The notes under the pieces are model-generated. The model worked only from the letters and a program-made list of their open reading frames with translations, was not told where the DNA came from and did not search any database. This document shows positions 1-56,577 of a stretch of DNA of 56,577 nt, piece after piece. The stretch's first letter is position 1. Each line of letters opens with the position of its first letter. Source of the stretch: Bacteroidales bacterium (lineage in GTDB: Bacteria > Bacteroidota > Bacteroidia > Bacteroidales > Bacteroidaceae); contig JALFUO010000038.1 in assembly GCA_022784065.1 (NCBI GenBank), positions 1 to 56,577 on the forward strand, read 5' to 3'. The position numbers and the translations under genes were made by a program.

Positions 1-239
1 TTAATTTACCATGGCGGACGGTTAATCCTTTCTTTAATACGACAAAAGTAAGGATTTAACCTCGGCTTCTCCAAATTTTATTATCGTGTTTGCTCTGAAA
101 GCTCGCTACGCTCGCTTTCGTCTGCAAACTTAGTGTTACCATCGCTACGCTCTGTAGTGCCTTCCAGGCACTTAACGCATAATTTCACGCTCGCCTTGCA
201 CAAGCGTTTACTATCGCCTGGTTGCCTTTGTACGTTCTA
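1..239. other. Gene-free leader of the window
   Basis: No coding region is supported here. The stretch contains a short self-similar piece rich in GCTCGC and CGCTACGCTC around 108-150 and the words CTCGCCTTGCACAAGCG near 189-205. The latter also occur in the dispersed element at 45410-45496, so this is probably the degenerate upstream part of the repeat that follows at 240. I see no RNA gene. Confidence 0.5.
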
Positions 240-518
240 CTCCTTGCCTATCCGCTCCGCAGTTTAAGGCGGATATTTTTTGCTAAGCCCTTGAAAATTT
301 TTCCTATGCCCGTGATAGTTTTCACTATCTGCGCAGAGAATGTTTGTTACAAAGTTTCTAATATATGTTACAAACTTTGTAACGCATGTTAGCGAGTTTG
401 TAATACATGTTACAAAGTTTGTAACAAAAACTATCTAATATGAGCGGAAAAATTTTCTTGCGGATAATGAAAACTATCTTGCGGATAGTGATACTCGAAA
501 AAGGCTTCCCAGCGAGTG
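240..518 (+). repeat. Dispersed 21-bp palindrome-array element, copy 1
   Basis: This is one of four copies of a long intergenic repeat in the window (others at 24199-24372, 34935-35235 and 48731-49029). It holds an upstream hairpin GATAGTTTTCACTATC (314-329). Four tandem 21-bp units follow at 346-366, 367-387, 388-408 and 409-429, each built on an imperfect palindrome of the type GTTACAAAGTTTGTAAC. Two more 21-bp units of the type CTATCTTGCGGATAG then run to about 490. It lies just beyond the terminator of the HU gene. A 62-codon plus-strand frame starts at 440 but is probably a by-product of the 21-bp periodicity. Confidence 0.85.
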
Positions 519-606
519 TGCCCCAGATTGTCGTGCAGGCCCGCCCCAATGATATGGCTCTGCGGCACACGTGGCGGGCGTTTCGCCCAACGCCCATATT
601 CATGAA

Positions 607-647
607 TAGAAAAGAGGCTGCGCCGTAAATTAACTTACGACACAGCC
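607..647 (-). terminator. Intrinsic terminator of the HU gene
   Basis: Read on the minus strand, AGGCTGTGTCGTAA pairs with TTACGGCGCAGCCT across a short AT loop, and the stem is followed by TCTTTTCT. It begins about 35 bases after the HU stop codon, as expected for a rho-independent terminator. Confidence 0.75.
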
Positions 648-680
648 TATAACAAAAGTCAATTTATAAGTAATTGCAAA

Positions 681-950
681 TTACTTTACAGCCTCTGCCA
701 GTTCAGCGCCGACCTTGAACTTAATCACCTTCTTGGCGGGGATTTCAATCTTCTGCTTGTTGGCGGGGTTGATGCCCGTGCGAGCGGGACGCTCGTTGAG
801 GGAGAAAGTGCCGAAGCCGAGGAGGGCTACCTTGTCGCCTGCTTTGAGGGCGTTGGCGATAGCAGCGAGCGTAGCGTCGAGGGCTTTCTTAGAGTCGGCT
901 TTGGTAAGGCCGGCGGCTGCAATTGCATTTACAAGTTCAGTCTTGTTCAT
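681..950 (-). CDS. HU-family DNA-binding protein
   Basis: This 89-residue protein has the length and layout of bacterial HU: an N-terminal helix pair (MNKTELVNAIAAAGLTK) followed by the beta-arm region with GFGTFSLNERPARTGINPA, which matches the HU/IHF signature. HU dimers bend and wrap DNA and act as a nucleoid-associated architectural protein. The gene stands alone, with its own promoter about 75 bases upstream (-7 box at 1026-1033) and a clear terminator at 607-647. Bacteroidetes carry several HU paralogues and I cannot say which one this is, so no symbol is given. The only in-frame start that leaves a complete HU fold is the one used. Confidence 0.95.
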   Translation of the reverse strand: MNKTELVNAIAAAGLTKADSKKALDATLAAIANALKAGDKVALLGFGTFSLNERPARTGINPANKQKIEIPAKKVIKFKVGAELAEAVK

Positions 951-1025
951 AATAATTTTGATTTAAGAGGTGAAAAATATGATGAATTACTTCAGTTCTC
1001 CTTTATAAATAGGCGTTTACAATGG

Positions 1026-1057
1026 CAAATATAGAGAGAGTTCGATATTCTGCCAAA
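1026..1057 (-). promoter_or_regulatory. Promoter of the HU gene
   Basis: On the minus strand a -7 box TATATTTG (1033-1026) is preceded after exactly 20 bases by a TTTG -33 box (1057-1054). This is the Bacteroidetes primary-sigma consensus with ideal spacing. The predicted leader is about 70 nt. Confidence 0.75.
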
Positions 1058-1129
1058 CTTTTTTTTGTTTTTTTGAAAAATATGCGGCAAATTCGGGCAA
1101 AATGCCGTTCAAACCGCCTGAAATCAAGG

Positions 1130-3490
1130 CTAAATGACGGTTACTTTGGCGGCAACACCGTCTTTGCCGTCGGCCGTGGCAGCCATGATGTAGTACACGC
1201 CGGGGGCTACGCGGCGGCCGCTATCGTTGCAAACGTCCCACGTGAATGTGCCGCCAGTCGAGGTGCCTCGGCGCACAAGCTGTCCGCCCACGGTAACGAT
1301 TTTCACCTCGGTGTTCAGCGTGAGCCCCGTCACTACCACGCGCCCGCTGTATTCGGGCCGCACGGGATTGGGATAAACCTTGATGTTGCTCTTGTTGAGC
1401 GAAGGGTAGGCGGTGGAGGCATCGCCTTGGAAGGAACAGAGTCCGAGGTCGGTGGCTATCATCACCTCGCCAGTGCTATGGCGTATGGCGAGCGAGGTGA
1501 TTTCGTCGGAGAGCAGGGGAGAGTCGGCGGCGGTGTAGTGGGCAAGGATTTCCGTGCCGTCGGCACCGATGAGGTAAAGTCCGTTGTCGGCGGTGCCCAC
1601 CCATTTGCGGTTGGCGGCATCGACGGCTATGGCAGAAACAGGCACGCCGTCGAGGAGGTAGTCGGCGTAGTTCGTGCCGTCGTTGCGCGGCACCTTTACC
1701 TGTGTGATAAGGAAGTTGCTATTGAACCATGCCGAGGGGTCGTCGATTACAAACATGCCGTTTTCAGTGCCGATCCAAATCTTCCCGTCCAAGTCTTGCG
1801 CCCAAGCGTAGGCCGATTCGAGCGACACGTTTGTGCCGTCCTCGTTGGTGGCGGAAGTGCGGTAGAGAGCCACGTCGTCGCGGTTGTCGAGCGTGCCTTT
1901 CCAGTCCACGCAGAGCACGCCCGAAGTGTGCGCTTCGGTGCTGCGGCGGGAGAGCACCCACAGGCGGCCAGCGTTGTCGAAACGGATGCAGTCGGCGGTA
2001 GAAACCATTTTGAGCGCTTCTACATACACGCCGTACCAGCTGCCGTCGGGGCGGAGCACTTGCAGGGCGGTGTCGCGCTGGTTGTTGGCAATCCAGAGGT
2101 TGCCCTGCGGGTCGAACTGCGCGCCGAAAGCGTAGATATAGAGCACGGGGTGCGTCGCCTCGTTGGCACTTCTGCCGAGTGCGCTGATGAGGCCGCTGTT
2201 CTTGTGGTCGTAGTGCTTGACACATTGCAGGTTGCGGAACTCAAAGAGTCCCTCAGTGCCTACCGCCCAGTGGCGGGAAGCATCATTGGGGTCTTGATAA
2301 AGCTGGCACACGTCGCGATAGGGCAGGCCCTTGAGCGTTTCTGAGGGGATGTCTTCGGAGAAATGGTACCACTCGTCGTTTTCGTAGTACATGAGCGTGC
2401 CTTTCCGGTGGTCAGAGTAATAGGGCAAGCGTCCGCCTGCCACGAGGAGACGGTCGCCCACGTAGTTGAGGTGGTAGGCGTAGTCGCGCCACGGGCCGAA
2501 ACCGCCCAAGGCGCTGCCCGAGGGCTGATAGGTGTTGCTTTCAGCATTGAGGCCATAGGGCACGAGGCCTTGTTCGCCGAGCGATGCCCACAGCCTGCCT
2601 TGCTCATTCATCTTCAAGCAGGTGAGGCGCACGTCGCTCGTGTAGAAGCCTGCTATTTTTAGCGGGTCGGCGGCATCGAAGGCATGCACCGTTGTGCTGC
2701 CGCGCAAAAGAGCCAACCGGGAGTTGGCGGTGCAAAACTCGTAGCCGTTGGTCGTGACAAATGTTGCCGTGTGGTTGCCAGAGGCATCGTCGGGCGAGAA
2801 GAACCAAAGCCCTGCCTTGTCCTCGCTGCCGCTGGCGGCGCGCGACATGAAATAAAGCCCTCCGGCAAAGGGCTGGAGGAACACTGAGGTGAGTTGCTTC
2901 TCTACTTGCCAAAGGCTCTTGTCGGCAAGGTTTTGCGTGATGCCGATGGAACGCAGCTCGTTCTGCAAGCCCACATATATGCGGCTGTCGGTGCAGGCTG
3001 CGGTGCGGGGAGCTTCGCCGAAGTTGACGGTGGAGATGACTACGCTGTTGGGCACGTTGAGGAGCATTATGCCGTCGGACGTGCCAATGACTGCATGGTC
3101 GCCGTTGACTGTGAGAAATCTTGTAGAGATGTCCTGCCCGCCCTCGTCTTTGATGTTGGGCAGGTTGCTTACCTCCATATTGTCTAAGAACAAAATGTCG
3201 ATGTTGTTGTCGCTGAACAGCAGCACGAGGGCGTTTTGCGTGGCGGAGTAACCCATATATTTAATATAGGTGCTGTGCAAGCCGTCAAGTTTGTCGAAGG
3301 TGCGTACCTCGGTGGTGGAGCTGTCGTAGATGAGCAGGTTGCCGCTGTAAAGGGCGTACACCTTGTCGCCCACGGGGATATTGTCGGTGCAGTTGCGGTA
3401 GGACATATACAGGTTCCAGCCGCCGATAGGGGCTGCCGCAAGCCACAGCGAGAGGAGCGAGCAGAGGGTTGTGAGCAAAAATCTTTTCAT
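1130..3490 (-). CDS. porZ: PorZ-like type IX secretion protein (beta-propellers plus CTD)
   Basis: The 786-residue protein starts at MKRFLLTTLCSLLSLWLAAA, a signal peptide ending before APIGGWNLYMSYRN. That opening and the repeated propeller strands (ALYSGNLLIYD, KIWIGTENGMFVIDD, KWVGTADNGLYLIGADG) match the two-propeller architecture of Porphyromonas PorZ, which has about the same length. The last 85 residues (VYPNPV, then GVYYI and KVTVI) form a type IX C-terminal domain. In P. gingivalis PorZ sits on the cell surface and takes part in attaching anionic LPS to secreted cargo. The upstream in-frame extension to 3565 lies inside an octamer repeat element and is not used. The gene follows rdgB on the same strand. 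Identification rests on architecture and N-terminal resemblance. A generic 'two-component regulator propeller' surface protein is the alternative. Confidence 0.8.
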   Translation of the reverse strand: MKRFLLTTLCSLLSLWLAAAPIGGWNLYMSYRNCTDNIPVGDKVYALYSGNLLIYDSSTTEVRTFDKLDGLHSTYIKYMGYSATQNALVLLFSDNNIDILFLDNMEVSNLPNIKDEGGQDISTRFLTVNGDHAVIGTSDGIMLLNVPNSVVISTVNFGEAPRTAACTDSRIYVGLQNELRSIGITQNLADKSLWQVEKQLTSVFLQPFAGGLYFMSRAASGSEDKAGLWFFSPDDASGNHTATFVTTNGYEFCTANSRLALLRGSTTVHAFDAADPLKIAGFYTSDVRLTCLKMNEQGRLWASLGEQGLVPYGLNAESNTYQPSGSALGGFGPWRDYAYHLNYVGDRLLVAGGRLPYYSDHRKGTLMYYENDEWYHFSEDIPSETLKGLPYRDVCQLYQDPNDASRHWAVGTEGLFEFRNLQCVKHYDHKNSGLISALGRSANEATHPVLYIYAFGAQFDPQGNLWIANNQRDTALQVLRPDGSWYGVYVEALKMVSTADCIRFDNAGRLWVLSRRSTEAHTSGVLCVDWKGTLDNRDDVALYRTSATNEDGTNVSLESAYAWAQDLDGKIWIGTENGMFVIDDPSAWFNSNFLITQVKVPRNDGTNYADYLLDGVPVSAIAVDAANRKWVGTADNGLYLIGADGTEILAHYTAADSPLLSDEITSLAIRHSTGEVMIATDLGLCSFQGDASTAYPSLNKSNIKVYPNPVRPEYSGRVVVTGLTLNTEVKIVTVGGQLVRRGTSTGGTFTWDVCNDSGRRVAPGVYYIMAATADGKDGVAAKVTVI

Positions 3491-3602
3491 AGTGGACGAG
3501 TAAACGGGTAGACAAGTAAACGAGACAGATTCGTTTCGCAATAAAATTATATTTAAGAGCAACATGGCTTGTTTGCTCGTTTACTTGTATACTTGTTTAC
3601 TG
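3491..3602. repeat. Octamer-built inverted-repeat element 1
   Basis: Left arm 3491-3530 reads as minus-strand copies of an 8-bp unit (ACTCGTTT / ACTTGTCT type) and ends CGAGACAG. Right arm 3570-3602 carries the same unit on the plus strand (GCTCGTTTACTTGTATAC). An AT-rich centre of about 40 bp separates them. The same arrangement occurs at 49722-49840 and 55801-55910. It fills the gap between rdgB and the porZ-like gene. Confidence 0.8.
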
Positions 3603-3659
3603 GATTTATTGTTTTCGGAGATAAAATATTGTATATAAAAAAACGCGGTGCGGTGCGTT

Positions 3660-4244
3660 TTATTGTCCGAGGACATACTCGGCAAACTTTGCCACGGCGC
3701 GGGCGCGGTGGCTGATGCGGTTTTTCACGTCAACGCCCAGTTCGGCAAACGTCAGGCCGCCGCCTTCTTCGGGACAGAACACGGGGTCGTAGCCGAAACC
3801 CTCCGTGCCGCGCTCGGCTTCAGCGATGCCGCCCTCCACGATGCCCTCAAAGAGATGCTCCTCGCCCGCCTCGTCGATATAGGCAATGGCGGTGCGGAAG
3901 CGGGCGCGGCGGTTGTCTTTGCCGGAAAGCTCCGCGAGCAGCTTGCGCTTGTTGGCTTCGGGGTCGTGGCGGTCGGGATAGGCATAGCGTGCCGTGTGCA
4001 CGCCCGGGCCGCCGCCGAGGGCTTCCACTTCAAGGCCCGTGTCGTCGGCAAAGCAGGGCAGGGCGTAGCGTTCGTGCACGTAGCGCGCCTTGAGCAGGGC
4101 GTTGCCTTCGAGCGTGTCGGCCGTTTCGGGAATGTCGTCGTGGCAACCAATCTCGGCAAGGCTCGCCACTTCGAGCGAATTGCCAAGGATGTTGCGTATC
4201 TCGGAGAGTTTGTGCGCGTTGTTGGTGGCAAATACGAGTTTCAT
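3660..4244 (-). CDS. rdgB: Non-canonical purine NTP pyrophosphatase (RdgB/HAM1 family)
   Basis: This 194-residue protein begins [20 protein letters not shown], the family's nucleotide-binding opening (FATNNxxKxxE). It also contains [37 protein letters not shown] with FAEL, and [10 protein letters not shown], all standard HAM1 signatures. These enzymes hydrolyse ITP, dITP and XTP to the monophosphate and pyrophosphate, keeping deaminated purines out of nucleic acids. Its start codon overlaps the stop of the upstream YitT-family gene by 4 nt (ATGA), so the two are probably translationally coupled. Length is normal. Confidence 0.96.
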
Positions 4245-5200
4245 TGTTTTTCTTTCTTGTCGGCTTTAACCTTTATCTTGTCGAACCCTTCGCCGAACAC
4301 GCCGATTACTTTCGATTGCGACACGAAGGCGTTAGGGTCGATGTTTTGAATGATGCGGAAGATGTTGGTGCTTTCGCGCTTCTTGGCCAACACCACGAGC
4401 ACCTTTCGCGACTGCTTGGTGTACCAGCCCTGCCCGTCGAGCACCGTGACGCCCCGGTGGGTTTCGTTGATGGCAGCGGCGATTTCGTCGTACTTCTGCG
4501 AGAAGATTAAGAATTGCACCGACTGCCGCCCGCGGTCCACGACGTAGTCGAGCAGGAGGTTGGTGATGATGAGCGTGCAGTAGCCGTAGAGCAGTTTGTC
4601 CACGCTCGCTTCGGGCAGCAGGATGCTTGAAGTGATGATAATCACGTCGCAGAGCATCATCATCTGCCCGAGCGTCACGTCCTTATACTTGTTGATAATG
4701 GCGGCGATGATATCCGTGCCGCCCGTCGAGCCGTTGCTCAGGAACACGATGCCGATGCCGATGCCCTCGATGGCTGCGCCGAGGATACACGACATGAAGG
4801 CATTGTTGTTGACCACCTGCGGCAGATGGCTGCGTGGGTTGATGTAGGCGAAGCTTTCGGGATAGTTCTGCCCTATATATAACATCACCTCCTGCACGAA
4901 GCCGAGCAGGAAGGTGAGCATAAACACGGCATAGATGGTTTTAAGGCAGAATTTCAGTCCCAGCACCTTCACGGCGATGCAGAGTAGCAGGATATTGACG
5001 ATGAAGAAGGTGTATTGCACGGGAAAGCCCGTGGCGTAGAAAATCACCGCGCCCGCGCCGGCAAGTCCGCCGGTCGTGATTTCGTAAGGCAATTGGAAGC
5101 AGGTGAAGCCTACGGCGTAAAAGAGCAGACCGAGGGTGATGATGACGTAGTCGTGCAGCTCTTGCATGAACGTCGGGTGAAATTTGACTGTGGCAGGCAT
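4241..5200 (-). CDS. YitT-family membrane protein (DUF2179 C-terminal domain)
   Basis: The 319-residue protein has a hydrophobic N-terminal two-thirds with five to six membrane segments (for example [20 protein letters not shown] and [20 protein letters not shown]) and the typical [19 protein letters not shown] loop of YitT proteins. A soluble C-terminal DUF2179 domain follows from about residue 235 ([20 protein letters not shown]). Function is not established in this family; a transporter-like or sensory inner-membrane role is only a guess. It lies between leuS (44-nt gap holding a palindrome) and rdgB (4-nt overlap), suggesting a leuS-yitT-rdgB transcription unit. Confidence 0.9.
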
Positions 5201-5216
5201 ATTATTATATATAAGA

Positions 5217-5240
5217 GTAGGGGCGTGCGTGCGCCCCTAC
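5217..5240. repeat. REP-like palindrome GTAGGGGCG...CGCCCCTAC
   Basis: A perfect 9-bp stem with a 6-nt loop (TGCGTG) fills most of the leuS-yitT gap. It shares its GGGGCG/CGCCCC arms with palindromes at 21089, 21154, 37345 and 56526, but has a different core. It is followed by TTGTTTACTT, resembling the octamer repeat. It could act as an RNA hairpin between the two genes. Confidence 0.7.
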
Positions 5241-5244
5241 TTGT

Positions 5245-8076
5245 TTACTTTACAACGATGTTCACGATGCGCCCGGGCACAACGATGACTTTCACGATTT
5301 GCTTGCCGTCGAGATACTTTGCGGCGGCTTCCGAAGCGAGCGTTTCCTTTTCGATTTGCTCCTTGGAGGCATCGGCGGGGAAGTCGAGCGTGAAGCGCGT
5401 CTTGCCGTTGAACGACACGCTGAGCGTCACGCTGTCCTCCTTAAGGTAAGCCTCGTCGAAGGCGGGCCATTCCGCGTCGCACACAGTGCCCTCATGGCCG
5501 AGCTTGTGCCAAAGTTCCTCGGCAAAGAACGGCGCGAAGGGCGAGAGCAGCACGGCGAGCGGCTCGAGCACGCTGCGGGCGGCGCACTTCTGCTGCGCGA
5601 GTTCGCCCACGGCAATCATGAATGCCGGCACGGCGGTGTTGTAAGAGAACGTCTCGATGTCCTCCGTCACCTTCTTAATCAGCTTGTGCAGCGTCTTGAG
5701 ATTATCCTTGGAGGGCGCGTCCTCGCTCACGGCGAAGCTGTCGCCTTTATGGTAAAGATTCCACGCCTTTTTAAGGAAGCGGTAGCAGCCGTCAATGCCG
5801 TTGGAGTCCCAAGGCTTGCTTTGGTTAATCGGGCCGAGGAACATTTCGTAGAGGCGGAGCGTGTCGGCACCGTATTTCTCGACAATCATGTCGGGGTTGA
5901 CCACGTTGTACATCGATTTCGACATCTTCTCAATCGCCCAGCCGCAGATGTACTTGCCGTCTTCTAGCACGAACTCGGCGGTGGCGTATTCGGGACGCCA
6001 AGCCTTGAAGGCTTCGGTATCGAGCACGTCGTTCTGCACGATGTTCACGTCCACGTGGATAGGCGTCACGTCGTAGTCCTTGGCGAGGCCTTTCGATACA
6101 AACGTGTTTGTGTCCTTGATGCGGTACACAAAGTTGCTGCGTCCCTGAATCATGCCCTGATTGACCAACTTTTGGAACGGCTCTTCGCTCACCGAAACGC
6201 CGAGGTCGAAGAGAAACTTGTTCCAGAAACGGGAATAGATGAGGTGACCCGTGGCGTGCTCCGAACCGCCTATGTAGAGGTCCACGCTTTTCCAGTATTC
6301 CGCCGCTTCGGGACTTACCAGAGCCTGGCCGTTGCGCGGGTCCATGTAGCGCAGATAATAGGCCGACGAACCGGCGAAGCCCGGCATCGTGGAGAGCTCG
6401 AGGGGGAATACCGTCACGTTGTCGATGCGCGCGTTCTCCGTCACCGTTTCGCTCGCCGTGTCCCACGCCCAGCGCGTGGCGTTGCCGAGGGGCGGCTCGC
6501 CGCTCTCTGTGGGCAGGAACTTCGTCACCTCGGGCAGCTCGAGCGGCAGGCAGTGCTCGGGCACGAGCTGCGGGCGGCCATTCTTATAATATACGGGGAA
6601 GGGCTCGCCCCAGTAACGCTGGCGCGAGAAGATGGCATCGCGCAGGCGGTAGTTCACCTTGACGCGCCCCATGCCCTTTTCTTCGACATATTTCTTAGTA
6701 GCCGCGATGGCTTCCTTCACCGTCAGCCCGTTGAGCGAGAAGCCGCCGGCATCTACGCCCTCGCGCGGCGAGTTCATCACGATGCCTTCTTTCGCGTCGA
6801 AGCTCTCTTCCGTCACGTCGGCGCCCTCGATGAGCGGAATGATCGGCAGGTTGAAATGGCGGGCAAAGGCATAGTCGCGCGAGTCGTGCGCAGGCACAGC
6901 CATGATGGCCCCTGTGCCGTAGCCCGCCAGCACGTAATCGGACACCCACACGGGAATCTTTTCCCCCGTGAAAGGATTTACGGCATACGAGCCGGTGAAC
7001 ACGCCCGTCACCTTGCGGTCGGCGATGCGCTCGCGCTCCGTGCGCTTCTTCGTGGCATCGAGATAAGCCTCCACCTCAGCGCGCTGCGCGTCCGTTGTCA
7101 TGCGGCCCACGAGTTCGCTCTCGGGAGCGAGCACCATGAACGTAACGCCGAAAATCGTGTCGGCGCGGGTGGTGAAAATCGTGAAAGTATCTTCGGAGCC
7201 GTCGATGCGGAACTGCATCTCCGCGCCTTCGGAGCGGCCAATCCAGTTGCGCTGTGTCTCTTTAATAGAGTCGCTCCAGTCCACCGTTTCCAGTCCGTCG
7301 AGCAATCTCTGTGCGTAGGCCGAAACGCGCAGGCACCATTGCACCGTCTTCTTCTGCACCACGGGGAAGCCGCCGCGCACCGAAACGCCGTCAACCACCT
7401 CGTCGTTGGCGAGCACCGTGCCGAGTTGCGGGCACCAGTTCACCATCGTTTCGCCGAGATAGGCGATGCGGTAGTTCATCAGCACGTTGTCCTTTTCTTC
7501 CTCGGTCATAGCCTTCCACTCCTCGGCAGTGAAGCAAAGCTCTTCGCCGCAGGCGGCATTCAGTCCTACCGAACCCTTTTTCTCAAAACGCTCCACGAGA
7601 TGGCTAATCGGCATGGCCTTGCCGCACTTTGCGCAGTAGAAAGAATTGAACATCTGGCAGAAAGCCCACTGCGTCCAATGGTAATAGCCCGGCTCGCAGG
7701 TGCGCACCTCGCGGTCCCAGTCGAACGAAAAGCCAATCTTGTCCAGCTGTTCGCGATAGCGGGCGATGTTCTGCTCTGTGGTTTTAGCAGGATGCTGTCC
7801 CGTTTGTATGGCATATTGTTCGGCGGGCAGTCCGTAGGCATCGTACCCCATCGGGTTCAGCACGTTAAATCCCTTCAAGCGTTTGTAGCGGGCGTAAATA
7901 TCAGAAGCGATGTAACCGAGCGGGTGTCCCACGTGCAGCCCCGCGCCGGAGGGGTAGGGGAACATATTCAGCACGTAGTATTTAGGCTTGGCCTTATCTT
8001 CCTCAACGTGATAGGTTTTATCCTCGGCCCATTTGCTGCGCCATTTCCGTTCGATGTCTTTGTGGTTATATTCCAT
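5245..8076 (-). CDS. leuS: Leucyl-tRNA synthetase
   Basis: The 943-residue class I synthetase starts at [16 protein letters not shown], the usual N-terminus of bacterial LeuRS. It contains the HIGH-type motif as HVGHPLGY, the editing (CP1) domain with [12 protein letters not shown] and [12 protein letters not shown], and the KMSKS motif in [13 protein letters not shown]. The C-terminal anticodon and tRNA-binding domains are complete. It charges tRNA-Leu in the cytoplasm. The frame stays open 71 codons further upstream, but that extension crosses the promoter at 8152-8182 and is low-complexity, so the start at 8076 is preferred. A stable hairpin lies between promoter and start (8094-8118). Confidence 0.98.
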
Positions 8077-8093
8077 AAACAAAAAGTAAAAAT

Positions 8094-8118
8094 GCCGTTT
8101 CAAAAGTCTCAAAACGGC
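8094..8118 (-). promoter_or_regulatory. Hairpin in the leuS leader
   Basis: On the minus strand GCCGTTT and AAACGGC form a 7-bp stem, and the stem is followed by ATTTTTACTTTTTG just before the leuS start. This resembles an intrinsic terminator inside the 5' leader. Attenuation is possible but unproven, and no T-box features are visible. Confidence 0.4.
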
Positions 8119-8151
8119 TATTATCATATAATATAATTCGTTTTTCAGGGA

Positions 8152-8182
8152 CAAAGTTAGTGCAAGGCGAGTGAAAAGCAAA
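8152..8182 (-). promoter_or_regulatory. leuS promoter
   Basis: The minus-strand -7 box TAACTTTG (8159-8152) is preceded by TTTG (8182-8179) with a 19-nt gap. Both match the Bacteroidetes consensus and give a leader of about 70 nt. Confidence 0.7.
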
Positions 8183-8297
8183 GAAAAAAGCGGAAAATGA
8201 AAGGCGGAGAAACGTTTTTTCAAGGCAGGGCGGCGTTTTTTCCCCTTGCCGCTGCATTTCTTCAAAAACAATCTTGGCGGTAATAGCATTTTTGTTG

Positions 8298-8305
8298 TAA
8301 TTTTG
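8298..8305 (+). promoter_or_regulatory. Promoter -7 box of the DUF6057-like gene
   Basis: TAATTTTG fits the TAnnTTTG consensus, 58 bases before the start codon at 8363. A weak TTGG lies at the -33 position. Confidence 0.5.
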
Positions 8306-8362
8306 GAGCGATTATGCCCTTTTCTTATATGAAAGGCGGCAATTTTGAATTAAAAACAAGCA

Positions 8363-9934
8363 ATGCAAAAGAATAAAACGACTGTTTTGCGGCAAAAAGC
8401 GGCGGCGCAGAAAAGCGGCGGCAAGATGCCGGCAAAGATTGCGGCACGCACCGCCTACGCCATCGGCTTTGCGCTCTTCTACGGCTTCTTCAGTTTTACT
8501 TACGGCGACGTGCTTGTGCGCGCCGAGCAGGAAAGTTTTTTCAGTTTCGACGCTTCGTTGATGAAGTACGTGCTCGACCAGACTTGCGGCCACCTGTATT
8601 GGGCGGGGCGTTTCGTGCTCCTTGCGTGCAAGCATGCCTGGACGGGCGCGCTGCTCCTTGCCTCCGTGGCAGCCCTCACGGCATGGTTGGCCGACCGCGC
8701 CCTGCGGTTGCCGGCGAAGGTGCGCGGCGCGGGCTTCGTGCTGCCGGCACTCGCAGCGGGCTGGATGCTCTGGCGCGGTTCAAACGTTTATTATAAATCA
8801 GAGCCCTCGCTCATTGTGCTCGTGCCGCTTGGCCTGCTGCTCCTCGCGGCATTGGCGGCCGCCGTGTCGCGGTTGCTGAAAGGCCGTTTCGCTTTCCCAG
8901 AAGATGCCTCGGCAAAGCCTTTCGGCGCGGCAGTTCCCATCCTCCTTGTGGCAGTGCTCATTGCCTGCGCCAATATCTTCAATAGCAACGTGATGCTTTC
9001 GGCACGCGTGCAAAACCTTGCGCAGCGGGCAGAGTGGGAACAGATTATCGAAGAGGTGCGTGCCGCCAAGCGTCCCACGCGCACGCCGGCAGCCTACCAC
9101 GCCATTGCGCTCGCGCAGACGGGACAGCTGCTCGAGGGCGTGTTTGATATTGTCTACGATTATCCCGCCGCGCGGCTCGACCCTATCGAGGGCGGCGAGG
9201 AATATGCGATGTTCGTGCCCGATGCCAATCTCTACGCCGGCCTTGTCAATGCCGGCTACCGCACCAATATGGACCACGTGGTGATGGACGGGCCGCGCCT
9301 CTATTACCTGAAGCGCATGGTGCAGTGCGCCATTCTCAACGAAGAGCATCGCCTGGCGGAGAAATATCTCAACATCATCGGCCACAACCCCTTTGAGGGC
9401 GAGTTCGTAGAGAAATACACCGCGCTCAACAACAACCCGAAAGCCGTGGAAGAAGATGCCGAACTCGCCGCTATCCGCACCTTGCTACCGCGCGAGCAAC
9501 GCTTTGAGCAGAGCTACCGCATGCCGGCATTCCTCGGCTACAACGTGGGACTGACGGAAGGTTCCGATGCCACGCTCATCACGTCGGCAGCCGCCTGCCT
9601 CTACTCGAAAGACCTGCAAGCCTTCCTGCCACGGGCGCAAATCCTCGTGCAAAAGGGTTTCGGCATGGCCAAGAGCGTGATGCAGGCCTTGGCCATCATG
9701 TCGCTCAAAGACCCGAATATCGAAAAGATGTTCAATATTCCGCCTTATGTTCAAAACGAAGTAAGGTCGTTCTTGGTAGAAGCCAAGCCGTACGTCAAGG
9801 ACCGCTACGAACTGCGCAAGAACCTGAAGAAGAATTGGCTCGGCAGCTATATGTATTATTATTATTGTGAGAACAACGAACCCGACCAAGTGCGCCCCGC
9901 CACCGAGAGTAACCACAAGGCAGGGGTGAATTAG
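8363..9934 (+). CDS. DUF6057-like polytopic membrane protein
   Basis: The 523-residue protein has a basic N-terminus and five predicted membrane segments in the first 215 residues (around TAYAIGFALFYGFFSF, WTGALLLASVAALTAWLA, GFVLPALAAGWMLW, IVLVPLGLLLLAALAAA and AVPILLVAVLIACANIF). A soluble, helix-rich half follows (AEWEQIIEEVRAAK, AYHAIALAQTGQLLEGVF, HRLAEKYLNIIGHNPF) that looks like tetratricopeptide-type helical hairpins. I recognise it as the Bacteroidales DUF6057 type, whose function is unknown. It is followed after 45 bases by a PD40 lipoprotein with a CxxCH motif, and I recall similar pairings in other Bacteroidales. A cell-envelope role is inferred only from topology. Confidence 0.75.
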   Translation: MQKNKTTVLRQKAAAQKSGGKMPAKIAARTAYAIGFALFYGFFSFTYGDVLVRAEQESFFSFDASLMKYVLDQTCGHLYWAGRFVLLACKHAWTGALLLASVAALTAWLADRALRLPAKVRGAGFVLPALAAGWMLWRGSNVYYKSEPSLIVLVPLGLLLLAALAAAVSRLLKGRFAFPEDASAKPFGAAVPILLVAVLIACANIFNSNVMLSARVQNLAQRAEWEQIIEEVRAAKRPTRTPAAYHAIALAQTGQLLEGVFDIVYDYPAARLDPIEGGEEYAMFVPDANLYAGLVNAGYRTNMDHVVMDGPRLYYLKRMVQCAILNEEHRLAEKYLNIIGHNPFEGEFVEKYTALNNNPKAVEEDAELAAIRTLLPREQRFEQSYRMPAFLGYNVGLTEGSDATLITSAAACLYSKDLQAFLPRAQILVQKGFGMAKSVMQALAIMSLKDPNIEKMFNIPPYVQNEVRSFLVEAKPYVKDRYELRKNLKKNWLGSYMYYYYCENNEPDQVRPATESNHKAGVN

Positions 9935-9937
9935 TAA

Positions 9938-9965
9938 GCCCGTTTACTTGTCTACTTGTCAACTA
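9938..9965 (+). repeat. Octamer tandem repeat (short)
   Basis: About three copies of the 8-bp unit (CCCGTTTACTTGTCTACTTG) fill the gap before the PD40 lipoprotein gene. This is the same unit that builds the inverted elements at 3491, 49722 and 55801. Confidence 0.7.
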
Positions 9966-9979
9966 AAGCCTCGACACTT

Positions 9980-15987
<6,008 letters not shown>

Positions 15988-16010
15988 TAATGCATTATCC
16001 CTAAAACGGT

Positions 16011-16044
16011 AAAAAAGCCGCAGACCCCCGCCTGCGGCTTTTTT
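16011..16044 (+). terminator. Terminator of the GH2 gene
   Basis: AAAAAGCCGCAG pairs with CTGCGGCTTTTTT around an 8-nt C-rich loop, 23 bases after the stop codon. It is a textbook rho-independent terminator. Confidence 0.9.
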
Positions 16045-16046
16045 AT

Positions 16047-16083
16047 TATCCCGACTCATTTACTCTATTTTACTCGTATACTC
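16047..16083 (+). repeat. Degenerate octamer repeat
   Basis: Diverged units of the 8-bp repeat (TTTACTCTATTTTACTCG and a following TATACTC) lie directly before the phosphatase start codon. Confidence 0.5.
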
Positions 16084-16084
16084 C

Positions 16085-16543
16085 ATGACCCATATATTAT
16101 TTATATGCCTCGGCAACATTTGCCGCTCCCCTTTGGCAGAAGAGGTGTTCCGCACGCTGGCGGAGCACGGCGGCAGGGGAAAAGATTTTGAGATTGATTC
16201 TGCCGGACTGATTGACTATCACGAAGGCGAACTTGCCGATGAGCGCATGCGGCGCACGGCTGCGCGTCGCGGCTATCGCCTCACGCATCGCTCGCGTCCC
16301 GTCACTGCCGCCGACTTCCGCCGTTTCGACTACATCGTGGCAATGGACGCTGCCAACCTGCGCGGCCTTGCCCGCCTGCGCCCAGCAGATGCCAAGGCGG
16401 AGGTAGTGCTGCTCGCCGATTATCTCACGCGCCACGCCTCCTCTTCCATTCCCGACCCTTATTATGGCACCGCAGCCGATTTCGAGCACGTCGTGGATCT
16501 CTGCGAAGATGCCTGCGCCGAGCTGTTATGCCGCTTGGCGTAG
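16085..16543 (+). CDS. Low-molecular-weight protein-tyrosine phosphatase
   Basis: The 152-residue protein has the P-loop CLGNICRS near its N-terminus (nucleophile C8, R14; C(X)5R signature). The general acid is D124 in IPDPYYG close to the C-terminus, as required by this family. Such enzymes dephosphorylate tyrosine residues and in many bacteria act on capsule or exopolysaccharide kinases, although no capsule genes are nearby. It stands alone between the GH2 terminator and its own terminator at 16559-16607, facing the fructokinase gene. Confidence 0.95.
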   Translation: MTHILFICLGNICRSPLAEEVFRTLAEHGGRGKDFEIDSAGLIDYHEGELADERMRRTAARRGYRLTHRSRPVTAADFRRFDYIVAMDAANLRGLARLRPADAKAEVVLLADYLTRHASSSIPDPYYGTAADFEHVVDLCEDACAELLCRLA

Positions 16544-16558
16544 AGAAGCGGATACGAT

Positions 16559-16607
16559 TTTCCCCATCAAGGTTTGCAACGCAGGCCTTGATGGGGAACG
16601 TTTTTTG
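16559..16607 (+). terminator. Terminator between phosphatase and fructokinase genes
   Basis: TTCCCCATCAAGG pairs with CCTTGATGGGGAA around a 13-nt loop and is followed by CGTTTTTT. It serves the plus-strand phosphatase gene, and the stem could also stop the converging fructokinase transcript. Confidence 0.85.
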
Positions 16608-16623
16608 GGGTGTAAGAGTTTAA

Positions 16624-16643
16624 AGTAGACGAGTAAACGAGTC
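16624..16643 (-). repeat. Octamer repeat next to the fructokinase stop
   Basis: AGTAGACGAGTAAACGAGTC is two and a half units of the 8-bp repeat in minus orientation, touching the fructokinase stop codon. Confidence 0.6.
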
Positions 16644-17521
16644 TATTCTGTGAGCTCAGCGGGCAGGATTGGCATTGCGCCATTCTTCGTGCATACGAAT
16701 GCCGAGGTTTGCACGGCGAGCGTGTGGGCTTCCGCCACGCTTTTCCCTTTCAGGATAGAGGCGATGAAAGCGGCGGTGAAGCTATCGCCCGCGCCCACCG
16801 TATCGGCCACCTCCACCTTCGGCGTGGGCTGGTAAGACACGTGGCCCGGCGTGAAGACGTAGCTGCCATTGATGCCGCAGGTGAGGATAAGCATTTTGAG
16901 ATTGTATTTGCCGAGCAATATCCAGCATTTGTCTTGGAGGTCGATGCCGGGATAGCCGAACATGCGGCTAACGGCCACGAGTTCCTCGTCGTTAATCTTC
17001 AAAATGTTGCAGCGCTTCATAGACGCGCAGAGGATTTCCTTGCTGTAAAAGCCTTGGCGCAGGTTCACGTCGAAAACCACGAGGCTGTCGTCGTTCTTTG
17101 GCATGGCATCGAGGAAACGATGTATCGTTTCGCGCGACACGATGTTGCGCTGCGCCAGCGAGCCGAAGCAGACGGCCCGAGTGTTCTCGGCCAAGGCCTT
17201 GAGCGAGGCAGTGTAAGGGATATTGTCCCACGCTACGTTTTCCTTGATCTCATACTGCGGAATGCCCGCCTGGTCTATCTCCACCTGCACCGTGCCGGTG
17301 GGGTAAGGCACTTCGGCGATGTGATGGTTCACGCCTTTCGATGTGAGGTTGTCGATGATTTCCTTTCCCAGGGTGTCGCCCCCTACGGCGCTCACAACGC
17401 AGCTGTCCAAACCGAACTGCGATACGTGGTAGGCGAAGTTGGCGGGGGCGCCGCCGATTTTCTTGCCGTCGGGCAACACGTCCCAAAGGGCTTCGCCCAT
17501 TCCTACTACAATGTCTTTCAT
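16643..17521 (-). CDS. PfkB-family fructokinase
   Basis: The 292-residue sugar kinase has the N-terminal substrate-binding motif GGAPANFA (23-30), the central DVNLR (151-155) and the C-terminal ATP site DTVGAGDSFTAAF with the catalytic base D246. All three are characteristic of fructokinases in the ribokinase/PfkB family. It should phosphorylate cytoplasmic fructose to fructose-6-phosphate. It is the last gene of a GH32-transporter-fructokinase operon (44-nt gap to the transporter), the same gene content as the fructan locus of Bacteroides thetaiotaomicron (BT1757-BT1760 region). Substrate assignment leans on this context. Confidence 0.93.
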   Translation of the reverse strand: MKDIVVGMGEALWDVLPDGKKIGGAPANFAYHVSQFGLDSCVVSAVGGDTLGKEIIDNLTSKGVNHHIAEVPYPTGTVQVEIDQAGIPQYEIKENVAWDNIPYTASLKALAENTRAVCFGSLAQRNIVSRETIHRFLDAMPKNDDSLVVFDVNLRQGFYSKEILCASMKRCNILKINDEELVAVSRMFGYPGIDLQDKCWILLGKYNLKMLILTCGINGSYVFTPGHVSYQPTPKVEVADTVGAGDSFTAAFIASILKGKSVAEAHTLAVQTSAFVCTKNGAMPILPAELTE

Positions 17522-17565
17522 GATAATATTATTATATAAAGGTTTTTGTTTTTTGTAAAACGGAT

Positions 17566-18747
17566 TTACTTTACTTTTATTTTAAGTGTGTAGAACATGA
17601 GATAAACCACTCCGACGGCCATAACCGCTACCGAGCCGATTTGTCCGAAAGCATCGGCGGCAAAGCCCATGGCAAGGGGGAACACCGTGCCGCCGAAGAG
17701 CCCCATAATCATCAGTCCCGACACCTCGTTGCGCTCGTCCTCGGGCGAATATACCAGAGCCTGGGAGAATACCACCGAGAAGACGTTGGAGTTGCCAAAG
17801 CCTATCAGGGCGATGCCGATGTAGAGGGGCATAAGCGAGTGGCCCGCCATCAGGATGCAAATGCCGGCAAGCATCAGCAGCACGCTGGCGGCGAAAAAGA
17901 CCTTCGGCGAGAGGTAGCGCAGGAGCAGCGCACCGAGGAAACACCCCACGGTGCGGAAGATGAAATACACGCCCGTGGCAAAACTGGCCTCCTCTAAGGG
18001 CAGACCCATGCGCTCCATGATAATCTTGGGCGCAACGGTATTGGTGCCCACATCGATGCCCACGTGGCACATGATGCCTATGAAGCAGAGCAGCACGAAC
18101 GGATTGCCCAGCAGTTTCAGACACTGCCCTATGTTCGTTGCCCGCTCAGGACGTTCCTCCTCGATAGGCGTGGCGGCGAGGAGCGAGATAGAAAGGAAGC
18201 TCACCACGGCGTAGATGACAAACAAGGCGCGCCAGCCCAGTCCGAAGGTGGGGAATACCGTAGTGGCGCCCCATGCGGCGATGACCGGTGCCAAGAAGGA
18301 GGCTATGGCCTTGACAAACTGTCCGAAGGTGAGGGTGGAGGCGAGTTTGTCGCTGGGGGTCAGATTGGTGACCAATGGATTGAGCGAGGTTTGCATGATG
18401 GCATTGCCGATGCCGAGTAAAGAAAATGAGAGCAGCATCACCGTGTAGCTGTCGCCGAAGGCGGGGAAGATGAGCGAGAGGGTGGTGACGGCCTGGCTTA
18501 TCAATACGGTGCGCTTGCGCCCGATGCGGTTCATCAGCATGCCCGTGGGCACAGAGAAGATGAGAAACCAGAAGAACACGAGCGAGGGAAACAGGTTGGC
18601 CTGCGCATCGGTTAGCGAAAGGTCTTTTTGGACATAGTTGGACGCGGTGCCCACAAGGTCCACGAAACCCATCACGAAGAAGCAAAGCATCACGGGAATG
18701 ATTTGCAAAAGAAAGGACTTACGGTTGGTAACAAGCGGTTGAGCCAT
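17566..18747 (-). CDS. MFS sugar transporter, fucose-permease-like (probable fructose importer)
   Basis: The 393-residue protein is hydrophobic throughout with about 12 membrane segments. It carries the MFS loop NRIGRKRTVLISQ between segments 2 and 3 and resembles the FucP/glucose-galactose permease branch (LGIGNAIMQTSLNPLVTNL). Members are proton symporters of the inner membrane. Its place between GH32 and fructokinase argues for import of the fructose released in the periplasm, as proposed for BT1758. Gaps are 58 nt to GH32 and 44 nt to the kinase, consistent with one operon. Confidence 0.9.
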   Translation of the reverse strand: MAQPLVTNRKSFLLQIIPVMLCFFVMGFVDLVGTASNYVQKDLSLTDAQANLFPSLVFFWFLIFSVPTGMLMNRIGRKRTVLISQAVTTLSLIFPAFGDSYTVMLLSFSLLGIGNAIMQTSLNPLVTNLTPSDKLASTLTFGQFVKAIASFLAPVIAAWGATTVFPTFGLGWRALFVIYAVVSFLSISLLAATPIEEERPERATNIGQCLKLLGNPFVLLCFIGIMCHVGIDVGTNTVAPKIIMERMGLPLEEASFATGVYFIFRTVGCFLGALLLRYLSPKVFFAASVLLMLAGICILMAGHSLMPLYIGIALIGFGNSNVFSVVFSQALVYSPEDERNEVSGLMIMGLFGGTVFPLAMGFAADAFGQIGSVAVMAVGVVYLMFYTLKIKVK

Positions 18748-18805
18748 GGTGTTTGTTATTTTATTTTATTTGTTTAGTGTTTACTTGGATTGTTTCCTAA
18801 TTATT

Positions 18806-20647
18806 TCACTGCTCCTTGATTGAGAAGATATTAAGATTGCTTATCTTAGTGTTTCCCCCGTGCGAGGTGACAGAAAGTTTGGAATAGGGCTGCGTGGGGA
18901 ATACAAGGTTTGTGGAAACGAAGTGCCCGTTGTTGCCGAACACCTCGATGCTCGACCTGTCGATGAAGATACGCAGAGAAATCTTTCGCCCGTTTTCAAA
19001 AGTGGGTGCAACGGTCACGGCGGGGAAGTCCTTGCTGAAATCTTTCAGCCCGCTGTTGCGGCGGTCGAAGGCGAGCGTGTGGGCGGCAGGGTCGTAAGTG
19101 AGTGCCACGTGCTCTCCCGCTTTGTTGGTAATGTCGATGCTTACGGAGTCGGCCTTGCGGGCATCGATGTCGAGGAGTATTTCACAGATGCCCCGTTGGG
19201 CAGCGGGCAGTTCAAAGACGCGCGGATTCTTTCCTGCGGTAGCCTTTTTGGCCTTGCAGGCCAGTGTGCCGCGCAGCGCGGTGAGTTCGGCTGCTGGGGC
19301 GGAGGCGAGGTAAATTTCGCCATCGGGGGCGCGGAAGAGGCTGAGGTCGCGCGGCAGCGTGTTGGCACTGCGATATTGCGTGGTAGGCACTTCGACGGCA
19401 TATTGCCAGTTGCTCATCCACCCGATTACGGTGCGGCGATTTTGCGGCGTGCCCGACCAGCTCACGGTGGCATAGTGGTCCTTTCCGAAGTCCATCCATT
19501 TGGTGGGAATGCGCCCCGAGGCGTCGGTGTCGCTTGTGAACGTCTTGCCGTCGAAGTCGCCAATGAAGTATTGCGTGGCGCTGCCGCCGAAGGGGCCGCC
19601 GGGATTGAGGTTGCAGATGAGCACCCATTTCTCTTCGTCCGTGCCCTCCACTTTCAGTTTGAAGAGGTCGGGACATTCCCACACGCCGTCCTGTGCGCCT
19701 TCGCCTTTTCCGAAAGCGCTTTGCAGCGTCCACACTTTAAGATCGGGCGAGGTGAAGAAAAGAATTTCGTGGTCGAGGGCGTGTGCCAGCGTCATTACCC
19801 ATTGCCCCGCCTTCTCGTCCCAGAACATATTAGGGTCGCGGGCTTCGCTTTCCAAGGTCAATATCGGGTTGCCTGCATAGCGCTGGAACGTCGTGCCGCC
19901 GTCGGTGCTGTAAGCCATGCTTTGATACTGGCTTGCGTCGCACGAGGTGTAGAGTGCCACGATGGCATCTTTCCCGAAGCCGGCCGTACCTGCACTGTCC
20001 ACGACAGAACTGCCGCTAAACACGTGCCCCAGTCCGTCCACTTCGAGGGCCACGGGCTGATGTTCCCAGGTTATAAGGTCTTTCGAGGTAGAATGTCCCC
20101 ACGACATGTTTTGCCATTTCGACCCGTAGGGATTATATTGGTAATAGAGATGCCATGTGCCGTCTTTGAAGAACATGCCGTTGGGGTCGTTCATCCAGCC
20201 ATAGAGCGGCGTGTGGTGGAACGCTGGGCGGTACTGCTCCCTGTTGGCCGTGTCGAACGTGTCCGAGAGTTTCATTTCCTTCCAGCACGCATCGTCCTTC
20301 ACTTCGCGAAGCGTGGAGCGCCCTTGTGTGGTCACGATGTTCAGCAGCACGCGGTGTCCCTCGTAGGGCGTGAGGAGAAACGGCACGAGATAGTCCACGC
20401 GGTTCATAGCCAAGCGAATGTTGAGGTTTTTGGCCGGTTCGCCGTCCACGAGTACTTTCACGCGCGCCTCTTCTGCCGACTCTTGCACGGGGATGAGGAG
20501 ATATTTGGCGGTGCCGGTCACCCGTACCATAGTGTTGTTGACCCCGAGGTGCATCACTTCAACGCCACCCTCGGCAAAAGCCGTAGAAGCCATCGGGAGT
20601 GTGGCGAGCATAAGCAGTGCCACGAGTTTACTTTTTAATTTCTTCAT
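18806..20647 (-). CDS. GH32 fructan hydrolase (levanase/inulinase/invertase family), periplasmic
   Basis: The 613-residue protein has a standard signal peptide (cleavage near AFA/EG, residue 26) and no lipobox. A ~110-residue N-terminal beta domain comes next, then the five-blade GH32 catalytic propeller. The three acidic residues are present: nucleophile D154 in WMNDPNG (151-157), the RDP stabiliser at 270-272 and the acid/base E324 in WECPDLF. A C-terminal beta-sandwich follows and includes SIEVFGNNGHF. It should release fructose from fructo-oligosaccharides in the periplasm. Exo- versus endo-action and preference for inulin or levan cannot be read from sequence. It heads the operon with transporter and fructokinase, from a promoter at 20839-20846 carrying an upstream regulator site at 20907-20940. 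Confidence 0.95.
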   Translation of the reverse strand: MKKLKSKLVALLMLATLPMASTAFAEGGVEVMHLGVNNTMVRVTGTAKYLLIPVQESAEEARVKVLVDGEPAKNLNIRLAMNRVDYLVPFLLTPYEGHRVLLNIVTTQGRSTLREVKDDACWKEMKLSDTFDTANREQYRPAFHHTPLYGWMNDPNGMFFKDGTWHLYYQYNPYGSKWQNMSWGHSTSKDLITWEHQPVALEVDGLGHVFSGSSVVDSAGTAGFGKDAIVALYTSCDASQYQSMAYSTDGGTTFQRYAGNPILTLESEARDPNMFWDEKAGQWVMTLAHALDHEILFFTSPDLKVWTLQSAFGKGEGAQDGVWECPDLFKLKVEGTDEEKWVLICNLNPGGPFGGSATQYFIGDFDGKTFTSDTDASGRIPTKWMDFGKDHYATVSWSGTPQNRRTVIGWMSNWQYAVEVPTTQYRSANTLPRDLSLFRAPDGEIYLASAPAAELTALRGTLACKAKKATAGKNPRVFELPAAQRGICEILLDIDARKADSVSIDITNKAGEHVALTYDPAAHTLAFDRRNSGLKDFSKDFPAVTVAPTFENGRKISLRIFIDRSSIEVFGNNGHFVSTNLVFPTQPYSKLSVTSHGGNTKISNLNIFSIKEQ

Positions 20648-20838
20648 ATTATTAGAGGTTTTAGGTGATTAGTCGACGAGTTGGCAGATAAACGATTTAG
20701 GCATGGCAAGCGGGGCGGACGATACAACGCTTTTTTCTTCGGCCTTTCCTTTCCGACTGTGCCGGGCGTGTGTATGTCCCGTCCTCGCTTGCCGCCAATC
20801 CAAAATAACCTTTTTACCTTGTCTGTTTTTCGACGATG

Positions 20839-20846
20839 CAAAACTA
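20839..20846 (-). promoter_or_regulatory. -7 box of the GH32-transporter-fructokinase operon
   Basis: The minus-strand TAGTTTTG fits TAnnTTTG. There is no TTTG at the -33 position, as expected for an activator-dependent promoter. The leader is about 190 nt. The regulator site at 20907-20940 lies 79 bases upstream. Confidence 0.65.
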
Positions 20847-20869
20847 AGGCAAGGCGGAGGGAAAGGGCA

Positions 20870-20886
20870 TAAAAAAACGTGCATAC
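20870..20886 (+). promoter_or_regulatory. Possible half-site of the fructan regulator, facing the regulator gene
   Basis: ATAAAAAAACGTGCATA on the plus strand matches the second half of the operator upstream of susC (ATAAAAAAACGTGC). It lies about 70 bases upstream of the TATATTTG box at 20952. It could allow autoregulation of the sensor gene, but only half of the motif is present. Confidence 0.4.
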
Positions 20887-20906
20887 ACTATGAAAAATGT
20901 TGCCAA

Positions 20907-20940
20907 GCCCATTTTTTTATAAGCAATGCACATTTTTTTG
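20907..20940 (-). promoter_or_regulatory. Predicted operator of the fructan hybrid regulator (GH32 side)
   Basis: The minus strand carries TGTGCATT, three variable bases and TATAAAAAAA, then TGGGC. Within it, two A-tract/GC half-sites repeat with a 21-bp period. The motif matches the site at 24419-24452 upstream of susC at 26 of 34 positions and lies 79 bases from the -7 box, against 80 at susC. It is inferred to bind the AraC domain of the adjacent regulator. Confidence 0.7.
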
Positions 20941-20951
20941 CAAGTTTCCGC

Positions 20952-20959
20952 TATATTTG
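20952..20959 (+). promoter_or_regulatory. Candidate -7 box for the regulator gene
   Basis: TATATTTG fits the consensus but lies 339 bases before the start codon, giving a long leader that contains the stranded gene fragment and two palindromes. No other TAnnTTTG is visible nearer the gene. Confidence 0.45.
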
Positions 20960-21035
20960 CAAATGTCGCATCGAGAAGAAGCTGAAAAGCACACCGGCCT
21001 TAAATCTTTATGGTGGGCAAATATGCCCCCCCCGC

Positions 21036-21079
21036 GGCGCATACCTCATCACCGTGACCAATGCCAGCGGCACGCGTAC
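21036..21079 (+). pseudogene. Stranded 3' fragment of a secreted-protein C-terminal domain
   Basis: These 44 bp match 15925-15968, the last codons of the GH2 gene, at 42 positions. In the matching frame the piece reads [15 protein letters not shown], and both mismatches are synonymous third positions. It has no start or supporting frame upstream and ends in ATATGTTGGGG and a REP palindrome. It is a remnant of a paralogous C-terminal domain or a partial duplication. Confidence 0.75.
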
Positions 21080-21088
21080 AATATGTTG

Positions 21089-21173
21089 GGGCGTTTTGCA
21101 AAACGCCCGCCAAATGCGCCGCATGGCACACATTAATGAGGCTATCATTATCCGGGCGTTTTGCAAAACGCCC
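21089..21173. repeat. Pair of GGGCGTTTTGCAAAACGCCC palindromes
   Basis: Two identical, perfect 20-bp palindromes (21089-21108 and 21154-21173) flank a 45-bp spacer in the leader of the regulator gene. A third copy sits at 56526-56545. Confidence 0.9.
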
Positions 21174-21297
21174 CTACCTCCCCGGCAGCCGATATCATGC
21201 AAAATAAACCATGCTGTTATATATATAATATTGTATAGCCGAGCTTTTGCACGGCATTCCTCCTACTTCTAACCTTTATTCTATTTCTATATAAACC

Positions 21298-24069
21298 ATG
21301 CGCCGCCTCTTTCCCCTCCTCATGCTCTTTGCCCTCGCCGCCCTGCTGACAGGTTGCGAAGAAAAGAAAAAATACAGAATCTGCGTTTCCCAATGCAGCC
21401 AGGACGACTGGCGCATGAAGATGAACGATGAAATCAACCGCGAGATACTCCTCCACGACGATGCCACCGTGGAAATCTGCTCCGCCGACGACAGCAGCGA
21501 GAAGCAGATAGCCGATATCCGTCGCTTCATGCAGGAGCCCTGCGACATACTCATCGTTTCGCCCAACGAGGCCGCCGCCCTCACGCCCGTCATCAAGGAA
21601 GTCTACGAGCGAGGCACGCCCGTCATCGTCTTCGACCGCAACATCAACGGCGACACCTACACCGCGCGCATCGGCGTGGACGACGTGGGGCTGGGACGCG
21701 CCGCAGCGCGCTACGCGCAGCATCTCATTGGGACGCGCGGCAAGGTCATAGAGATTTACGGACTGCCTGGCTCCACCCCCGCCGAGGACCGCCACAAAGG
21801 CTTTGCCGCCCAACTGCAAGCACAGGGCGGCACAATCCTTGCCAGCGCGGCGGCCGACTGGAAGAAAGAAGAAGCCGTGCGCGCGGCCGACTCGCTCCTG
21901 AACCTCTATCCCGACGCGCAACTCATCTATGCCCACAACGACCGCATGGCCATCGGAGCTTCGGAGGCCGCGCGCGCCAAGGGACGCCGCGACATTCGCA
22001 TCATCGGCATCGACGCCGCCCCCAACATCGGCATACGCGCCGTGGCCGACAGCGTCATCGACGCCACCTTCCTCTACCCCACCGAGGGCCACCGCCTCGT
22101 GCAGACCGCCCTCGCCATTCTCAAAGGCGAGCCCTACGACCGCGAAACCATTCTCCCCGTGTCGTCAGCCGTCGACCTTTCCAACGCCGACATCCTCCTC
22201 CTCCAAAACGAAACGCTCGATGCCGAAACGCGGAAAATCAAGCACCTCAAGGGAGAAATAGACGACTATTGGGCGCAGCACAACGTGCAGACCACGCTCT
22301 TCTACGCCTGCGTGGCCATCATAGTCCTGCTCTTCGGCGTGGGCTTCCTGCTCCTCCGAGCCTACTGGCAGCACAGCAGGCACCAGAAGGAACTCATGCA
22401 CAAGAACAGCCAGCTCGAGCAGGAACGCGACAAGCAGGCGCGGCTCAACGAACAGCTCGAGCAGGCCACGCAGTCGAAACTCATGTTTTTCACCAACGTG
22501 TCCCACGACCTCCGCACGCCCCTCACCCTCATTGCCGAGCCCGTGGCGCAACTCGCTGCCGCCCCCAACCTCACGCCCCGGCAGCTCACCCTCGCCAAGC
22601 TCGCCCATAAGAACCTGAAAATCATCAGCCGCCTCATCAACCAAATCCTCGATTTCCGCAAATACGAAAACGGCAAGATGACCCTCAACCTTGCCGAGAC
22701 CGACTTCTCCCAAGCCATTGCCGACTGGGTAGACTCGTTCAGCGGCAGCGCGCGCCGCCGCGACATACGCCTCACCCTCCATTCGCCGCAGGCCGACGCC
22801 CCGCTTACCCTCGCCATCGATGCCGAAAAGATAGAGCGCGTGGTGTTCAACCTTGTCGCCAACGCCCTCAAGTACACCCCCGACAATGGCCGCATCGACG
22901 TGACGTATGCCGCCCAAGGCGACACCCTCACGCTTCAAGTGGCCGACACCGGCGAGGGCATCGCCGCCAGCGACATCGGCAACATCTTCGACCGCTTCTT
23001 CCAGGCTGACCGGGCGCACCCCCACGGCTCGGGCATCGGCCTTTCGCTCGCCAAGGCCTTCGTGGAGCTCCACGGCGGCACCATCGGCGTGGAAAGCACC
23101 CTCGGCAAGGGCTCTACGTTCACCGTCACCCTCCCCATACGCCACGTCGCCGACGCGCCGCAAGCCCTCGACAGCAGGGGCGTTAAGCAGAACGCCAGCC
23201 CCGCCGCCCCGACCGCCGGCCTTTCGGAGGCGGAGGTAGCAGAAGAGGTTGACCGCGTGGACCGAGCCGCCGACCCCTTCGACGAGGATAAGCCCATCGT
23301 TCTCGTCATCGACGACAACCGCGACATGCAGACCCTCCTGGGCGAAACGCTCCGCGACCACTACAACGTCCTCACCGCAGCCAACGGAAAGGAGGGCTGC
23401 AAAATGGCCGCCCGCCACGTGCCCGACCTCATCGTCTGCGACGTCATGATGCCCGTAATGGACGGACTGGAATGTTGCCGGCTGATAAAGGGTGAGACCG
23501 TCACTTCCCACATTCCCGTGCTTATGCTCACCGCCTGCTCCCTCGACGAACAGCGCGTGCAGGGCTACGAAAGCGGAGCCGACGGCTACCTCTCCAAGCC
23601 CTTTGCCAGCGACGTGCTCCTAAGCCGCTGCCGCAGCCTTATCGAAAACCGCCGCCGCATCAAAAAACCCGCCGGGGCTCTGCCGTATCCGTCAACATCG
23701 GCTGCCGCTTCTGCCGCGCCCCCTCCCTCTGCCGACCTCGACAGCGAGTTCTACCGCCGTTTTCTCGAAATATTCCAGGCTGAGATGGGCCGCCCCGAAC
23801 TGAGCGTCGATGCCGTTGCCGCGCAGATGGGCATAGAACGCTCCCAGTTCTATCGCAAAATCAAGGCCCTCACCAACTATGCCCCCGTGGAACTCATGCG
23901 CCGCCTGCGCCTGCAACAGGGCCACGCCCTGCTCCTTTCCAGCGATAAGACCATCGGGGAGATAGCCTACGAAATCGGCTTTTCCTCTCCCGCCTATTTC
24001 ACCAAGTGCTACCGCGATGCCTACGGCGTGACCCCCACGCAGGCACGCGGCAAAATAGAGGGCGCGTAG
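21298..24069 (+). CDS. Hybrid two-component system regulator with periplasmic sugar-binding sensor
   Basis: This 923-residue one-protein phosphorelay has an N-terminal export signal and a LacI/ribose-binding-type periplasmic domain (about 26-305; VSQCSQDDWRMKMNDEI, VFDRNIN, AHNDRMAIGA). A membrane segment lies at 332-355 and a histidine kinase follows with H-box VSHDLRTPL (H403), an N-box and G-boxes. A receiver domain carries the phospho-acceptor D715 in CDVMMPVMDG. The protein ends in an AraC-type DNA-binding domain with IGEIAYEIGFSSPAYFTKCY. This is the architecture of BT1754, which binds fructose directly and activates the fructan locus of B. thetaiotaomicron, rather than the propeller-type sensor of most such regulators. 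Placed between GH32 and susC, it should switch on both arms in response to fructose. A strong terminator follows at 24131. Confidence 0.94.
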   Translation: MRRLFPLLMLFALAALLTGCEEKKKYRICVSQCSQDDWRMKMNDEINREILLHDDATVEICSADDSSEKQIADIRRFMQEPCDILIVSPNEAAALTPVIKEVYERGTPVIVFDRNINGDTYTARIGVDDVGLGRAAARYAQHLIGTRGKVIEIYGLPGSTPAEDRHKGFAAQLQAQGGTILASAAADWKKEEAVRAADSLLNLYPDAQLIYAHNDRMAIGASEAARAKGRRDIRIIGIDAAPNIGIRAVADSVIDATFLYPTEGHRLVQTALAILKGEPYDRETILPVSSAVDLSNADILLLQNETLDAETRKIKHLKGEIDDYWAQHNVQTTLFYACVAIIVLLFGVGFLLLRAYWQHSRHQKELMHKNSQLEQERDKQARLNEQLEQATQSKLMFFTNVSHDLRTPLTLIAEPVAQLAAAPNLTPRQLTLAKLAHKNLKIISRLINQILDFRKYENGKMTLNLAETDFSQAIADWVDSFSGSARRRDIRLTLHSPQADAPLTLAIDAEKIERVVFNLVANALKYTPDNGRIDVTYAAQGDTLTLQVADTGEGIAASDIGNIFDRFFQADRAHPHGSGIGLSLAKAFVELHGGTIGVESTLGKGSTFTVTLPIRHVADAPQALDSRGVKQNASPAAPTAGLSEAEVAEEVDRVDRAADPFDEDKPIVLVIDDNRDMQTLLGETLRDHYNVLTAANGKEGCKMAARHVPDLIVCDVMMPVMDGLECCRLIKGETVTSHIPVLMLTACSLDEQRVQGYESGADGYLSKPFASDVLLSRCRSLIENRRRIKKPAGALPYPSTSAAASAAPPPSADLDSEFYRRFLEIFQAEMGRPELSVDAVAAQMGIERSQFYRKIKALTNYAPVELMRRLRLQQGHALLLSSDKTIGEIAYEIGFSSPAYFTKCYRDAYGVTPTQARGKIEGA

Positions 24070-24130
24070 AGAGAACGCGCCATAAAATTCCAGAGCCGCC
24101 GCCCGTAGCGCGTCAAAGCGCGACGCAACG

Positions 24131-24174
24131 TAAATATCTCGGAGAGAAGTTTTGCTTCCTCCGAGATATTTTTT
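24131..24174 (+). terminator. Terminator of the hybrid regulator gene
   Basis: AATATCTCGGAG pairs with CTCCGAGATATT, with a smaller inner stem GAAG/CTTC, and is followed by TTTTCTTTTC. It lies 62 bases after the stop codon and separates regulator and susC transcripts. Confidence 0.9.
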
Positions 24175-24198
24175 CTTTTCTACTAGGAATTTTTTACT

Positions 24199-24372
24199 GC
24201 CATATATGATATTTTTTATTACAAAGTTTGTAATATGCGTTACAAAGTTTGTAATACGTGTTACAAAGTTTCTAATATATGTTAGCAAGTTTGTAACAAA
24301 CTTTTTCTGGCGGATAGTGAAAACTATCAAGGGCTTAGGAAAAAATAGCTCGGGCTTAGTGAAATATTTCCG
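24199..24372 (-). repeat. Dispersed 21-bp palindrome-array element, copy 2 (reverse orientation, truncated)
   Basis: Four 21-bp units at 24218-24238, 24239-24259, 24260-24280 and 24281-24301 carry palindromes of the ATTACAAAGTTTGTAAT type. They are followed by GATAGTGAAAACTATC (24314-24329) and a stretch matching the left end of the other copies in reverse complement (AAGGGCTTAGGAAAAA). The second array with CTATCTTGCGGATAG units is missing. The element sits between the regulator terminator and the susC operator. Confidence 0.85.
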
Positions 24373-24418
24373 CCTTGCCGTGTGGGGCAGGGGCGGGCGG
24401 CCCGACGGGGATGCGCTT

Positions 24419-24452
24419 ATAAAAACTGTGCATTATCTATAAAAAAACGTGC
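24419..24452 (+). promoter_or_regulatory. Predicted operator of the fructan hybrid regulator (susC side)
   Basis: The site contains TGTGCATT (24427-24434), three variable bases, TATAAAAAAA (24438-24447) and CGTGC. The two GTGC half-sites are 21 bp apart, two turns of the helix and in the same direction, as expected for tandem AraC-type domains. It is the counterpart of the GH32-side site at 20907-20940. Confidence 0.7.
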
Positions 24453-24513
24453 GCCAACCGATTTTTAACAGCCTCTGCAACATTCCTTATACAGTCCGCG
24501 CCGCGCCCCACAC

Positions 24514-24521
24514 TACTTTTG
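24514..24521 (+). promoter_or_regulatory. susC promoter -7 box
   Basis: TACTTTTG matches TAnnTTTG, 67 bases before the susC start. No TTTG is found at -33, consistent with a need for the activator bound at 24419-24452. Confidence 0.7.
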
Positions 24522-24588
24522 CGGCATACTTTTTCTCCGCAAAAGGATAATTTTAATAATTCAGTTTTTATCTTTAAAATCTAATGGT

Positions 24589-27500
24589 ATGAAAAAAACT
24601 TTTCTCGGTACAGTGCTGCTGTTTTTCTTCGCGGCAGTGCTGATGCAGGCGCAAAACATCGCTGTGCAGGGAACAGTGACATCGAAAGACACGGGCGAGC
24701 CGATGATAGGTGCGTCGGTGGCGTGCCTCTCGGCAAAGGTGTCGGCAATCACAGACGTGGAGGGGCGCTTCACGCTCAACTGCCCGCGCGGCGCAAAGCT
24801 GAGGGTGAGCTGCCTCGGGTATAAAACCCTCGAAACGCAGGCAGAGCCCTCGATGGTCGTGATCCTCGAAGAAATGGGGGCATCGCTCGCCGAGGCCGTC
24901 GTGGTGGGTTATCAAACCGTAAGGAAGGCCGATCTCACGGGCGCGGTGGCCGTGCTCGACATGAAGGAGGCGCGGAGCGAAACCACGGGCAACATTATGT
25001 CGTCGATGACGGGCAAGCTCCCCGGCGTGAACGTGGTGGCTGATGCCGCCCCGGGCGGCACGGGCTCTATCCGCATTCGCGGTATGGCCACGGTGAACTC
25101 AAGCAACGACCCGCTCTACATCGTGGACGGCGTGCCTACCGACAATATCAATTGCATCAACCCGAGCGACATTGAGACCATGCAGGTGCTCAAAGACGCC
25201 GCCTCGGCATCAATCTACGGCTCGAGAGCTGCGGGCGGCGTGGTGATCATCACCACCAAGCACGGCAAGGGCGAACGCATGACGGTGAACGTGAACTACT
25301 CGCTGAGCGCACAGACCGTGGCCAAACGCTACGACATGCTCAATGCCGAGCAGTGGGGACAGGCTTACTGGCAGGCTGCGAAAAACTCTAACATCACGCC
25401 CTCCCATCCGCTCTACGGCAACGGCGACAGCCCCGTGCTGCAGCCCTACGTGGCTGGCAATCCCAACTATCCCACAACTGACACCGACTGGCAAGACCTG
25501 GTGTATCAGACGGGCTTGACGCACAACCTCTCGGCCTCTATCGCCAACAGTTCTGATAAAGGCTCCGTGCTCTTCTCTGCCAACTATATCAACAATGAGG
25601 GCACGATTAAGGAAACTTTCTATAACCGCTACTCGGCACGCCTCAACTCTACCTACAACTTCAACCGCTACCTGAGCGTGGGCGAGAACTTGCTCGTGAC
25701 GCACTGGAAAAACCGCGGCGCAGCCGTGGCGGGCGACCGCGGCATTCCCTTCACGGCCATGAGCCAGCACCCCGCACTGCCCGTGCGCGGCACCGACGGC
25801 GACTGGATGCGCCCCAAGGAACTCATCGGCTCCGACCTCGCCAACCCCGTGCAGCAGTTGGAAAATGCCAAAGACGACGACCTGGCTTCCTGGCGCATTC
25901 TGGGCAACGCCTTTATCGAGGTGAAACCTGTGGAGGGACTCGCCATTAAGTCGAATATCGGCGTGGAACACAGCCAATATTTCAACAACACTTACGGACG
26001 CGCCGTTAACCCCGGCGACGTGAACAGCATGTCGAGCGTCTACGGACAGGGCGACACATGGACATGGACCAACACAGCCAACTACAATAAAACCTTTGCC
26101 GACAAGCACCATCTCATGCTGCTGCTCGGCACCGAAGCCATCGGCTACACCTTCCGCGACTTGTCGGCAACGCGCGAGGGATATGCCTCCGAAGACGAAG
26201 GCTACATGCAAATCGGCAGCGGCACGGGCACGCGCAACAATGGCGGCGGCAAGACGCAGTGGAGCGTATTCTCGGTGTTCGCAAAGGCCGACTATAACTA
26301 CGCCGACCGCTACCTCGCCTCCGTTACGGTGCGCCGCGACGCTAACTCGCGCTTTGCTAAGGAAAACCGCTCGGGCGTGTTCCCCGCTTTCTCGCTGGCA
26401 TGGCGCCCCACGCAGGAAAACTTTTTCCCTAAAAACAAAATCCTCACCGACCTGAAGCTCCGCTACTCTTGGGGACAGAACGGTAATGCGAACATTCCCG
26501 CCCTCTATCCCGCCTACACCACGTATATCTACAACACGGGCAACGGCGCTTACGACCTGAGCGGCACGGGCGACAAGACTAACGCAGGCATCACGCTCTC
26601 CGCCACCGGCAACCCCGACCTGAAATGGGAGACCACAAGCCAGCACAACGTGGGTATCGACCTCGCGCTCTTCGAAGGCTCGCTCACCCTCTCCGCCGAC
26701 TACTACATCAAGAGAACCAAGGACATGCTCACCATTCCGCCCGCACTCGCCGTGGCAGGCGAGAACGCCTCGATATGGCTCAACACGGGCGAAATGGAGA
26801 ACAGGGGCTGGGAAGTGACGCTGGGCTACCGAAGCCCGAGATACGGCGACTTCTCCTGGAACGCCTCGCTCAACCTCTCGCAGTATAAGAACAAGCTCAT
26901 CACGCTCAACTCGCGACAGAAATATATCGGCGGCGACCAACGCCTCATTCCCGGACAGGCCATGGGCGTGTACTACGGCTATGTGTGCGACGGCATCTTC
27001 CAGAACGACGAGCAGGTGGCCAGCCATGCCACGCAACCCGGCGCCGCCCCCGGCCGCCTTATCTACCGCGACCTCGACGGCAACGGCGTGATCAACGAGG
27101 ACGACCGCTGCATCATCGGCGACCCCAACCCCGACCTTTCGCTGGGTCTCAATATGGCTTTCAAGTATAAGGGTTTCACCCTCGACATGTTCTTTGCCGG
27201 CGACTTCGGCTTCGACATCCAGAACCACATGAAGCGCCAGCTGCTCTCGATGAACTATGGCAACCTTTCCACCAACAGGGGCGTAGACATTCTGAACGCG
27301 TGGACGCCGACCAACACCGACACCGACATTCCCGCACTGACGCTCACCGACGACAACAACGAGAACCGCTTTTCTACCTATTACGTGGAAAATGGCTCGT
27401 TCCTCAAGATGAAATACCTCAAGCTCTCCTATGCCTTCCCTTCAAAATTGCTGGATAAAATCAAGGCCACGAAAGTTGAGGTGTTCGGACAGGTGGAAAA

Positions 27501-27630
27501 CGTGTTTACCATCACGGGCTACTCCGGCCTCGACCCCGAACTCCTGCCCGCCGAATACGGAGCGCGCATCGACAACGGCGCCTATCCGCGCCCGCGTACC
27601 TTCACGTTCGGCATCAACCTGCAGTTTTAG
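24589..27630 (+). CDS. SusC/RagA-family TonB-dependent outer-membrane transporter
   Basis: The 1013-residue protein has a signal peptide (MKKTFLGTVLLFFFAAVLMQ), a carboxypeptidase-regulatory-like domain (about 25-95; VQGTVTSKDTGEPMIGASV) and a TonB-box region AVVVGYQTVRK. The SusC signature plug (VNVVADAAPGGTGSIRIRG, DPLYIVDGVPTD, ASASIYGSRAAGGVVIITTK) and a 22-strand barrel ending in RPRTFTFGINLQF complete it. It should import fructo-oligosaccharides across the outer membrane with the SusD lipoprotein as lid, powered through TonB. Substrate is inferred from the adjoining GH32, fructokinase and fructose-type sensor. The barrel ends with the usual aromatic C-terminus, so it is intact. Confidence 0.96.
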   Translation: MKKTFLGTVLLFFFAAVLMQAQNIAVQGTVTSKDTGEPMIGASVACLSAKVSAITDVEGRFTLNCPRGAKLRVSCLGYKTLETQAEPSMVVILEEMGASLAEAVVVGYQTVRKADLTGAVAVLDMKEARSETTGNIMSSMTGKLPGVNVVADAAPGGTGSIRIRGMATVNSSNDPLYIVDGVPTDNINCINPSDIETMQVLKDAASASIYGSRAAGGVVIITTKHGKGERMTVNVNYSLSAQTVAKRYDMLNAEQWGQAYWQAAKNSNITPSHPLYGNGDSPVLQPYVAGNPNYPTTDTDWQDLVYQTGLTHNLSASIANSSDKGSVLFSANYINNEGTIKETFYNRYSARLNSTYNFNRYLSVGENLLVTHWKNRGAAVAGDRGIPFTAMSQHPALPVRGTDGDWMRPKELIGSDLANPVQQLENAKDDDLASWRILGNAFIEVKPVEGLAIKSNIGVEHSQYFNNTYGRAVNPGDVNSMSSVYGQGDTWTWTNTANYNKTFADKHHLMLLLGTEAIGYTFRDLSATREGYASEDEGYMQIGSGTGTRNNGGGKTQWSVFSVFAKADYNYADRYLASVTVRRDANSRFAKENRSGVFPAFSLAWRPTQENFFPKNKILTDLKLRYSWGQNGNANIPALYPAYTTYIYNTGNGAYDLSGTGDKTNAGITLSATGNPDLKWETTSQHNVGIDLALFEGSLTLSADYYIKRTKDMLTIPPALAVAGENASIWLNTGEMENRGWEVTLGYRSPRYGDFSWNASLNLSQYKNKLITLNSRQKYIGGDQRLIPGQAMGVYYGYVCDGIFQNDEQVASHATQPGAAPGRLIYRDLDGNGVINEDDRCIIGDPNPDLSLGLNMAFKYKGFTLDMFFAGDFGFDIQNHMKRQLLSMNYGNLSTNRGVDILNAWTPTNTDTDIPALTLTDDNNENRFSTYYVENGSFLKMKYLKLSYAFPSKLLDKIKATKVEVFGQVENVFTITGYSGLDPELLPAEYGARIDNGAYPRPRTFTFGINLQF

Positions 27631-27675
27631 TAAAAAGGTCTGTTGAAAACAAAACATCAAAAAAACACTGAAAGC

Positions 27676-29349
27676 ATGAAACTGAAAAACATAGCAAACA
27701 TATCCCTCCGCGCCTTTGCCGCGATCTCTTTGGGCCTAATGGCAGGCTCATGCGACGACCTGCTCGACACCGAGCCGCAGGGCGTATATACTAACAACAA
27801 TATCGGCGATGAGGAAGCCGTTGACCTCATGACGGCAGCCTATGCCACGCTGCTCAACCATTATTTCGGCAACAACGAATCGTTTGCCGGCCCCATCAAC
27901 AACTGGGTCTTCGACGTACGCTCCGACGACGCGCTCAAAGGCGGCGCCGGCGTGGGCATGGAAGGATATATCCACCAGCTCGAAGTGGGCAACGTGGAGA
28001 GCGACAACCCCGTGGCCGACTTCAAATGGCGCAATAACTATTTTTCAATCAGCCGTTGCAACACCGTGATCCGCGCCATTGCAGCCTCGGCGGCAATCGG
28101 CGGGCAGGAAAAAGCCTCGATGACGGCAGAGATGAAAACGCTCCGCGCCTACTACTACTTCGACATGCTGCGTATCTTCAAGCAGTTCCCCTATATCGAT
28201 GAGAATACTGCCGACCCCAACACCTGCCGCGCCGACCAATACACCCGCGAGCAAATAGCAGAATTTATCAAAAAGGACCTGCGCGAAAGCTACGAATTAT
28301 TACCCGAAACTCAGGAACAGGTAGGGCGTTTCAACCGTTACGTGGCGGCTGCTCTCCTGGCCCGCGTTGCCCTCTTCACGAGCAGCTGGGCAGAGGCAGA
28401 GCAGTATGCAGGCTACGTTATCGCCAGCCGCAAATACCAGCTCTACGACAATTTCCTGGATATGTCGAAGCCGGAGTTCAACAATCAGCGCGAGTCAATT
28501 CTCGCCGTTCAGTTCTCCTCTGCTAACTCGCCCGACCAGTTCAATTTCAACAACTGCCTCAACTGCACCTTCTCCGAAGGCAACCTTTATGGAAACGGCG
28601 ACGATTTCTATCTCGGCTCTCAAAATCTCGCCAATGCTTTCCGTACCGATGCCAATGGCCTGCCTTACCTTGACGGCGCGCCCGACGGGCAGAACGTGGA
28701 CCGCGCAGACTTTGCGGGCAACGTGGACCCGCGCCTCGATTTCACCCTCGGACGCATCGGTATGCCTTGGCGCTCGCATGAGTACAATGAAAAATGGTGC
28801 CGCAACCTTGGCCTTTACGGGCAATTCTCAGGCAAGAAACCTTATCCCGCTCCCGAGTCGCCCTACGTAAAGCCTGGCATCGTGCCTTGGGGCGCATCGT
28901 CGCTCAACTGCATTCTGATACGCTACGCCGATGTGCTGCTCATGAAAGCCGAAGCGCTTATCGAGCAAAACAAGGACCTCGACACCGCCCGCGAACTCAT
29001 CAACGAGGTGCGCCGCAAGGCTGCCCGCTCGCTCGACCCTGCTTATAGCCCTGTCGATTTCAACGCTTCGGTGGCCCGCTATGCCGTAGGCGAGTATCCT
29101 ACCACTGGCTGGACGCAAAGCTATGCCCGGAAAGCCCTGCGCATGGAGCGCCGCCTGGAACTGGCCATGGAGGGACTCCGATGGTTCGACCTCGTGCGTT
29201 GGGGCACGGCCGTGGAAACCGTAAATGCCTACTATGCCGCCGAGGGCAAGATACGCTCTTATTACGAGGGTGCCAGCCTTACGGAGAACGAACTCTATTT
29301 CCCCATTCCCCTCAATCAGGTGGACAACGCGGGAGACCTCTATAAATAA
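27676..29349 (+). CDS. SusD/RagB-family surface glycan-binding lipoprotein
   Basis: The 557-residue protein starts at MKLKNIANISLRAFAAISLG and has a lipobox ending in C26 (LMAGSC), followed by the SusD opening DDLLDTEPQGVYTN. It has the helical TPR-like scaffold and the conserved C-terminal part (RKALRMERRLELAMEGLRWFDLVRWG, then FPIPLNQVDNAGDLYK). It caps SusC and captures the glycan at the cell surface. The start is taken 33 bases inside the longest frame because the signal peptide begins there. The gap to susC is 45 bases. No third surface glycan-binding protein (SusE/F type) follows: the gene ends at a hairpin and then meets the convergent metallopeptidase gene. Confidence 0.95.
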   Translation: MKLKNIANISLRAFAAISLGLMAGSCDDLLDTEPQGVYTNNNIGDEEAVDLMTAAYATLLNHYFGNNESFAGPINNWVFDVRSDDALKGGAGVGMEGYIHQLEVGNVESDNPVADFKWRNNYFSISRCNTVIRAIAASAAIGGQEKASMTAEMKTLRAYYYFDMLRIFKQFPYIDENTADPNTCRADQYTREQIAEFIKKDLRESYELLPETQEQVGRFNRYVAAALLARVALFTSSWAEAEQYAGYVIASRKYQLYDNFLDMSKPEFNNQRESILAVQFSSANSPDQFNFNNCLNCTFSEGNLYGNGDDFYLGSQNLANAFRTDANGLPYLDGAPDGQNVDRADFAGNVDPRLDFTLGRIGMPWRSHEYNEKWCRNLGLYGQFSGKKPYPAPESPYVKPGIVPWGASSLNCILIRYADVLLMKAEALIEQNKDLDTARELINEVRRKAARSLDPAYSPVDFNASVARYAVGEYPTTGWTQSYARKALRMERRLELAMEGLRWFDLVRWGTAVETVNAYYAAEGKIRSYYEGASLTENELYFPIPLNQVDNAGDLYK

Positions 29350-29384
29350 AACAAGCAAGGTGAAATGCCCCGCGCATACGCAAA

Positions 29385-29422
29385 ACACGGGTCGGTTTCC
29401 TAATCAGGAAGCCGACCCGTGT
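29385..29422. terminator. Bidirectional hairpin between susD and the M6 peptidase gene
   Basis: ACACGGGTCGGTTTCC pairs perfectly with GGAAGCCGACCCGTGT around a 6-nt loop, in the 100-bp gap between two convergent genes. U-tracts are weak on both sides, so termination is likely but not textbook. Confidence 0.7.
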
Positions 29423-29449
29423 CGTATCATTTGGCTGTTTGCTTTTGCC

Positions 29450-32011
29450 TTATTTCACCAGCACTTTTTCTGTCTTTGCGCCTTGACGGAAGAGGTAGAT
29501 GCCGGCGGGCAGACCGTTCTTGGCGGCGCGTGCGGCGCGCTTGCCGAGATAGCGGCCCTCAGGCGTGTAAATCTCAACGGGGAGCGTCGGGTCTACGGCG
29601 GGGCGCAGCGTGCTGATGCCCGTAGTCAGCTGCACGGGCATTGCCTTGCTCCAAAGCGAGAGACCTTCCGCACCGATGGCTTGCACCATATAGGAATATT
29701 CAAAGCCCGGGCGCAGGCCTGCGACGGCATACGATGTGCCGGAAATATTGTTTGCCGAAACTACGGGCGTATCTGCGCCGGCGCTGTTGTTAAGCGCCTC
29801 GTCCGTGAAGTTGAGTTCGGAGAAGTCGCCGTTGTAAACGCCCATTTCGGTCACGTAGATGCGCTTGGAGGGATAGATGCCCACCTTATAGGTTGCTGCC
29901 ACGTCGGTGAAATGCACGTAGTAGGTGCCGGTGTTGGCAGAGATGGTTTGCGAGGCAAACTCCTGGTTGTTGCCCGTGAGGATGCTCACTTTGGTCTCAA
30001 CGTCGGTGTACGAGGAATATTGCTCGGGCAGGAGGCGTACCGTCACGTTGCCGTCGGCGGGCGCGTTGCAGGAAGGCGTGATGAGCGAGCCGTTGAGGCT
30101 GCTCTTGCCGATGCGCACGCGGCCGTCGCTACCGTAGATATAAGTGCCTGTCCAGCCAGTTTGGGAGAGATAGGTGTCGAGCACGGCGGAGATGTTGGTG
30201 ATTCCGTCTGCGCCATTGCCGCTGCCCTGCACATTGTCGAAGGTTTCAAGCACCTGCTGGTAGGGCGTAGGATTTTTCAGAGAGTTGTTGAACACTTTGA
30301 GGTTGTAAGACGATGCGCCTTCCACGGCCGTCCAGTTGGCGGTGAAGCCCGTTTCGGAAATATTCGTGGCTTCGAGCGGCAGGGGCGTGCCCGTTGTGTT
30401 GCCGCCCATAAAGTCGAAGGTTATCAGGCCGTCGCTGCTCTCCGTGATGTTCTCGATGGGTTTGCCCATATACTTGCGGCCGTCGCTGTTGGCGGTGTTG
30501 AGTTTGGCTGCAGGCGTAGACGTGTCGGTAAGCGACTTGTTGCGCTTCGTGCCGGGATAGGGGTCGCCGGCGCGGTCGGTGGGAAGGGTGTAAGTCTGTC
30601 CGTAATAGTTGCCCGAGGCAAACTGGTTGTCGGCGGGGATAATCGTCATGCGCTGAGGCGTGCCGTTGTTGGGCGTGTTCTGGTCCCAGGCCGACTGGCT
30701 ATAGGTCACGTGCAGCACGAGCATGCCGTGGCCGTCGCTGTAAGAGTCCCAGCCTTTCTGCTGATGGTTTTCGAGCAGATAATATTCGTCCTTATTCCTG
30801 TCGTTGTAGATGATGTATGCCTCTGGCTCATCCGTGATGGGCTTCATGTCCTGGATGGTGATGGGGCTGTCGAGCACGGTGGGCGTGAGCCAGCCGCAGA
30901 ACATGCGTTCGTAAGAGGTGTAAGGCGCGGGCACGTAGCCGTCGCCGCCGTAGGCGCCCGTGTCCATGATATCCCAGTTGTCCATACCCCAGTTGCCGCC
31001 ATAGTTCGTGTCGTAGAAGTCGGGCAGGTCGAAGCAGTGGCTGTATTCGTGGCACATGGGGCCGATGCCCGCCATCTTCGTGCCGTCCGTGCCGTTGAGT
31101 TCGGAGGAGCAGGCGTACGAGTTGATCTGCACGCCGTCGAGCGCGAGGTACCCGTAGCGGTATTGCAGCCAGTAGCGGTGCGGCCAGACAGTGTTTGTGC
31201 TTGCGCCGCTGGCTTGGCTATATCCGGCGTAGATGACATATATTTGGTCCACCTCTCCGTCGCCGTCCCAGTCGTAGTTGCTGAAATCTACCTCGCTGTC
31301 TACGGCCTTGCAGGCTTCTGCCACCATATATTCGGGGCGCACGTCGTTGCCCTCGGAGCCGGAGTCTGCGCCGTAGTACGACATGTTGCGGGTGAGGTTC
31401 ACGGGCCCAACGACGTCAAACTCCATGTCGAGCTTTCCATACGACTGGTCGTAGAAGTAGTCGCGCACGCTGCCGTAGTTGCCGTTGATCTTCGTGCCGC
31501 GCTTATTCATCATTTCTTCAAACTTCGCCTTGGTGCTGGTCGATGCCATTTTCGTGTCGGCAAAGTTCACGAGAATCAGCAGGGCGCGCTTTTTGCCCTC
31601 GAAGGCTGAGGCGCGCTGCGCTGGGCTTTTGGCCTTGACGCGCTGCACGGCCTTGGCGGCGGCGAGTTTGTTGCTCCATATCTGCTGCACGTCTTGCACG
31701 TTGAGCCGATTAGTTTTCAGGAACTCCGTTTCGGCGGCAGTGCGCTGTTCAGCCGGGTGCACGAGTTGCGCGGTGGGCGTGAGTTTGCCGTCGGCGAGCC
31801 GGGCGTAGTAGAACGAGCCGTTTTCGGCCTCGCATACAGGAATGCCGTCTTCGGTGGTGTGGAAATGGAAATGCTCATCGCCTGTGAGCAATACGGTGAC
31901 AACGGTTCCGTCGGCCTGCGTGCGCTTTACCGGCACGCGCTTCGCCGGACCGGCATACAGCAAGGCGCTTGCCAAGCCGATAGCCAAAGTAAGAAGCAGA
32001 CTTCTTTTCAT
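29450..32011 (-). CDS. M6-family secreted metallopeptidase with C-terminal sorting-type domain
   Basis: The 853-residue protein has a signal peptide (MKRSLLLTLAIGLASALLYA), an N-terminal propeptide-like region (about 20-150), and an M6 (immune inhibitor A-like) catalytic domain. The zinc motif is HEYSHCFDLPD (H321, E322, H325). After it come fibronectin-like beta domains (TNISETGFTANWTAVEGASSYNLKVF) and a C-terminal ~60-residue domain (EIYTPEGRYLGKRAARAAK, LPAGIYLFRQG, KVLVK) that fits type IX sorting. It is probably exported to the surface or medium and degrades host or dietary protein. The frame is open 56 codons further upstream, but that part lies in REP repeats, so the signal-peptide start is preferred. 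It is convergent with susD and is unlikely to belong to the fructan locus. Confidence 0.92.
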   Translation of the reverse strand: MKRSLLLTLAIGLASALLYAGPAKRVPVKRTQADGTVVTVLLTGDEHFHFHTTEDGIPVCEAENGSFYYARLADGKLTPTAQLVHPAEQRTAAETEFLKTNRLNVQDVQQIWSNKLAAAKAVQRVKAKSPAQRASAFEGKKRALLILVNFADTKMASTSTKAKFEEMMNKRGTKINGNYGSVRDYFYDQSYGKLDMEFDVVGPVNLTRNMSYYGADSGSEGNDVRPEYMVAEACKAVDSEVDFSNYDWDGDGEVDQIYVIYAGYSQASGASTNTVWPHRYWLQYRYGYLALDGVQINSYACSSELNGTDGTKMAGIGPMCHEYSHCFDLPDFYDTNYGGNWGMDNWDIMDTGAYGGDGYVPAPYTSYERMFCGWLTPTVLDSPITIQDMKPITDEPEAYIIYNDRNKDEYYLLENHQQKGWDSYSDGHGMLVLHVTYSQSAWDQNTPNNGTPQRMTIIPADNQFASGNYYGQTYTLPTDRAGDPYPGTKRNKSLTDTSTPAAKLNTANSDGRKYMGKPIENITESSDGLITFDFMGGNTTGTPLPLEATNISETGFTANWTAVEGASSYNLKVFNNSLKNPTPYQQVLETFDNVQGSGNGADGITNISAVLDTYLSQTGWTGTYIYGSDGRVRIGKSSLNGSLITPSCNAPADGNVTVRLLPEQYSSYTDVETKVSILTGNNQEFASQTISANTGTYYVHFTDVAATYKVGIYPSKRIYVTEMGVYNGDFSELNFTDEALNNSAGADTPVVSANNISGTSYAVAGLRPGFEYSYMVQAIGAEGLSLWSKAMPVQLTTGISTLRPAVDPTLPVEIYTPEGRYLGKRAARAAKNGLPAGIYLFRQGAKTEKVLVK

Positions 32012-32065
32012 GGTTGTTTTTAAGTGTGTGTAGTTGTTTGTTATTTTGGATTGACAAATTATTGT

Positions 32066-32325
32066 GGCGGGCTGAAAGCCCAAATGTTGCTCATAGCCCC
32101 AGGCAACGCCCGGGGTACGGCGTAGTTCATTGATTAAAGCATCGCGCTCTGAAAGAGCAGCCTGCCTTATGAGGGGCAACGCCCCGTGGCATTGCAGACG
32201 AGATTACGCGCTAGAAGCGCGTGGCATTTTTGCCTTGCAAAAATGCCGAATGTGTTAATCGCGGCATACGTTTTCCCCGGGGCGTTGCCCCGGGCTGTGG
32301 GCAACAATTGGGCTTTCAGCCCGCC
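32066..32325. repeat. Cluster of REP-like two-hairpin units in inverted arrangement
   Basis: At least four units occur, each with a small hairpin (GGGCTGAAAGCCC, GCTCTGAAAGAGC, GCGCTAGAAGCGC, GGGCTTTCAGCCC) and a larger one (CCCCAGGCAACGCCCGGGG, GGGGCAACGCCCC, CCCGGGGCGTTGCCCCGGG). The outermost two (32066-32117 and 32273-32325) are inverted copies of each other. This fills the 348-bp gap between the metallopeptidase and metG. A single copy of the unit is at 11549-11598. No gene or clear promoter is seen in the gap. Confidence 0.85.
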
Positions 32326-32359
32326 TCAGGCATACCACGAGCAACAAGACATCTTATCC

Positions 32360-34402
32360 TTAGCACACGCTGCTGCCGGCTGCTACTTTGCGCTCAGGCG
32401 TGATGACGCTCAGCGTGCCGTCGCAGTTCACGGCGGAGAGAATCATACCTTGGCTCACGAGGCCGCCCTTAAACTCGCGCGGCGGCAGGTTGGCAATGAA
32501 GCACACCTGCTTGCCCACCAAGGTTTCGGGCTCGTAGTGCATGGCGATGCCGCTCACGATGGTGCGGTTTTCCAGTCCGTCGGCAATCTCGAATTTCAGG
32601 AGCTTCTTCATCTTCGGCACGCGCTCGCAGGAGAGCACCGTGCCCACGCGGATGTCGAGTTTCTCAAAGTCGGAGAAAGCGATGTCGGCCTTCACGGGCT
32701 CTGCCTTGTAGGCGGCCTCTGCCATTTCCTTCTTGCACTGCTGCAGCTTGGCCACCTGCGCCTCCACCACGCTGTCCTCGATTTTTTCGAACAGCAATGC
32801 CGGCTCGCCGATTTTGTGGCCGGCGGGCAGCAGGTCGGTTGCGCCGAGCGATGCCCACGACAGGCCGTCAACGGCCAGCATTCCTTTCAGCCTTTCCGAT
32901 GAGAACGGCAGGAACGGCTCGAAGGCGATGGCAAGGTTGGCCACGAGTTGCAGCGAGAGGTTGATGATGGTCTTCACGCGCTCGGGGTCGGTCTTGATTA
33001 CTTTCCAAGGCTCTGCGTCGGCGAGGTATTTGTTGCCGATGCGGGCGAGGTTCATCGCCTCTTTCTGAGCGTCGCGGAAACGGAAGCCGTCGAGCAGGCG
33101 CTCCACGTCGGCCTTCACGTTCTTAAACTCGTCAATCGTGGCGCGGTCGGTGTCGTTGAGTTCGCCGCAGGCGGGCACGATGCCGTCGTAGTATTTCTTA
33201 GTGAGTTGCAGGGCGCGGTTCACGAAGTTGCCGTATACGGCCACAAGCTCGTTGTTGTTGCGTGCCTGGAAGTCCTTCCACGTAAAGTTGTTGTCCTTCG
33301 TTTCCGGCGCGTTGGCGGTCAGCACATAGCGCAGCACGTCCTGCTTGCCGGGCAATTCTTTGAGGTATTCGTGGAGCCACACTGCCCAGCAGCGCGAGGT
33401 GCTGATTTTGTCGTCCTCGAGGTTAAGGAACTCGTTGGCGGGCACGTTGTCGGGCAGGATATACGACCCCTCGGCTTTAAGCATGGCGGGGAACACGATG
33501 CAGTGGAACACGATGTTGTCCTTGCCGATAAAGTGCACGAGGCGCGTGTCGGGGCTTTTCCACCACAGTTCCCAGTCGTCGGGCCTGAGATCCTTGGTGT
33601 TGGAGATGTAGCCGATGGGCGCGTCAAACCACACGTAGAGCACTTTCCCCTCTGCCCCTTCCACGGGCACGGGGATACCCCAGTCGAGGTCGCGGCTCAC
33701 GGCACGGGGTTTCAAGCCCATGTCAAACCAGCTTTTGCATTGCCCCATCACGTTGCTGCGCCATTCTGTGTGGTCCTTCGTGATCCACGGCTCGAGCCAT
33801 TGCTGGTGTTTGTCGAGCGGCAGATACCAGTGTTTCGTCTTTTTCATCACGGGCACCGAGCCGCTCACAGTACTCTTGGGGTTGATGAGTTCCTCGGGCG
33901 AAAGAGCCGTGCCGCATTTCTCGCACTGGTCGCCGTAGGCGCCCTCTGCGTGGCAGTGGGGGCATTCGCCCGTGATGTAGCGGTCGGCGAGGAAGGTCTT
34001 AGCCTCCTCGTCGTAGTACTGCTCGCTTTCCTGCTCCACAAACTCGCCCTTGTCGTAGAGCTTGCGGAAGAAGTCGGAGGCCGTCTTGCGGTGCGTTTCG
34101 CTCGTGGTGCGTCCGAACACGTCAAACGAGATGCCGAACTCTTCAAACGAGTCCTTGATGATGCGGTTATATCTGTCCACAACCTCCTGCGGCGTGCAGC
34201 CTTCCTTGCGTGCGCGGATGGTGACGGGCACGCCGTGCTCGTCCGAGCCGCAGATGTAGAGCACGTCCTCCCCTTTGAGGCGCAGATAGCGTACGTAGAT
34301 GTCGGCGGGAACATACACCCCTGCGAGGTGTCCTATATGCACGCCGCCGTTGGCGTAGGGCAGGGCTGCCGTGACGAGGGTGCGGTTGAATTTCTTTTCC
34401 AT
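32360..34402 (-). CDS. metG: Methionyl-tRNA synthetase
   Basis: The 680-residue class I synthetase has the HIGH-type motif [18 protein letters not shown] and a zinc-binding insert with [18 protein letters not shown]. The KMSKS equivalent is [11 protein letters not shown], a form usual for this MetRS branch. A C-terminal tRNA-binding (Trbp111-like) domain from about 575 contains [17 protein letters not shown] and [19 protein letters not shown]. It charges initiator and elongator tRNA-Met. The start at 34402 gives [19 protein letters not shown]; the longer frame upstream runs into the promoter. It has its own promoter at 34481-34488. Confidence 0.98.
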
Positions 34403-34480
34403 AAAATATATTGTATAATTAATATTGTGTGAGCAATAAGAAAAATCTGCTTTCCGTGGCAAAAGCCAATTATAAGCGTA

Positions 34481-34488
34481 CAAAGTTA
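34481..34488 (-). promoter_or_regulatory. metG promoter -7 box
   Basis: The minus-strand TAACTTTG matches TAnnTTTG, about 80 bases before the metG start. No good TTTG is seen at -33. Confidence 0.55.
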
Positions 34489-34623
34489 CGGAAAAGGTAT
34501 TTACTTGCCACAACTTTGAGTCTCCTTTTTTGCTAATTGCAGCATTATGTCGCTTGGATTACCTTGTTTGGTGGAAAATCGCCCCGCCTGGCTTACATTT
34601 TGCAAGCAATGTAGAGAATTAAG

Positions 34624-34704
34624 GTTCATATACATGCACCTTTGGCGGCGGCTCGGCATAGTCCAAGCGAGCTTGGCCTCTGCGCTAGCCTTGCGCAAAC
34701 GTTT
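34624..34704. repeat. Dispersed GC-rich element with variable hairpin, copy A
   Basis: It shares with 45410-45496 the words TACATGCACCTTTGGC, GCGGCTCGGCATAG, GGCCTCTGC and CAAACGTTT. Between the second and third lies a hairpin CCAAGC-GA-GCTTGG whose sequence differs in the other copy while remaining paired. It lies in the long metG-ddh gap. Confidence 0.75.
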
Positions 34705-34934
34705 AGATAATTTCGCGCGATTTTTTGTTAGCAGCCCTGCCCGTCAGACCCCGAAGCCCCATGCAAAAAAGCACTTCCTATACGCATTTTTTTATCCCCA
34801 AAAACCTTTCAGCCTTTCAGTCTTGCTCTTATTTAATTATATTTCAAATATTTAGGACTGAATGGTTTGAGGCGCCAACCTTTCATAACCATTCATCGGC
34901 TGCGCATTGCAGATTGCCTTAGCACGTCCGACTC

Positions 34935-35235
34935 CCTACCTACCCGCTCCGCAATTTAAGGCAGATAATTTTTGCTATCCGCAAGAAAAATTTTCCTAAG
35001 CCCGTGATAGTTTTCGCTATCTGCGCAGAGAAAGTTTGTTACAAAGTTTGTAACGCTTATTCCAAAGTTTAGAATATGTGTTCAAAAGCACTGAACACAT
35101 ATTACAAAGTTTGTAACAAAAACTATCTTATATGAGCGGAAAAATTATCTTGCTGATAATGAAAACTATCTTGCTGATAATGAAAACTATCTTGCGGATA
35201 GTGGTGCTCGAAAAAGGCTTCCCAGCGAGGGCGCA
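34935..35235 (+). repeat. Dispersed 21-bp palindrome-array element, copy 3
   Basis: Four 21-bp units are at 35038-35058, 35059-35079, 35080-35100 and from 35101. The two middle units have drifted to ATTCCAAAGTTTAGAAT and GTTCAAAAGCACTGAAC, yet their outer bases still pair. Three units of the second array (GAAAACTATCTTGCGGATAGT type, with TTGCTGATAAT variants) follow at about 35138-35202. A plus-strand frame from 35132 runs through the second array. Confidence 0.85.
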
Positions 35236-35585
35236 GGAAAAGATGTTTGTAGGAAGGGCGGTCAACTTTGCCAGTAAATGGTCTGTTGAAAACGAACCAA
35301 TTTCAGGACAAGACAAACCCTTCATTAGTGACGGGTTTGAGATGCAAACCATACACTCGCAACCTGTTTGACTACAGGAGGTTATGCGAATTAGTGCTGG
35401 GTTGAAGGGTTTTTCAGGAAAAATAATGCGTAACGCGCGCGCGAGGAAACATATTTCAGCCTTTCCCAAGGCGCGGCACAAACGTTTGCGATGTTTCGGT
35501 GCTCGAGCGCCAGGCAAACTTCAAGTTTTATAGGGGAAATAAAAAAAACGGCGCGTTTCTTTGCATTCAAGCAGCCCAAAACACG
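35236..35585. other. Gene-free stretch upstream of ddh
   Basis: I see no convincing coding region here. The frame that begins at 35132 in the repeat continues to 35371 without family resemblance. A GCGCGCGCG run lies near 35435 and an A-tract near 35541. The ddh promoter follows. Confidence 0.4.
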
Positions 35586-35593
35586 TAAATTTG
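35586..35593 (+). promoter_or_regulatory. ddh promoter -7 box
   Basis: TAAATTTG matches TAnnTTTG and lies 25 bases before the start codon. A TTTG at 35560-35563 (22-nt gap) may be the -33 box. Confidence 0.6.
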
Positions 35594-35618
35594 CAGCGTC
35601 AAAATAAACATAGATTGC

Positions 35619-36518
35619 ATGAAAAAGATAAGAGCCGCCGTGGTGGGCTATGGTAACATAGGCCGCTACACGATTGAAGCACTTGAAGCCGCGCCCGATT
35701 TCGAGGTTGCCGGCATCGTGAGACGTAATCCGCAGGACGAACAGCCTGCACAGTTGAAACCCTACCGCGTGGTGGGCGACATTCGCGAGTTGGAAAACGT
35801 AGACGTAGCCATTCTCGCCACGCCGACCCGCAGCGTAGAGAAGTTTGCGCTCGACATCCTTGCCCTCGGCATCAACACCGTGGACAGTTTCGACATTCAC
35901 ACGCAAATTACCTCCCTGCGCCGCTCCCTCGGCGAGGCGGCACGCAAAGCCGGTGCCGTGAGCATCATTTCCGCCGGTTGGGATCCGGGCAGCGATTCCG
36001 TAGTGCGCACACTTTTGCAGGCGATTGCGCCCAAGGGATTGAGCTACACGAATTTCGGTCCCGGTATGTCGATGGGCCACACCGTGGCCGTGAAAGCCAT
36101 CAAGGGCGTTAAAGCCGCGCTTTCCATGACTATTCCCACGGGTCAGGGCATTCACCGCCGCATGGTTTACGTGGAAATCGAGCCGGGTCACGACTACGCG
36201 CAGGTGGCCGCCGATATCAAGGCCGACCCCTACTTTGCCAACGATGAGACCCACGTTATCGAAGTGCCCAGCGTGGACGAAGTGATCGACATGGGGCATG
36301 GCGTGAACCTTGTGCGCAAGGGCGTGAGCGGCAAGACGCAGAACCAACTCTTCGAGTTCAACATGAAAATCAACAACCCCGCGCTCACGGGTCAGGTGCT
36401 CGTTTGCGTGGCACGCGCCACGATGCGCCAGCAGCCCGGCTGCTACACCATGGTGGAGGTGCCCGTCATCGACCTGCTCCCCGGCGACCGCGAAGAACTT
36501 ATCGCCCATTTGGTATAA
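35619..36518 (+). CDS. ddh: meso-diaminopimelate D-dehydrogenase
   Basis: The 299-residue protein opens with a Rossmann motif VVGYGNIGRYTIEAL (GxGxxG at 10-15) and contains the family's ISAGWDPGSDSVVRTLLQAIAPKG and FGPGMSMGHTVAVKAIKGV segments. It makes meso-diaminopimelate in one step from tetrahydrodipicolinate, ammonia and NADPH, a short route of lysine and peptidoglycan biosynthesis found in some Bacteroidetes and Gram-positives. It is a single gene ending at a strong terminator (36583-36624) that faces the esterase gene. Length is slightly below the usual 320 residues, but the core is complete. Confidence 0.94.
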   Translation: MKKIRAAVVGYGNIGRYTIEALEAAPDFEVAGIVRRNPQDEQPAQLKPYRVVGDIRELENVDVAILATPTRSVEKFALDILALGINTVDSFDIHTQITSLRRSLGEAARKAGAVSIISAGWDPGSDSVVRTLLQAIAPKGLSYTNFGPGMSMGHTVAVKAIKGVKAALSMTIPTGQGIHRRMVYVEIEPGHDYAQVAADIKADPYFANDETHVIEVPSVDEVIDMGHGVNLVRKGVSGKTQNQLFEFNMKINNPALTGQVLVCVARATMRQQPGCYTMVEVPVIDLLPGDREELIAHLV

Positions 36519-36521
36519 TAT

Positions 36522-36560
36522 CAGTGAACGAGTAAACAAGTTAACGAGTATACAAGTTAT
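36522..36560 (-). repeat. Octamer repeat downstream of ddh
   Basis: About four units of the 8-bp repeat in minus orientation (GAACGAGTAAACAAGTTAAC, then GAGTATACAAG) lie between the ddh stop and its terminator. Confidence 0.65.
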
Positions 36561-36582
36561 CTTATTACACATATAAATAAAA

Positions 36583-36624
36583 TCCGCCGCAACGTCTGCA
36601 TGAGACGCTGCGGCGGACTTTTTA
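36583..36624. terminator. Terminator between ddh and the esterase gene
   Basis: TCCGCCGCA and CGTCT pair with AGACG and TGCGGCGGA in a long stem, followed by CTTTTTA on the plus strand and preceded by an A/T-rich tract. It probably serves both convergent genes. Confidence 0.85.
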
Positions 36625-36636
36625 TGTGCGCGGCAA

Positions 36637-37287
36637 TCAGTATTGCATATAATCGGGCAGCGGGGGCTGCTTTGCTTGCTCGAGGCGGTCGCCCAGCAGT
36701 TCGCCGAGCAGGGGCAGGAGGGCGTGGCGCAGGGCATTGTCGTTGAGCTGATGCTCCCCGTCGAACTTGCGGGCGTGCGTGTAGTGCTTCAAAAAGAGGG
36801 CGTAGGTGTTCACGAGTTTGTCGTGGATACCGAAAAGGCCGTAGCACAAATCCTGCTCTTCGGGCGTGATGCCGTCCCACTGCCCGCGCTCCATGGCGTT
36901 GAAGTGCTGGATAGTTTCTTTCGTGATGCGAAATTCTTTCACCTTGTCCTTTCGCCCGTTGAGAAACTTGAACGTGCCCGTGCGCAGCAGCTTGCTGGCC
37001 GTCGACATGTTGAACGCGGGATTGACGCAGACGCGCAGATAGCCGCGCATTTGCTGGGCATACATGCCGCCCATGCTGGTGCCCACGATGACATCGGGCT
37101 TTACTTCCTCCGTGAGGCTTTTGAGAAAGGGCAACGCCTCGACAGGGTCGACGGGAATGTCGGGCGCAACGATTTCGGCCGAGGGCAGCATCTTGCGCAG
37201 GGTCTCTACCGTGCCGCTCGCGCCGGAAGAGGCGAAGCCGTGGAAGTAAAGCATCGTGAAGGCGGGGTTTTTGATTGTTTTTTCCAT
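36637..37287 (-). CDS. YqiA/YcfP-type alpha/beta-fold esterase
   Basis: The 216-residue protein has the oxyanion-loop motif YFHGFASSG (residues 14-22) and the nucleophile elbow GTSMGG with S71. This is the arrangement of the small YqiA/YcfP esterases. There is no signal peptide, so it is cytoplasmic. The late histidine expected of the triad is likely in the GEHQLND segment (as DGEHQ). Substrate is unknown. It lies just upstream of the large GH2 gene on the same strand but is separated from it by an octamer repeat and a long palindrome. The spacing, about 110 bases from its start to the GH2 stop, means it follows GH2 in transcription order. Confidence 0.85.
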   Translation of the reverse strand: MEKTIKNPAFTMLYFHGFASSGASGTVETLRKMLPSAEIVAPDIPVDPVEALPFLKSLTEEVKPDVIVGTSMGGMYAQQMRGYLRVCVNPAFNMSTASKLLRTGTFKFLNGRKDKVKEFRITKETIQHFNAMERGQWDGITPEEQDLCYGLFGIHDKLVNTYALFLKHYTHARKFDGEHQLNDNALRHALLPLLGELLGDRLEQAKQPPLPDYMQY

Positions 37288-37293
37288 TGTAGT

Positions 37294-37330
37294 TTTAGTA
37301 GACGAGTTGACAAGTAGGCGAGTATACGGG
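37294..37330 (-). repeat. Octamer repeat upstream of the esterase gene
   Basis: AGTAGACGAGTTGACAAGTA and the following GGCGAGTATAC are four units of the 8-bp repeat in minus orientation, directly before the esterase start codon. Confidence 0.65.
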
Positions 37331-37344
37331 GATAGGCGGATATA

Positions 37345-37375
37345 GAATAAGGGCGTATGCCATACGCCCTTATTC
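37345..37375. repeat. Perfect 31-bp palindrome GGGCGTATG...CATACGCCC
   Basis: Two 15-nt arms (GAATAAGGGCGTATG and CATACGCCCTTATTC) surround a single C, 26 bases after the GH2 stop. It shares GGGCG/CGCCC arms with the REP-like family at 5217, 21089, 21154 and 56526. It may also serve as the GH2 terminator, though no U-tract follows. Confidence 0.85.
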
Positions 37376-37400
37376 CGTTTATATTATTCGTTTCCAGAAT

Positions 37401-41477
<4,077 letters not shown>

Positions 41478-41517
41478 TTAATATTGATAGGATTATGAGT
41501 TTTCTTGCTATTGTTTG

Positions 41518-41525
41518 CAAAGATA
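41518..41525 (-). promoter_or_regulatory. -7 box for the second GH2 gene
   Basis: The minus-strand TATCTTTG matches TAnnTTTG, 50 bases before the start codon. The 229-bp gap to the next gene (41469-41697) shows nothing else notable. Confidence 0.55.
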
Positions 41526-41697
41526 GTGCAAGGCGAGCGCAATAGAGCTTGCTCTAATTGCCGAGCCGCAGCCTATCTTCTGCAAATATACGTAAAAAAA
41601 GCGAGGGCAAGCAAAAAAGGCGGCCATAAAAGCCATTTTGCTTATAAGGAAGTCCGAATTTGTGGAAACGAGATGCTTTTGAAAATCCCCTTTCTTC

Positions 41698-42654
41698 CTA
41701 TTTGTCCAAAATTATCTGTATCAGGAAATTCTTGGACTTGTCGCCGTAGCGGCGGCAATCTTCGCTGCCGCGCCTTTCTGTGGTGATGCAGAATATTTTG
41801 CCCTGCAATTCTTCGCTGATCATCTGTGCCGCCACGGCGGGCGAGTAGCCTTTGCGCTCGTCTTTGCCTTCCAGCACTTCGGTGTAGTAGCCGGGGATTT
41901 TTTCAAGTTTCATCAAGAGGGCATTCAGTTCGTCTGGCTTTTTCTTGGAACGCAGATAGGCGTCGATGCGCTCGTTGATGAGTTGCACGGTGGCGCGATC
42001 TATTTCGTTATCCTCGTTTTTGTAAAATTTCCCCAGGGTTTCGATTTGGAAGAGCAGTTCTTCCAACAATCCAGTTGCCTCTTCCTCAAAAGAGTTGCCG
42101 TTCAAAACAAACTTTTCATAAGCCTGCTTCGTGCCAGGTCCGAAAATGTGGAACACGCGAAAGTATGTCTGGCGATTTACCTTGTCGTACCACCATTCCA
42201 CGCCATGCACGCGGCGATAGGTCGGGTTGTTCTGGTCGGTATAGCGCAGCAAGGCATAGTTGCGCCCCTTGGTGCCCGCGATGAACGGGTCTTTGTTTTC
42301 GGCGTAATACATGCTCACTTGCTGTTGGTGCGTGGCAGCGATGTTCAAAGGGCTACTTTGGCAAAAGCCGGCCGAGGCTGACGGCGCTTCCCTCTGATAG
42401 GCGTCGAGCAGTTCCGCCACTACGGTATCGCAGGCTGCCTTGTCCTTTTTCTTGTCGTAGGGCATCGCATAGGTTTTCATGCGGAGGTAATAGGTGGAGT
42501 CCAAGCGGTCGCGCCCCTGCTCGGAGTTGTAATTCGTCTGGATGCAGTTCTTCGTTTTTTGGAACAAGGCTTCTGCATTTTGCAGGGAGGCGGTCTGTGC
42601 CGCGACGGTGAGGCTTGGCAGCGCGGCGGCGAAAAGAAGAATTAGGCTTTTCAT
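41698..42654 (-). CDS. Secreted protein of unknown function, coupled to an anti-sigma gene
   Basis: The 318-residue protein has a signal peptide (MKSLILLFAAALPSLTVAAQ) and no lipobox, so it should be periplasmic. I do not recognise a family. Visible features are a helical N-terminal part with AEALFQKTKNCIQTNY, a charged stretch with YDKKKDKAACDTVV, a beta-like middle (VEWWYDKVNRQTYFRVFHIFG) and a helical acidic region (FEEEATGLLEELLFQIETL). The start overlaps the stop of the anti-sigma-like gene by 4 nt (ATGA), so it is the third gene of a sigma/anti-sigma operon. By analogy it could be the product or a modulator of that envelope-response unit. That is inference from position only. Confidence 0.7.
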   Translation of the reverse strand: MKSLILLFAAALPSLTVAAQTASLQNAEALFQKTKNCIQTNYNSEQGRDRLDSTYYLRMKTYAMPYDKKKDKAACDTVVAELLDAYQREAPSASAGFCQSSPLNIAATHQQQVSMYYAENKDPFIAGTKGRNYALLRYTDQNNPTYRRVHGVEWWYDKVNRQTYFRVFHIFGPGTKQAYEKFVLNGNSFEEEATGLLEELLFQIETLGKFYKNEDNEIDRATVQLINERIDAYLRSKKKPDELNALLMKLEKIPGYYTEVLEGKDERKGYSPAVAAQMISEELQGKIFCITTERRGSEDCRRYGDKSKNFLIQIILDK

Positions 42655-43271
42655 AATGTCAGTTCGGTTTGGTGAGATGTATAATTAATATTGTGTAAAA
42701 CTTCCTCAATCAATTCGCGGCACATGCGCTCTTCCTTGTCCTCTTTGTTTTCCATGGCCTGCGCCAGCAGTTCTTCCACCAACTGGAGCGCTTCGGGCGA
42801 AGGAGGGGCTTCTTCTACTGACGGTTCAAGGATTACGGGGACATCTTCGGCGTGCTCTACCGCTGCGGCAGGTTTGCGCCGCACCGGCTGTGCCTTGCGC
42901 TTGGCCTCGGCAAGGCGTGGCGCGACAGGTGCGGTCTTTTCGGTAGACACGGATAGATGGGCAGCGGCAGGCTGAACAGGAACTACGGTTTGCGCCACGG
43001 GCGCGGCGGGTTCTTGCGGCTCATGAAGGGCAAACAGCCCCGCCGCCGCAATTACGACGGCTGCCGCCGCACTCGTCGCCCATTTAGCCAGGCGATGCCT
43101 GCGCGGCGCGGCAGCTGCGCGGCCCGTGAGCATGATGGCGTAGGCCTGCCATTCTTCGGGCACGTCGTCGTGAGCGGCAAGCCATTCTCGAAGCCGCCGT
43201 TCCTCGTCCTCCGATGCCGTGGCCGCCATGTAGCGGTCGAGCAAATGCTGTATGTATGCCTTGTCGTTCAT
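42651..43271 (-). CDS. Probable membrane anti-sigma factor
   Basis: The 206-residue protein has a soluble acidic-basic N-terminus (about 1-60; YIQHLLDRYMAATASEDEER, with LREWLAAHDDVPEEW), one membrane segment (about 66-84; WATSAAAAVVIAAAGLFAL) and a proline/alanine-rich periplasmic part. The N-terminal 'LLDRYMAATASEDEERRL' layout is that of Bacteroidetes FecR-like and other anti-sigma proteins, but there is no full FecR domain. It lies 40 bases after the ECF sigma gene and overlaps the next gene by 4 nt, the standard order of a regulator pair. It would hold the sigma factor at the inner membrane until an envelope signal arrives. Confidence 0.7.
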   Translation of the reverse strand: MNDKAYIQHLLDRYMAATASEDEERRLREWLAAHDDVPEEWQAYAIMLTGRAAAAPRRHRLAKWATSAAAAVVIAAAGLFALHEPQEPAAPVAQTVVPVQPAAAHLSVSTEKTAPVAPRLAEAKRKAQPVRRKPAAAVEHAEDVPVILEPSVEEAPPSPEALQLVEELLAQAMENKEDKEERMCRELIEEVLHNINYTSHQTELTL

Positions 43272-43311
43272 CTATTTCTATAAGGTGGGTTCTTTTAATT
43301 CGCTTGGTTGT

Positions 43312-43839
43312 TCATCTGATTTCTTTTTTAATAAGTTCCAAAAGCCGCGCCCGCGCCTTGCAGAGCGTGCCGCGCACCGACGACTCGGATGTGCCCAAAA
43401 TGCTGGCTATTTCGCAGAACGGCAGGTCGTGCTCGCTGCGCATCAGGAAGATTTTGCGCTGGTTTTCAGGTAGTCGGGCGAGTGCCGTGCGGAACACGCG
43501 CTGCATTTCCTCGCTTTCCAGCCTGCTGTGCGGCGTTTCCCTTTCTGCCGGCTCGGGCATGGGCGTCTCTTCGTGCTCCTCTCCCCAAAAGAACCTTAGG
43601 AAAGGGTGCCGCCGGCGGTGTTTCTGCCTGTTGAGGCAGTGGTTGCGGGCCAGCGTGGCGGCGTAGGCTTTGAGTTTCTGCGGGTCGGACTGCAGCAACT
43701 CGTGCTGCTCCCACATTTTCAGCAACACATCCTGCACGATGTCCTCCCTTTCCGCCTCGTCTTGCACGTATCGCGCCGCCTGCGCTTCTGCTGCGCTGCG
43801 ACAAAGGGGGGCTAAGGATATGTATGTTTGCTTGTCCAT
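43312..43839 (-). CDS. ECF-type RNA polymerase sigma factor
   Basis: The 175-residue protein has sigma region 2 (about 10-75; EREDIVQDVLLKMWEQ and KLKAYAATLARNHCLNRQK) and region 4 (about 118-165; LARLPENQRKIFLMRSEHDL followed by CEIASILGTSESSVRGTLCKARARL). The linker carries a proline/glutamate-rich stretch. It directs RNA polymerase to a small set of promoters. It is the first gene of a three-gene operon with an anti-sigma-like membrane protein and a secreted protein. No TAnnTTTG promoter is evident in the 188 bases upstream, so it may have an autoregulated promoter of different sequence. Confidence 0.92.
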   Translation of the reverse strand: MDKQTYISLAPLCRSAAEAQAARYVQDEAEREDIVQDVLLKMWEQHELLQSDPQKLKAYAATLARNHCLNRQKHRRRHPFLRFFWGEEHEETPMPEPAERETPHSRLESEEMQRVFRTALARLPENQRKIFLMRSEHDLPFCEIASILGTSESSVRGTLCKARARLLELIKKEIR

Positions 43840-43960
43840 CTATTATCTTATACAACGCCGCACCGTTTCCGCTACCTGGAAATTGATAATTTGTTCTTGA
43901 AAAATAAAAAAGGACCTCTGCCGGGACGTTTACTCCGTGACGGCATGGAATGAAAAGAAT

Positions 43961-43991
43961 ATGGGCTGCGCCAAACGATGACGCAGCCCAT
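43961..43991 (-). terminator. Terminator of the OmpA-family gene
   Basis: ATGGGCTGCG pairs with CGCAGCCCAT around an 11-nt loop. On the minus strand it is followed by ATTCTTTTC, and it begins about 36 bases after the ompA-like stop. Confidence 0.75.
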
Positions 43992-44027
43992 GGCTATGGT
44001 TTCAATGAAAAACTTGCTGATTGGCGA

Positions 44028-45203
44028 TTACTCATTGTTTTCTTCGAGGGTGCAGATGCTCACGCGGTTCCAGTCGGGTTCGGAGAACATATTGCCCACG
44101 CCCTGTCCTTCGGCAGAGATGCGCTCGGCGGCAATCTTGTATTTCTCGACAAGGATGGTCTTCACGGCCTCGGCGCGCGCCTTGGCAATCTTGGCGTTGA
44201 TTTCGGCGCTGCCCTCGGGCGAAGCGTAGCCCTTGATGCTTACGGTAGCCTCGGGGTGGTTTTTGAGGAACGTGGCCACGCGCTCAACGTTGGGGAGCTG
44301 GGCGGGATCTACGGTGTACTTGCCTTGGCGGAAGGTCACGGTCTGTTCCATAGAGCTGGTATGCGTGTTCTTCGTGATGTACTCCGTAGTGGGCTTGCGG
44401 TTCATGCATTCGGCGAGCGACTGATTGGCGTCGGCGAGCCGGCGCTGAAGTTCGCCGATGGTGTTGTTTGCCTTGGCGAGCTGTCCTTCTTTGTCGCTGA
44501 CGGCGTCGCGGAGGTCGTTAATCTTCGCGTTCAAGCCGTCCACCTCTGCCTGGTCGTAGGTGCGCACCTTCGTGAAGTAGTGCTTGCCCGTCCAGTTTTT
44601 GAAGTGATAGGTGATGCCTGCCAAGAGTTCGATGGCGCTCTTGTTCACGTCGTAGGCGAGATAAGAGTCTGAGCGGTCCGTCTGCAAGTTGTAGACGATA
44701 GAAGGTTTCACGGCAATCGTCCATGCCTTTTTCTGACCGACGTTGAAGTTGAAATTAACGCCCAGCTTGGAGGTGAGGAAGTTGTTGTCGCGCTGTACGG
44801 CGGCCTTGTAGTATTCGCGTCCCCAGCCAGCACCGACTACTGCCTCCATTTCGAAGACGCGGGGCACGCCGTTATAGCCGCCGAAGAGGTTGAAAATGTT
44901 TACCTTACCAAGCAGGCTTACGTTGTGCGCGTCAACGGCCAGTCGGCTGTCCGTAATGTTGTGCGCCATTGTGCCTTGCACGGCGAGGCCGAAGCCGGGC
45001 GTGATTTGCTTGGTGATTTCAAGGCCGTAAGAGGGGCGCATGTTGCTCCAAAAAGCAGAATGCGTGGTGGGCGTGATGCCGCCGCCTACGAGGCCGATGG
45101 ACCAGTTGTCGAAAAAACGGCTGTGCTCCATTGCCTTTTGGGCGTTCGCTGCTGCCGTGCCGACGAGGCCGGCAACCAAAAGGGTAAAAATCTTTTTCAT
45201 CAT
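44028..45203 (-). CDS. OmpA-family outer-membrane protein
   Basis: The 391-residue protein has a signal peptide (MMKKIFTLLVAGLVGTAAANA), an N-terminal eight-strand barrel region (about 25-205; WSIGLVGGGITPTT, YGLEITKQITPGFGLAVQG), and a coiled-coil linker (about 222-262; VDGLNAKINDLRDAVSDKEG and onwards). A C-terminal OmpA-like peptidoglycan-binding domain carries ATVSIKGYASPEGSAEINAK and RAEAVKTILVEKY. It should tie the outer membrane to the cell wall. It is a single gene with promoter box at 45281-45288 and a terminator at 43961-43991. Barrel-plus-coiled-coil-plus-OmpA forms are common in Bacteroidales. Confidence 0.93.
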   Translation of the reverse strand: MMKKIFTLLVAGLVGTAAANAQKAMEHSRFFDNWSIGLVGGGITPTTHSAFWSNMRPSYGLEITKQITPGFGLAVQGTMAHNITDSRLAVDAHNVSLLGKVNIFNLFGGYNGVPRVFEMEAVVGAGWGREYYKAAVQRDNNFLTSKLGVNFNFNVGQKKAWTIAVKPSIVYNLQTDRSDSYLAYDVNKSAIELLAGITYHFKNWTGKHYFTKVRTYDQAEVDGLNAKINDLRDAVSDKEGQLAKANNTIGELQRRLADANQSLAECMNRKPTTEYITKNTHTSSMEQTVTFRQGKYTVDPAQLPNVERVATFLKNHPEATVSIKGYASPEGSAEINAKIAKARAEAVKTILVEKYKIAAERISAEGQGVGNMFSEPDWNRVSICTLEENNE

Positions 45204-45280
45204 GACTAAAATTAAGGATTAAAACTTTTAGGAAGCAGCATGTCGAGCCATAAAGCGCGGTCTCCCTAAATCTTATGGCG

Positions 45281-45288
45281 CAAAAGTA
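45281..45288 (-). promoter_or_regulatory. -7 box of the OmpA-family gene
   Basis: The minus-strand TACTTTTG matches TAnnTTTG, 78 bases before the start codon. Confidence 0.6.
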
Positions 45289-45409
45289 CAACAATAAAAT
45301 CATTCTCACCTGTTATAATGGTTGAAAAGGCACTAAAAAGGTAAAACTTTCAGAGATATCGGACGCTTTTTAACGGAGAAATAGGTATTTCCGCTGTCGT
45401 TATAGAAAA

Positions 45410-45496
45410 GTTCATATACATGCACCTTTGGCTGCGGCTCGGCATAGCCCGATCAAACAAGTTTGTCGGCCTCTGCACTCGCCTTGCACAAACGTT
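45410..45496. repeat. Dispersed GC-rich element with variable hairpin, copy B
   Basis: This is the counterpart of 34624-34704. Here the variable hairpin reads CCGATCAAAC-AA-GTTTGTCGG, a nine-pair stem with one bulged T. Flanking words (TACATGCACCTTTGGC, GCGGCTCGGCATAG, GGCCTCTGC, CAAACGTTT) are conserved. It sits 145 bases upstream of the DUF3467 gene, in an otherwise empty 437-bp gap. Confidence 0.75.
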
Positions 45497-45576
45497 TCCG
45501 CCTTAATTTGCGCTTTTCATAGCAGATGTGTAGCGGAATATCGGCACAATACGCGCGTTATTACAACAAAATATCC

Positions 45577-45584
45577 TACTTTTG
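45577..45584 (+). promoter_or_regulatory. -7 box of the DUF3467 gene
   Basis: TACTTTTG matches TAnnTTTG, 57 bases before the start codon. alaS follows after 25 bases and is probably read from the same promoter. Confidence 0.6.
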
Positions 45585-45640
45585 CAGATAATTTCGGTTT
45601 GTCATATAAACAAGCATACACAATATTATATATATACATC

Positions 45641-45973
45641 ATGGAAAATAAAGAAAACCAAGACGGACAGCTCAAAATAGAGCTTACGCCCGAAGTGGCA
45701 GAAGGCATCTATGCCAACCTTGCCATCATCACCCATTCAAGCGCCGAGGTGGTGCTCGACTTTATCCGCGTGCTGCCGGGCCTGCCCAAGGCTAACGTGA
45801 AAAGCCGCATCGTGCTCGCACCCGAGCACGCCAAGCGCCTGCTCTTCGCCCTGCAAGACAATATCGTGAAATACGAAAAGCAATTCGGCACCATCAACCT
45901 GCCGGGCGGCGCGCCCCAGCAACCGGGCGGACGCACCGCCACGCCGTTTGGCATTCCCGAAGGCAACGCATAA
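45641..45973 (+). CDS. DUF3467 family protein
   Basis: The 110-residue soluble protein begins [20 protein letters not shown] and contains [20 protein letters not shown] and [20 protein letters not shown], then [18 protein letters not shown], the DUF3467 core. It ends in a proline/glycine-rich tail. The function is unknown, although the family is widespread in bacteria. The frame extends 71 codons upstream, but that part crosses the promoter and the dispersed repeat, so the internal ATG directly after the leader is chosen. It sits 25 bases before alaS and probably shares its transcript. Confidence 0.92.
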
Positions 45974-45998
45974 TTATATATTCAAAGCATCAAGCAAT

Positions 45999-48623
45999 AT
46001 GACTGCCAACGAAATACGCGAAGCCTACAAGAAGTTCTTTGAATCGAAAGGACATCTCATCGTGCCCTCCGCACCGATGGTGATCAAAGACGACCCCACG
46101 CTCATGTTCACCAATGCCGGCATGAACCAATTCAAGGATATCATTCTCGGCAATACCGAACCGAAATGCCGCCGACAGACCGACTCGCAGAAATGCCTGC
46201 GCGTGAGCGGCAAGCACAACGACCTCGAAGAGGTGGGGCACGACACGTACCACCACACCATGTTTGAAATGCTCGGCAACTGGAGTTTTGGCGACTACTT
46301 CAAGGAAGAAGCCATTACGTGGGCCTACGAGTTTCTCGTGGACGTGCTGAAAGTCAACCCCGAGCACCTTTACGTCACCGTGTTCGAGGGCTCTAAGGAA
46401 GAAGGCCTCGAGCGCGACAACGAAGCCGCCGCTATCTGGGGACGCTTCTTCCCTGAAAGCCACATCATCAACGGCAATAAGCACGACAACTTTTGGGAAA
46501 TGGGCGACACAGGCCCTTGCGGCCCTTGCTCCGAAATACATATCGACAGCCGCACGCCCGAAGAGCGCGCAGCCGTGCCGGGAGCCGAACTCGTGAACAA
46601 AGACAATCCGCAGGTTATCGAAATCTGGAACCTCGTGTTCATGCAGTACAACCGCAAGGCCGACGGTTCGCTCGAGCCGCTGCCGCATAAGGTGATCGAC
46701 ACCGGCATGGGTTTCGAACGCCTCGTGCGCGTGATGCAGGACAAGCATTCCAACTACGACACCGACGTGTTCCAGCCCATCATTAAAAAGATAGGCGAAC
46801 TCTCCGGCTACGCCTACGGCGAAAAAGAAGAGACCGACGTGGCCATGCGCGTAGTGGCCGACCACCTGCGTGCCATTGCCTTCTCTATTGCCGACGGGCA
46901 ACTGCCCTCGAACGCCAAGGCAGGCTACGTGATTCGCCGCATCCTGCGCCGCGCCGTGCGCTACGCCTACACCTTCCTCGGCCAGCGCGAAGCCTTCCTC
47001 TACCGTCTCCTGCCCACCCTCGTGGAAGAAATGGGCGGCGCCTATCCCGAACTGCCGGCGCAGCAGACACTCATCGGCCGCGTGATGAAAGAAGAAGAAG
47101 AGTCCTTCCTCCGCACCCTCTCGACAGGCATCTCCCTGCTCGAAGGCGTGATTGAGCAGACCGTCAAGGCAGGCAGCGACACCGTGGACGGCGAAAAGGC
47201 ATTCACCCTCTTCGATACGTACGGTTTCCCCCTCGACCTCACGCAACTTATCTGCTCCGAAAAGGGCTTGAAAGTAGACGAAGCCGGCTTCAACGCCGAA
47301 ATGCAGAAACAAAAGGAGCGCGCCCGCAACGCCGCCGCCGTGGAAACGGACGACTGGGTGGTGCTCGCGGAAGGCGAAACGCAGTTCGTGGGTTGGGACG
47401 CCCTCGAAGCCGAAAGCCGCATACTGCGCTACCGCCGCGTACAGCAGAAGAAGCAGACGTATTACGAACTTGTATTAGACTCCACGCCTTTCTACGCCGA
47501 AATGGGCGGACAGGTGGGCGACCGAGGCACGCTGCAAAGCGAGACAGAAACGGTGGAAATCTTCGACGTGAAGCGCGAGAACAATCTGCCCATACATCTC
47601 ACCAAGAAGCTGCCTGCTAATCCCGCCGCTGCTTTCCATGCTACGGTGGACGCTGAGGCACGCCATGCCAGCGAAGCCAACCACACCGCCACGCACCTGC
47701 TCGACCAAGCCTTGCGCGAGGTGCTCGGCACGCACGTGGAGCAAAAGGGCTCTCTCGTGACGCCCGACTACCTGCGCTTCGACTTTTCGCATTTCCAAAA
47801 GGTTACGCCCGAGGAACTGCGTGAAGTGGAACGCATCGTAAACCGACGTATCCGCGAGGACATTCCGATGCAGGACCATCGCGATGTGCCTATCGAAGAA
47901 GCCAAGCAACTCGGTGCCATCGCCCTCTTCGGCGAGAAATACGGCGACCGCGTGCGTGTGGTGCAGTTTGGCAAGAGCGTTGAATTTTGCGGCGGCTGCC
48001 ACGCCAAGAGCACGGGGCGCATCGGCTTGGTGCGCATCCTCTCTGAAAGCAGCGTCGCCGCCGGCGTGCGCCGCATCGAGGCCATTACGGGCAAAGCCGC
48101 CGAGGAAAGCATCTATGCACAGGAGGACATCCTGCGCGGCTTGCAGAACTTCTTTGCCGGCGCAAAGGACCTCACGGCTGCCATAAAGAAAACCATCGAG
48201 GAAAACGACGGACTGAAGCGTCAGGTGGACGACTTCGTGAAAGAGCGCATCACCGCCCTGCGCGACCGCCTCGTCGGCAATGCGACGGAGCGGGGCGGCG
48301 TGAAAGTGCTTAGTTCCGTGCTGCCCTCAGGCGTTGCCCCCGATGCCGTAAAGGACCTCGCTTTCCAAATCTCCGGAATGCTGCCCGAAAATATGCTTTG
48401 CGTGCTCGGCAGCACCTTTGAGGGCAAACCGCTCCTCACGGTGATGATCAGCAAGAACCTCGTGGAAGGCCGCGGCTGGCACGCCGGCAACATGGTGCGC
48501 GAGGCTGCCAAACTCATCAAGGGTGGCGGCGGCGGTGCGCCCCACTTCGCCACGGCAGGCGGCAAGGACGCCACTGGTTTGGAGCAGGCCGTGCAGCACG
48601 TGCTCGACACGGCTGGCATTTAA
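45999..48623 (+). CDS. alaS: Alanyl-tRNA synthetase
   Basis: The 874-residue class II synthetase starts [19 protein letters not shown]. It has the aminoacylation core with [16 protein letters not shown] and [17 protein letters not shown]. The editing domain carries the zinc residues of [12 protein letters not shown] and [10 protein letters not shown], and the C-terminal (C-Ala) domain ends with [16 protein letters not shown]. It charges tRNA-Ala and clears Ser- and Gly-tRNA-Ala. The start is taken at 45999 because the upstream in-frame codons overlap the DUF3467 gene. A strong terminator follows at 48653. Confidence 0.98.
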
Positions 48624-48652
48624 GCCTCTTAAAGAGATATATTCACGTAAGG

Positions 48653-48687
48653 AAAAGGCTGCGCCGATGCTTGGCGCGGCCTTTTTT
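48653..48687 (+). terminator. alaS terminator
   Basis: AAAAGGCTGCGCC pairs with GGCGCGGCCTTTTTT around a 7-nt loop, about 30 bases after the alaS stop. Confidence 0.9.
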
Positions 48688-48730
48688 AGGGCACAAACGT
48701 TCTGATTGTTTCGCGCTATTTTTTGTTTCC

Positions 48731-49029
48731 TGCCTACCCACTCCACAGTTTAAGGCAGATATTTTTTGCTAAGCCCTTGAAAGTTTTTCCTATGCCCGTG
48801 ATAGTTTTCACTATCTGCGCAGAGAAAGTTTGTTACAAAGTTTCTAATACATGTTACAAACTTTGTAACGCATGTTAGCAAGTTTGTAATACATGTTACA
48901 AAGTTTGTAACAAAAACTATCTAATATGAGCGGAAAAATTATCTTGCTGATAATGAAAATTATCTTGCGGATAGTGAAAATTATCTTGCGGATAGTGGGG
49001 CTCGAAATGGGTTTCCCGGCGCGGGAGTA
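48731..49029 (+). repeat. Dispersed 21-bp palindrome-array element, copy 4
   Basis: This is the best-preserved copy. The left hairpin is GATAGTTTTCACTATC. Four 21-bp units start at 48832, 48853, 48874 and 48895, and three units of the second array follow (TTATCTTGCTGATAA and variants). A frame at 48926-49030 encodes a 34-residue peptide of three heptads (KIILLIM, KIILRIV, KIILRIV). The rest of the gap to rsfS (49031-49254) shows no gene. Confidence 0.85.
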
Positions 49030-49254
49030 GGAAAAAATGTTGGCCTATGGGTCAAAATGGGTGTTTTTTTTACGCTGCAAAGTTCGCCTCTCTTTGTAAC
49101 GATAGCGTTCCAAATATGTTACATTGATGTAAAAAGAGCGGAGCGATAAATAAATAAGGAGTAAATCGCACTTTACGCCGTGGAAATCTCCCTAAAAAAC
49201 TGAAAAAACGCGGAGTTTTCCGAGCGCGGGCGGCTGCAATCGGATAAAACCTCG

Positions 49255-49262
49255 TAACTTTG
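49255..49262 (+). promoter_or_regulatory. -7 box of the rsfS-ftsH-cdsA operon
   Basis: TAACTTTG matches TAnnTTTG, 80 bases before the rsfS start. Confidence 0.55.
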
Positions 49263-49341
49263 CGGCACGCATATTGCAACTTCCTTAGCAGAGAAGTGCT
49301 CTTTGGCACATACACAATATTATATATATAGACAAGACAAA

Positions 49342-49701
49342 ATGACAGAAACAAAAAATCTGGTAGAAGCAATCATCGAAGGCATACAAGAAAAGAAAGG
49401 CCGCGCCATCAGCGTGGCAGACCTCAGCAGCATCGACACCGCGCCGTGCAAATACTTCGTAATCTGCACCGGAGGCTCGCCGCAGCAGGTGGAAGCCGTG
49501 GCAGACAGCGTGGAAGAGTTCGCACGCAAGCACGCCGCCGAGAAACCCGCCGCCGTGTGCGGTAAGGCGAACGCCGAATGGGTGGCTCTGGACTACGGCA
49601 CCGTGATGGTGCACGTGTTCCTCCCTGATGCCCGCGAGCATTACGACCTCGAGCACCTCTGGCACGACGCGCCCGTGCAAAGCATTCCCGATTTGGATTA
49701 A
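49342..49701 (+). CDS. rsfS: Ribosomal silencing factor RsfS
   Basis: The 119-residue protein has the RsfS/Iojap core: VEAIIEGIQEKKGRAISVAD, CKYFVICTGGSPQQVEAVAD, and WVALDYGTVMVHVFLPDARE followed by HYDLEHLW. It binds ribosomal protein uL14 and blocks joining of the subunits when nutrients are short. It precedes ftsH and cdsA, a common Bacteroidetes order. The start at 49342 is preferred over the frame opening 13 codons upstream in the AT-rich leader. Confidence 0.96.
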   Translation: MTETKNLVEAIIEGIQEKKGRAISVADLSSIDTAPCKYFVICTGGSPQQVEAVADSVEEFARKHAAEKPAAVCGKANAEWVALDYGTVMVHVFLPDAREHYDLEHLWHDAPVQSIPDLD

Positions 49702-49721
49702 ATACATCCTTTCCCCTCTTG

Positions 49722-49840
49722 ATGAGTTAGTAAACAAGAAAACGAGTATACGAGGAAACAAGACAAGTAACTATTCTAATATATAATTAGTACGACATTT
49801 CTGTCTCGTCTACTCGTTTACTTGTCAACTCGTTTACTAT
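49722..49840. repeat. Octamer-built inverted-repeat element 2
   Basis: Left arm 49722-49769 carries minus-oriented 8-bp units (GTAAACAAGAAAACGAGTAT). Right arm 49801-49840 carries plus-oriented units (CTCGTCTACTCGTTTACTTG). An AT-rich centre contains ATATATAATTAG. It occupies the rsfS-ftsH gap and ends 14 bases before the ftsH start. Confidence 0.8.
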
Positions 49841-49853
49841 AATACAATCAATA

Positions 49854-51902
49854 ATGGATACAAACAACAATAAAATCCCCGGCGGCAAGAAAAACAACAT
49901 GCCGAAGTTCAGCCTCAGCTGGCTCTACATCGCAGTCATTGCCGCCCTCGCCTTCATGCTCTTCCAAGGCAACGACAGCAGCGGCGGAGCAAACAAAGAG
50001 GTGGACTACACCTCGTTCAAAACCTACGTGGCCAACAACTACGGCACGGAAGTCGTCATAGACAAGACTGCCGGCGAGGTGAGCATGACGATACGCCCCG
50101 AACACATACGCGAAGTGTTCAAGGCAGGCACCGACCGCGTGGGCAAGCAGCCCACCGTCTCGGCTAAATACGGCTCTATCGACCGCCTCGACGACTACCT
50201 CTCCGAGAACTTCAAGGGCAAGGTGAAGTATCGCGAGAGCGACAGCTTCTTCCTGCGCCTGCTGAGCAGTTTCCTGCCCATCATACTGCTCGTGTTCCTG
50301 TGGTTCTTCATGATGCGCCGCATGGGCGGCGGTGCCGGCGGCGGCGTGTTCAGCGTGGGCAAGAGCAAGGCCAAACTCTTCGACAAGAACGGGCAGGGCA
50401 CCAACGTCACCTTTAAGGACGTGGCGGGACAAGAAGGCGCCAAGCAGGAAGTGCGCGAGATTGTGGACTTCCTCAAAAATCCCAAAAAATACACCGAACT
50501 GGGCGGCAAGATACCCAAGGGCGCACTGCTCGTTGGCCCTCCGGGCACGGGTAAGACCCTCTTGGCAAAGGCTGTGGCCGGCGAGGCCGACGTGCCTTTC
50601 TTCTCCATGTCGGGGTCAGACTTCGTCGAAATGTTCGTCGGCGTAGGCGCGAGCCGCGTGCGCGACCTTTTCAGCCAGGCCAAGGAAAAATCTCCCTGTA
50701 TTATATTTATTGATGAAATAGATGCCATAGGCCGTGCCCGCGGCAAAAATCCCGCCCTCGGCGGCAACGACGAGCGCGAAAACACGCTCAACCAGCTGCT
50801 TACGGAGATGGACGGCTTCGGAACGAACTCAGGCGTGATTATCCTCGCAGCCACCAACCGCGTGGAAATTCTCGACCCGGCCTTGCTCCGTGCCGGACGC
50901 TTCGACCGCCAAATCCACGTGGACCTGCCCGAACTCTCGGAGCGCGTGGCTATTTTCAAGGTGCACCTCGCCCCGCTTAAACTCGCCGATGACCTCGACG
51001 TGGATATGCTCGCGCGGCAAACGCCGGGCTTCTCGGGTGCAGACATCGCCAACGTGTGCAACGAGGCGGCACTCATCGCCGCCCGCCACAACCGCAGCCA
51101 CGTGGGCAAGCAGGATTTCCTCGACGCCGTGGACCGCATCATCGGCGGACTCGAAAAGACCTCGAAGGTGATGACCGCCGACGAGAAGCGCAGCATCGCT
51201 ATCCACGAGGCAGGACACGCTTCCGTGTCGTGGCTACTGCAATACGCCAACCCGCTGGTGAAGGTGACCATCGTGCCGCGCGGACAAGCCCTCGGCGCGG
51301 CATGGTATCTGCCCGAAGAGCGCAACATCACCACGAAAGAGCAGATGCTCGACGAGATTTGCGCCACGCTCGCCGGCCGCGCTGCCGAAGAAGTATTCAC
51401 CGGACATATTTCCTCGGGCGCACTCAACGACTTGGAGCGCGTGACGAAGCGTGCCTACGGCATGGTGGCTTACCTCGGCATGAGCAGCGAGCTTTCCAAC
51501 CTTTGCTACTACAATAATCAGGAATACAATTTCACTAAGCCTTATTCTGAAAAAACCGCTGAGAAGATCGACGCGGAAGTGAGCCGCCTTGTCGGCGAAC
51601 AGTATGCACGTGCCAAGCAGATCCTCACGGACAACGCCGACAAGCACGGGCAGTTGGCACAGCTGCTCATCGACCGCGAAGTGATTTTCACGGAGGACGT
51701 GGAGCGCATCTTCGGCAAACGTCCCTGGAAGAGCCGCGCAGATATCCTCATGGAAGAGGAAGAAAAGGAAAAAACCGAGCAAGCCGCGCCGCAGGCCGCC
51801 GACGCGCCTGCCGACGGCGAAGAAAAGGACGTGCTCACCAACGAAGAAGTGGAACAGCTCATTGCCGAGCGAGAAAAAGCAAAACAAAACGACCATGAAT
51901 AA
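49854..51902 (+). CDS. ftsH: ATP-dependent zinc metalloprotease FtsH
   Basis: The 682-residue inner-membrane protease has two membrane segments (about 19-36 and 138-158), with a short periplasmic domain between them. Its AAA+ domain has Walker A GPPGTGKT (228-235), Walker B IIFIDEID and the SRH region around [20 protein letters not shown] split over the arginine fingers. The zinc protease domain has HEAGH (451-455). A low-complexity acidic tail follows. It degrades unassembled membrane proteins and regulatory substrates. Its last codons overlap the start of cdsA by 8 nt, indicating coupled translation. Confidence 0.98.
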
Positions 51903-52740
51903 CCTCGTATTACGCACCCTCACGGGCGTGCTCTTCGTGGCAGCCCTCGTAGGCGGCACCGTCTACTCGCCCGTCACGTTCACCGCGCTCTTCGGCCTCA
52001 TCACGGCACTCACCCTCTGGGAGTTTACGGGCATCGTGAACAATCACGCCGGCGCAAACGTGAACCGCCTCATCACCACAGCGGCAGGAACGTACCTCTT
52101 TTTCGCCTTCGCCGGCTTCTGCGGCGACTTCACCCCGAGCCGCGCCTTCGTGCCCTATCTGCTCTCGCTGATGTACCTGCTCATCGAAGAACTCTATTTG
52201 CAGCACAAAGACCCGCTGCGCAACTGGGCGTTCGCCTTCGCGGCGCAGGTGTACATCGCCTTAGGCTTCGCCATGCTCAACGTGCTGGCGTTCCGCTACG
52301 ATGCGGTGACAGGGCAGACGGCCTTCGAGTGGATTTTCCCGCTCTCCGTCTTCATCTTCCTTTGGACGAGCGACACGGGTGCCTACTGCTGCGGCAGCCT
52401 GCTGAGCCGCTATTTCCCCGCCAAGCTCTTCGAACGCGTATCGCCTAAAAAGTCGTGGGTGGGCAGCATCGGCGGCGGACTGCTCTGCATCGCGGCAGCT
52501 GTCATTATCAACGCCCTTTGCCCGGGGAAGATGGAACTGGTTTATTGGATAGGCCTCGCGCTTACCGTCTGCGTCTTCGGCACGTGGGGCGACCTCGTAG
52601 AGAGCCTCTTGAAACGCCAACTGGGCATCAAAGACTCTGGCAATATCCTGCCGGGACACGGCGGCATGCTCGACCGCTTCGACTCCGCCCTCCTCGCCAT
52701 TCCCGCCGCCGTGCTCTACTTCTTCTGCATAGGCTGCTAA
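51895..52740 (+). CDS. cdsA: Phosphatidate cytidylyltransferase
   Basis: The 281-residue polytopic membrane protein ends with the CdsA signature SLLKRQLGIKDSGNILPGHG followed by GMLDRFDS. It converts phosphatidic acid and CTP to CDP-diacylglycerol, the branch point of phospholipid synthesis. The start at 51895 lies within the ftsH stop region (ATGAATAA), and this internal ATG gives the natural N-terminus [15 protein letters not shown]. The rsfS-ftsH-cdsA order is common in Bacteroidetes. Confidence 0.96.
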   Translation: MNNLVLRTLTGVLFVAALVGGTVYSPVTFTALFGLITALTLWEFTGIVNNHAGANVNRLITTAAGTYLFFAFAGFCGDFTPSRAFVPYLLSLMYLLIEELYLQHKDPLRNWAFAFAAQVYIALGFAMLNVLAFRYDAVTGQTAFEWIFPLSVFIFLWTSDTGAYCCGSLLSRYFPAKLFERVSPKKSWVGSIGGGLLCIAAAVIINALCPGKMELVYWIGLALTVCVFGTWGDLVESLLKRQLGIKDSGNILPGHGGMLDRFDSALLAIPAAVLYFFCIGC

Positions 52741-52768
52741 AAGGCAATGCCTTGCTGCCCGACTTTCA

Positions 52769-53407
52769 ATGGAACTGAAAAAACTATCGCGCCGCAGCCG
52801 CGAGGAAATCTTCAACACGCTGACGCACTTGGCGGGCGTGGTGTTCACGCTCTCGGTGGCATGGATCATTATCCGCTACGGCTACCGGCAGAACTGGCAG
52901 CATGCCTTCGGCGTGACGTTTTTCACCTCCGGCATGTTGCTGATGTACGCTTGCAGCACCCTTTACCATTGGTGGCTGCCCGGAAAGACCAAAAGCGTGC
53001 TGCGCATCTTCGACCACTGCGGCATCTACGTGATGATTGCCGCCTCTTACACGCCCATCTGCATCGGAGTGGTGGGCGGCGCACTGGGTTGGACTGTGTT
53101 CGGATTGCTGTGGGCGGTGGTCGTTGCAGGTATAATATATAAAGTGAAAGCCTTGGGCCGTTACCCGAAGCTTTCACTTTCTTTGTATCTCGCCATGGGT
53201 TGGTCGGTGGTCTTTATCGCGGAGCCCGTGGTGAGCAAACTATCCTTGCCTTCCCTGCTTTGGATTTTGGCAGAAGGCATTTTCTACACAGGCGGCACCT
53301 ATTTCTTCGCCCACGACGACCGCCGCTATTTCCACGGCATTTGGCACATCTTCGTCCTCCTCGGTTCTGTGAGCCACTGGGCCGCCGTTTATTGTATCGT
53401 TTCTTAA
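52769..53407 (+). CDS. Hemolysin III / YqfA-family membrane protein
   Basis: The 212-residue protein has seven membrane segments and the family signatures NTLTHLAGVVFTLSVAWIII, STLYHWWLPGKTKSVLRIFD, DHCGIYVMIAASYTPICIG and, near the end, HGIWHIFVLLGSVSHWAAVY. The conserved histidines and aspartate match the PAQR/hemolysin III superfamily, whose bacterial members are linked to membrane-lipid homeostasis; the old hemolysin name is not evidence of toxicity. It lies 28 bases after cdsA and probably belongs to that operon. It faces the PAP2 gene with only 3 bases between the stops. Confidence 0.93.
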   Translation: MELKKLSRRSREEIFNTLTHLAGVVFTLSVAWIIIRYGYRQNWQHAFGVTFFTSGMLLMYACSTLYHWWLPGKTKSVLRIFDHCGIYVMIAASYTPICIGVVGGALGWTVFGLLWAVVVAGIIYKVKALGRYPKLSLSLYLAMGWSVVFIAEPVVSKLSLPSLLWILAEGIFYTGGTYFFAHDDRRYFHGIWHIFVLLGSVSHWAAVYCIVS

Positions 53408-53410
53408 AAT

Positions 53411-53950
53411 TCAAAAGTTCACAACCATGCTGATGCCCCCGCCGTCGCCGAACGATGCCGGGGCGATGCTTACGTCTGCTTTTTTCACGAAGGGGCGGGT
53501 GTAGATGAATGCTGCGCCCGCGCCGATGGCTGCACCGCCGAGCACGTCCCACCAGTCGTGGCGTTTGGCGTAAGTGCGCCCCCACGCCACGTAAGCGGCC
53601 ACGGCGTAAGCAGGCACGCCCCACTGCCAGCCGTAACGGCGCAGCAGAAACGATGCGCCGTCGAAAGCCACCGCAGTATGCGTACTCGGGAAAGCGTGCC
53701 GCCCTGTGCCGTCGGGGCGGTCTTTCTTGATGACGGCTTCCAGCCCGTAGTTGATGGCGAGCGTGGTGGCAGTGCTGAGTCCGAGCTGCAAGATGCCTTT
53801 CTTGTCCTTTTCTGCAATCGCCTTGATAAGGCCCGTGGCAGAGGGTGCCAGGCATAGCACGTCCGTGGAACGCTCCACGAATTTGCTTTGTGCCGAGAGG
53901 CTGGCTGCGTGGAGCATGAGGCTGGCAAAGAGAATAAAGCTGATTTTCAT
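53411..53950 (-). CDS. PAP2-superfamily phosphatase
   Basis: The 179-residue protein has a signal-like N-terminus (MKISFILFASLMLHAASLSA) and the three PAP2 motifs: KKDRPDG (KxxxxxxRP type), FPSTHTA (PSGH motif, here PSTH) and RTYAKRHDWWDVLGG (SRxxxxxHxxxD type). Such enzymes dephosphorylate phosphatidic acid, undecaprenyl pyrophosphate or similar lipids in the periplasm or membrane. It is short for the family and has few membrane segments, pointing to a periplasmic enzyme. It lies 9 bases after the PspC-domain gene on the same strand and is probably its operon partner. Confidence 0.9.
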   Translation of the reverse strand: MKISFILFASLMLHAASLSAQSKFVERSTDVLCLAPSATGLIKAIAEKDKKGILQLGLSTATTLAINYGLEAVIKKDRPDGTGRHAFPSTHTAVAFDGASFLLRRYGWQWGVPAYAVAAYVAWGRTYAKRHDWWDVLGGAAIGAGAAFIYTRPFVKKADVSIAPASFGDGGGISMVVNF

Positions 53951-53959
53951 AAATGGCGG

Positions 53960-55780
53960 TTATTTCTTCTTATTCTTCTTGCCGGTTTTCGCCGACTGTG
54001 CCGGCTGCGTGACGTTGACGGTGTCAATTACCGGGGCATTGCCGACCGCGCCCGCTTGGTTAGGGGCACCGGGCACGAAGAACTGCCCTCGGTCTTCCAC
54101 GATGCGCATATCGCACACGTTGCACCATTCACAGCTGCCGCAGGGCTGCTGCGTTTTCGATTGGTCGCAGGTCACGCCGAACGTAATCGTGCCGCCTGCG
54201 TGGCGGAAAGGTTGTGAGGCAGAAAAACTCCAATGCTCGGCTCGCTCGGCTATATCATCCCAATCCTCTTTCGTATAATAAGCCTGCTTGAAATAGTCCA
54301 TCGTGTAGGCAAGTTCGTAGGGCGTTCTCCCGATGTTGCTCGTCACGTCCTTTACATACGCCGGCAGGGGCACGAGGTTCGTATAAACCCCAGCGGAGTC
54401 CACTGTATAGCCGAAGCAGCCCGGCGCACTGGCTTGCGAGATGATTTCCAGGCGATAGTTGCCGGCAGGCAGCGTCACCGTCTTTTGCAGATCGAAAATC
54501 ATAGGTTGGTTGTCCAAATCGCGCACAAAGGCCCAGTGGGAGTCTACCGCTTCATCGTTGAAAAACGATTCGTGCTGTTCGTACACCCCGCCCCAGTTGT
54601 TGCAGTTTTCCAACTTCATGATGTGAACGCCGTCCGCCGCGAGGCGGTTGCGCTCGGAGGCTTCCAGATAGATGCCGTTCTCCGTATTCTTGTCGCGCCG
54701 CACCTTGACGTCGGCCTCGCCAATATTTTTGATTAAAATGCCGCCCAAGATGCCTGCCACGCAGAGCGAGAGCACTAAGGAGAGGACGAGGAGCACGATG
54801 CGCCCGAGCGAGAGGCTTTTACCCGACGTGTTGCCCGTGAGGAAGCGGACGAGCAGATAGAGCAAGATGCCCACGGCGGGAAGCAGGCAGAAAGCTATGA
54901 CGACAAGCGAGACTGTGGAATAGGGAATGGCATTCAGGGCTTCGGTGACACTCGTGAGAATGGTGAAACTCGTGGTGGCGAAGGTAAGCACCGTGAAGGC
55001 AGCGAGCAACATGCCGACGATAATCATTCCCACAAAGCACGCCACGCCCACTTTAAGCAGGATAACCATAGCGTGCAGCAGCGTGTTGATGAGGCTGCGG
55101 CCGCGCGCTTCCTTTTGCTGCGGCGCACTGGCGGGGTTGGCGGCTGTGGCGTTGCGGATAACCTCGTCGTTGATGTTCTGCGCGTTCACCGTCTTGCCGC
55201 GCATCTGCAATTTCTGCTCAGCCGTCTGCGCCGCCGGCACGAAGAGCCACAGCACGAGATAGATAATGGCTACCGTGGAGAAACTGAGGAAGCAGAGCAG
55301 CACCATGGCGATGCGCCACGGCAGCGGGTCGGTGCCGCCGAAGTAGTGGCAAAGCCCCGAGAGCACGCCGCCCAGCATTTTGTCGTCCTCGTCGCGGTAG
55401 AGCCGGCGGCGGCGCAGCCAGTCGGCCACGCGGTCGGCTGTGCTTGACGGTGCGCCCGTTTCCGAATCCGTTTCCTCTGAATCTGTGCCGGCGGCATCGG
55501 AGGAATCTGCCGTTTCGCCCGAGTCCATTTGCTCGGGGTCGCCGATGCGGTGGATGATGTTCTGCACATCGTCGATGTCGCAGGCTTCCTTGCCGCTTTG
55601 CTTCAATTCTTCCATAAGTTCCGCCACGCGGTACTCCACGTCGTCGGCGATTTCGTCGCCTCCTTCCTTTTTAGAGAAATAGCGGCGCATGTTTTCGAGA
55701 TAACTCTTCAAGAGCGCGTAAGCGTCCTCGTCGATGGCGTAGAGCGACCCGAACATATTGATGGTGATATTCTTTTTCAT
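53960..55780 (-). CDS. PspC-domain membrane protein with C-terminal CxxCxxCxxC motif
   Basis: The 606-residue protein starts with a short anti-sigma-like alpha/beta segment (MKKNITINMFGSLYAIDEDA) and a coiled helical part with RVAELMEELKQSG. The PspC domain follows around 130-205 (LYRDEDDKMLGGVLSGLCHYFG, WRIAMVLLCFLSFSTVAIIYL). Further membrane segments lie to about residue 345, and a large periplasmic-type C-terminal domain completes it. That domain contains four cysteines at 547, 550, 553 and 556 in a CxxCxxCxxC pattern. The protein probably responds to membrane stress, as PspC does. It is preceded by a PadR regulator gene, a pairing I know from other Bacteroidales. The lysine/asparagine-rich tail ends KTGKKNKKK. 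Confidence 0.88.
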   Translation of the reverse strand: MKKNITINMFGSLYAIDEDAYALLKSYLENMRRYFSKKEGGDEIADDVEYRVAELMEELKQSGKEACDIDDVQNIIHRIGDPEQMDSGETADSSDAAGTDSEETDSETGAPSSTADRVADWLRRRRLYRDEDDKMLGGVLSGLCHYFGGTDPLPWRIAMVLLCFLSFSTVAIIYLVLWLFVPAAQTAEQKLQMRGKTVNAQNINDEVIRNATAANPASAPQQKEARGRSLINTLLHAMVILLKVGVACFVGMIIVGMLLAAFTVLTFATTSFTILTSVTEALNAIPYSTVSLVVIAFCLLPAVGILLYLLVRFLTGNTSGKSLSLGRIVLLVLSLVLSLCVAGILGGILIKNIGEADVKVRRDKNTENGIYLEASERNRLAADGVHIMKLENCNNWGGVYEQHESFFNDEAVDSHWAFVRDLDNQPMIFDLQKTVTLPAGNYRLEIISQASAPGCFGYTVDSAGVYTNLVPLPAYVKDVTSNIGRTPYELAYTMDYFKQAYYTKEDWDDIAERAEHWSFSASQPFRHAGGTITFGVTCDQSKTQQPCGSCEWCNVCDMRIVEDRGQFFVPGAPNQAGAVGNAPVIDTVNVTQPAQSAKTGKKNKKK

Positions 55781-55800
55781 GATGTGAGGTTGTTTTATTT

Positions 55801-55910
55801 AGTTACGAGTAAACGAGTTAACAAGTAAACGAGACAGGATTGTATTGGCTTTATATATTATATTGAGTATTTTGTCTTGTCTACTCGTTTACTGGTCTAC
55901 TTGTTTACTA
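55801..55910. repeat. Octamer-built inverted-repeat element 3
   Basis: The left arm carries minus-oriented units (ACGAGTAAACGAGTTAACAA) ending CGAGACAG, as in element 1. The right arm carries plus-oriented units (CTTGTCTACTCGTTTACTGG). The centre is AT-rich (TTTATATATTATATTG). It fills the gap between the PadR and PspC genes. Confidence 0.8.
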
Positions 55911-55927
55911 AAACGTATGGTATAATA

Positions 55928-56302
55928 TTATAATAATGTGCTTGGCGTATATCCGTCGAGCGTGAGGCGCGCCGGGCTTTCCGCTTTGAGCAGCCCCACG
56001 GTGCGTGCCAGTTCGTTCCATGCGCCGTCGAGTTCGGCCAAAGCCAGTTCGCCTTGCGCAGTGAGCGCGTAGTACTTGCGCGGCGGCCCTTGCGTGCTTT
56101 CGCGCCATTCGTAAGAGAGCATCCCGTCCTTTTTCAGTCGGGTGAGCAAAGGGTAGAGCGTGCCTTCCACCACAATCATCTCCACGCTTTTCAGGCGGTT
56201 GATGATGTCGTTGGCATAAGAAGGCTCCTTGCGCAGCAACAGCAGCACGCAGTATTCAAGCATCCCTTTGCGCATCTGTGATTTCGCATTGTCTACATTC
56301 AT
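55928..56302 (-). CDS. PadR-family transcriptional regulator
   Basis: The 124-residue protein begins MNVDNAKSQMRKGMLEYCVL and has the PadR winged-helix: LLLRKEPSYANDIINRLKSV, VVEGTLYPLLTRLKKDGMLS, then YEWRESTQGPPRKYYALTAQ, with a C-terminal dimerisation helix. PadR proteins usually repress a neighbouring gene or their own operon. It lies upstream of the PspC-domain gene on the same strand. A dyad at 56385-56407 overlaps its own -33 box and is a probable operator. The frame is open 56 codons further upstream, but that region contains the promoter, so the start at 56302 is used. Confidence 0.93.
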   Translation of the reverse strand: MNVDNAKSQMRKGMLEYCVLLLLRKEPSYANDIINRLKSVEMIVVEGTLYPLLTRLKKDGMLSYEWRESTQGPPRKYYALTAQGELALAELDGAWNELARTVGLLKAESPARLTLDGYTPSTLL

Positions 56303-56365
56303 AATCCTTGAGAGTATTGGTAATAAATTTGCCCCCGGCCGTGGGGCAGTATCAACTATCTGCCG

Positions 56366-56397
56366 CAAAAGTATGCAAAAGATAAGTACCTTGCAAA
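56366..56397 (-). promoter_or_regulatory. PadR gene promoter
   Basis: The minus-strand -7 box TACTTTTG (56373-56366) and -33 box TTTG (56397-56394) are separated by 20 nt, matching the Bacteroidetes consensus. Confidence 0.7.
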
Positions 56398-56407
56398 GCA
56401 AAGTACT
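56385..56407. promoter_or_regulatory. Probable PadR operator
   Basis: AGTACCTTGC and GCAAAGTACT form an inverted repeat (nine of ten positions pair) around a 3-nt spacer. It overlaps the -33 box of the padR promoter, where bound repressor would block polymerase. Confidence 0.55.
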
Positions 56408-56525
56408 AAGAAAAATTCGATAATTAGTATAAATTTGATATTTCAAGCAGAAGATGTGTGCTTTTGCCAATATATTTCATTTCTCATTGCTTTATTCTCA
56501 TAATAATCCAAGGTCTCACGAGTAG

Positions 56526-56545
56526 GGGCGTTTTGCAAAACGCCC
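56526..56545. repeat. GGGCGTTTTGCAAAACGCCC palindrome
   Basis: A perfect 20-bp palindrome identical to those at 21089 and 21154, preceded by GTAG as in the family's other members. Confidence 0.9.
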
Positions 56546-56577
56546 GGGAAATGGTTGCCCCATTGATTTTGTTCCAT

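Follow-up and report, generated by a model that had tools for sequence, protein, structure and literature searches.

Palindromic 21-bp unit arrays and the phased landing of an IS3-family element beside them suggest a DNA–protein docking platform in Bacteroidaceae

The window analyzed here, a stretch of 56,577 nt in full, contains four copies of an element that could be read directly from its letters. Each copy is centered on a core of four palindromic 17-mers placed at 21-bp steps. In copy 1, which lies on the plus strand, the core (346–425) is preceded by left outer 21-bp units, each a word followed by a T-tract (263–345, by direct reading and lag-21 similarity), and followed by right outer units, in which an A-tract precedes the word (426–500). 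Copy 2 lies on the minus strand, with degenerate right outer units at 24164–24217, the core of four palindromic 17-mers at 24218–24297, and left outer units at 24298–24376. The remaining two copies are on the plus strand. Copy 3 has left outer units at 34966–35037, a core of the GTTCA subfamily with paired changes in its two inner units (35038–35117), and right outer units at 35118–35201; copy 4 consists of left outer units (48758–48831), the core of four palindromic 17-mers (48832–48911), and right outer units (48912–48996). Throughout the noncoding DNA of the window, direct similarity reaches 23.75 per kb at lag 21 and 13.34 per kb at the double period, lag 42; among the other 15 lags scored (16–30 and 42), 13 lie at 0–0.83 per kb, and lag 16 gives 5.14 per kb. 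Re-reading the window confirmed four copies with four 21-bp palindromic units each, as given in the preliminary description, together with the right-hand outer units reported there. Left-hand outer units, spaced by 21 bp in all four copies, and the degenerate right-hand units of copy 2 had been missed.

The genome from which the window derives (a gut-type bacterium of the Alloprevotella group, 2.23 Mb) holds ~82 copies. A two-unit core pattern, which in form is its own reverse complement, gave 211 matches in this genome versus 0 for a reversed-pattern control, ruling out chance. Exactly four units are present in 76 of the 80 distinct copies read (72 counted by script and four by eye, namely three GTTCA-subfamily copies and L028), the remaining four having 2, 2, 5, and 6, and outer 21-bp units flank the core on both sides. 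These readings establish copy number, unit number, and phase; the last two are both kept across the genome. No copy was found in the plasmids or phages searched, nor, with a stricter pattern, in the contigs of other genomes once the element's own genome was left out. One viral contig carries a single two-unit match.

The outer units are polarized, with T making up 79–96% of the final two columns in left units 1–3 and A 83–100% of the initial two columns in right units 1–3 (62 copies). Left units can be read as a stem followed by a T-run, and right units as the mirror image, as in a bidirectional transcription terminator or insulator. However, the stems are weak and often mismatched, and no preference for convergent genes is seen: the 51 copies with both neighbors identified comprise 14 convergent, 27 tandem, and 10 divergent settings, with 21 more copies one-sided. 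We rejected the terminator array for this lack of gene-orientation bias and regard it as very unlikely indeed. Cores fall within an open reading frame of at least 150 aa in 3 of 72 copies, using a crude caller. All 23 within-contig intervals between copies measure at least 5 kb, an outcome that random placement at the overall density would give with a chance of ~0.014; a regular-spacing simulation gave p = 0.0002 (minimum) and 0.0012 (CV), values biased by the tendency of contigs to end at copies, and regular spacing was set aside on that account. The predicted bend, 94 versus 65 degrees per 105 bp, was computed with provisional wedge parameters and a crude shuffle, and intrinsic bending was dropped as an argument for that reason.

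We analyzed how the half-sites drift. Among 248 core units, the end pairs are GC in 124, GT in 52, AC in 43, and AT in 29, and both halves are variant in 12 units versus 10.75 expected. The core is thus a dyad consensus with independent half-sites. The commonest half-site change, to TTAG, is uncompensated and generates a G–G mismatch; in a 39-copy alignment, units 1–3 have lost the C–G pair at this position in 14, 17, and 21 of 39 copies, respectively, and unit 4 in 1 of 39. In the same alignment, the covariation score is 0.108 versus 0.077 shuffled (reached by 0 of 500 shuffles), and paired cells amount to 90.5% versus 89.0%. Thirty cells are changed on both sides, 17 of them at the R/Y end pair and 13 inside stems; these 13 are distributed as four at each of three pairs and one at a fourth, the pattern that the four GTTCA copies would produce. 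Symmetry of the outer arms is weak, and so is their covariation, with p = 0.0025 for L1 and 0.029 for R1, and no significant signal for R2 or L2. RNAalifold assigned −0.25 of −10.55 kcal/mol to its covariation term. Some excess over shuffles does exist, but the statement of the preliminary description that units diverged in paired fashion proved mostly wrong: paired changes rest on one four-copy subfamily, and the absence of general pair covariation is established. Arrays from the wider family (61, with units picked by similarity alone) gave 352 paired changes versus 363.4 expected (z = −1.2), and six slid controls of this test gave z from −0.3 to −3.8. A within-array covariation of z = 10.8 over 69 arrays was discarded because flanking non-array units had been counted in.

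The spacers between core palindromes alternate purine and pyrimidine in 171 of 216 cases. Inverted identity between spacers of the same copy is depleted (1 vs 7.2, 0 vs 6.9, and 2 vs 8.5 expected), so long hairpins look avoided, with direct identity at 4 vs 7.6, 8 vs 7.0, and 7 vs 9.6. Copies are related, which makes within-copy tests non-independent, and the spacer effects are not significant on 22 non-redundant cores drawn from an earlier set of 62. Selection on base pairing itself, in a structured RNA or a hairpin or cruciform, would account for single copies folding better than shuffles (z from −5.5 to −11.5 in 6 of 6 tried), for pairing and covariation slightly above shuffles, for the GTTCA changes, and for the isolated locus L327, where three palindromes with different words lie, by eye, exactly 22 bp apart. 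The uncompensated TTAG changes and the depletion of inverted identity among spacers argue against it and favor sites at which a dimer contacts double-stranded DNA. Symmetry without word conservation was rejected, since pairs of palindromes that differ in word are not enriched at a distance of 21–22 bp, and Rfam returned 0 matches at gathering score in the window. Given the covariation, family-array, and different-word palindrome tests, we rejected structured RNA as the main reading and consider it very unlikely.

The two-unit core pattern has no match in 57 congeners. Congeners and other Bacteroidaceae carry intergenic arrays made of other words, with a period peak at 21–22 bp: in 66 congener loci, lag 21 accounts for 17 and lag 22 for 6, all other lags from 14 to 30 being at most 3, and in 59 loci from other Bacteroidaceae, lag 22 accounts for 26 and lag 21 for 8, the others being at most 5. 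This period is established for the family sample. A consensus palindrome at p ≤ 0.05 is found in only 34 of 73 arrays. The element appears to belong to a wider Bacteroidaceae class of intergenic arrays with 21–22-bp units, often palindromic, whose geometry is kept and whose words change from species to species. Among the titles and abstract openings surveyed, drawn mainly from outside the subscription literature, none names such arrays.

The preliminary description placed no copy next to a transposase, which holds in the window and fails genome-wide, where the end of an IS3-family element adjoins 10 of the ~82 copies. Ten of 11 right ends in this genome lie 67–110 bp from a core, at distances of 67, 87, 87, 87, 87, 88, 89, 89, 108, and 110 bp, all 3–5 modulo 21 (Rayleigh R = 0.966); one distance (L027) can also be read as 110 bp owing to a diverged last unit, which leaves the phase unchanged. 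By eye, left-end flanks have a core within 230 bp in 0 of 11. Insertion thus keeps to one phase of the 21-bp lattice, and the right end of the IS points toward the array; association and polarity are established, as is phase in this genome. In congeners, a 21/22-bp repeat occurs in 16 of 17 right-end flanks versus 13 of 142 control windows, a partly dependent sample: nested ends make L284 count twice (15 of 16 when sites are counted), L302 and L305 are apparently a single site shared by two related species, and the repeat at L297 seems to be coding. Phase in congeners is significant on the doubled angle only (n = 15, R = 0.70, p = 6.6e-4; undoubled, R = 0.21, p = 0.52), the doubling being needed because word and linker dyads lie half a period apart. 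At loci encoding family relatives of this transposase, 8 of 26 right sides carry a 22-bp repeat, as against 0 of 27 left sides (a single left side has one at lag 21), and a right-side 21/22-bp repeat is absent in 17 of 26; the lag-21 match at L334 falls inside the IS end. In our genome, the IS was assembled at its ends only, and its coding content is taken from congener copy L295, which has the two overlapping ORFs of an IS3 element with HTH and rve/DDE domains (orfA, PF01527; orfB, PF00665 and NF033516 at 1e-71).

In congeners, solo IS right ends lacking a transposase also adjoin arrays. These ends, the ~82 copies in one species without counterpart in congeners, and longer flanks shared, by eye, beyond the outer units of one subfamily would fit a passive, MITE-like non-autonomous repeat spread by IS3 or another transposase, with the array as cargo or duplication by-product. 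Against this, four units are kept almost throughout, most of 40 copies compared have only the array in common, inspection by eye of up to 420 bp showed no left IS end across the array from a solo right end (at L314, a left-end-like stretch sits at the junction itself), and the insertions are phased to the lattice. We give such a passive repeat some weight and judge it unlikely.

The arrays are, on balance, probably REP/BIME-like protein arrays on one helix face that serve as docking lattices for an IS3 lineage, the binder and cellular role being our inference. Of the earlier interpretation, the one-face protein array is retained, on the strength of conserved unit number and 21-bp phase and of IS landing at a fixed lattice phase, and general paired drift and structured RNA are not. 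The element would act as an intergenic double-stranded DNA platform in which four adjacent dyad sites present eight TTACAAA half-sites exactly two helix turns apart, and a putative dimeric DNA-binding protein would occupy these dyads on one face. The A-tract/word units, pointing outward, would continue the 21-bp lattice to either side of the core. The IS3-family lineage would take this platform as a landing lattice, inserting near the array edge in a fixed register with the two-turn repeat, through a presumed encounter between transposase and array. For the cell, the platform may contribute to chromosome architecture or to insulation, in line with proposals made for REP/BIME elements; if the lattice reading is true, near-regular copy spacing would make the arrays chromosome-organizing sites.

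Repeated landing of one IS lineage beside arrays at set positions, and similar geometry spelled with different letters in relatives, suggest an unrecognized kind of DNA–protein docking platform. More tentatively, Bacteroidaceae chromosomes may hold an unrecognized class of intergenic nucleoprotein lattices, dyad arrays of 21–22-bp period that each species writes in a new alphabet of words, probably through co-evolution with the binding protein. Their persisting geometry would be recognized by a dedicated IS3 lineage, which docks whole lattice steps away from the core. If so, two-turn dyad lattices mark the intergenic DNA of a large bacterial family and are easy to overlook, given that their spelling changes with the species. 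The IS would then report lattice phase independently and in vivo, making the binding protein searchable. The finding would also extend the REP/BIME idea to Bacteroidota and show how an insertion sequence can follow a target of ever-changing sequence.

REP/BIME elements carry an unpaired GTAG or CGTC at one palindrome foot and are associated with a RAYT transposase. By inspection, this foot is absent from our core words. The array words of one other genome (G016) contain GTAG in mid-word. REP/BIMEs are described as extragenic, high-copy, palindromic, in some cases species-specific, and targeted by IS3-family elements (PMC1525189, PMC3733652), REP-targeting insertion sequences including IS1397, ISKpn1, and ISPsy8. 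With ~82 copies, our element falls within their range of tens to hundreds of extragenic palindromic copies per genome; it differs in its strict two-turn lattice of four units, in words that change between species, and in an IS whose insertions lie next to the core, in phase with the lattice, and not inside one palindrome. The BrickBuilt MITE of Porphyromonas gingivalis, also from Bacteroidales, is described as an intergenic, species-specific tandem repeat with flanking segments, a 23-nt repeat of 1 to 22.8 units, and terminal inverted repeats (PMC4596501). In contrast, our element has 21-bp dyad units whose number does not vary freely (four in 76 of 80). No terminal inverted repeat was noticed, and the outer flanks are shared, by eye, in one subfamily only. 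A further parallel is the IS1202/ISAjo2 family of "dif site hunters", which have TGT...ACA ends and insert in fixed orientation and at fixed distance beside a bound site (PMC10132070). Our IS shares such ends and such placement; unlike that family, it has an IS3-family transposase (NF033516, 1e-71), and its target is a 21/22-bp array instead of a Xer site.

The four copies in the window, with cores at 346–425 (+), 24218–24297 (−), 35038–35117 (+) and 48832–48911 (+), are present as the preliminary description had them, each formed by four palindromic 17-mers that repeat every 21 bp. Going beyond that description, 21-bp outer units flank the core on both sides (40 copies examined). Column counts over 62 copies revealed that left outer units are mostly a word followed by a T-tract and right outer units mostly an A-tract followed by a word, giving the two sides an outward direction relative to the core. 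Directly left of the core, the most frequent center of the unit is TGCGCA, and directly right of it CTTATAG or CTTATATG; none of these is invariant. The genome that contains the window as contig C95 (2.23 Mb, 103 contigs, 85% complete) falls in the Alloprevotella / Prevotellamassilia group by the AlaS of named relatives, the nearest of which is 80% identical over the C-terminal 374 aa. A two-unit core pattern yields 211 matches in this genome versus 0 for the reversed control, and merging the listed matches leaves 82 places. Unit number is nearly fixed: 80 distinct copies contain four units in 72 cases by script and in 4 more by eye, and the remaining ones have 2, 2, 5 and 6. Neighboring genes are convergent at 14, tandem at 27 and divergent at 10 of 51 copies, every orientation being represented; 21 further copies had one neighbor only within the fetched piece. 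Copy 1 is adjoined by an HU-type protein gene (681–950; PF00216, 6e-30), which may be chance; a PF00216 gene likewise adjoins BrickBuilt_14 (PMC4596501). The two-unit core pattern also matches once in one IMG/VR viral contig (L048:5350–5385).

The units had been proposed to drift in paired fashion, which the larger set of copies does not bear out. The commonest variant of the half-site TTACAAA, TTAG, is uncompensated, and the C-G pair it affects is broken in 14, 17, 21 and 1 of 39 copies in units 1–4, respectively. At the core end pair, the two positions vary almost independently of each other (GC 124, GT 52, AC 43 and AT 29 in 248 units). Across 39 copies, pairing lies slightly above shuffles (90.5% versus 89.0%), with a covariation score of 0.108 versus 0.077, reached by none of 500 shuffles. 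Thirty cells changed on both sides, 17 at the R/Y end pair and 13 inside stems, the latter matching the changes of a single four-copy subfamily. Of the four classes of outer arms, two show weak covariation.

Within single copies, at least one non-consensus half-site is found in 71 of 72 four-unit copies, where 11.7 copies without any were expected. Spacers within a copy share less inverted identity than expected (1, 0 and 2 versus 7.2, 6.9 and 8.5), a figure that short-read assembly could lower by under-representing long inverted repeats, whereas direct identity shows no such depletion (4, 8 and 7 versus 7.6, 7.0 and 9.6). On 22 non-redundant cores from an earlier set of 62, these effects are not significant and agree only in part in direction. 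We read the pattern as avoidance of long hairpins.

An IS3-family insertion sequence (IS) lies beside some of these arrays at a set phase of the 21-bp repeat. Its right end, starting TGTCTTTTCCTGATTTTACTAGACAC, occurs 11 times, each no more than 270 bp from a contig end, and the matching left end is also found 11 times at contig ends; thus, about 11 IS copies seem to break the assembly, in which the IS is represented by its ends, without interior. In a congener, locus L295 contains a full relative whose transposase belongs to the IS3 family. For ten of the 11 right ends, the distance to the last core unit is 67, 87, 87, 87, 87, 88, 89, 89, 108 or 110 bp, in every case 3–5 modulo 21 (Rayleigh R 0.966), and one of these ten arrays is a two-unit copy (L092). 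The eleventh right end has no core nearby, and no core was seen by eye in the 11 left-end flanks (230 bp each). Different letters precede the ten insertion points, which therefore look like independent events. By rough arithmetic, positions at this distance and phase cover <1% of the genome.

The association extends to congeners, where a tandem 21/22-bp repeat lies within 200 bp in 16 of 17 right-end flanks (21 listed, four from the window's own genome set aside; L284 counted twice for nested ends, L302 and L305 apparently orthologous, the L297 repeat apparently coding) versus 13 of 142 control windows. The words beside these ends differ (TTCCCAGCGGCTGGGAATAATG, TACCAAGGGCTGGCAATTCGAT, AAGTATCTAAACATACTTTGCC and others), and phase reaches significance only when the angle is doubled. 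Ten congener loci (L297–L303, L305, L307, L314) hold a solo right end with no such transposase following; these ends span ~90–145 bp with repeated TAGACA motifs, and most adjoin arrays. A transposase relative at E ≤ 1e-60 occurs in 30 of 301 family genomes, with a 22-bp repeat on the right side in 8 of 26 loci examined, a count that leaves out a lag-21 match inside the IS end in L334. On the left side, a 22-bp repeat was found in 0 of 27 and lag 21 in 1 of 27. By eye, one locus, L327, has three palindromes, each with its own word, at an exact spacing of 22 bp, 300–400 bp after orfB and beside an IS right end, which is not a general pattern.

The core itself was not found in relatives: the two-unit pattern is absent from 57 congeners, many of them incomplete genomes, blastn gave no match at E ≤ 0.001 in 40 relatives, and no core follows alaS in the 29 congener loci examined. 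Four of these loci (L071, L073, L077, L078) have, by eye, 21-bp arrays with other words downstream of alaS. In a period spectrum of filtered, intergenic self-similar loci, congeners (66 loci) peak at lag 21 (17) and lag 22 (6; highest other lag 3), and named Alloprevotella-like genomes (21 loci, partly from the same genomes) likewise at 21 (7) and 22 (5; highest other 3). Other Bacteroidaceae (59 loci) have 26 at lag 22 and 8 at lag 21 (highest other 5). In other families of Bacteroidales (30.1 kb noncoding, 23 loci), the highest count at a single lag is 2, and it is 0 in 50 kb of E. coli, of which just 4.1 kb is noncoding. A palindromic consensus (p ≤ 0.05) is present in 34 of the 73 arrays listed, a set that includes eight from the window.

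The window holds other repeats. One with an 8-bp period, of the GTTTACTTGTCTACTCGT type, often forms two inverted stretches near one place (3496–3613, 9941–9965, 11522–11638, 36520–36560, 37293–37328, 49727–49842 and 55793–55911). A dispersed 20-bp palindrome, GGGCGTTTTGCAAAACGCCC, lies at 576–595, 21089–21108, 21154–21173 and 56526–56545, three identical and one at 85%. A third, GGGCGTTGCCC... CAATTGGGCTTACAGCCCGCC, lies at 11548–11602, 32063–32124 and 32274–32328, and a similar stretch adjoins IS left ends in two loci, L316 and L317.

Independently varying half-sites, a fixed unit number and phase, avoidance of inverted identity and an IS reading out the same lattice are together consistent with proteins arrayed along one face of double-stranded DNA, for which we infer a cellular role. 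The closest known kind is REP/BIME elements, together with the IS3 members that hunt REPs (PMC1525189, PMC3733652), the closest found in Bacteroidales is BrickBuilt (PMC4596501), and the closest for positional landing is the IS1202 dif hunters (PMC10132070).
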